Below are positions 1 through 34,782 of a stretch of DNA of 34,782 nucleotides, one piece after another. Where the stretch lies: NCBI GenBank assembly GCA_902792685.1, contig CADBAP010000016.1, forward strand, positions 1 through 34,782. Direction: 5' to 3'. Origin of the DNA: an uncultured Prevotellaceae bacterium (GTDB lineage: Bacteria > Bacteroidota > Bacteroidia > Bacteroidales > Bacteroidaceae). Both the position numbers and the translations under genes were made by a program. Every line of letters begins with the position of its first letter. Within the stretch, counting starts at the first letter, position 1. A model generated the notes under the pieces. The model was not told the DNA's origin, did not search any database, and saw only the letters and a list, made by a program, of their open reading frames with translations.

Positions 1-13
1 ATTTCTGTTCCAT
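1..13 (-). CDS. Crp/Fnr-like regulator, 5' tip only (runs off left edge)
   Basis: Only the start codon and three further codons (MEQK) are inside the window, so the product cannot be judged from these 13 bases alone. The call rests on similarity to the chimeric frame at 988-1239: bases 1-28 match bases 1227-1254 at 25 of 28 positions, covering the start codon, the first codons and the leader, and that second frame continues into a Crp/Fnr-type cyclic-nucleotide-binding domain. I infer that the intact regulator gene continues beyond the left edge in the same orientation and that the frame at 988-1239 is a partial duplicate of it. Confidence 0.5.
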
Positions 14-70
14 TGCAATTCCTTCTCGTTAATCAGTCGTTTGCTTTTACTATGACATAGAAGTTGAATG

Positions 71-78
71 CAAAGATA
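71..78 (-). promoter_or_regulatory. -7 promoter box of the left-edge gene
   Basis: The reverse strand reads TATCTTTG, a full match to the Bacteroidetes -7 consensus TAnnTTTG, about 58 nt upstream of the start codon at 11-13. No TTTG -33 box lies at the usual 19-21 nt spacing, so this is a half-site call. Confidence 0.4.
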
Positions 79-141
79 GTTATTAATTTTCATATCGAAT
101 AATTATCGAAGTAAAAACAGCATAGAGATAAATTTCGCGAC

Positions 142-258
142 AACACCTCCCAACCTCCCCTTTTCGTCTGGAATGCCGATAAAAACAGGGGTTACAGAAG
201 GGGAGGAGTTGCTCAAACACCTCCCCGACACCTCCCCTAACACCTCCCCCCAACACCC
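142..258. repeat. C-rich degenerate array (ACACCTCCCC units)
   Basis: At least five degenerate copies of ACACCTCCCC occur here, two at 142-160 and three at 217-250, with an inverted GGGGAGGAG copy between them near 200. The composition resembles the C-rich hairpin elements found beside genes later in the window, but the copies are tandem and no clean hairpin forms. The open frame through it is low-complexity and not gene-like. Confidence 0.6.
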
Positions 259-267
259 ACCATCATG

Positions 268-702
268 TGACTCAGATATCAGATATCAGTTTTATCATGA
301 GCGGTACATCATAAAAAGAATGGATACAGAATACAGAATACAGTTTTCTCAGCAGCAAACTTACTCACTTACTCACTTACTCACTTAGGACATTAATATT
401 TTTTACCTCTACTTCAGTATTTAAAGAAGAAACCATTATTATAATATATAATATATATATTATATATTATAATAAAATATAAATACTTATAATTTAAAAC
501 TATCTATAATCTTCCATTCTTCAATAGCCAAATCCTAAATGTCCTAAGTGAGTAAGTGAGTAAGTGAGTAACCTCTGGGGCAGAATTACCGCTTTTCATT
601 CTGCCTTTCATTGGGTACAAACCGCTGCTGAGAAAACTGTATTCTGTATTCTGTATCCACAACTTGTGCTACTGAGAAAACTGATATCTGATATCTGAGT
701 CA
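268..702. repeat. Composite nested inverted repeat built from three tandem-repeat blocks
   Basis: Three blocks in the left arm recur as perfect reverse complements, in mirror order, in the right arm. Block 1 is 268-292 with 678-702 (25 bp, built of AGATATC units). Block 2 is 321-356 with 624-659 (36 bp, ATACAGA units). Block 3 is 361-394 with 538-571 (34 bp, three TTACTCAC units). The intervening spacers are not complementary and differ in length between arms. A 40-bp perfect AT palindrome lies at the centre (436-475). Every block is itself a 7-8 nt tandem repeat. No gene is visible inside. The perfect arms imply recent formation or ongoing conversion between them. Confidence 0.95.
436..475. 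repeat. 40-bp perfect AT palindrome at the centre of the nested repeat
   Basis: The 40 bases are all A or T and equal their own reverse complement, with the symmetry axis between 455 and 456. It sits between the block-3 arms of the nested repeat and could extrude as a cruciform or act as an easily melted site. AT palindromes are also a common product of replication slippage, so function is not implied. Confidence 0.9.
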
Positions 703-834
703 CTTGTGGAAGAATGAAAATAGTTTACAGCATATTCCCTGGATGATTTCTACACTTTTGCTGTCATCTAAAAGTATAGGAAACGTAAACAATTGATTAT
801 CAGGCGAATACAAAACGTAGTATTTTATTTTGCA
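703..834. other. Gene-free spacer
   Basis: I see no gene, RNA or clear regulatory site in this stretch. It separates the nested inverted repeat from the 22-nt array. The whole interval 14-987 lacks a supportable gene and is largely occupied by repeats. Confidence 0.5.
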
Positions 835-922
835 AAAGCTTATGTTTTGGAGCCTAAAAGGTCATGTTTTGGAGCGCAAAAGGTGACCTTTCGGAGCGTA
901 AAAGCTTAGGTTTTGAAATGCG
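835..922. repeat. Four tandem 22-nt repeats (iteron-like spacing)
   Basis: Four consecutive 22-nt units start at 835, 857, 879 and 901. Each begins AAAG and most carry a TTTTGGAGC or TTTCGGAGC core followed by a TA or CA end. The spacing is exact although the sequence is degenerate. A 22-bp period places each copy on the same DNA face, as in protein-binding iterons, but nothing replication-like (initiator gene, DnaA boxes) is nearby, so an untranslated dispersed repeat is equally possible. Confidence 0.8.
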
Positions 923-944
923 TAATGCGAAATGCGTAATGCGT
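917..944. repeat. Four tandem 7-nt repeats (AATGCGT)
   Basis: Units AATGCGT, AATGCGA, AATGCGT, AATGCGT run head to tail, overlapping the last 22-nt unit. The array lies about 45 nt beyond the stop codon of the chimeric frame, fitting the wider pattern of 7-8 nt arrays near gene 3' ends in this window. Confidence 0.85.
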
Positions 945-987
945 AATTGAAAAGAATTGACAAGTAAAAGACCAAAACGCCTCATCA

Positions 988-1239
988 TTACTTCGAAACC
1001 ATGCGGAGAATGGCATCGCGACACTCTTCCATCAGCCATTTCGGAGTGCTGGTAGCACCGCTGATGCCCCGCGTCACGTATTTGAAGCACCCGCGCTCCA
1101 CATAGGCGAACCAACGAGCCGGCTCGCCCTCACGCTCCAGCCGATAGCCTTTACGGAAAGTGACTCTCTCGCCTTCCCGTTCGCAGAACTCGCGAAGCGT
1201 TTGCAGGTCTAAGCTGTTGTTGCTAAATTTCTGTTCCAT
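988..1239 (-). pseudogene. Chimeric frame: Crp/Fnr-like N-terminus joined to IspH C-terminus
   Basis: This 83-residue frame has two unrelated parts. Residues 1 to about 57 look like the start of a Crp/Fnr cyclic-nucleotide-binding domain, with FRKGYRLEREGEPARWF and ERGCFKY matching the first beta strands of that fold. Residues about 58-83 (GATSTPKWLMEE and onward) match the C-terminal end of Bacteroidales IspH (LytB), the [4Fe-4S] HMBPP reductase, where GATSTPKWLM is characteristic. The junction falls at residues 58-60, bases about 1060-1068, where both families have a Gly-Ile/Val pair. Neither half could function alone: the regulator lacks most of its sensor and its whole HTH domain, and IspH lacks its cluster ligands. 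The frame keeps an intact promoter (1256-1286), so it may be expressed. Most likely a product of illegitimate recombination after duplication of the left-edge gene. Confidence 0.75.
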
Positions 1240-1255
1240 TGCAAGTCCATTTCGG

Positions 1256-1286
1256 CAAAAATAAAGATTATTTCTGATACTGCAAA
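1256..1286 (-). promoter_or_regulatory. Bacteroidetes promoter of the chimeric frame
   Basis: On the reverse strand TTTG (1283-1286), a 19-nt spacer and TATTTTTG (1256-1263) match the -33/-7 consensus. The predicted start is close to the start codon at 1237-1239. Confidence 0.7.
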
Positions 1287-1582
1287 ATTATTATTGAAAA
1301 AACAGCTGTGTTTGATTTCCGTAAGATTTTGAGACTCCTATGAGCCGACCAAGAATTAGGGGTAAAGCAGCTTTATCATTCAAGTTTCCGAGACAAAAAA
1401 GCTGTATATATGCATAAAATTTATTAGAAAACATTGCAAAAAACGTGTTAGAGACTGTCAGTCTGACAGTCTATTCTTCATTTTTTTACAGAAAAAAAAC
1501 AAAATTTGCTCGATTTTCACTACCTTTGAGGATGTGCCTCGAAGATAGGATGCGTCTCAACAATAAAAATAAATATATTTAT
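1287..1582. other. Gene-free leader region upstream of the LysE-type gene
   Basis: This divergent spacer has no supportable gene. It holds the 21-bp palindrome at 1452-1472 and a lone TACCTTTG box at 1521-1528 without a well-spaced TTTG partner. An open frame from 1445 continues in frame into the downstream transporter gene, but it lies upstream of the better promoter and lacks protein-like composition. Confidence 0.5.
1452..1472. promoter_or_regulatory. 21-bp perfect palindrome, possible operator
   Basis: AGACTGTCAG and its reverse complement CTGACAGTCT flank a single central T. Odd-centred palindromes of about this size are typical repressor sites, and this one lies between the divergent promoters at 1256-1286 and 1583-1613. 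There is no regulator gene next to it, so an operator role is a guess. Confidence 0.4.
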
Positions 1583-1613
1583 TTTGTATTGTCTTCAACT
1601 TTCACTAACTTTG
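1583..1613 (+). promoter_or_regulatory. Promoter of the LysE-type gene
   Basis: TTTG (1583-1586), a 19-nt spacer and TAACTTTG (1606-1613) match the Bacteroidetes consensus exactly. The start codon at 1622 is only 8 nt beyond the -7 box, so the message would have almost no leader. This excludes the upstream start at 1445. Confidence 0.75.
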
Positions 1614-1621
1614 CAAACGAA

Positions 1622-2287
1622 ATGAGTTTTCCGATACATATTAATATCGTTGACCTGGTGTTCAAAGGCATGCTGATAGGCATGATTGCATCGGCACCGA
1701 TGGGACCTGTGGGAATCCTTTGTGTACAGCGTACGCTGAACAAAGGACGGATCTATGGTTTGGCTACAGGCATCGGCGCAGCCATCAGCGATATCATTTA
1801 TGCTGGCATTACAGGTTTCGGTATGGGTTTCGTGATGGCCATCATCAACGACGAACAAAACAAGTTCTACTTGCAGATTATCGGTAGTGTGCTGCTGCTA
1901 TGCTTCGGCATCTTCACGTGGCGCACCGACCCTACCAAGAAGATGCATAAATCGGGACAGAAAAAGGGTACGATCTGGTATAACACGTGGACAGCCTTCC
2001 TGGTGACATTCTCGAATCCACTCATCATCTTCCTCTTCATGGCACTGTTTGCACAGTTTGCCTTTGTCATTCCCGACCACCCGTTTGAAATGGTTATCGG
2101 GTTTGCCAGCATCGTGGGAGGAGCCTTGCTGTGGTGGTACGGACTTTCCTGGCTGGTGGATAAGGTGAGGACGATTTTCGATGAACACGGCATCCGTATC
2201 ATCAACAGAATCATTGGGGCTGTCGTCACGTTGTTCTCGGTGATTTCCCTTTTCGGAACAGTCACGAACCTGTATCGGTTCTTCTGA
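1622..2287 (+). CDS. LysE/RhtB-family amino-acid exporter
   Basis: A 221-residue inner-membrane protein of the LysE superfamily, which exports amino acids or related small metabolites. The N-terminal segment FKGMLIGMIASAPMGPVGILCVQRTL carries the family's signature (small residues, then PMGPVG, then a Gln-Arg-Thr-Leu turn), and about six hydrophobic segments follow, including the conserved TFSNPLIIFLF stretch. Length is normal for the family. The substrate cannot be read from the sequence. The start at 1622 is chosen because it follows a consensus promoter and begins just before the first membrane segment; a longer frame from 1445 adds a non-homologous N-terminus. A C-rich hairpin element begins 3 nt after its stop codon. 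Confidence 0.88.
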   Translation: MSFPIHINIVDLVFKGMLIGMIASAPMGPVGILCVQRTLNKGRIYGLATGIGAAISDIIYAGITGFGMGFVMAIINDEQNKFYLQIIGSVLLLCFGIFTWRTDPTKKMHKSGQKKGTIWYNTWTAFLVTFSNPLIIFLFMALFAQFAFVIPDHPFEMVIGFASIVGGALLWWYGLSWLVDKVRTIFDEHGIRIINRIIGAVVTLFSVISLFGTVTNLYRFF

Positions 2288-2290
2288 AAA

Positions 2291-2325
2291 GACCCTCCCC
2301 CTGCCCCTCCCTGTATATGGAGGGG
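2291..2325 (+). repeat. C-rich hairpin element A, just after the LysE-type stop codon
   Basis: Starts 3 nt after the stop. A C-rich head (GACCCTCCCCCTG) leads to a stem pairing CCCCTCC (2304-2310) with GGAGGGG (2319-2325). Sense orientation to the preceding gene. Same architecture as elements C, D, F and I. Confidence 0.8.
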
Positions 2326-2335
2326 AGTAAAGAGG

Positions 2336-2363
2336 GGTTGTAAAATCGTAAAATTGTGAATTA
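2336..2363 (+). repeat. GTAAAATTGT-type AT-rich spacer repeat
   Basis: Two to three near-repeats of GTAAAATNGT lie directly upstream of the DUF4924 start codon. Similar spacers precede cinA-type, atpC, atpG and acn start codons elsewhere in this window. Confidence 0.6.
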
Positions 2364-2368
2364 TATAA

Positions 2369-2914
2369 ATGTTTATCGCTAAAGAATTAAAGAAGAAAAG
2401 TATTGCGGAATATCTGCTGTATATGTGGCAGGTAGAGGATATCATCCGTGCTTACGGATGCTCGCTGACCCGTATTCAGAACGAATATATCAACCAGTTT
2501 GATTATACCGACGAACAGAAGGAAGAGGAAACCGACTGGTTCGGCGACCTGATTCGCATGATGAACAGCGAAGGATGCCGCGAAAACGGACACCTTGCCA
2601 TCAACCAGATTATCATCCAGCAACTCTCAGAACTCCATTTGCAGCTGTTGGATTCCACGAAGTTCCCTTTCTACAATACGGAATACTATCGTGTGTTGCC
2701 CTTTATCGTGGAACTGCGCCAGCGGGGAAATGATGAGAACGAGGACGAGATAGAGACGTGCTTCAACGCGCTCTACGGCACCATGCTGCTGCGGTTGCAG
2801 AAGAAAGAAATCAGTGAAAACACCCAGCATGCCGTCAAGGAGATTACCACTTTCATCGGTATGCTCAGTGACTACTATCTGAAAGATAAAGAGGAAGGGC
2901 TACAGTTTGAATAA
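2369..2914 (+). CDS. DUF4924 family protein
   Basis: A 181-residue, mostly helical, acidic cytoplasmic protein. The N-terminus (MFIAKELKKKSIAEYLLYMWQVEDIIRAY) and the ENGHLAINQ and FNALYGTMLLRLQKKEIS stretches are those of DUF4924, a family found in Bacteroidetes with no assigned function. No signal peptide, membrane segment or catalytic motif is visible. It is followed 13 nt later by rfbD and is probably co-transcribed from the promoter at 1583, although the C-rich hairpin between it and the LysE-type gene may attenuate read-through. The start ATG is clear and agrees with family length. Confidence 0.85.
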   Translation: MFIAKELKKKSIAEYLLYMWQVEDIIRAYGCSLTRIQNEYINQFDYTDEQKEEETDWFGDLIRMMNSEGCRENGHLAINQIIIQQLSELHLQLLDSTKFPFYNTEYYRVLPFIVELRQRGNDENEDEIETCFNALYGTMLLRLQKKEISENTQHAVKEITTFIGMLSDYYLKDKEEGLQFE

Positions 2915-2927
2915 TAAGAAGACGAAT

Positions 2928-3776
2928 ATGAATATTTTGATTACCGGCTGTAACGGTCAATTAGGAAATGAAATTCAATTGCTGGAGAAGGATTTTCCCC
3001 AGCATACCTTTTATAATACGGATGTGGCGGAACTGGATATCACGGATGAAGAAGCTATCCGACAGTTCGTGCAAGACAATGCCATCGACGGCATTATCAA
3101 CTGCGCTGCTTATACCGCCGTTGACAAAGCTGAAGACAACGAGGAACTTTGTACGAAACTGAATGCAGAGGCGCCGGCATATCTCGCACAAGCCGTTGGT
3201 GAACAGGACGGATGGATGATTCATATCAGTACCGACTACGTGTTTGACGGCACCAACCACACGCCTTACAAGGAAGACGACGAGACGTGTCCGAACAGTG
3301 TCTATGGACGAACGAAACTCGTGGGCGAGTTCAATGTACAGAAGCTTTGTCCTCGATCCATGATTATCCGCACAGCGTGGCTCTATTCTACGTTCGGCAA
3401 CAACTTCGTCAAGACGATGCTGCGACTCGGAAGGGAAAAGAGCGAGCTGGGTGTCATCTTCGACCAGATAGGTACACCCACCTGTGGGCACGACCTCGCC
3501 GTAGCCATCATGACGGCAATCAGCAAAGGCATTGTGCCGGGCATCTTCCATTTCACCAACGAGGGTGTCACCAGCTGGTACGATTTCACCAAGGCCATCC
3601 ACCGCATAGCCGGCATCACCACCTGCAAGGTTCGTCCGCTGCATACGGAGGAATATCCCACACCCGCTTCCCGTCCCCACTACGGTGTGCTGGACAAAAC
3701 GAAAATCAAACAGACCTACGGCATTGAGATCCCCCACTGGGAAGAGAGTCTCGAAGTATGCATCAAAGCCCTTTAA
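2928..3776 (+). CDS. rfbD: dTDP-4-dehydrorhamnose reductase
   Basis: A 282-residue short-chain-type reductase that catalyses the last step of dTDP-L-rhamnose synthesis, reducing dTDP-4-dehydrorhamnose with NAD(P)H; the sugar feeds surface polysaccharide. Visible are the nucleotide-binding turn GCNGQLG (7-13), the STDYVFDG motif (101-108) and the YGRTK catalytic Tyr-Lys pair (Y126, K130). Length is normal. The other rml genes (rfbA, B, C) are not in the window, so this is a lone reductase beside DUF4924. The ATG at 2928 is preferred to an in-frame TTG at 2907, which overlaps the upstream gene and adds seven residues before the conserved MNILITG start. Confidence 0.92.
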   Translation: MNILITGCNGQLGNEIQLLEKDFPQHTFYNTDVAELDITDEEAIRQFVQDNAIDGIINCAAYTAVDKAEDNEELCTKLNAEAPAYLAQAVGEQDGWMIHISTDYVFDGTNHTPYKEDDETCPNSVYGRTKLVGEFNVQKLCPRSMIIRTAWLYSTFGNNFVKTMLRLGREKSELGVIFDQIGTPTCGHDLAVAIMTAISKGIVPGIFHFTNEGVTSWYDFTKAIHRIAGITTCKVRPLHTEEYPTPASRPHYGVLDKTKIKQTYGIEIPHWEESLEVCIKAL

Positions 3777-3815
3777 AGAAGAATATTTAACTAGAAAATT
3801 CCCACCCAATTAGTC

Positions 3816-3850
3816 TCTCTCCTCCCTTGGGAGGAGTTGGAGGTGGGGTC
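3816..3850 (-). repeat. C-rich hairpin element B, antisense, before prfC
   Basis: The reverse strand reads GACCCCACCTCC, then a stem pairing CTCCTCCC with GGGAGGAG (3819-3826 with 3829-3836) over a TT loop. It ends 8 nt before the prfC start codon and is inverted relative to element D after the prfC stop, so prfC is bracketed by inverted copies. Confidence 0.8.
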
Positions 3851-3858
3851 AAACTTTT

Positions 3859-5478
3859 ATGAATCAAGAAATAGAAAGAAGAAGAACATTTGCTATCATC
3901 TCCCACCCTGATGCCGGTAAGACCACGTTGACCGAGAAGTTCCTGCTTTTCGGTGGACAGATTCAGGTGGCGGGAGCCGTGAAGAGTAACAAAATCCGCA
4001 AGACGGCTACTTCCGACTGGATGGATATCGAGAAACAGCGTGGTATCTCCGTCAGCACATCCGTCATGGAGTTCGACTATACCCCCGAAGGGTCTGAGAT
4101 AGAATACAAGGTGAACATCCTGGATACTCCAGGTCACCAGGACTTTGCCGAAGACACCTACCGCACGCTGACGGCTGTTGACTCTGCCATCATCGTTGTC
4201 GATGGTGCCAAAGGTGTGGAGGCACAGACGCGCAAACTCATGGAGGTGTGCCGTATGCGCAATACGCCCGTCATCATCTTCATTAACAAGATGGACCGCG
4301 AAGGTCGTGATCCCTTTGACCTGTTGGATGAGCTGGAGCAGGAGCTACAAATCAAGGTGCGCCCCTTATCATGGCCCATCAATCAGGGACAGAAGTTCAA
4401 GGGTGTGTATAACATCTACGAAGACAAACTCGATCTGTTCACTCCTGACAAGCAGCGCGTGACAGAAAAAGTGGAGGTGAGCCTCACCCCTACCCCCTCT
4501 CCAAAGGGAGAGGGGAATAGTCACCCTTTTGTTGATGACATTATTGGCGAACAGGATGCCCAGCAGCTGCGCGACGACTTGGAACTGGTCAGCGGCGTTT
4601 ATCCCGACTTCGAGGTCGAGACCTACCGTTCGGCAGAGGTAGCACCCGTGTTTTTCGGTTCAGCACTCAACAACTTCGGTGTGCAGGAGCTGCTCAACTG
4701 CTTTGTAGAAATCGCACCATCGCCGCGTCCCACGAAAGCCGAGGAGCGTGAGGTGCAACCCGACGAGCAGAAGTTCAGCGGATTCATCTTTAAGATTACC
4801 GCCAACATCGACCCGAACCACCGTTCCTGTATCGCCTTCTGCAAGGTGTGCAGCGGTAAGTTCCTGCGCAACCAGCCTTACCTGCATGTGCGTCAGGGGA
4901 AAACACTTCGTTTCTCCTCTCCCACTCAGTTTATGGCACAGCGTAAGTCAACCATCGACGAGGCGTGGGCAGGAGATATTGTCGGATTGCCAGACAACGG
5001 CATCTTCAAGATTGGCGATACGCTGACAGAAGGGGAACAATTACATTTCCGCGGACTTCCCTCCTTCTCGCCTGAGATGTTCAAATACATCGAAAACGAT
5101 GATCCGATGAAATCCAAGCAGTTGGAAAAAGGTATTAACCAATTGATGGATGAAGGTGTGGCACAGCTGTTTGTGAACCAGTTTAATGGCCGAAAAATCA
5201 TCGGTACGGTAGGACAATTACAGTTTGAAGTCATCCAATACCGTTTGGAAAACGAATACAATGCGAAGTGTCGCTGGGAACCGGTACATCTCTACAAGGC
5301 TTGCTGGATAGAGGCCGATGATGAAAAGGAACTGGAGAACTTCAAGAAACGCAAGTATCAATATATGGCGAAAGACCGTGAAGGTCGTGATGTATTCCTC
5401 GCCGATTCCGGCTATGTGCTCTCGATGGCGCAGCAAGACTTCGAACACATCAAGTTCCACTTTACCAGTGAGTTCTAA
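3859..5478 (+). CDS. prfC: Peptide chain release factor 3
   Basis: RF3 is the GTPase that removes RF1/RF2 from the ribosome after termination. The 539-residue protein has the P-loop HPDAGKTT (16-23), switch II DTPGH (89-93) and NKMD (143-146), followed by the RF3-type domain II and C-terminal regions. It is slightly longer than the usual 525-530 residues. Near residues 208-220 the peptide [12 protein letters not shown] is encoded by an in-frame C-rich hairpin element (4483-4515), in the loop after the G domain where RF3 sequences vary in length, so activity is probably retained. A further element follows the stop codon immediately, then a bidirectional terminator at 5527-5569. Confidence 0.95.
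4483..4515 (+). repeat. C-rich hairpin element C, in frame inside prfC
   Basis: A C-rich head followed by a 9-bp perfect stem (4494-4502 with 4507-4515) around AAAG. It is 33 nt, keeps the prfC frame and encodes about [12 protein letters not shown]. Same design and sense orientation as the post-stop elements A, D and F. Confidence 0.85.
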
Positions 5479-5512
5479 GACCCCACCCCCATTCCCCTCC
5501 CAAAGGGAGGGG
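5479..5512 (+). repeat. C-rich hairpin element D, abutting the prfC stop codon
   Basis: Begins at the base after TAA. The head GACCCCACCCCCATT is followed by CCCCTCCC (5494-5501) pairing with GGGAGGGG (5505-5512) over an AAA loop. No T-run follows directly, so it is not a classical terminator; that role belongs to the hairpin at 5527-5569. Confidence 0.85.
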
Positions 5513-5526
5513 CTTAAAAAGAATAA

Positions 5527-5569
5527 CAAAAAATGGTCGCCCAACATTTGTTGAGCGACCACTTTTTAT
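5527..5569. terminator. Bidirectional terminator between prfC and the DUF4295 gene
   Basis: TGGTCGC (5534-5540) pairs with GCGACCA (5555-5561), extended by CAAC/GTTG across one mismatch, with an ATTT loop. A-rich sequence precedes and TTTTTAT follows, so it can stop transcription from both convergent genes. Confidence 0.85.
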
Positions 5570-5590
5570 ATAAAATAAAATCTGTTCGAA

Positions 5591-5749
5591 TTAGTTCTTG
5601 AAGAAATCCTTCACAGCCTCGTTGGGAACCATCTGCTCATCGAAGATATAAGCACCGGTCTTGGGGCTTTTTACCATTTTGATAACCTTTGTGTATGCGC
5701 GACCGTCCGTAGAACCTTCATGGAGGGTAGCAACCGCTTTCTTTGCCAT
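5591..5749 (-). CDS. DUF4295 family small protein
   Basis: A 52-residue basic protein, MAKKAVATLHEG at its start and a NEAVKDFFKN end. It matches DUF4295, a short Bacteroidetes family usually encoded directly after rpmB and rpmG, as here. The position beside two ribosomal protein genes and the lysine-rich composition suggest a ribosome-associated role, but none is established. ATG start, with the stop followed by the shared terminator. Confidence 0.85.
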   Translation of the reverse strand: MAKKAVATLHEGSTDGRAYTKVIKMVKSPKTGAYIFDEQMVPNEAVKDFFKN

Positions 5750-5774
5750 TTCTTAAATGCTTTTAAACGTTATT

Positions 5775-5966
5775 TTACTTAATCTCCTTGTGAATGGTCA
5801 TGCGCTTCAGGATGGGGTTGTATTTCTTCAACTCCAGACGCTCAGCCGTATTCTTACGATTCTTGGTCGTCACATAACGGCTTGTTCCTGGAAGACCGCT
5901 ATTCTTCATCTCAGTGCATTCGAGAATAACCTGCACTCTGTTTCCTTTTGCTTTCTTGTTTGCCAT
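5775..5966 (-). CDS. rpmG: 50S ribosomal protein L33
   Basis: A 63-residue basic protein with the L33 pattern: [13 protein letters not shown] near the start, then [23 protein letters not shown] and the closing [17 protein letters not shown] region. It binds 23S rRNA near the E site. The four zinc-binding cysteines of the C+ form are absent (only one Cys is present), so this is the zinc-independent form. It lies 5 nt after rpmB and is part of the rpmB-rpmG-DUF4295 operon. Confidence 0.95.
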
Positions 5967-5971
5967 GATGA

Positions 5972-6235
5972 TTAATCTCCTATCACTTTAATGTCTTTCC
6001 AGTCTACATAACCTTTGGCAACAGCCTGCTTCAAAGCAGCATCAAGACCTACCTTGTTAATCATACGGAGACCTGCTGCACTAATCTTGAGGCGAATCCA
6101 GCACTGCTCTTCTACATAGTAGAACTTCTTGCTGAACAAATTAACATCAAAGCTTCTCTTTGTACGGTGCTTTGAGTGAGACACATTGTTGCCAATCTGT
6201 GCCTTCTTTCCTGTAATCTGACAAATCTTAGACAT
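5972..6235 (-). CDS. rpmB: 50S ribosomal protein L28
   Basis: An 87-residue protein beginning [27 protein letters not shown], the L28 signature, and continuing with the Bacteroidetes-type [31 protein letters not shown] region. L28 is a late-assembling large-subunit protein. It is first in a three-gene operon with its own promoter at 6289-6319, separate from the upstream cinA-type gene. Confidence 0.96.
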
Positions 6236-6288
6236 TTCTATCTACTCTTTTTAGTATTCGTTAATTGATACCTATTCCAAACAGGGTG

Positions 6289-6319
6289 CAAAATTACTAA
6301 GATTCTTTGAATTAACAAA
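6289..6319 (-). promoter_or_regulatory. Promoter of the rpmB-rpmG-DUF4295 operon
   Basis: Reverse strand TTTG (6316-6319), 19-nt spacer, TAATTTTG (6289-6296). It lies in the 109-nt gap after the cinA-type gene and gives a leader of roughly 45 nt before rpmB. Confidence 0.75.
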
Positions 6320-6344
6320 ACTTTCACCTAAATAATCTTTGAAT

Positions 6345-6872
6345 TTAAGGATTTTTTTCATTCTCACTGCCCGCCATATGTACATTCTTGGTTTTCAGAT
6401 AGTCCAAAAAGAGCCTTAGCGACTTATCGGTGGCAATAGCAAGATTGATATCGCGCCCATAATCCTGAGTGAGTTTCATCGTAACAATATCATCCATCAT
6501 ACCACAGGCAATCCAGATAGTGCCGACAGGCACTTCTGGTGTTCCTCCACCAGGTCCGGCAAAGCCTGTAGATGCGATGGCGAAGTTTACATTCAAAATC
6601 TGAATGGCTCCTTTCACCATTTGTCTTGCCACATCCTCACATACAGCCGTTTGCTCTGCAATCACCTGAGGATCAACGCCCAACAAATTCTCTTTGATTT
6701 CATCGGTATAGGAAATGATGCCACCTTTATAATAATTAGAGGCTCCAGGAACAGAAATCAGTCCCTCTCCTATCCGTCCGCCAGTACAACTCTCAGCTGT
6801 TCCGACGGTCAAGCCTGATGCATACAAGATGTCTCCAATCTCTCTGCTGATAATTTTCGTTTCAAATGCCAT
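6345..6872 (-). CDS. CinA C-terminal-type nicotinamide-nucleotide amidohydrolase
   Basis: A stand-alone CinA C-terminal domain of 175 residues, as in PncC, which deamidates nicotinamide mononucleotide to nicotinate mononucleotide in pyridine-nucleotide salvage. The AESCTGG motif (26-32) with its catalytic Ser, YYKGGIISYTDEIK, and the TGFAGPGGGTPEVPVGTIWIA stretch are typical. The N-terminal molybdopterin-binding-like domain of full CinA is missing, which is normal for this subfamily. It follows tsaD by 17 nt with a GTAAAATTGT-type spacer between them, consistent with one transcript. Enzymatic activity is inferred from family only. Confidence 0.88.
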   Translation of the reverse strand: MAFETKIISREIGDILYASGLTVGTAESCTGGRIGEGLISVPGASNYYKGGIISYTDEIKENLLGVDPQVIAEQTAVCEDVARQMVKGAIQILNVNFAIASTGFAGPGGGTPEVPVGTIWIACGMMDDIVTMKLTQDYGRDINLAIATDKSLRLFLDYLKTKNVHMAGSENEKNP

Positions 6873-6889
6873 ATCTATATTTTACAATT

Positions 6890-7903
6890 TTACTTAAACG
6901 TCACTTTCGAAAATGCAGGTTTGTCAATCGAACAGAAATCGCCATCCAGATATTTATAGTAGCCCGTAATGCCAATCATAGCAGCATTGTCGGTGGTATA
7001 ACTGAACTTGGGAATATAGATGGTCCACCCATAGCGTTTCGCATAATCGTGGAAAGCTTGTCGAAGTCCGTTGTTGGCAGAGACGCCACCGGCAACAGCT
7101 ACGTGTTTGATTTTCGTCATCTTAACGGCCTCGCGCAGTTTCTTCATCAGGATATCGACAATCGTGAACTCCAGACTGGCAGCAAGGTCTTCCTTGTGAT
7201 GCTCCACAAAATCAGGATCTTCAGCCACCCATTTGCGCAGGTTGTACAGGAATGACGTTTTCAATCCGGAGAAGCTGTAGTCAAGTCCCGGGATATGCGG
7301 CTCCGAGAACTGGTAGGCATGCGGATTACCCTGACGGGCCAAACGGTCAATGATAGGACCGCCCGGATAGCCCAAGCCCATCACCTTCGAACACTTGTCT
7401 ATCGCTTCACCTGCAGCATCGTCGATGGTCTGTCCCAAAATCTCCATATCGTTGTAGGCATTCACTTTGACAATCTGCGAGTTTCCGCCGCTGACCAGCA
7501 GACAGAGAAACGGGAAAGGAGGAAATGGTTCCTCAATAAAATGTGCCATCACGTGTCCCTGCAAGTGATTGACGTCTATCAGCGGAATGTTCAGGCTCCG
7601 TGCGAATCCTTTGGCAAAACTGACGCCCACCAGAAGACTTCCCATCAAGCCTGGCCCGCGTGTAAAAGCAACGGCGGAGAGCTGTTCTTTGGTGATACCT
7701 GCCTGTTTGATGGCTTGCGCAACCACAGGAACGACATTCTCCTGATGGGCACGTGACGCCAGTTCCGGCACCACACCTCCATAGGCTTCGTGTACGGCCT
7801 GCGATGCGGTCACATTCGACAACAACACGCCATCTTTCAGTACGGCTGCCGAAGTGTCATCACAACTGCTCTCTATACCTAATATATATATGTCTTTTTC
7901 CAT
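6890..7903 (-). CDS. tsaD: tRNA threonylcarbamoyladenosine transferase subunit TsaD
   Basis: TsaD transfers the threonylcarbamoyl group from its adenylate to A37 of ANN-decoding tRNAs, with TsaB and TsaE, which are not in this window. The 337-residue protein has the ASKHA-fold pieces: ESSCDDTSAAV (11-21), GGVVPELASRAH (42-53), the metal-binding HLQGH (H113, H117), VSGGNSQIV, DDAAGEAIDK, AVAGGVSANNGLR and DNAAMIG near the end. Length is normal. It lies 42 nt after map; an array of CAAACGAC-like repeats fills that gap. Confidence 0.97.
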   Translation of the reverse strand: MEKDIYILGIESSCDDTSAAVLKDGVLLSNVTASQAVHEAYGGVVPELASRAHQENVVPVVAQAIKQAGITKEQLSAVAFTRGPGLMGSLLVGVSFAKGFARSLNIPLIDVNHLQGHVMAHFIEEPFPPFPFLCLLVSGGNSQIVKVNAYNDMEILGQTIDDAAGEAIDKCSKVMGLGYPGGPIIDRLARQGNPHAYQFSEPHIPGLDYSFSGLKTSFLYNLRKWVAEDPDFVEHHKEDLAASLEFTIVDILMKKLREAVKMTKIKHVAVAGGVSANNGLRQAFHDYAKRYGWTIYIPKFSYTTDNAAMIGITGYYKYLDGDFCSIDKPAFSKVTFK

Positions 7904-7906
7904 TTT

Positions 7907-7940
7907 TGGTCGTTTAGGAAATTTGTCGTTTGGTCGTTTG
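7907..7940. repeat. CAAACGAC-type tandem array between map and tsaD
   Basis: On the coding (reverse) strand three degenerate CAAACGAC copies begin about 5 nt after the map stop and end just before the tsaD start codon. One of the short-unit arrays that sit at gene 3' ends in this window. Confidence 0.7.
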
Positions 7941-7945
7941 GGAGA

Positions 7946-8809
7946 TTAGTACGTCAGTATTTCAACTCCGTGCTCGGTCATCAAAAACGTGTGTTCCCAC
8001 TGTGCGCTGGGCAGTTCATCATCTGAAATCACTTCCCATCCGTAGGGGTCGTCGCCATCGATGAACACCTTCCAGGAACCCATGTTCACCATCGGCTCAA
8101 TCGTAAACACCATTCCAGGCACCAGCAGCATTCCTTTGCCTTTGTGACCGACATGCATCACGTCAGGCTCTTCATGGAACTGCAAACCGACACCATGACC
8201 GCACAGGTCGCGCACAATGCCATAATGGTATTTGTCGGCATGTTTCTTGATGGCGTAACCGATATCACCAACGAATCCCCAAGGCTTTGCAGCCTCAGCA
8301 CCGATTTCCAGGCACTCTTTCGCAACTCGCACCAGCTGCTCTTTCTCCGGCGTAGTCTTACCGATGATAAACATACGGGATGCGTCTGCATAGTAGCCGT
8401 CGAGTATCGTTGTGAAGTCCACATTGATGATATCGCCTTCCTGCAGAATATCTTCTGCTTTCGGAATACCGTGACATACAACTTCGTTGATGCTTGTGCA
8501 TACACTCTTGGGGAAGCCTTCATAGTTCAAACAAGCTGGAGTAGCACCGTGATCCTGACAGTATTGCATGCAGATCTCGTCGATTTCCAATGTGCTCATA
8601 CCAGCATGAATGTGTTTGGCAACCTCATCGAGGACACCGGTATTAACAACACCGGCACGACGGATGCCTTCTATCTGTTCCTGCGTCTTGATCAGGTCGC
8701 GCGTAGGAACTTCCTTTCCTTTATTTTCCCAATACATCACCTTCTTGTCGAACTCCGTAGGTTGCTGACCAGGAAGGCAACGCCATCTTCTTTTCTTTCC
8801 GATTTTCAT
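7946..8809 (-). CDS. map: Type I methionine aminopeptidase
   Basis: Removes the initiator methionine from nascent proteins. All five metal ligands are in place: D131 and D142 (in INVDFTTILDGYYADASRMF), H205 (GHGVG), E238 (TIEPM) and E272 (QWEHTF). At 287 residues it is longer than E. coli Map because of an N-terminal stretch of about 40 residues containing RRWRCLPGQQPTEFDKKVMYW, a form seen in Bacteroidetes. Its start ATG overlaps the stop codon of the upstream metallo-hydrolase by 4 nt, so the two are translationally coupled. Confidence 0.96.
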   Translation of the reverse strand: MKIGKKRRWRCLPGQQPTEFDKKVMYWENKGKEVPTRDLIKTQEQIEGIRRAGVVNTGVLDEVAKHIHAGMSTLEIDEICMQYCQDHGATPACLNYEGFPKSVCTSINEVVCHGIPKAEDILQEGDIINVDFTTILDGYYADASRMFIIGKTTPEKEQLVRVAKECLEIGAEAAKPWGFVGDIGYAIKKHADKYHYGIVRDLCGHGVGLQFHEEPDVMHVGHKGKGMLLVPGMVFTIEPMVNMGSWKVFIDGDDPYGWEVISDDELPSAQWEHTFLMTEHGVEILTY

Positions 8810-9609
8810 ATCAAATCAAATATACCACTTGGCATTCTGCGTTTCAGCACGTCCAAGTCAAATTCCTTGCCGATGACGATTCCATGCGCCTGTAATATAC
8901 TCTCCACTGTCTTGCGGGCAAGTTCGGGATGATTATTCTCCTCGCTCAGATGACAGAGCCACACATGTTTCAACTCAGGCGTCGCATTCTCAGCCAACGC
9001 CATCGCACAATCTGTATTACTCAAGTGCCCATTGGGACTATAGATTCGTTCTTTCAGATAGGCTGGATAATGACCGTTTTTCAGCATTTCCACATCGTGG
9101 TTAGCCTCCAGCACCAGATAATTTGCTTCGCTGATATGTTTTTTCATTTCGTCAGTCACATGACCGACATCCGTCATGATACAGAACACAACGCCCTGAC
9201 ATTCAATACGGTATCCCACATTGTCGAAGCTGTCGTGAGGCACATGAAACGGTTCCACCTCGAAGTCACCGACTTGGAAGCGGACACCTTTTTCAATCCT
9301 CTTGGCTCTTTCCGAGGCGATTTTTATACGTACACAATAGTTGCCGGCAATACCCTTAAAGACCTCACTCGTTGCATAAACTTCTACATCCAGGTCTTCG
9401 CTCAGCTTACCGACAGTCTTCACATGATCGGCATGATCATGCGTAACCAATATATGATGAACCTGCCTCAGGTTCAATCCATAATCTATAAATCTTTTCT
9501 TCAAGGCCCTGATTCCCAGTCCTGAATCAATCAAAAGCCCGTCATTTTCGGTGTATAGAAAATAGCAGTTGCCGCTACTTCCACTGCCGAAAGATATAAA
9601 TTTCAACAT
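8806..9609 (-). CDS. Metallo-beta-lactamase-fold hydrolase, YycJ/WalJ type
   Basis: A 267-residue hydrolase with the zinc motif THDHADH (H57, H59, D61, H62), a later TDVGHV and a final WLCHLSEENNH. The start MLKFISFGSGSSGNC and the SPNGHLSN stretch are those of the YycJ/WalJ subgroup, implicated as exonuclease or DNA-repair related in Firmicutes. The precise substrate here is not established. It is first in the MBL-map-tsaD-cinA run and has a consensus promoter at 9629-9660, leaving a leader of only about 13 nt. Confidence 0.88.
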   Translation of the reverse strand: MLKFISFGSGSSGNCYFLYTENDGLLIDSGLGIRALKKRFIDYGLNLRQVHHILVTHDHADHVKTVGKLSEDLDVEVYATSEVFKGIAGNYCVRIKIASERAKRIEKGVRFQVGDFEVEPFHVPHDSFDNVGYRIECQGVVFCIMTDVGHVTDEMKKHISEANYLVLEANHDVEMLKNGHYPAYLKERIYSPNGHLSNTDCAMALAENATPELKHVWLCHLSEENNHPELARKTVESILQAHGIVIGKEFDLDVLKRRMPSGIFDLI

Positions 9610-9628
9610 CTGATGCGCATATTTTCTG

Positions 9629-9660
9629 CAAAGGTACGATTAAGTGAGCGGAAATGCAAA
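9629..9660 (-). promoter_or_regulatory. Promoter of the MBL-map-tsaD-cinA operon
   Basis: Reverse strand TTTG (9657-9660), 20-nt spacer, TACCTTTG (9629-9636): a full consensus match 20 nt before the start codon at 9607-9609. Confidence 0.8.
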
Positions 9661-9689
9661 TTTATTTGCAATTTTCCGAACGCAAGTAC

Positions 9690-9726
9690 CTTCGAGACGA
9701 AGTCTCAAAGATAGCACAGCCTATCT
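9690..9726. repeat. Pair of short hairpins in the atpG-MBL gap
   Basis: GAGAC/GTCTC around GAA (9690-9702) is followed by AAGATAG/CTATCTT (about 9704-9724). They lie between the atp operon terminator and the MBL promoter and add to the insulation; no further role is evident. Confidence 0.45.
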
Positions 9727-9735
9727 TCGAGCTTT

Positions 9736-9771
9736 GAAAAAACTCAAAGGTGCAGCCCTGATGGGCTACAC
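9736..9771 (-). terminator. ATP synthase operon terminator
   Basis: On the reverse strand a 10-bp stem with one mismatch (9748-9757 with 9762-9771, TGAT-type loop) is followed by TTTGAGTTTTTT. It lies 31 nt past the atpG stop codon. Confidence 0.8.
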
Positions 9772-9802
9772 CTTATTATATATAAGCATATCTGGCGTTT
9801 TG

Positions 9803-10768
9803 TCAGTTGTTGACAGAACCGCCGACAATATCAAGCAACTCGTTTGTAATAGCCTGCTGTCGCGACTTGTTGTACTGCAAGTTGAGTTCGCGCAGCAACT
9901 CATCAGCATTATCCGTTGCCGTCTGCATCGCCACCATTCTGGCAGCATGCTCAGAAGCGTTGCTGTCGAGAAGGGCCGTGTAAAGCATCAGGTGTGCCAG
10001 TTTCGGAATCAACAGGCTAAGCACGGTGTTCATGTCCGGCTCTACGATGAAGATATCAGCGAGCGGTTTGACATTCTCTTGCTCGCGTTCCTTCTCCTGT
10101 TGGTTCTTCTTCAGGTATTCCTGTGCTTTCCGGGTGACGACGTTCGATGTGAGGTCGCGTTCCTTATCGGCATTCAACTCTTCGGTGATGTCAATCGGCA
10201 GGAACGTCTTACGCGTAAGAATCTGACTGCCGGCACTCTTGAAGTGATGATAGAACATCTCCACACGGTCGATTTCTCCGTCAACAAACTTTTGTCCCAA
10301 CTCCCTGGCGATGTCGATACATTGTGCCACATTGGGTTTGTCTGCCAAATCAGAGAATTCACCCGCAGCACGGTAGCCCAACTTCGACACTTTCTCTGCT
10401 ACTTTCCGGCCAATCGGATAAATCAGGATATTCTCTTTGCCAAGATGCTTGTATTCCTCCAGCGCTTGCATCATCATCTTGATGACGTTACCATTGAAAC
10501 CTCCGCAAAGAGAGCTATTGGAGCTGTACACAATCAAAGCAACGCTCTTCACAGGACGTTCAACGCTAAAGACGGTGGATGCGTCAGCTTCACTGGCCAG
10601 GAACGTCTTCAGGATATGCTCGAGCATGGTCTCATAGGGCAGCATGTTCTCGATCATCACCTGAGCATGGTGCAGTTTGCTGGACGCCACCATCTTCATG
10701 GCACTCGTAATCTTACGGGTACTGTTGACGCTGGCAATTCGGTTTTTGATCTCTTTTAAACTTGGCAT
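9803..10768 (-). CDS. atpG: ATP synthase F1 subunit gamma
   Basis: The central rotor stalk of F1, 321 residues. The N-terminal coiled-coil start MPSLKEIKNRIASVNSTRKITSAMKMVASSKLHHAQ and the C-terminal ARMVAMQTATDNADELLRELNLQYNKSRQQAITNELLDIVGG are conserved and pack in the alpha/beta ring. It is longer than the E. coli protein (287) by an insertion in the Rossmann-like middle, around residues 195-225, rich in Lys, Glu and Gln. Last gene of the operon, 31 nt after atpA, with a short AAATTGT-type spacer between them and a terminator after it. Confidence 0.97.
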   Translation of the reverse strand: MPSLKEIKNRIASVNSTRKITSAMKMVASSKLHHAQVMIENMLPYETMLEHILKTFLASEADASTVFSVERPVKSVALIVYSSNSSLCGGFNGNVIKMMMQALEEYKHLGKENILIYPIGRKVAEKVSKLGYRAAGEFSDLADKPNVAQCIDIARELGQKFVDGEIDRVEMFYHHFKSAGSQILTRKTFLPIDITEELNADKERDLTSNVVTRKAQEYLKKNQQEKEREQENVKPLADIFIVEPDMNTVLSLLIPKLAHLMLYTALLDSNASEHAARMVAMQTATDNADELLRELNLQYNKSRQQAITNELLDIVGGSVNN

Positions 10769-10799
10769 AAATTCACTTTACAATTTGACAATTGTCTCA

Positions 10800-12383
10800 T
10801 TACTTATATTGTCCTGCGATATCAGCCATTACCTCCTCGATGGTCTTCGTAGCCTCATCGGGCAGCTGTCCGGAAGCCAACGCATCGATGACATCCTCGT
10901 GGGTGCTACGCATCTTGTCGAGGAAGGCATCCTGACATTCGCGTACCTTATCAACGGGAACATCATGCATCAGACCATGAACGCCACAGTAAAGGATTGC
11001 AATCTGCTCACCTACGGGCATCGGGCTGTACTGCGGCTGAATCAGCAGTTCTGTGTTCTTACGTCCACGATCGAGGGTCATCGCCGTCACAGCGTCCATA
11101 TCGCTGGAGAATTTAGAGAAGGCCTCCAACTCACGATACTGCGCCTGGTCGATCTTCAGGGTACCAGCCACCTTCTTCATAGACTTGATCTGTGCCGAAC
11201 CACCCACACGGGATACAGAGATACCCACGTTGATAGCCGGACGCTGTCCCTGGTTGAAGAGGTCGGTTTCCAGATAGATCTGTCCGTCGGTAATGGAGAT
11301 TACGTTCGTCGGGATGTATGCCGACACGTCACCAGCCTGCGTCTCGATGATAGGCAGCGCCGTCAAAGAACCGCCACCTTTCACATGACCCTTCATACAT
11401 TCGGGCAGGTCGTTCATCTGCTCAGCTACCTCCTGCTGCTCGTTGATCTTTGCAGCACGCTCCAACAGACGGGAGTGCAGATAGAACACATCACCCGGAT
11501 AGGCCTCGCGTCCAGAAGGACGGCGGAGGATCAGTGATACCTCACGGTAGGCAACAGCCTGCTTCGACAGGTCGTCATAGACGACAAGTGCGGGGAATCC
11601 CCTGTCGCGGAAATACTCACCGATGGCGGCTCCGGCAAACGGAGCATAGTACTGCATAGCTGCCGGATCAGCAGCTGTAGCGCTGACGATGATGGTGTAA
11701 GGCAGTGCACCGTGCTCCTTCAGGTTCTGCACAAGAGCAGCTACGGTAGAAGCCTTCTGTCCGATAGCGACATAGATGCAATATACCGGTTTTCCGGCTT
11801 CATAGAAACTCTTCTGGTTGATGATGGTGTCAACGGCGATAGCAGTCTTTCCGGTCTGGCGGTCACCGATAATCAGCTCACGCTGACCGCGTCCGATAGG
11901 AATCATGGAGTCAACAGCCTTCAAACCCGTCTGCAACGGCTCCTTCACCGGCTGACGGTAGATGACACCGGGTGCCTTACGGTCGAGTGGCATCTCAAAC
12001 GATTCTGTCAGGTCGATGTCTCCTTGACCGTCAATAGGCTCACCCAACGGGTTGATGACACGTCCGAGCATATTGTCGTTGACGCGGATGGAGGCGATGC
12101 GGTGTGTACGCTTGACGACCTGTCCTTCCTTGATACCAACCGTAGGACCTAAGAGGACACAACCCACATTGTCTTCCTCCAGGTTCATCACGATAGCCAT
12201 TGTGCCGTTTTCAAACTCTAACAGTTCGCTGGCTTCAGCATTGCGCAGACCATAGATACGAGCCACACCGTCGCTGACGGTGAGAACCGTTCCGACTTCG
12301 TCGAACTTCTCTGCGTCGTTGATGCTGCGAAGTTGCTGGAGCAATACTTCTGACACCTCGCTTGGTTTTATTTTGTCTGACAT
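10800..12383 (-). CDS. atpA: ATP synthase F1 subunit alpha
   Basis: The 527-residue non-catalytic nucleotide-binding subunit of F1. The P-loop GDRQTGKT spans 173-180, the SRVGGSAQ stretch carries the arginine finger that reaches into the catalytic site of beta, and the [20 protein letters not shown] region follows as expected. The N-terminal region ([16 protein letters not shown]) is the segment that binds delta. Length is normal for Bacteroidetes. 28 nt after atpH. Confidence 0.98.
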
Positions 12384-12411
12384 GTTTGTTTTTAATTAAT
12401 GGTTATAAAAA

Positions 12412-12948
12412 TCATTTTTTCAACTGTTTCAATATGTTGCTGAGCTTGCTTTTCACACTCGCATCCATACGATAGGTTCCATATTCGAGTACGAAGCCGC
12501 CGATGAGGTCGGGGTTCACCTCGGTCTGGAACTCAACAGTTCCTTGAGTCTTACTTTCCACCATCTGCTTCATCTTCTGCTCAGTGGCAGGATCGACAGC
12601 CGCAGCGGTGATAAGTTTACCGCGGATGAGGTTCTTCTGTTTACGGTAAAGAGTGATGTACGAATTGGCCATGAACTGCAGGTTGCTTTCCCTACTCTCT
12701 TGCAAGACCAGCGCAACAAACCGCTTTGTCAGCTCCGAAGGCTTTTCGCCGCAGGCTGTCACCAGCAGCTCCTCCTTCTTGTTCTTGGCAAGCATCGGGT
12801 TGTCTATCGTAAATCGCAACTCAGGTACGCGCAAGTAGCTTTCGGCAAGCGTCTGCATCTCGCGGTACACCTGTTCCTCAATCTTCGCCTCTGTAGCACT
12901 CTTCAGAAGTGCCCGTGCGTAGCGAACCGATATTACACCTATGTCCAT
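12412..12948 (-). CDS. atpH: ATP synthase F1 subunit delta
   Basis: The 178-residue subunit linking the top of F1 to the peripheral stalk. The start (MDIGVISVRYARALLKSATE) and the C-terminal pattern PDLIGGFVLEYGTYRMDASVKSKLSNILKQLKK match AtpH. Two parts are visible: an N-terminal helical domain (1-105) and the shorter C-terminal part that binds subunit b. 6 nt after atpF, so probably coupled in translation. Confidence 0.95.
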   Translation of the reverse strand: MDIGVISVRYARALLKSATEAKIEEQVYREMQTLAESYLRVPELRFTIDNPMLAKNKKEELLVTACGEKPSELTKRFVALVLQESRESNLQFMANSYITLYRKQKNLIRGKLITAAAVDPATEQKMKQMVESKTQGTVEFQTEVNPDLIGGFVLEYGTYRMDASVKSKLSNILKQLKK

Positions 12949-12954
12949 AAGCCG

Positions 12955-13461
12955 TTATTCTTTCTTGTTGTCAACAGAGATATCATCCAGCAATCTGTCT
13001 ATCAATTCATTCTGCTGCTTCTGGTCGGACAGTTTCTCGCGGAGAATCTTCTCAGCGATCTGTACGGAGAGTTCTGCCACCTGTGTGCGGATGTCGCGGA
13101 TAGCGTTCTGCTTTTCCGTTTCAATCTGCGCTTTCGCGTCAGCGAGCAGGCGGGCACCCTCATCGCGTGCTTTGTCCTCTGCCTTCTTCACAATGGCCTC
13201 GCGGGTTTCAGCTGCCTCCCGAAGGATTTGCGCCTGTTTCTCACGTGCCTCTTGCAGAATGGATTCACCTTCTTTTTGGATATTGGCCAGCTTCTCGTTG
13301 GCTTCATGTGCCTTGCGCAGACTCTCGTCAATGAAAGCCTTGCGGTCGTTCACCATCTTGACGATCACGGGGAAACCCCATTTCCACAAGATGAACAGAA
13401 CGATGAGGAACACCAAGCTCATCCAAAAAAGTAAGCCAGTATCAGGCAATAATAATGACAT
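12955..13461 (-). CDS. atpF: ATP synthase Fo subunit b
   Basis: Peripheral-stalk subunit of 168 residues. One membrane helix (about 8-28, LLFWMSLVFLIVLFILWKWGF) is followed by a long charged helix rich in Glu, Lys and Ala that forms the stator coiled coil and ends in a delta-binding region. Only one b gene is present, so the stalk is a homodimer. 73 nt after atpE. Confidence 0.95.
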   Translation of the reverse strand: MSLLLPDTGLLFWMSLVFLIVLFILWKWGFPVIVKMVNDRKAFIDESLRKAHEANEKLANIQKEGESILQEAREKQAQILREAAETREAIVKKAEDKARDEGARLLADAKAQIETEKQNAIRDIRTQVAELSVQIAEKILREKLSDQKQQNELIDRLLDDISVDNKKE

Positions 13462-13534
13462 AAGCTGTGAATTACTGTTTTAAATACTTCCCGAAGGAAA
13501 TTCTTTTCATTCTCTCTCTGGGTTGCAACGCTGC

Positions 13535-13795
<261 letters not shown>

Positions 13796-13835
13796 TTATT
13801 AAATGTTTGTATTAATTATTCTCGAATAAATATAA

Positions 13836-13864
13836 ATTATGCATTAAGCATTAAGCATTATTAA
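13836..13864. repeat. GCATTAA tandem array after the atpB stop codon
   Basis: About three 7-nt GCATTAA units (13841-13860) with AT-rich flanks start immediately after the atpB stop on its coding strand. The gap to atpE is otherwise AT-rich. Confidence 0.7.
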
Positions 13865-14968
13865 TTATTCTGCTGCTTCGTGCGGATGAATGCGTGCCAT
13901 CGAGATGAACACGGCACTCAGCATGGTGAACACCATTGCCTGGATGAAGCATACCAGCACCTCCAACAGCATCATGAAGATGCTGAGCATCACACTGAAA
14001 ACGGTCATCGCGCCACAGGCGAAGGCTCCCATCGAAGCCATGATGAAGATGATACACGTCAGGGCGATGGCGATAGCGTGTCCTGCCAGCATATTGGCAA
14101 AGAGTCGGACCATCAGCGCCAGCGGTTTGGTGAAGATTCCGAATACCTCGATGACGGGCATCAGGGGCACAGGAGCTTTCAGCCACCAGGGCACCTCCGG
14201 CCAGAAGATGTCTTTCCAATAGTGCTTCGTTCCTGAGAAGTTGGTAACAAGCAACGTACACACCGCCAGGAAGAAGGTGATGGTGATGTTGCCCGTCAGG
14301 TTACCGCCTCCCGGTGGGAACGGCATGATGCCCATCACATTGGCGATGAAGATAAAGAAGAAGCACGTAAGCAGATACGGTGCGTACTTCGGCGCCTCCT
14401 TGCCCAATGCCGGTTCGATGATATCGTCATAGACGTATGTGATGAACATATTCATGAAGCCTACAAAGCCTTTCGGTGCTGGGTCGTCAGCTTTATGACG
14501 GCGGCACCAGCGTGCAGGAATCAGCACGCATAGCAGCAGGAGAATGGCATCGATGAACAGCACCACCACACTCTTGGTGATACTGATGTCGAACGGCCGT
14601 GTCTCAGTGCCGTCGGCTGCTACCTCTACGATTCTGTTTTCATAGAGGCTGCCCGCCGGAGCAATGTAAAGGCCAGTGCCCTTTCCTGCTTCCTTGTAGC
14701 CTTTCAGCTTTCCCGACTCAATGGGTTCCTCCTCAATCTCATTGCTCATAAACACATGCCAGCCAGTGCTTCCGTGCACGATGACGGGCAGATGGATGAC
14801 AAGAGGAGTTTCTCCGATGTCGGTAATGTGCCACTCATAGCTGTCCTTGACATGTCCCCAAAGGATGGCTTGCAGGTCAACGCCCCCACCCTCTTCCTCA
14901 GCTGCTACAGCAGGGGTGAGCGTCATGAACAGCGCCATGAGGAATAGCAATCGTTTTAAATATTTCAT
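13865..14968 (-). CDS. atpB: ATP synthase Fo subunit a, with signal peptide and periplasmic domain
   Basis: The stator half-channel subunit, 367 residues. The conserved arginine R288 lies in MVRLFANMLAGH, where it faces Glu64 of the c ring. Residues 1-22 (MKYLKRLLFLMALFMTLTPAVA) look like a cleavable signal peptide and about 23-130 form a soluble, presumably periplasmic domain before the first family-typical membrane helix (about 133-150). This makes the protein roughly 100 residues longer than E. coli AtpB; the extension is known in Bacteroidetes subunit a. The next gene, atpE, lies 90 nt on. Confidence 0.96.
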   Translation of the reverse strand: MKYLKRLLFLMALFMTLTPAVAAEEEGGGVDLQAILWGHVKDSYEWHITDIGETPLVIHLPVIVHGSTGWHVFMSNEIEEEPIESGKLKGYKEAGKGTGLYIAPAGSLYENRIVEVAADGTETRPFDISITKSVVVLFIDAILLLLCVLIPARWCRRHKADDPAPKGFVGFMNMFITYVYDDIIEPALGKEAPKYAPYLLTCFFFIFIANVMGIMPFPPGGGNLTGNITITFFLAVCTLLVTNFSGTKHYWKDIFWPEVPWWLKAPVPLMPVIEVFGIFTKPLALMVRLFANMLAGHAIAIALTCIIFIMASMGAFACGAMTVFSVMLSIFMMLLEVLVCFIQAMVFTMLSAVFISMARIHPHEAAE

Positions 14969-15007
14969 TGTGTCATTTTATAATTTTCCGTTCAGTCAGA
15001 ATCTCAA

Positions 15008-15421
15008 TCATTTGTTGAGTCCTTTCTTTTCCACTCGCGAGAAGAATATGGTATCGAATACCAGCATTGACAAGTAGAAGATGATGAAGATGATGGCGAA
15101 ACCCGTCGATTCATGTTTGTCTTTCAGCAGGATGATGCCTACCGTTGCCACAGCCAAGGCTGCCAACATACGGATGACGGTGGCGGCCAGATAGAACTTT
15201 GCCAGATTCATTGGCGAAGACTTGGCTACAGCCTTCCACGCAGCACCATAGGCTATCGAGGACACGAATGTGAAGCACACGCTGATGACGAGTCCGTTGA
15301 GCAGCGTCATATCCAAGGCGACGTTCATCACAACCAGCACCACCAAACTGATGGCTGTCATCAGCCACAAGCTCATCTGGTGGTATTTCCTGGCGATTCT
15401 GTCGACTGGATCTTTCTTCAT
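15008..15421 (-). CDS. AtpI-like membrane protein of the ATP synthase operon
   Basis: A 137-residue protein with four hydrophobic helices (roughly 16-37, 40-64, 72-98 and 104-127) and charged ends. It sits between atpC and atpB, 2 nt after atpC. This place and topology match the AtpI (subunit I/Z) proteins that help assemble the c ring, but sequence similarity to Proteobacterial AtpI is too weak to see here, so the call rests mainly on context. Confidence 0.65.
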   Translation of the reverse strand: MKKDPVDRIARKYHQMSLWLMTAISLVVLVVMNVALDMTLLNGLVISVCFTFVSSIAYGAAWKAVAKSSPMNLAKFYLAATVIRMLAALAVATVGIILLKDKHESTGFAIIFIIFYLSMLVFDTIFFSRVEKKGLNK

Positions 15422-15423
15422 GC

Positions 15424-15663
15424 TTACATCTCCACACAGAGGCTCACCTCGTTCTTCTTGACAGTGACGAAGCCGCCCGTGATCTCAAAACTTGTCTTGC
15501 CCGCATCGGTCGTATATTCCACCTTTCCGTTTTCCAGAGACGAGATGATGGGTGCGTGGTCGTTCAGAATCTCGAAACTTCCGAGAGTTCCGGGAACCAG
15601 CACGCTCTTCACCTCACCGGTGAACACAACCTTTTCGGGTGATACGATCTTCAGCTTTAACAT
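15424..15663 (-). CDS. atpC: ATP synthase F1 subunit epsilon, short form
   Basis: Only 79 residues, against 130-140 in E. coli. The whole N-terminal beta-sandwich domain is present (LKIVSPEKVVFTGEVKSVLVPGTLGSFEILNDHAPIISSL and the GGFVTVKKNEVSLCVE end), but the C-terminal helical hairpin that inhibits ATP hydrolysis in other bacteria is absent. There is no frameshift: the stop is 2 nt before the atpI-like gene, and short epsilon is usual in Bacteroidetes. The enzyme therefore cannot use epsilon-type autoinhibition. Confidence 0.95.
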   Translation of the reverse strand: MLKLKIVSPEKVVFTGEVKSVLVPGTLGSFEILNDHAPIISSLENGKVEYTTDAGKTSFEITGGFVTVKKNEVSLCVEM

Positions 15664-15669
15664 ATCTTG

Positions 15670-15751
15670 ATTTTACAATTTTACCAATTTACCATTTTAC
15701 AAATTATACCATTTGGCGTCAATTTGTGAAATCGTCAAATTGTCAATTATA
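15670..15751. repeat. AT-rich GTAAAATTGT-type spacer between atpD and atpC
   Basis: On the coding strand the 89-nt gap consists largely of degenerate AAATTGAC, GTAAAATTGT and GTAAATTGG words ending just before the atpC start codon. Confidence 0.6.
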
Positions 15752-15752
15752 C

Positions 15753-17288
<1,536 letters not shown>

Positions 17289-17336
17289 TTATTAGATTAT
17301 AAATTTTTAGTATTATCAGTTTGTTTATCTAGTTGG

Positions 17337-17368
17337 CAAAGATACACAAAAAAAACATATGCACCAAA
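17337..17368 (-). promoter_or_regulatory. ATP synthase operon promoter
   Basis: Reverse strand TTTG (17365-17368), 20-nt spacer, TATCTTTG (17337-17344). The leader to the atpD start codon would be about 50 nt and AT-rich. Confidence 0.8.
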
Positions 17369-17409
17369 TATTTGCACTTTTTTTTGGTGACGATGTTCAT
17401 TTAGGCCCT

Positions 17410-17437
17410 AAAAAAACGATGAACATCCGTTCACCGT
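17410..17437 (-). terminator. gltA terminator
   Basis: On the reverse strand ACGGTGAA (17430-17437) pairs with TTCATCGT (17416-17423) over a 6-nt loop, one G-U pair, then seven T residues. It lies 10 nt past the gltA stop and insulates the atp promoter. Confidence 0.75.
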
Positions 17438-17447
17438 TTTCGTATTT

Positions 17448-18794
17448 TTATCGTTCCTCGATGGGAATATACTTCTTTGTTTCCAAAATATTCTTGTAGG
17501 CTGGTCGGATGATGCGACGCCCCTCGAAGTTCAACTCTTCAATTCGGTGCGCCGTCCAACCAACGATACGTGCCATTGCAAAGATAGGAGTATAGATTTC
17601 TTGCGGCAGTCCAATCATCTCATAGATGAAACCACTGTAGAAATCGAGGTTGGCACAAGCAGGCTTACGAGACTTGCGATGTTCCATCAGACATTTGATA
17701 CCCTCTTGTTCCAACAGACACAGGAAGTTATATTCTTCTTCACGTCCCTTCTCTTTTGCCAGTTCGCCGGCCAGTTTTTTCAACTCAACAGCACGAGGAT
17801 CGCTCATCGTATAGACCGCATGACCGATTCCGTAGATGAGACCGGATCTGTCGTAAGCCTCTTTGTTGAGCATCCGTTTCAGATAGGTATCGATCTCCGT
17901 TATATCTGTCCAATCCTGAATCTGTTCCTTCAAGTGATGGAACATATTGATGACCTTGATGTTGGCACCTCCGTGCAAGGGACCCTTCAGTGAACCGATT
18001 CCTGCAGCAATCGAGGAATAGGTATCCGTGCGTGTTGACGAGGTCACACGAACGGTAAACGTAGAGTTGTTACCACCACCATGCTCGGCTTGTGTAATCA
18101 GTAGCAGATCCAATGTACGGGCATCCAGTTCCGTATAGTCTTCATGTTTCAACATAAACAGGAAGTTTTCGGCAATGGAGAGATTCTCCTTCGGATGACG
18201 AATATGCAGCGAACGGCCGTGCTCAGAGTGACGGTATATATTATATGCGTAAGCGATAATCGTCGGGAATTTCGCGATGAGTTCAATAGACTGACGCATC
18301 AGGTTGTCACGCGAAATATCATCAGGGTTACTGTCGAAGGTGTACATCTCCAACACGCAACGTGCCAGGATGTTCATGATATTCGTACCTTCAAGGTCAA
18401 CAAGATGGACAATGGTACGATGGTCGAGCGGCATATTGTCGTTCAACAACTCACGGAATGCCGCCAGCTCTTCTTTATCCGGCAGTTCTCCAGACAGCAG
18501 CAAGAAGGCCACTTCCTCAAAGCCAAATCGCTTTTCTTTCAGCAACGGAGCCACCAACTGATCCAACTCATACCCGCGATAGTAGAGCTTTCCTTCCGTT
18601 GGCTTCGGCTTGCCGTCCTCGCCTTGTTCATAACCGACAACATTACCGATGTTGGTCAAACCGACAAGCACACCCGAACCATCCTCGTTACGCAGTCCGC
18701 GTTTGACACCATACTTTGAGAATAGTTCGTTGTCTATCTTGCACGAGTTCTTGACCTCATCACTAAGCTTATAAATCAAATATTCTTTCTTCAT
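17448..18794 (-). CDS. gltA: Citrate synthase
   Basis: Condenses acetyl-CoA with oxaloacetate to citrate. The 448-residue protein shows the catalytic residues H274 (GPLHGGAN), H325 (GIGHAVYTMSDPR) and D384 (NLDFYSG), with HGGGNNST at 238-245. It has the form of a larger type seen in Bacteroidetes. It is the last gene of icd-acn-gltA, which together carry carbon from oxaloacetate to 2-oxoglutarate. Distinguishing citrate from 2-methylcitrate synthase is not possible by eye, but this context favours citrate. 68 nt after acn, with a C-rich element in the gap. Confidence 0.95.
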   Translation of the reverse strand: MKKEYLIYKLSDEVKNSCKIDNELFSKYGVKRGLRNEDGSGVLVGLTNIGNVVGYEQGEDGKPKPTEGKLYYRGYELDQLVAPLLKEKRFGFEEVAFLLLSGELPDKEELAAFRELLNDNMPLDHRTIVHLVDLEGTNIMNILARCVLEMYTFDSNPDDISRDNLMRQSIELIAKFPTIIAYAYNIYRHSEHGRSLHIRHPKENLSIAENFLFMLKHEDYTELDARTLDLLLITQAEHGGGNNSTFTVRVTSSTRTDTYSSIAAGIGSLKGPLHGGANIKVINMFHHLKEQIQDWTDITEIDTYLKRMLNKEAYDRSGLIYGIGHAVYTMSDPRAVELKKLAGELAKEKGREEEYNFLCLLEQEGIKCLMEHRKSRKPACANLDFYSGFIYEMIGLPQEIYTPIFAMARIVGWTAHRIEELNFEGRRIIRPAYKNILETKKYIPIEER

Positions 18795-18829
18795 TTTCTT
18801 TTTTCAAACTATTCTTACCCATTCACAAG

Positions 18830-18860
18830 TCTCCCCTTGGGGAGATTTAGAGGGGGGCTC
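18830..18860 (-). repeat. C-rich hairpin element E, after the acn stop codon
   Basis: On the coding strand it begins 2 nt after the acn stop with GAGCCCCCCTCTAAA and ends with TCTCCCC pairing with GGGGAGA (18830-18836 with 18839-18845). Sense orientation to acn. It lies in the acn-gltA gap. Confidence 0.75.
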
Positions 18861-18862
18861 CT

Positions 18863-21109
18863 TTATGCATTCAATGCAGAACCAGCCTTAAACCAAGCTA
18901 TCTGCGCCTCATTATACGAATGTGCGACCTCAAAACTATCGATAGAACCATCGCTATGTTTTAAACTGATTATCAAGTTCTTACCAGGAGCAAACTCTTT
19001 CAAGCCAGTCAAAGAAATCCGGTCGTCTTCCTGTACCTTATTATAATCGTCCTTGTTGACGAATGTCAGCGCAAGCATACCTTGTTTCTTCAAGTTCGTC
19101 TCATGGATACGGGCAAAACTCTTGGCCAGTACAACCTTCACATTCAGGAAACGAGGCTCCATAGCCGCATGCTCACGACTGGATCCTTCACCATAGTTTT
19201 CTTCAGCGACAACAATACTGGAGAGTCCCTTTTCTTTATAGGCTTTGGCCGCCGTCGAAACTTCTACATAATTACCGCACAACTGACATTTCACCTTGTT
19301 TGATTCACCATTGAAGGCATTTACAGCACCCATCAGCAAGTTGTCGGAGATGTTCTGCAGGTGACCGCGGAACTTCAGCCAAGGACCTGCCATCGAAATA
19401 TGGTCGGTGGTACACTTTCCCTGTGTCTTAATCAATAGCGGCATATCAGTCAAGTCCTGACCATCCCAAGGCTTAAAGGGTTCCAGTTTCTGCAAACGGT
19501 TCGATGTGGGATTGATGACCACTTCTACGTCAGCATTCGCATCTGAAGGAGCCGTAAACCCTTTGTCCTCTACTGCAAAGCCCTTGGGTGGGAACACATC
19601 GCCTGTCGGTTCATCGAGCATCACCTCTACCCCATCCTTATTGGTCAGTTTATCTACCGCCGGATTGAAGTCCAAACGTCCTGCAATCGCCAAAGCAACT
19701 GTCATCTCTGGTCCGCCTATAAAGGCATAGGTATTGGGATTACCATCCGCACGACGGCGGAAATTACGGTTGAACGAGGTGACAATCGCATTCTTGCGCT
19801 CATTGTCATCGGTATGGCGCTTCCACTGTCCGATACAAGGACCGCAAGCGTTAGTCATAATGACACCACCGATTTTCTTCAAGTCGTCGAGAATACCATC
19901 ACGCTCTGCCGTATAGCGAATCTGCTCTGAGCCTGGATTGATAATCAGCTGTGCCTTCACTTCCAAATTCTTCGCTGTAGCCTGACGAGCGACCGATGCC
20001 GCACGCGCCAAGTCCTCATAACTGGAGTTGGTGCAGGAACCTATCAAACCCACTTCAACCACCATCGGATAGTCTTCCTTCGGTCCTTTGGTCTTCATCT
20101 CTGATATCGGCGTCGCAGCATCAGGGGTAAACGGACCATTCAAATGCGGCTCTATCTCAGAGAGGTTGATCTCTAATACTTGATCGTAGTATGATGACGG
20201 CTGTGCCAACACCTCATCATCAGCGCGCAACGCAGCTGCATTCGCTTCTGCCAATGCAGCAATCTCATCGCGTTCGGTCTGACGCAGATAGTCAGCAGCA
20301 CGACCGTCGAAGGGGAAAATGGAACAGGTAGCACCCAGTTCGGCTCCCATATTACAGATGGTAGCGCGTCCTGTGGCTGATAAGGTGGCAACACCTTCAC
20401 CAAAATATTCAAGAATAGCATTCGTACCACCCTTCACAGTGAGAATACCCAATATCTTCAGAATCACATCTTTGGGAGAAGCCCATCCGTTGAGTTTTCC
20501 TGTGAGATGCACACCAATGAGTCGCGGCATCTTCAACTCCCACGGCTGACCAGTCAGCACATCCACAGCATCGGCACCGCCGACACCTACAGCCACCATT
20601 CCCAGTCCTCCTGCATTGGGCGTATGGGAGTCGGTGCCTACCATCATACCGCCAGGGAATGCGTAGTTTTCCAACACAACCTGATGAATGATACCTGCAC
20701 CTGGTCCCCAGAAACCGATATGATACTTCTTTGATACGCTGCTCAAGAAATCATAGACTTCCTTGTTCGTCTTGCAGGCGGTAGGAAGGTCGGTATCGAC
20801 ACCCACATCGGCACGTATCAAATGGTCGCAGTGTACCGATGCCGGCACAGCTACCTTGTCCTTACCGGCATTCATAAACTGCAGCAGTGCCATCTGCGCT
20901 GTTGCATCCTGCATGGCCACACGATTCGGACGGAAATTCACGTAGTCTTCACCACGCTTGAACACTTTCACGTCCACCTTATTATATATATGGGCATACA
21001 ACACTTTCTCGGCATACGTCATAGGACGGCCGAGAATTTTCTTTGCATCTTCTACCGTCTGAGCATAGTCGGCATAGAACGCTTTCAACATATCAATATC
21101 TAATATCAT
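18863..21109 (-). CDS. acn: Aconitate hydratase
   Basis: Isomerises citrate to isocitrate using a [4Fe-4S] cluster. The 748-residue protein is of the mitochondrial-type (class A) aconitase form. Cluster ligands C359 ([13 protein letters not shown]), C422 and C425 (ACGPCIGQW) are present, as are the [13 protein letters not shown] substrate loop and the swivel-domain stretch [14 protein letters not shown] near residues 645-660. Length is typical. Located between icd and gltA. The chosen ATG at 21109 puts [11 protein letters not shown] at the start; the second Met (MLKAF) is a possible alternative. Confidence 0.96.
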
Positions 21110-21116
21110 ATCAATT

Positions 21117-21155
21117 TCACTATTTGACGATTTACAATTTTACAATTTGACGATT
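21117..21155. repeat. AT-rich AAATTGTAAAATTGTAAATCGTC spacer upstream of acn
   Basis: On the coding strand degenerate AATCGTCAAATTGT and AAATTGTAAA words repeat up to about 7 nt before the acn start codon. Confidence 0.6.
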
Positions 21156-21186
21156 CATCCTTATTCTACCACGTCCCCTAACCGCT

Positions 21187-21221
21187 CCCCTCCTTCTCAG
21201 GGAGGGGCTGGGGGGAGGGTC
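21187..21221 (-). repeat. C-rich hairpin element F, after the icd stop codon
   Basis: Begins 2 nt after the icd stop on its coding strand with GACCCTCCCCCCAG, then CCCCTCC pairs with GGAGGGG (21201-21207 with 21187-21193 on the reverse strand). Its head is nearly identical to element A. Confidence 0.8.
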
Positions 21222-21223
21222 TT

Positions 21224-22426
21224 TTATTTCTCCAACCGTTCGCGGATAGCTGCGATAAAGCCAGCTGAAGTCTGCGGCTTCGGCTCAACACCTTCCATCA
21301 GGTTCACAAGATCCTTGGTTACAATGCCCTCGTTCAATGTATCCAAACAAGCAGCCTCCAGCTTGTCGGCGAAAGCAACGAGGTCGTTCAATCCATCCAG
21401 TTCGCCACGCTTACGCAGCGCACCGCTCCAGGCAAAGATGGTTGCCATCGGGTTGGTGGAGGTCTCTTCACCCTTCAGGTATTTATAATAGTGACGCGTC
21501 ACAGTTCCGTGAGCCGCCTCAAACTCATAGTTTCCTTCCGGACTAACGAGTACACTCGTCATCATTGCCAATGAACCGAAGGCTGTCGAGAGCATATCAC
21601 TCATCACGTCGCCGTCATAGTTCTTGCAAGCCCAGATAAAGCCGCCCTTCGAACGGATGACACGTGCCACAGCATCATCAATCAGTGTATAGAAGTATTC
21701 GATGCCCAACTGTTCAAACTGTGTCTTGTATTCCTGCTCATAGAGTTCTTCGAAAATAGCACGGAAACGGGCATCGTATTTTTTAGAGATGGTATCTTTC
21801 GTAGAGAACCACAAGTCCTGCTTGGTGTCGATGGCAAACTTAAAACAAGAGTGTGCAAACGAACGGATTGACGCATCCGTGTTGTGCATACCTTGTATCA
21901 CACCTTCACCCGTGAACTCATGAATAACGACCTCTTCTACCTTGCCGCTTTTTCCTTCAAACACCAGTTTGGCAACACCAGGCTCGTCGGTCTTGATTTC
22001 TACGCTCTTATATACGTCACCATATGCATGACGGGCAATGGTAATCGGCTTTTCCCAGTTCTTGACAACGGGTTTGATAGAAGGAATAGTAATTGGAGCA
22101 CGGAAAACAGTGCCGTCCAAGATAGAACGGATGGTACCATTAGGACTCTTCCACATCTTGTGGAGCTTGTATTCATCCATACGCTGGGCATTGGGCGTGA
22201 TGGTTGCACATTTCACAGCCACACCATATTTCTTGGTTGCCTCAGCCGAATCAATCGTTACCTGATCGTTGGTCTCATCACGATGCGGCAGTCCCAAATC
22301 AAAATATTCTGTTTTCAAATCAACAAATGGAAGAATCAGTTCATCCTTAATCATCTTCCACAGAATACGAGTCATCTCGTCACCATCCATCTCCACCAGC
22401 GGAGTGGTCATCTGAATTTTCTTCAT
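21224..22426 (-). CDS. icd: NADP-dependent isocitrate dehydrogenase
   Basis: Oxidatively decarboxylates isocitrate to 2-oxoglutarate, supplying NADPH and the precursor of glutamate. The 400-residue protein is of the homodimeric, eukaryote-like type: VEMDGDEMTRILWKMIK at the start, the SPNGTIRSILDGTVFRAPI substrate-binding stretch, and AAHGTVTRHYYKYLKGEETSTNPMATIFAW near the coenzyme site. It is first of icd-acn-gltA, 114 nt before acn. The cluster lacks 2-oxoglutarate dehydrogenase, consistent with a biosynthetic partial TCA cycle in anaerobic relatives. Confidence 0.95.
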   Translation of the reverse strand: MKKIQMTTPLVEMDGDEMTRILWKMIKDELILPFVDLKTEYFDLGLPHRDETNDQVTIDSAEATKKYGVAVKCATITPNAQRMDEYKLHKMWKSPNGTIRSILDGTVFRAPITIPSIKPVVKNWEKPITIARHAYGDVYKSVEIKTDEPGVAKLVFEGKSGKVEEVVIHEFTGEGVIQGMHNTDASIRSFAHSCFKFAIDTKQDLWFSTKDTISKKYDARFRAIFEELYEQEYKTQFEQLGIEYFYTLIDDAVARVIRSKGGFIWACKNYDGDVMSDMLSTAFGSLAMMTSVLVSPEGNYEFEAAHGTVTRHYYKYLKGEETSTNPMATIFAWSGALRKRGELDGLNDLVAFADKLEAACLDTLNEGIVTKDLVNLMEGVEPKPQTSAGFIAAIRERLEK

Positions 22427-22440
22427 ATAGAATCTTATTA

Positions 22441-22479
22441 CTTTTTACCTTTTTAATTTTTTACCTTTTTACCTTTTAA
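22441..22479. repeat. AAAAAGGTA repeat in the icd leader
   Basis: On the coding strand the leader holds four AAAAGGTA or AAAAAGGTAA units between the -7 box and the icd start codon. They resemble multiple weak ribosome-binding sites but may only be AT-rich filler. Confidence 0.55.
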
Positions 22480-22491
22480 TGTAAACGGCTG

Positions 22492-22499
22492 CAAAGTTA
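22492..22499 (-). promoter_or_regulatory. -7 box upstream of icd-acn-gltA
   Basis: Reverse strand TAACTTTG matches TAnnTTTG, about 65 nt before the icd start codon. No TTTG lies at the right spacing upstream, so the promoter is half supported. Confidence 0.5.
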
Positions 22500-22600
22500 C
22501 AAAAAATGCTTAATACTTCATGCATAATACTGAATTATTTTACAATTTGATGCAATTTTAGCTCAAATCCTTGCATTTTTATGCATTTTAAAGGCTGTTT

Positions 22601-23089
22601 TTATACTTCTTGCTGCAAAGACTTCAACATTTCCTTGCAACCGTCTTCAATCATGTCAAGCGCTAATTCGAAACCTTCAGAACCACCATAATAGGGATCG
22701 GGCACATAGTCTTGTCCTTTAAAACGGTTGAAAAAATCCTTCATCCGCACCACTTGTGCCTGTTTATTGTGGGAAGGAATTGAGGGAGCTTTTCTCATCA
22801 CATCCTGATAGTTTTCCTCGTCCATCACGACAATCCAGTCAAACTTTTCAAAATCGTCTGACTGGAACTGTCGTGCCCGCAAAGGTGAGAGGTCATAACC
22901 TCGTTGCGCCGCATGTTTACGCATACGACGATCGGGCTGTTCACCTACATGCCACGAACCGATTCCCGCAGAGTCTATATAGATTTCATCGTCCAGTCCG
23001 TGTTCTTCCACCAGTGCCCGCATAATCCCTTCTGCCGCTGGCGAACGGCAGATATTACCCAAGCACACAAACAATATTCTCTTTTTCAA
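22601..23089 (-). CDS. Low-molecular-weight protein-tyrosine phosphatase
   Basis: A 162-residue cytoplasmic phosphatase. The P-loop nucleophile motif is CLGNICRS (C9, R15) and the general acid D131 is in DPYYGG. Such enzymes often control capsule or exopolysaccharide tyrosine kinases, but no kinase is encoded here. The only start in frame near the conserved KKRILFVCLGN segment is TTG at 23089; no upstream ATG exists before the preceding gene's stop. It lies 48 nt after the secreted-protein gene, across a short array of TTTAACTTCCC units. Confidence 0.93.
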   Translation of the reverse strand: MKKRILFVCLGNICRSPAAEGIMRALVEEHGLDDEIYIDSAGIGSWHVGEQPDRRMRKHAAQRGYDLSPLRARQFQSDDFEKFDWIVVMDEENYQDVMRKAPSIPSHNKQAQVVRMKDFFNRFKGQDYVPDPYYGGSEGFELALDMIEDGCKEMLKSLQQEV

Positions 23090-23125
23090 GATAAAGGGAA
23101 GTTAAAAGGGAAGTTAAAGTGGGAG
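23090..23125. repeat. TTTAACTTCCC short array before the phosphatase gene
   Basis: Three degenerate copies of TTTAACTTCCC on the reverse strand fill most of the gap between the secreted-protein gene and the TTG start of the phosphatase gene. Confidence 0.6.
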
Positions 23126-23137
23126 TTATCGTTATAC

Positions 23138-24037
23138 CTACGGTTGAGAATTTTCGGCATAGACATAATAGATACCGATATCATAGCGGCTCAGTGTCTT
23201 GTTTTTCAGCGTAAGGGTACCAATCACGCAACTCTCAGGCGCCCATCTTACGAAATAAAACTCCGGTCCGGCAGTACTGTCAAAGGCACCGATGATATAA
23301 CTGGGGAAATATTCGCCGCCATCATCCACATTCCAGACCGAGAACGAATCCGGTCCGTCGTATTGTCCTTCACGCTGGATACAATAGGACTTATCCTTGT
23401 CGACCAGCACATCCAGCGCCAACACCTTATTGCCGACAGGTTTGAACTGGATGATTCCGTACGTATATCTGCCGCCAATGGTCGCCATTGCCGTAGAGCG
23501 GTCTGCTTTCATTCCAAACCGTTTTTCAAACTGCTTCACAATATTGGCAGGCATCTCCTTGGTATATCCACCTTCCTTGTCTTTCAGCTGCTTGATGGGC
23601 AACTGCTTATGAGCTTTCAGATACTCAGGTGTCAGCAACAGATCGAAAGAATAGGTAAACGGCTCATCGACCACCTTCACTTTCTCTGGGTGGGCGAACT
23701 GATATTTCAGTCCCTGCATCGCATACCACTGGTTGCGCAGACTGCCGTTCAATGCATCTTCACCTTGGTCGTCCTTCAGAATCTCACCCGTAAATTTCAC
23801 GTCTTCCACCTTGCCGCCGTCCATCAGCAGCTTTGTATAACGGGAAGCGTTCTGGCGCAAATCGTTCTGGATTTCCCAGGAGAGGTCGCTGTCTTCTGTC
23901 TTGTTGACTGCCTCCCAATACACCACCTGCATGTTCGTCTTATTCATATAATACACAAACGCAGGCATATCCTTAACCTTCTGAGCATACACTGTCTGAC
24001 AGCATATTCCCAACAACAGAATCAATACTTTTCTCAT
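23138..24037 (-). CDS. Secreted protein of unknown function
   Basis: A 299-residue protein whose first 19 residues (MRKVLILLLGICCQTVYAQ) form a signal peptide cleaved around AYAQ-type sequence; no lipobox is evident, so export to the periplasm or outer face is likely. The mature part is rich in aromatic and charged residues (for example YGIIQFKPVG, YDGPDSFSVWNVDDGGEYFPSY) and looks mostly beta. I do not recognise the family. The start at 24037 is set by the signal peptide and by a consensus promoter at 24059-24089, which rules out a longer frame from 24226. It may be co-transcribed with the phosphatase. Confidence 0.75.
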   Translation of the reverse strand: MRKVLILLLGICCQTVYAQKVKDMPAFVYYMNKTNMQVVYWEAVNKTEDSDLSWEIQNDLRQNASRYTKLLMDGGKVEDVKFTGEILKDDQGEDALNGSLRNQWYAMQGLKYQFAHPEKVKVVDEPFTYSFDLLLTPEYLKAHKQLPIKQLKDKEGGYTKEMPANIVKQFEKRFGMKADRSTAMATIGGRYTYGIIQFKPVGNKVLALDVLVDKDKSYCIQREGQYDGPDSFSVWNVDDGGEYFPSYIIGAFDSTAGPEFYFVRWAPESCVIGTLTLKNKTLSRYDIGIYYVYAENSQP

Positions 24038-24058
24038 AGTTCTTACGTTTATCCGCCT

Positions 24059-24089
24059 CAAAATTAATACAAATTGGAAACAATACAAA
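24059..24089 (-). promoter_or_regulatory. Promoter of the secreted-protein gene
   Basis: Reverse strand TTTG (24086-24089), 19-nt spacer, TAATTTTG (24059-24066), giving a leader of about 15 nt. Confidence 0.75.
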
Positions 24090-24095
24090 ATAAAA

Positions 24096-25460
24096 TCACG
24101 ATATTTTTTTTGTTGCCTTCCGAAAAAGGAGGTATTGAACAAAACCACGTGTAAAAAGAAACAGCACGAAAGCAAGCCACAAGGCGTGATTTTTCCAATA
24201 AGGTTCCAATAACACATAGAAAACAAAGAAGACGACAGTTGCCGTCACACAAGAGATGAGCATACCACGTGTAGCCGTCATCCCGATGAAGAGTCCGTCG
24301 AAGATGAAAGCTGCCAGTCCGCAGAGAGGAATCACCAATGCCCAAGGAAAGTAAGCAGCAGAAGCACGTATCACATCTTCATTATTGGTCAGCAGATGCA
24401 GGAACTGTGCACCGCCAATAGCATATATGACCGTAAAAAGGAGCATGACTCCCCCGCCCCACAGGAACAGTCCACGGGTAACCTCACGGAAAGGCTGCAA
24501 CTGTTTGCTGCCCCAGTAGCGTCCGCCCACAGCCTCACCTGCGTAGGCGAATCCGTCAAGGAAATAGGAATACAACGTAAAGAGCGTCATCAGCAATGTA
24601 TTCACAGCCAAAATAAGACTTCCCTGCTTAGCTCCAGCAGATATAAAAAAGGTATTCACCGCCACCAATGCTATAGTGCGCAGAAAGATGTCGCGGTTGA
24701 CAGAGAAGAAACGAGGGAACGAGGGAACGAGGGAGCGTGGGAACGAGGATACTTGTAATCTTGTATCCTTGTTTTCTTGTAATCTTGTATCCTTGTTTTC
24801 TTGTAAACCTGTCCTCCGGAAATGCCTGCGATAGTTGACATACCAGAATAGAAGGGCAACACCAAACCCCACCCACTGTGCAATGAGCGTACCCGTCGCC
24901 ACACCTTTTATCTTCATCTCCAGTCCAAAGACCAACAGCAGGCTCATCAGGATATTCACCACATTCTGAAGGATGGACACCAGCATCGGGATACGGGTGT
25001 TCTGCATGCCAATATACCATCCTGATAATCCGTAGAGTCCCAACATGGCAGGAGCGCCCCAGATACAGATGTTGAAATAGTCACGTACCAACGGCCTACT
25101 TGCCTCTGGAGTGTTCATGAACCAAAGACCTGCCTCACGAACAGGATACTGGAGGAGCAAGAATATAAAGGCAACCCCCATCGCCACCGTCATCGACTGG
25201 ACAAGCAGCCGCCACATCTCCGGGAAGTTGCGTTGTCCATAGGCCTGTGCCGTCATTCCACTGGTCCCCATGCGTAGGAAGCCAAACACCCAATAGATAA
25301 TATTGAAGAGCATGGACCCAATAGCAATAGCACTGATATATGCTGCATCGCCGATGTGTCCGACAATAGCAACATCCACCAGTCCTAAAAGCGGCACCGT
25401 GATATTCGTGATAATCGACGGTACCGCAATGTTCAGAATTTGTCTATTTGTTGCGGTCAT
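24096..25460 (-). CDS. MATE-family efflux transporter with in-frame repeat insert
   Basis: A 454-residue multidrug and toxic-compound extrusion protein with twelve hydrophobic segments; the start MTATNRQILNIAVPSIITNITVPLLGLVDVAIVGHIG is characteristic, and the group resembles DinF. Between the two six-helix halves, in the cytoplasmic loop after helix 6, lies an insert (bases 24709-24806) that repeats ENKDTRLQ exactly and then runs SSFPRSLVPSFPRF. This is unlike any transporter domain and is built from short tandem repeats. The start at 25460 is preferred because an in-frame TTG at 25496 lies upstream of the -7 box. Confidence 0.9.
   Translation of the reverse strand: MTATNRQILNIAVPSIITNITVPLLGLVDVAIVGHIGDAAYISAIAIGSMLFNIIYWVFGFLRMGTSGMTAQAYGQRNFPEMWRLLVQSMTVAMGVAFIFLLLQYPVREAGLWFMNTPEASRPLVRDYFNICIWGAPAMLGLYGLSGWYIGMQNTRIPMLVSILQNVVNILMSLLLVFGLEMKIKGVATGTLIAQWVGFGVALLFWYVNYRRHFRRTGLQENKDTRLQENKDTRLQVSSFPRSLVPSFPRFFSVNRDIFLRTIALVAVNTFFISAGAKQGSLILAVNTLLMTLFTLYSYFLDGFAYAGEAVGGRYWGSKQLQPFREVTRGLFLWGGGVMLLFTVIYAIGGAQFLHLLTNNEDVIRASAAYFPWALVIPLCGLAAFIFDGLFIGMTATRGMLISCVTATVVFFVFYVLLEPYWKNHALWLAFVLFLFTRGFVQYLLFRKATKKIS
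24709..24806. repeat. In-frame tandem repeats inside the MATE gene
   Basis: Two adjoining arrays. The first (24709-24748) has about four 8-nt units of the form GAACGAGG. The second has an exact 24-nt unit duplicated at 24753-24776 and 24777-24800, then a third start; each unit adds eight residues. The 24-nt unit is itself made of CTTGTA-like words similar to intergenic arrays around 27771-27808 and 28954-28990. Confidence 0.9.
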
Positions 25461-25482
25461 CACGATGGTCGTAAAACGATGA

Positions 25483-25514
25483 CAAAGGTACGACAAATAA
25501 ACGTGCTATACAAA
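25483..25514 (-). promoter_or_regulatory. Promoter of the MATE gene
   Basis: Reverse strand TTTG (25511-25514), 20-nt spacer, TACCTTTG (25483-25490), 22 nt before the ATG. It lies inside the longer open frame and so decides the start. Confidence 0.8.
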
Positions 25515-25621
25515 ATAAACAGAGAAAAATGTTTTTCATAAAAAAACAAATCAAAATGACTTATAGACTTTTTCCCCATTGATTCGTCATTCATAAAACA
25601 AACACTAAAAACCATATAAAA

Positions 25622-26284
25622 ATGAAAAAAGTTGTAGCTGTACACACCGCAATGGCACTCGTGGAGCCATTGACAAAAATTTTCAAGGAATATTTTCCGG
25701 AAGTTAAACTGAACCACATCGCTGATGATTCGCTTATCCAAGAGGTTATCGCCAACAACAAAGTGACACCAGCTGTCAAGCGCCGCCTGCTGAGTTATTA
25801 CATGAATGCAGCAGATGCCGGAGCCGATGTCGTGTTCAACTGCTGTTCATCAGTAGGCGACATTGCCGATCTGGGCAACACCATCGCACCGATTCCCGTA
25901 TTCCGCATCGACTACCCGATGGCGGTTGAGGCCGTAAACAGTGCCAAGCGCATCGGTGTCATCTCTACCCTGCCAACCACATTGGAACCTACGCGTCGCC
26001 TGCTGGAGAACGCGGCAAAGGAAGCGGGCAAGGAGGTGGTATTAGTAGATGGACTCGCCGACGGCGCCTTCCAAGCCGGACAGAGTGGAGATGGTGAAAC
26101 ACACGACCGTCTGATTGCGGAAGCAGCTGCGAAGATTGCTGACCAAGTGGATCTGTTTGTGTTGGCACAGGGTTCTATGGCCCGCATGGAACAACGCCTC
26201 AGCGAACTGACTGGCAAACCCGTCTTGTCGAGTCCTGTTTCTGGTGTGAAAGGCTTGCGGAAGTTCCTTAACCCCCTAAGTTAG
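25622..26284 (+). CDS. Aspartate/glutamate racemase-superfamily protein
   Basis: A 220-residue protein of the Asp/Glu/hydantoin racemase fold. The first-half nucleophile is C74 or C75 in VVFNCCSSVGD. In the second half the position that normally has the second cysteine reads VLAQGSMARM (Q183, S185), so a two-base racemase mechanism is doubtful; a one-cysteine isomerase or decarboxylase-like role fits better. The substrate is unknown, but it lies beside MFS, DUF1537 kinase and BKACE genes, suggesting acid-sugar or keto-acid catabolism. Its last residues (LNPLS) and the stop codon overlap repeat G, so the C-terminus has been rewritten by an insertion. Confidence 0.82.
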   Translation: MKKVVAVHTAMALVEPLTKIFKEYFPEVKLNHIADDSLIQEVIANNKVTPAVKRRLLSYYMNAADAGADVVFNCCSSVGDIADLGNTIAPIPVFRIDYPMAVEAVNSAKRIGVISTLPTTLEPTRRLLENAAKEAGKEVVLVDGLADGAFQAGQSGDGETHDRLIAEAAAKIADQVDLFVLAQGSMARMEQRLSELTGKPVLSSPVSGVKGLRKFLNPLS

Positions 26285-26302
26285 GGGGCAGGGGGTCTGA
26301 AC
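26272..26302 (-). repeat. C-rich hairpin element G, left terminal inverted repeat
   Basis: A 31-nt inverted copy of element H with 29 matches. The outer half is the palindrome CCCCCTAAGTTAGGGGG. It contains the racemase stop codon. Confidence 0.9.
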
Positions 26303-26308
26303 AAATAG

Positions 26309-26446
26309 CATAGGAACCATGAAATTCGCGTTTTGCGTTTTAACAACGAAGAAATAGAGAACAACATAGATGGTGTTGTCAATAAAATTAAGGAATATAT
26401 AAAAACTAATCAATGGAATATAAGATTTCAAAGGAAGGAAAGGTAA
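26309..26446 (+). pseudogene. 3' remnant of a DUF559 (Vsr-fold) nuclease gene
   Basis: In this frame, after a stop at 26306-26308, the peptide HRNHEIRVLRFNNEEIENNIDGVVNKI and onward to a TAA at 26444-26446 matches the C-terminal end of DUF559 proteins, where IRVLRF followed by a conserved asparagine-rich turn and a final helix is typical. The catalytic part is missing, so this is a decayed fragment. The MFS start codon lies within it in another frame. Confidence 0.6.
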
Positions 26447-27717
26447 AGCGTTCAGACCCCCAACCCCCTAACTTAGGGGGATCAAAAAACATCATCCTTG
26501 TCATGCTGGTCATCCTGGGTGTGGTCACCTTCCTCGACCGCATCAACATCAGCGTGGCTGGTTCGGAAATCATCAAAGACCTGAACCTCACCCCCTTACA
26601 ATGGGGATGGGTACAGAGTGCCTTTATCCTGTCTTACGGACTGATGCAGATACCGATGGGAGCCTTCGGAGACCGGCAAGGACACCGGAAGGTACTGGCA
26701 CTGATTGTGTTGTGGTGGTCTTTGTTTACCGCTTTCACGGGAATGGCTGGCGGACTCGCCTCATTACTGGTCATCCGGTTTATGTTCGGTATCGGCGAAG
26801 CAGGTTCATCACCCTGTTCAACGGGTGTCATCAGCCGATGGTTTAAGAAAGAGGAAGTGGGCAAAGCACAGGGATTTGTTTGGGCGGCCAGTCGTATGGG
26901 CGGCGCCCTGACACCTTTCGTCGTCATCCCCGTGATGACAACAGTGGGCTGGCGAACAGCCTTCTACCTGCTCGGTGCTTTGGGCATCGTCTGGGCTGCT
27001 GTATGGTATTGGTATTATAGAGATAGCCCCCTGCAAAACCGGCCCCACCCCGACTCTCCCAAAGGGAGGGAGAAAGAGGAACGATATGGGTCTTCGGCTG
27101 TGGCTTCAGATGGGTCTCTCTGGCATCGTATTCTCCGCTCCCCACAGTTCTGGATTATCTGCGCGATGTATTTCTTCTATGCCTTCGGCAGTTGGTTCTT
27201 CTTCAGCTGGTTCCCCACGTTCATGGAGTTGGGTCGCGGCTTCGAAAAGAGCGAACTGACATACGCCGTAGCCGTACCATTTATTATGAGTATGGTGGGC
27301 AATATCTACGGCGGTTACCTGACAGACAAACTATCTTCGAAATATGGTTTAAAGATTGGTCGCAAAGCATTGGGTAGTACATCGTTAGCACTATCGGCCG
27401 CATGTATGTTCCTGGCGGCATTCATCCCAGGAAAGATGGCGGTATTCATCTTCCTGTCGCTCTGCTTTGGCATCTTCGATTTGATGCTTCCGTCAGCATG
27501 GGCATTGTGCATCGACCTTGGGAAACATCATGCCGGCACGATTGCCGGAGCAATGAATACGGCGGGCAATATCGGAGGCTTCTGTTGTGGCATCTTGTTC
27601 GGACAACTGGTACAGTCATCCGGCAACTACAACCTGCCCCTTTACATGATTGCCGGCATGCTCATCATCAGTTCCATCCTCTTTGCCTTCATCAATCCAA
27701 CGAAGTCGATCGTATAG
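26413..27717 (+). CDS. MFS transporter, anion:cation symporter (hexuronate/galactonate) type
   Basis: A 434-residue, 12-helix transporter. LDRINISVAGSEIIKDLNLT after helix 1, SYGLMQIPMGAFGDRQGHRK and the RFMFGIGEAGSSP segment are those of the ACS family that imports sugar acids such as hexuronates and galactonate. The first ~25 residues (with PQPPNLGGS) derive from the inserted unit ending at 26480, so the native N-terminus has been replaced. A second element in the central cytoplasmic loop (27043-27070, residues about 211-220) encodes PHPDSPKGREKE. Both inserts are in permissive places. Likely substrate is an acid sugar, from the kinase next door. Confidence 0.88.
   Translation: MEYKISKEGKVKRSDPQPPNLGGSKNIILVMLVILGVVTFLDRINISVAGSEIIKDLNLTPLQWGWVQSAFILSYGLMQIPMGAFGDRQGHRKVLALIVLWWSLFTAFTGMAGGLASLLVIRFMFGIGEAGSSPCSTGVISRWFKKEEVGKAQGFVWAASRMGGALTPFVVIPVMTTVGWRTAFYLLGALGIVWAAVWYWYYRDSPLQNRPHPDSPKGREKEERYGSSAVASDGSLWHRILRSPQFWIICAMYFFYAFGSWFFFSWFPTFMELGRGFEKSELTYAVAVPFIMSMVGNIYGGYLTDKLSSKYGLKIGRKALGSTSLALSAACMFLAAFIPGKMAVFIFLSLCFGIFDLMLPSAWALCIDLGKHHAGTIAGAMNTAGNIGGFCCGILFGQLVQSSGNYNLPLYMIAGMLIISSILFAFINPTKSIV
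26450..26480 (+). repeat. C-rich hairpin element H, right terminal inverted repeat, in the MFS N-terminus
   Basis: GTTCAGACCCCCAA followed by the palindrome CCCCCTAACTTAGGGGG. In frame with the MFS gene, encoding DPQPPNLGGS. Inverse of element G. Confidence 0.9.
27043..27070 (+). repeat. C-rich hairpin element I, in frame in the MFS central loop
   Basis: CCCCACCCCGA head, then CTCTCCC pairing (one G-T) with GGGAGGG over an AAA loop. It encodes about PHPDSPKGRE without breaking the frame. Closely related to elements C and D. Confidence 0.85.
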
Positions 27718-27732
27718 ATCTCAGCCTAAAGG

Positions 27733-27808
27733 AGGTCGAAGGTCAAAGGTCAAAGGTCAAGGTCGAAGGAAACCTGTAAACCTGTATACCTGTAAACTTG
27801 TAAACTTG
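27733..27808. repeat. Tandem arrays left of the kinase gene: GGTCAAA then CCTGTAAA
   Basis: Five GGTCAAA-like 7-nt units (27733-27769) are followed by five 8-nt units grading from AACCTGTA to AACTTGTA (27771-27808). The array starts about 15 nt after the MFS stop and ends 7 nt before the kinase ATG. Confidence 0.9.
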
Positions 27809-27814
27809 ATTTTT

Positions 27815-28954
27815 ATGTTAAATTGTCAAATAAAATTGGTTGTTCTTGACGACGACCCAACAGGAATTCAGACCGTTCACGGCTGTAAGTTGATAACCGA
27901 TTGGAGCGAGTCATCGGTACGTGCGGCGTTCAATGACGACGTACCTTTCTTTTATATCCTTACGAACACGCGGGCAATGACTAGAGAAGATGCCGAACGG
28001 GTGATGCGCGAGGCGATGGAGATGGTGGTACGGGTAAACGAAGACTACCACCTGCAGCTGGTATGTGTCAGCCGTAGCGACTCCTGTCTGCGTGGGCATT
28101 TCCCCTTGGAACCGCAGGTGATGATGCAGGTGCTCACGCAGCACGGCTATCATGTGCGCCGACAGATTCCGTTCGTTCCCGCCTTCATTGAGGCTGGGCG
28201 AGTCACCATTGATGGTGTTCATTATATGAAAGACGGCGAACGGCTCGTTCCTGTCTCTGAAACGGAGTTTGCCCGCGACAATGTATTTGCCTATCATACC
28301 TCTGTACTGGAAGACTACATCCGGGAGAAAGGGGCACAGCCAAACGACTATCAGATTGTGAATGCGGCATCGTATGACGAGCTACACACCTTTTGTGCAA
28401 CCTTGAAACAGGAACTCGCAGCCGCCACACAGGAGAAAGAAGCGATTGTCGTGCGCAGTTCCTCATCGTTCCCCAAGGCGATGAGCGGTATTGCCGACCG
28501 GCCGCTATTAGACCGCACCATGCTGAAACGCCAAGAAGGGGTTGGCTGTTTTGTCGTTGGGTCGCATGTCAATAAAACGACCCGTCAGTTAAAGGCTTTA
28601 TTGGCAGAAAAAGGCACCAAGGGAGTGGAGGTTGATGTGCTTCGTATCCTCCATGAACCAGACGCTATGATGCAGGATGTGATGAACGAGCTGTCTGAGG
28701 CGGTTCGTATGGGACTGACACCCGTTGTCTATACCTCGCGAAAAGAGTTGCGCATCGATGATGCCGACCGCCGTCAGCATCTGGGACAGCAGGTATCAGA
28801 CTTCCTCGTTGACATCGTGCGCCGTCTGCCGTTTACTCCTGCCTATCTGGTTGGCAAGGGCGGCATCACCTCAAACGATATACTGACCAAAGGACTCTCC
28901 GTACGGATTGCGACGGTGATGGGGCAGATTGTTCCCAACGTGCCCTGTGTCTGA
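27815..28954 (+). CDS. DUF1537 four-carbon acid-sugar kinase, C-terminally shortened
   Basis: A 379-residue kinase of the DUF1537 family, which phosphorylates four-carbon acid sugars (threonate, erythronate) or their 2-oxo forms. Motifs: LDDDPTGIQTVHG (11-23), the RSDSCLRGHFPLE substrate-binding stretch (87-99) and LVGKGGITSNDI in the nucleotide-binding domain. The family usually continues for about 35-40 residues after the GQIVPNVP position, including the final GNVG-type segment; here the frame ends at VPCV, where an ACAAGAAG array begins. It is therefore truncated and possibly inactive. ATG at 27815 is the first start before the conserved LVVLDDDPTG. Confidence 0.87.
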   Translation: MLNCQIKLVVLDDDPTGIQTVHGCKLITDWSESSVRAAFNDDVPFFYILTNTRAMTREDAERVMREAMEMVVRVNEDYHLQLVCVSRSDSCLRGHFPLEPQVMMQVLTQHGYHVRRQIPFVPAFIEAGRVTIDGVHYMKDGERLVPVSETEFARDNVFAYHTSVLEDYIREKGAQPNDYQIVNAASYDELHTFCATLKQELAAATQEKEAIVVRSSSSFPKAMSGIADRPLLDRTMLKRQEGVGCFVVGSHVNKTTRQLKALLAEKGTKGVEVDVLRILHEPDAMMQDVMNELSEAVRMGLTPVVYTSRKELRIDDADRRQHLGQQVSDFLVDIVRRLPFTPAYLVGKGGITSNDILTKGLSVRIATVMGQIVPNVPCV

Positions 28955-29047
28955 CAAGTTGACAAGAAGACAAGAAGACAAGAAGACAAGTTTCCTTAGA
29001 CCTTCGACCTTAGACCTTAGACCTTTGACCTTCGACCTTAGACCTTT
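28954..29047. repeat. Tandem arrays right of the kinase gene: ACAAGAAG then GACCTTA
   Basis: Four 8-nt ACAAGAAG-type units (28954-28990) start at the kinase stop codon, then seven GACCTTA or GACCTTC 7-nt units (28996-29047) follow. The second array is the reverse complement of the left GGTCAAA array in type, and the first matches the reverse complement of its CTTGTAAA part. The BKACE stop codon lies inside this array. Confidence 0.9.
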
Positions 29048-29868
29048 ATATGTTGCATCCTGCGTGCCTCGTCTGGTGTAGCGGGTTCGCAGCCCATCAT
29101 GCGGATGAGGGCAACAAGGCGTTCCACGAGTTCGGCATTCGTATGTGCCCGTTTGCCTGGCGCATAGTAGAAGCTGTCTTCAAAGCCTACACGTACGGCG
29201 CTGGCTCCCATACCGATTGCACAAGCGAGCATCGAGAAATCTTTCATCGAGTCGTGCGTGATACCCCACGAAGTACCTGGCTCCATCAGCGAACACAGCA
29301 TCGCAAGGTTACGGCCTGTCGCAGAGAGGTTACTGCTGTTGCCTGGACCCACACAGAAGTTATAGTGCAGCGGACGGTGAAGCACGCCTTCATCAGCCAA
29401 ACGCGTTGCACACTCTACATGGCTGAGGTCGAAAAGCTCCATCTCAGGAACGGTATGGGTCTCATCAAGGCGCTTCGCCCAGTAGCGCAGGTCGGGCATC
29501 GTGTTGACATATACCGTCTCGCCGAAGTTGACAGAACCCATATTGAGCGATGCCACCTCTACCTCCGGCACATTCAGACTGACACAGCGCTCAGCAAGCG
29601 TCAGCGTCGATAAACCGCCTGTCGATCCCTGCACAATCATATCGGTCTCCTTACGGATAAGGCCAATCGTCTGGCGGAACACATCCAGTTCGAATGTCGG
29701 ATTTCCCTGCAGGTCGCGGGTATGCAGGTGCACCTCGCAGGCTCCCGCCTTATAACAATTGATGGTATCTTCCGCGATCTCCTCTGGCGTCAGCGGATTC
29801 TTGCACTCGGCTGGTATCTCCTTGCCCACATGACAAACGGGGGCTACGGTAACGATAATCTTTCGCAT
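29038..29868 (-). CDS. BKACE (DUF849) beta-keto acid cleavage enzyme
   Basis: A 276-residue TIM-barrel Zn-enzyme that condenses a beta-keto acid with acetyl-CoA and cleaves it to acetoacetate and a CoA ester, as in lysine-fermentation Kce. The metal ligands H47 and H49 (EVHLHTRD) and E230 (RVGFED) match that family's positions, and APVCHVGKEIPAECKNPLTPEEIAED and QGSTGG agree. The residues that pick the substrate cannot be judged by eye. The start ATG at 29868 is used; an in-frame TTG three codons earlier overlaps the thioredoxin gene. Its final residues and stop (KV-stop) are provided by the GACCTTA array. Confidence 0.88.
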   Translation of the reverse strand: MRKIIVTVAPVCHVGKEIPAECKNPLTPEEIAEDTINCYKAGACEVHLHTRDLQGNPTFELDVFRQTIGLIRKETDMIVQGSTGGLSTLTLAERCVSLNVPEVEVASLNMGSVNFGETVYVNTMPDLRYWAKRLDETHTVPEMELFDLSHVECATRLADEGVLHRPLHYNFCVGPGNSSNLSATGRNLAMLCSLMEPGTSWGITHDSMKDFSMLACAIGMGASAVRVGFEDSFYYAPGKRAHTNAELVERLVALIRMMGCEPATPDEARRMQHIKV

Positions 29869-29873
29869 GGCTT

Positions 29874-30377
29874 TCAATATTTGATTTCTTCCACCGCCTT
29901 CGGTGTCCAGTTTTTAAAGAAACGGATCACATTTTGCTGGTTGTAGCTCTTCCCCTCCTCCAGAAAACTGGAGTCCTGGATATGAAGCACATTCCCTTCG
30001 CCGTTCAGCACCACGAAGACAGGGAACCCAAAGCGACGGGGATTGTTCAGCCGTTGCATCATCGCCTTGCCCCGCTGCACCTTGACAGCATCATCCTCAG
30101 CAGGATTATAGTTTACGTGGATATACACGAAGTTGTCGGCAACGAGTTTGCTGATAGTGCTGTCGTTCGTGATAAAATCAGCAAAACGCAGACACCACGG
30201 ACACCAGTTGCCACCGACCTGACAGATCACGTACTTCCCTTCGCTGCGGGCTGTAGCAAGTGCCTGGTCAATCTGTTCCAACGGGTTGACGTTTTCGTCA
30301 TACACCTTTTTCAATCCCTGTGCGTTTGCCAGCAGCGATACGCATACCAGCAAACAGGTTATCATCCATTTTTTCAT
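29874..30377 (-). CDS. Periplasmic thioredoxin-fold protein
   Basis: A 167-residue protein with a signal peptide (MKKWMITCLLVCVSLLANAQ) and the redox motif WCPWC (C59, C62) in a DUF255/thioredoxin-like context, GGNWCPWCLRFADFITND, later GFPVFVVLNGEG with the cis-proline region. It probably works as a thiol-disulphide oxidoreductase outside the cytoplasm. It follows greA by 3 nt and precedes the BKACE gene by 5 nt, so all three likely share a transcript although their functions are unrelated. The partner protein is unknown. Confidence 0.88.
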   Translation of the reverse strand: MKKWMITCLLVCVSLLANAQGLKKVYDENVNPLEQIDQALATARSEGKYVICQVGGNWCPWCLRFADFITNDSTISKLVADNFVYIHVNYNPAEDDAVKVQRGKAMMQRLNNPRRFGFPVFVVLNGEGNVLHIQDSSFLEEGKSYNQQNVIRFFKNWTPKAVEEIKY

Positions 30378-30380
30378 ATC

Positions 30381-30848
30381 CTAAACGATTTCAGTTTTCT
30401 CGATTTTGAGTTTCAGCAGTCCTGCCGGCACGCGTACCTCGACGACATCGCCTGCCTTCTTGTTCAACAATGCCTGGGCAATTGGCGACTTGATGGAAAT
30501 CTTTCCCTCACGGATATTCGCCTCGTGCGGATTCACAATCATGTAGGTCATCCGGTTGTTGTTGGCAAGATTCGTCATCTCTACCCTACTGAGCAGTCCC
30601 ACACTGTCGTTGTCGAGTCTGGAAGTATCGATGACGCGTGCATGCTCCAACACCTTTTGTTTATAGCGTATCCTACTCAGCAGCCTGCCCTGCTCACGCT
30701 TGGCGGCATGATACTCGAAATTCTCGCTGAGGTCGCCCTTGTCGCGTGCCTCCGCAATCGCCTCACGCACCTGCGGCAGTTCAACGGTTTCCAATTGACG
30801 GAGTTCAGCCACGAGTTTGTCGTAGCCCTCCTGTGACATATATTCCAT
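30381..30848 (-). CDS. greA: Transcription elongation factor GreA
   Basis: The 155-residue factor that rescues backtracked RNA polymerase. The N-terminal coiled coil is visible (EGYDKLVAELRQLETVELPQVREAIAEARDKGDLSENFEYHAAK, with the acidic D and E at its tip in DKGDLSENFEY) and the C-terminal FKBP-like domain with SPIAQALLNKKAGDVVEVRVP. Length is normal. ATG at 30848 starts MEYMSQEGY, matching family N-termini. Promoter at 30895-30928 is divergent from that of sppA. Confidence 0.96.
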   Translation of the reverse strand: MEYMSQEGYDKLVAELRQLETVELPQVREAIAEARDKGDLSENFEYHAAKREQGRLLSRIRYKQKVLEHARVIDTSRLDNDSVGLLSRVEMTNLANNNRMTYMIVNPHEANIREGKISIKSPIAQALLNKKAGDVVEVRVPAGLLKLKIEKTEIV

Positions 30849-30894
30849 ATTCAGATAATCTTCTTTTTAATCAGATTTGTGACAATTGAAGTTG

Positions 30895-30928
30895 CAAATA
30901 TATAACATTTTATTTATACTTCAACAAA
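30895..30928 (-). promoter_or_regulatory. Promoter of greA
   Basis: Reverse strand TATATTTG (30895-30902) with TTTG at 30925-30928; spacer 22 nt, slightly long. Back-to-back with the sppA promoter. Confidence 0.6.
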
Positions 30929-30942
30929 TCTGTTCGAGTTTT

Positions 30943-30974
30943 TTTGGTTGTTTCATGAAATACTTGTATATTTG
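30943..30974 (+). promoter_or_regulatory. Promoter of sppA
   Basis: TTTG (30943-30946), a 20-nt spacer and TATATTTG (30967-30974) match the consensus. It rules out the longer start at 30886 for the following gene. Confidence 0.8.
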
Positions 30975-31008
30975 CAAAATATTTCACAACAAAAAACCTA
31001 TTAACAAG

Positions 31009-32781
31009 ATGAAAGAGTTTTTTAAGTATGTATTAGCCACCATCACAGGTATCATCCTGTTTACGGTTATCATGGGCATTTTCATGGTTATCGGTTTGGT
31101 GGGAATGATTGCTTCCGCAGAACAGAAAACAGAAGTAAGAAGCAACTCCGTATTGGTGATGAACCTCACCGGACAAATGGAAGAACGGTCGAACAGCAAT
31201 GTGATGACAGAGTTCATGGGCGGCGAAGAAGCTGCGATGGGTCTCGACCAGATGCTTACTGCTATCGACAAGGCAAAGAAGAACAATGACATCAAAGGTA
31301 TCTATATCGAGGCCGGCGCATTCGCTCCTGACTCCTATGCCTCCATGCAGGCACTGCGAGCAGCATTGGCCGACTTCCGCAAGAGCGGCAAATGGATTGT
31401 TGCCTACGCTGATACCTATACACAAGCCACCTATTATTTATCATCGGTTGCCAACAAGGTCTATCTGAACCCGCAGGGTATGATCGACTGGCACGGTATT
31501 GCCGCACAGCCAATCTTCGTGAAAGACCTGCTCAGCAAGTTCGGTGTGAAGATTCAGGTTGCCAAGGTGGGTTCTTATAAGAGTGCTACTGAGATGTTCA
31601 CTGGCGACAAGATGAGTGATGAGGACCGCGAACAGACGCAGGCCTATATCAATGGTATCTGGGAGGATGTCACCAAGGAAGTCGGTGCCAGCCGCAACCT
31701 CACCGTTGACCAGCTGAACGCCTATGCCGACAGCCTCATCGCGTTTGCCGATCCGAACCAGTATGTCAGCATGAAACTGGTTGACAAGCTGCTCTATACC
31801 GACCAGATCAAGACAGAGGTAAAGAAACTCTTGGAGATTGACGAGGACGACGACATCAACCAGATGAGCATCGCTGAGGTAGCTGCCCTGCCCGACGAGA
31901 AATCGGAAGGCGAAGAGATTGCCGTTTACTATGCTTACGGAAGCATCGTCGATGGTGCCGCCAGCAATCCGATGTCACAGGAACACGAGATTGATGCACA
32001 GGTAGTATGCAAGGACCTGGAGGAACTGATGAACGACGATGACGTGAAGGCGGTTGTCTTCCGCATCAACTCCGGTGGCGGCAGCGCCTACGCTTCCGAG
32101 CAGATCTGGCACCAGATTATGGAACTGAAAAAGAAAAAGCCCGTCGTCGTATCAATGGGTGGTATGGCGGCTTCCGGCGGCTATTATATCAGTGCACCAG
32201 CCAACTGGATTGTGGCAGAGCCTACAACACTTACCGGTAGCATCGGTATCTTCGGTATGTTCCCGGATGCCAGCGAATTGCTGACGCAGAAACTGGGTGT
32301 GAAGTTCGATGAGGTGAAGACCAACGCCAACAGTGCGTTCGGCACCAATGCCCGTCCGTTCAATGCTGAGGAGATGCGCATACTGGAAACCTATATCGAC
32401 CGCGGCTATAAGCTGTTCCGTCAGCGTGTGGCAGAAGGTCGTAAGATGACCACCGACCAGGTGGAGGCCATCGCACAGGGACATGTCTGGATTGGCAAGG
32501 ACGCGTTGAAGATCAAGCTCGTTGACCAGTTAGGCGACCTGAACGTTGCCATTGCCAAAGCTGCTCAGTTGGCAAAGCTCGACGACTACTACACGGAGTC
32601 ATATCCGGCAGAGGAAGACTGGCTGACTACCCTCCTCAAGGGTGCTACCAGCAGCAACTACCTGGGTGACCAGATGAAGCTCATGATGGGTGAATACTAC
32701 GAACCCTTCATTCTCCTCAAGGACATGAGTCGTCAAAACGCCATCCAAGCTCGCGTACCTTATTATATGAACATCAGGTAA
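31009..32781 (+). CDS. sppA: Signal peptide peptidase SppA, long form
   Basis: A 590-residue inner-membrane serine protease that degrades leftover signal peptides. A single membrane helix near the N-terminus (about 10-36) is followed by two tandem peptidase domains, the E. coli-like 67-kDa form. The catalytic Lys is K191 (KVGSYKSATEMFTG) in the first domain, and the nucleophile Ser is S389 (GGMAASGGYYIS) in the second, as expected for the Ser/Lys dyad built from both halves. The start is set by the promoter. The lpxK start codon follows its stop directly. Confidence 0.95.
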   Translation: MKEFFKYVLATITGIILFTVIMGIFMVIGLVGMIASAEQKTEVRSNSVLVMNLTGQMEERSNSNVMTEFMGGEEAAMGLDQMLTAIDKAKKNNDIKGIYIEAGAFAPDSYASMQALRAALADFRKSGKWIVAYADTYTQATYYLSSVANKVYLNPQGMIDWHGIAAQPIFVKDLLSKFGVKIQVAKVGSYKSATEMFTGDKMSDEDREQTQAYINGIWEDVTKEVGASRNLTVDQLNAYADSLIAFADPNQYVSMKLVDKLLYTDQIKTEVKKLLEIDEDDDINQMSIAEVAALPDEKSEGEEIAVYYAYGSIVDGAASNPMSQEHEIDAQVVCKDLEELMNDDDVKAVVFRINSGGGSAYASEQIWHQIMELKKKKPVVVSMGGMAASGGYYISAPANWIVAEPTTLTGSIGIFGMFPDASELLTQKLGVKFDEVKTNANSAFGTNARPFNAEEMRILETYIDRGYKLFRQRVAEGRKMTTDQVEAIAQGHVWIGKDALKIKLVDQLGDLNVAIAKAAQLAKLDDYYTESYPAEEDWLTTLLKGATSSNYLGDQMKLMMGEYYEPFILLKDMSRQNAIQARVPYYMNIR

Positions 32782-33951
32782 TTGGAAGGGGATTTCATTA
32801 AATTACGGAAATGGCTGACACCACTCAGTATGCTGTACGGAATGGTGATTGGTATCAGGAACCAAATGTTTGAATTAGGGTTCCTGAAATCCCGTAGTTT
32901 TGATATCCCCGTCATCTCCGTAGGCAATATCACCGTTGGAGGCTCAGGGAAGACACCGCATACCGAATACTTGATCCGCCTGTTGAAAGACCAGGTGAAG
33001 GTGGCGGTGCTCAGCCGAGGATACAAACGCAAGAGCACAGGCTATGTGCTTGCCGAAGCAGATACCCCTATGAGCGACATCGGTGACGAGCCGTATCAGA
33101 TGAAGAAGAAATTTCCTGACATCTACGTGGCCGTTGACAAGAACCGCTGTGAGGGTATCGACCACCTTACGCAAGATGAGGCAACGAAAGATACGGACGT
33201 CATCCTCCTCGACGATGCCTTCCAACACCGATATGTCAAGCCGGGCATCAACATCCTGCTGGTTGACTACCACCGGCTGATCATCAGCGACATGCTGTTG
33301 CCGGCAGGACGACTGCGCGAGCCGAAGGAGGGAAAGGCACGTGCCGACATCGTCATCATCACCAAGTGTCCGAAAGACCTGAAGGCCATCCACTACCGCA
33401 TGCTGACGAGGGCGATGAGTCTCTTCCCCTACCAATCGCTGTTCTTTACCACATTGGAATACGGTGAGCTGTTTATGCTCTTCGGGAACGAACGAAAAGA
33501 ACTTGACAAAATCTCCGACCAGCATGTACTCCTGCTGACAGGTATCGCCTCACCGCAGCAGATGACCCTCGACCTGAAGCCGTTATGCAGCGAACTGATA
33601 CCGCTCACCTTCTCCGACCACCACGATTTCAAGGCAAAAGACATTGCCCGCATCAACCAGATGTTCGAGGTGCTGCCTGAGCCGAAGATGATTATCACCA
33701 CCGAGAAGGATGCCGCCCGACTGGAAACCGTCGAGGGGCTGAGCGACGATGTACGGAATCATTTATATGTCTTACCTGTTGAAATCAAGTTCATGCAGGA
33801 TCAAGAAGAATTGTTTAACCATAAAATTTTAAGCTATGTACAAAAAAATTCAAGAAACAGCATCTTGGTTAAAAACAAAGATGACCACAAGTCCGAAGAC
33901 AGCCATCATTCTGGGAACGGGCCTCGGACAATTAGCTTCAGAGATTACTGA
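32782..33951 (+). CDS. lpxK: Tetraacyldisaccharide 4'-kinase
   Basis: Phosphorylates the lipid A precursor at the 4'-position on the inner membrane. The 389-residue protein begins with a hydrophobic anchor segment and then has VISVGNITVGGSGKTPHTEYLI, with the P-loop GGSGKT at 53-58, and VILLDDAFQHRYVK later. Translation probably starts at a TTG right after the sppA stop (TAATTG), because MEGDFIKLRKWL matches family N-termini and no suitable ATG lies before it. The last 38 codons overlap the 5' end of punA in another frame (116 nt), giving a polar C-terminus rich in Ser, Asn and His. Confidence 0.93.
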   Translation: MEGDFIKLRKWLTPLSMLYGMVIGIRNQMFELGFLKSRSFDIPVISVGNITVGGSGKTPHTEYLIRLLKDQVKVAVLSRGYKRKSTGYVLAEADTPMSDIGDEPYQMKKKFPDIYVAVDKNRCEGIDHLTQDEATKDTDVILLDDAFQHRYVKPGINILLVDYHRLIISDMLLPAGRLREPKEGKARADIVIITKCPKDLKAIHYRMLTRAMSLFPYQSLFFTTLEYGELFMLFGNERKELDKISDQHVLLLTGIASPQQMTLDLKPLCSELIPLTFSDHHDFKAKDIARINQMFEVLPEPKMIITTEKDAARLETVEGLSDDVRNHLYVLPVEIKFMQDQEELFNHKILSYVQKNSRNSILVKNKDDHKSEDSHHSGNGPRTISFRDY

Positions 33952-34645
33952 TAAGTACGAGATCCCCTACTCCGACATCCCCAATTTCCCCGTATCAACG
34001 GTAGAGGGACACAGTGGAAAGATGATCTTCGGTAAACTGGGCGGCAAGGACATCCTCGCCATGCAGGGACGCTTCCATTTCTATGAGGGCTACAGCATGA
34101 AAGAGGTTACCTTCCCTGTTCGTGTGATGTACGAGCTGGGCATCAAGACGCTCTTCGTCAGCAATGCCGGAGGCGGCACGAACCCGCAGTTCAAGGTAGG
34201 TGACATCATGATTATCACCGACCACATCAACTTCTTCCCAGAGCATCCGCTGCGCGGCAAGAACTTCCCCACAGGTCCTCGCTTCCCGGATATGCATGAG
34301 GCTTACGACCACGAACTCGTTGCCCTTGCCGACGAGATTGCGAAGGAAAACGGCATCAAGGTGCAGCACGGAACCTATCTGGGCACACAGGGTCCTACCT
34401 TCGAGACGCCGGCAGAATACCGGATGTTTGCCAAGCTGGGTGCCGACTCCGTAGGTATGAGTACGGTTCCTGAGGTGATTGTTGCCCACCACTGCGGCAT
34501 CAAGACCTTCGGCGTCAGCGTCATCACCGACCTCGGTGGCTTCGACGTTCCCGTTGAGGTAAGCCACGAAGAGGTTCAGGAGGCTGCCAACAAGGCACAA
34601 CCTCTCATGGCCACCATCATGCGTGAAATGATAAAAAGATCATAA
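33836..34645 (+). CDS. punA: Purine nucleoside phosphorylase, trimeric type
   Basis: Cleaves purine (deoxy)nucleosides with phosphate to the base and (deoxy)ribose-1-phosphate. The 269-residue protein shows LGTGLGQLA, VEGHSGKMIFG, MQGRFHFYEGY, VSNAGGGTNP, the TQGPTFETPAEYR base-binding stretch, SVGMSTVPEVIVA and ITDLGG, all typical of the low-molecular-mass trimeric family. Start ATG at 33836 gives an N-terminus of normal length, despite lying inside lpxK. No promoter is seen, so it is presumably co-transcribed and may be coupled to lpxK translation. Confidence 0.96.
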   Translation: MYKKIQETASWLKTKMTTSPKTAIILGTGLGQLASEITDKYEIPYSDIPNFPVSTVEGHSGKMIFGKLGGKDILAMQGRFHFYEGYSMKEVTFPVRVMYELGIKTLFVSNAGGGTNPQFKVGDIMIITDHINFFPEHPLRGKNFPTGPRFPDMHEAYDHELVALADEIAKENGIKVQHGTYLGTQGPTFETPAEYRMFAKLGADSVGMSTVPEVIVAHHCGIKTFGVSVITDLGGFDVPVEVSHEEVQEAANKAQPLMATIMREMIKRS

Positions 34646-34654
34646 AGCTAGAGA

Positions 34655-34712
34655 TCCTAGAACTTCCTAGAACCTCCTAGGGTATCCTAGAACATCCTAG
34701 GGTATCCTAGAA
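34655..34712. repeat. TCCTAGAAC / TCCTAGGGTA tandem array after punA
   Basis: Six 9-10 nt units each containing TCCTAG start about 9 nt after the punA stop and end 12 nt before the thiL ATG. CTAG occurs repeatedly, although this tetranucleotide is usually scarce in bacterial genomes. Confidence 0.9.
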
Positions 34713-34724
34713 AAAACAAAAACA

Positions 34725-34782
34725 ATGCAAATCTCATCTCTCGGCGAGTTCGGCCTCATTGACCGGCTTACCAAAGACATTC
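34725..34782 (+). CDS. thiL: Thiamine-monophosphate kinase, 5' part (runs off right edge)
   Basis: Nineteen complete codons are visible, MQISSLGEFGLIDRLTKDI. The GEFGLIDRL pattern is the start of ThiL, which makes thiamine diphosphate from the monophosphate. The rest lies beyond the window. It follows punA across the TCCTAG array in the same orientation, so may be co-transcribed. Confidence 0.8.
   Translation, partial: MQISSLGEFGLIDRLTKDI

Follow-up and report, generated by a model that had tools for sequence, protein, structure and literature searches.

C-rich hairpin repeats, probably of the BoxC/PIT/TM type, often lie head-first behind stop codons in a Prevotellaceae genome

The window (the whole stretch of 34,782 nucleotides analysed) contains nine C-rich hairpins, A to I, all about where an earlier note on this DNA had placed them. 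Four follow genes in sense orientation. Element A (2291..2325, + strand) starts 3 nt after the TGA of a LysE-like gene; it has the head GACCCTCCCCC and the stem CCCCTCC/GGAGGGG. Element D (5479..5512, +) starts 0 nt after the prfC TAA. Elements E (18830..18860, −) and F (21187..21221, −) each start 2 nt after a TAA, of an aconitase-like gene and of isocitrate dehydrogenase, respectively. The four gaps are 3, 0, 2 and 2 nt, in agreement with the range of 0–3 nt given earlier. Two elements are antisense. The head of B (3819..3850, −) lies 8 nt upstream of the prfC ATG, and G (26272..26297, −) extends into the 3′ end of the gene upstream of it (25622-26284). Elements G and H are inverted partners. 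The remaining three, C, H and I, had been described as in-frame sense copies inside genes. This holds for C (4479..4515, +), an in-frame insert within prfC, and for I (27041..27070, +), which adds sequence in frame to a variable linker of the MFS protein. Element H (26455..26482, +) is also in sense and occupies an N-terminal extension or the 5′ region of the MFS gene. Its status as an in-gene copy is doubtful, since for most of the best MFS orthologues the alignment begins only near residue 24. H probably lies outside the body of the gene. The head consensus is loose. Elements A, B, D, F, G and H have GACCC, C and E have GAGCC, and I has GGCCC. Rfam gave no match at gathering score within the window.

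The pattern GACCCYMCCCCNNNCCCCTCCC, with up to two mismatches, has 59 matches in the 2.3 Mb genome, compared with 8 for the reversed pattern. Using a hairpin script, we found 82 copies in 267,323 bases picked by matches, among them the window; the reversed control gave 6. In 399,998 bases picked without regard to matches, the script found 41 and the reversed control gave 2. The script recovered seven of the nine elements in the window. It missed E and I, which fall under its cut-offs; E was read off the sequence. The nine hairpins therefore exist, belong to a multi-copy set and exceed chance expectation. Copies are scattered over this genome and its relatives, and their presence is patchy. Among 296 genomes of the phylum, a strict alpha-type pattern matched only 2, the own genome and one other (G245). 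Hence, the alpha sequence is narrow, unlike the architecture.

On the C strand, the order of parts is a head, a spacer of 1–5 nt, a C-rich arm, a loop and a G-rich arm. The head mirrors the 5′ arm of the stem. BoxC/PIT/TM is an intrastrand-triplex motif (Holder et al. 2015, PMC4666352). As in that motif, our repeats have a hairpin with one pyrimidine-rich and one purine-rich arm. Beyond a loop of 1–6 nt, a third segment mirrors the arm, with C over C and T/A over T, imperfectly in some copies. Where the arm has T/A, the mirrored position of the head also has T/A in 142/201 cases in the own genome and in 135/161 in relatives. For comparison, 500 head shuffles gave maxima of 0.58 and 0.66, and direct alignment gave 0.48 and 0.46, respectively. 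This covariation across subfamilies supports the architecture. We conclude that the repeats are very probably a diversified class II G/C-rich intrastrand-triplex set of the BoxC/PIT/TM type, and not a new family as proposed earlier. The G strand could fold into a hairpin plus third strand, with the head as the complement of that third strand.

The likeness to BoxC/PIT/TM covers the three segments and the loop: a pyrimidine arm and a purine arm, joined by the loop, and the mirrored third segment (the motif is class II when read on the G strand; here we read the C strand). It also covers the multiple copies and the inverted pairs. Furthermore, prfC copy C and many relatives' copies share CCTCACCC..CCCTCTCC..GGAGAGGG with that motif. 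The form of C, CCTCACCCC...CCCCTCTCC, is nearest to the printed BoxC. Copies like C and those of one relative (G584) match the printed consensus CCCTCACCC..CCCTCTCCC..GGGAGAGGG; commoner subfamilies of the own genome place T elsewhere. Unlike the described E. coli set, ours comprises several subfamilies with shifted T positions. Within one genus, the architecture exists in several subfamilies that keep the three-strand mirror rule. In a pattern scan, the commonest printed form was found across many phyla (at least 117 stretches; among the matches listed, 97 in 80 loci, with 70 copies placed).

The earlier note had read C as an insert. Orthologues without it exist: among 30 prfC loci examined, the insert is present in 4 (own and three nearest) and absent from 26, which have an 11-aa gap. 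As judged by these alignments, the comparison shows C to be a true, in-frame insertion into prfC. An element directly after the prfC stop occurs in 2/30 loci, the own and one other (L072), and the two are of different subfamilies. The prfC product ends in HFTSEF in all 17 orthologues listed, as in our genome. For the LysE-like gene, 5/15 orthologues end at the own residue and the others at −1 to +7; in none of the 15 is there an element 5 nt or less from the stop. The match of isocitrate dehydrogenase to its NCBIfam model extends to position 400 of 403. Of 33 proteins, 20 were compared with models, and 12 of these had a model over cut-off. In ten of the 12, the match comes to 6 positions or fewer from the end of the model. 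An element-borne stop that truncates genes is ruled out for prfC and LysE by orthologues, and for these 10/12 testable proteins by model ends. Going by these protein ends, true insertion behind native stops is shown.

Copies in the own genome were counted in sampled DNA, and those elsewhere in eleven relatives. In the own sample, the head abuts a stop in sense in 29/58 usable intergenic copies, with about 5 expected. The tail side abuts a stop in 1/23. In single-copy intergenic regions, 28/38 head-to-stop gaps are at −3..4 (4.8 expected), compared with 1/19 at a stop on the tail side (2.7 expected). Flush sense heads number 22/86 in relatives (2.6 expected). When position and orientation were permuted, 3.0, 1.6 and 2.6 flush copies were expected against 19/36, 10/22 and 22/86 observed; 0/20,000 permutations reached each value. 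Hence, heads touching stop codons are in strong, orientation-specific excess, and within the sample this bias extends over the whole genome. The bias is uneven among relatives (G016 1/10, G441 1/9). In the scan over many phyla, flush copies are only weakly in excess (6/44 vs 2.5 expected, among the matches listed); a few of them are in Chloroflexi. Stems start 3–19 nt after the stop, mostly 13–16. The earlier proposal of a sense bias is borne out behind stops, where distance and strand of intergenic copies relative to the nearest stop are non-random. It fails inside genes. There, 18 own copies are sense and 36 antisense, and relatives have 18 of each.

Short intergenic spacers or the gene caller might create such a pattern, since any insert in a short operon gap lands near a stop and gene starts are poorly called. 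However, stops are independent of start calls, and the bias is confined to the head side. It persists in relatives where more than 120 nt of intergenic DNA is free (11/42 flush vs 1.1 expected). Other GC-rich palindromes have no such bias (5/46 flush; 4.1 expected), and prfC and LysE were verified against orthologues. An artefact is therefore extremely unlikely.

The 23 E. coli copies of BoxC/PIT/TM are always intergenic, more often upstream of ORFs, and have no strand bias or distance trend in the parts of the report consulted (PMC4666352). The same parts call a stable triplex in vivo unsupported, and cite an earlier test in which the E. coli copies had no terminator activity. The E. coli copies, as described there, gave no positional clue. 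Here, in contrast, heads are flush with stops in sense, a precise site relative to translation stops. In Enterobacter sp. 638, about 100 copies of CCCTCTCCC..GGGAGAGGG repeats, with the same palindrome as ours, are often at gene 3′ ends in duplicate or triplicate and are presumed terminators (PMC2869309). Flush or sense placement is not stated in the consulted parts of that paper. We found no report of flush placement in sense behind stops in open-licence PMC papers, to which the search was confined, and the placement looks new.

Ordinary intrinsic terminators downstream of genes would also be hairpins behind stops, and some gamma copies end in T runs. Yet only 1/34 flush copies have at least four T in the next 8 nt. 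Ordinary hairpins spread broadly behind stops (71 behind 346 stops), and our copies also occur in genes, in both orientations. With the inactivity of PIT elements in the test that Holder et al. cite, this makes terminators an unlikely explanation. The link to mRNA 3′ ends suggested in the earlier note is only indirect, given the T-tract count, the E. coli test and an RNA wobble test in which stem G-U was not in excess over C-A (3 vs 14).

REPs and REPINs are short palindromes in inverted pairs, mostly downstream of genes with some in ORFs, and in one REP paper GTAG termini often supply a TAG stop (PMC6006769, PMC3733652). Our repeats are likewise short multi-copy palindromes, often in inverted pairs, with some copies in ORFs. 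Hence, they could be REPs moved by a RAYT (Y1 transposase), for example atypical structures near subclass 2.6 in Bacteroidetes; that subclass is printed, in the parts consulted, with flanking structures without GT[AG]G. Unlike in REPs, GT[AG]G at the hairpin 5′ foot is missing here, and heads are of the GACCC/AAGCC type; in alpha copies, AGTAG follows the stem instead. Unlike REPs and RAYTs as described in those parts, our repeats have a mirrored head and no obligatory Y1 transposase. We searched for Y1_Tnp in the own genome, 80 genus genomes and 14 element-bearing genomes, and read 48 loci. Fifteen script detections fell in 18 Y1 loci (56.5 kb; at least 3 of them doubtful) of element-rich genomes, a density of about 0.27/kb, compared with 0.19/kb in stretches of G059 and G495. 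Conversely, copies but no Y1_Tnp match were found in G584, G427 and G441 (99% complete), G592 (93%) and G396 (73%). RAYT is not required because the first three are 99% complete. Only one of the first 30 Y1 loci (L035) has a clear copy (≤1 mismatch), and its Y1 gene has its own CCCAGGGC palindrome. The single Y1 match in the own genome is sub-cutoff and contains a different repeat. No pair of copies on both sides of a Y1 gene occurred in the loci listed, and Y1 genes were not consistently flanked in the 48 loci read. A REP/RAYT origin was rejected on this ground and is very unlikely. A composite mobile unit between inverted pairs is not supported either; inner sequences differ among the loci listed.

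The best explanation overall, to which we give a probability of about 0.5, is that BoxC/PIT/TM-type repeats spread and are kept at stops by selection in the transcript. Copies would spread by some route and be retained mainly where they are least harmful or somewhat useful. With a flush head, the unpaired C-rich head would sit under the terminating ribosome and the stem would begin just past its leading edge. Selection would act against the element at other places in untranslated RNA, and also where its G-rich strand is the one transcribed. This mechanism, with the head covered by the terminating ribosome, has in our estimate slightly less than an even chance. More tentatively, this may be a mobile or spreading triplex-forming DNA repeat that inserts or survives in connection with translation termination, and that marks the native stop head-first in sense, so that the terminating ribosome's leading edge would meet the start of the stem. 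Avoidance of polarity as the cause is unsupported. Flush copies are as common before convergent genes (own 9/12, relatives 4/18) as before co-directional genes (own 20/34, relatives 18/39), so no such avoidance is visible.

Insertion could instead be targeted to stops, by machinery that recognises a sequence (TAA plus a strand cue) or is coupled to translation or transcription. Perfect stems are flush in 21/74 cases and imperfect stems in 12/49. This independence of stem perfection agrees with biased insertion no less than with slow selection. Among flush stops, TAA accounts for 22/29 in the own genome and 20/22 in relatives, compared with 336/521 in the own background. T[AG]A directly precedes the head in 29/89 copies that are not at a called stop (19.4 expected), a mild excess only, and was rejected as a simple target. 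Since T[AG]A is common all through the AT-rich intergenic DNA, a target of three nucleotides cannot by itself account for the use of the real stop. Many copies also lie within genes and elsewhere, and no enzyme was found. Targeted insertion is accordingly rather doubtful, and we prefer transcript selection. Variation among the subfamilies supplies natural compensatory changes, and the placement gives a position effect open to test, with termination, mRNA stability, ribosome release and targeted insertion as candidates.

Unlike the E. coli set, always intergenic in the parts of its description consulted, many of our copies are in genes. In the own genome, 54/123 copies lie in called genes, 12 of these 54 within 100 nt of the called start. 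Rickettsia palindromic elements are also in-frame inserts within genes, a likeness by description. For annotation, such repeats call for caution; they insert proline- and glycine-rich stretches into proteins.

All nine C-rich hairpins (A–I) named for the window (contig C16) in an earlier note were present. We searched more widely with a generic hairpin script requiring a C-rich head, a C/T-rich 5′ arm and a stem of at least 7 pairs; it re-finds 7 of the 9. The source genome comprises 2.3 Mb in 166 contigs and is 78.7% complete. The script detected 82 copies in 267 kb of hit-selected sequence, which includes the window, and 41 in 400 kb taken without regard to hits (reversed-sequence controls 6 and 2, respectively). 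Genomes of 11 relatives gave 126 detections versus 15 in reversed controls, the noisiest being G467 (8 versus 5). Genes were called using a custom ORF and hexamer script, whose start positions are unreliable and stop positions reasonably secure.

The source genome yielded 123 copies, 69 of them intergenic and the remaining 54 within called genes. Placement was counted for the 58 intergenic copies flanked by two called genes, of which 46 have the head towards a stop codon. For 29 of these the gap is −3 to 4 nt, in sense orientation (5.2 expected); we call such copies flush. The stop-codon placement reported earlier was correct and holds generally across the sample. The opposite end of the element, the tail, points towards a stop in 23 of the 58, with one gap in this range (2.9 expected). 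No start-side gap fell there (head to start 0/12, tail to start 0/35). The 11 relatives had flush heads in 22 of 57 cases (3.3 expected). Corresponding counts were 0/39 for tail to stop (1.5 expected), 1/29 for head to start (0.8 expected) and 0/47 for tail to start (2.6 expected). Position and orientation were then randomised within each intergenic region. None of 20,000 trials reached the flush count of the hit-selected part (19/36), the unselected part (10/22) or the relatives (22/86). By relative, flush fractions of head-to-stop copies were 3/11 (G059), 1/3 (G495), 1/1 (G072), 3/5 (G467), 1/10 (G016), 5/6 (G584), 4/8 (G427), 1/9 (G441), 0/1 (G069), 2/2 (G446) and 1/1 (G445). The effect is strong overall and uneven among genomes.

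As a control, perfect GC-rich palindromes of other kinds were scored across the same sequence; 5 of 46 stop sides were at −3 to 4 nt (4.1 expected). Lack of room was rejected as the cause of flush placement: where relatives had over 120 nt free, 11 of 42 copies were still flush (1.1 expected). Inside genes, the sense bias claimed earlier did not hold. Our counts were 18 sense and 36 antisense in the source genome, and 18 of each in relatives (7 and 14 in one sample, 11 and 4 in another). Antisense copies often have the head 2–17 nt before an ATG or within N-terminal codons, as at 3819–3850 of the window. Such start-side placement is less precise than that at stops.

The stops preceding flush elements are native. 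The prfC product ends in HFTSEF in all 17 orthologues listed. LysE, encoded ahead of element A, ends at the same residue in 5 of 15 orthologues and at −1 to +7 in the others. Of 33 genes with a flush element in the source genome, 20 were given to NCBIfam and 12 had a model over the cut-off. Ten of these proteins come to within 6 positions of the end of the model; the exceptions are DegP (10 short) and a C-terminal processing peptidase (30 short).

Several subfamilies were distinguished, which we label alpha (GACCCTCCCCCNGCCCCTCCCTGTATGGAGGGGAGTAGATAG), beta (GACCCCACCCCNACCCTCCCAAGGGGAGGG), gamma (AAGCCCCCTCCAACCTCCCCCCTGAGGGGGAGGCTT), delta (TTCAGACCCCCTGCCCCCTAACTTAGGGGG) and epsilon (AGCCTCACCCCNACCCCTCTCCAAAGGGAGAGGGG), the last including element C. 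In every subfamily the head mirrors the 5′ arm of the stem. Where the arm has T/A in place of C, the mirrored head position has T/A in 142 of 201 cases in the source genome and 135 of 161 in relatives, counts that treat copies as independent and ignore kinship. The maximum match in 500 head shuffles was 0.58 and 0.66, respectively, and direct alignment gave 0.48 and 0.46. A hairpin with a mirrored third segment is a class II intrastrand triplex, of which BoxC/PIT/TM is the E. coli form, according to Holder et al. 2015 (PMC4666352). Judged by sequence, the elements are very probably a motif of this kind; the earlier reading as a new family was not borne out. The printed sequence form occurs in at least 117 stretches from many phyla; matches listed include Proteobacteria, Chloroflexi, Cyanobacteria, Acidobacteria, Planctomycetes, Bacteroidota, Omnitrophica and Nomurabacteria. 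Among the matches listed from other phyla, the head is flush with a called stop in 6 of 44 head-to-stop copies (2.5 expected), at loci L126, L142 and L179 (Chloroflexi), L141 and L192 (Bacteroidota) and L187 (an alphaproteobacterium). Within the window's genus, 178 of 299 genomes contain a degenerate form (up to 3 mismatches), with copy numbers that differ widely.

Holder et al. describe E. coli copies as always intergenic, without strand bias, and more often upstream of ORFs with no distance trend. Location at 3′ ends has been noted before, since Enterobacter sp. 638 has about 100 copies of the palindrome, frequently at gene 3′ ends (PMC2869309). We found no earlier report, in the literature searched, of elements placed flush behind native stops with the head first and in sense. 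To that extent, these are triplex-motif repeats with a previously unreported placement.

Orthologue comparison bore out insertion within prfC. Element C accounts for 11 in-frame residues in 4 of 30 loci (the source genome and its three nearest relatives), absent from 26. An element directly at the prfC stop occurs in 2 of the 30, the source genome (element D) and L072. The two belong to different subfamilies, so this placement has originated at least twice. Of the 15 LysE orthologues, none carries an element 5 nt or less from its stop; in L103 and L104 an element follows at 30 nt. Some inserts disregard the stop: at locus L119, elements within the 3′ portion of rfbD accompany a 43-residue extension.

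In flush copies the stem begins 3–19 nt behind the stop (13–16 nt in 20 of 34). Given the size of its footprint, a ribosome at termination would extend over most of the C-rich head. We favour the reading that copies arrive by some route and survive best where the ribosome would shield the unpaired head and the stem could form just beyond it. Two observations argue against a slow filter and leave insertion targeted to stops as a candidate: perfect and imperfect stems are flush about equally often (21/74 and 12/49), and T[AG]A precedes the head in 29 of 89 copies away from stops, a mild excess over the 19.4 expected. A terminator role is not supported: a T tract follows 1 of 34 flush copies, and the earlier E. 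coli tests cited by Holder et al. lend no support. Holder et al. also found no support for a stable triplex in vivo in E. coli. Stem mismatches showed no preference for RNA wobble (T-G 3, C-A 14), and avoidance of polarity was not visible in the placement of flush copies.

Y1 transposases, considered as possible movers of the elements, are present in the window's genus. Five genomes (G584, G427, G441, G592 and G396) had element copies but no Y1 match. Among 30 Y1 loci, a clear copy of the C-rich element lies in one, L035, and palindromes of the CCCAGGGC or CCTGGGGC type in seven. Nine of 18 Y1 loci from element-rich genomes gave detections (15 in total, at least 3 doubtful), or about 0.27 per kb versus 0.19 per kb in unselected stretches of G059 and G495. 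We read this as background rather than association; the negative is not clean. At L032, L034–L039 and other loci, Y1 genes adjoin their own palindromes (CCCAGGGCNNNGCCCTGGG and similar), often with TAG at the foot. These palindromes are a separate repeat family. A 406-residue ORF at 787–2007 (minus strand) of L001, with a weak Y1_Tnp match, contains copies of another repeat in frame (PCGKAQGTVAG, ASVPAASPAG) and is apparently a RAYT-like gene with repeats inserted.

Inverted element pairs with heads outward bracket whole intergenic regions at L270 5797–6164 (G427), where both heads touch the stops of convergent genes, and in the source genome at L002 13155–13297 and 14999–15149. An array at L261 4763–5115 (G016), in one orientation with spacing in multiples of 44 nt, appears to be a tandem amplification of element and spacer. 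In the window, a large cruciform-like structure at 264–706, which differs from the C-rich elements, has three nested inverted-repeat pairs (264–302/668–706, 321–356/624–659 and 361–394/538–571), two 100% complementary, and an AT-rich core. Short tandem repeats with 7–10 nt units occur at 24738–24819 (in frame within a MATE-like gene), at 34654–34710, and at 27733–27758 and 28994–29046, the last two forming an inverted match spanning 1.2 kb.
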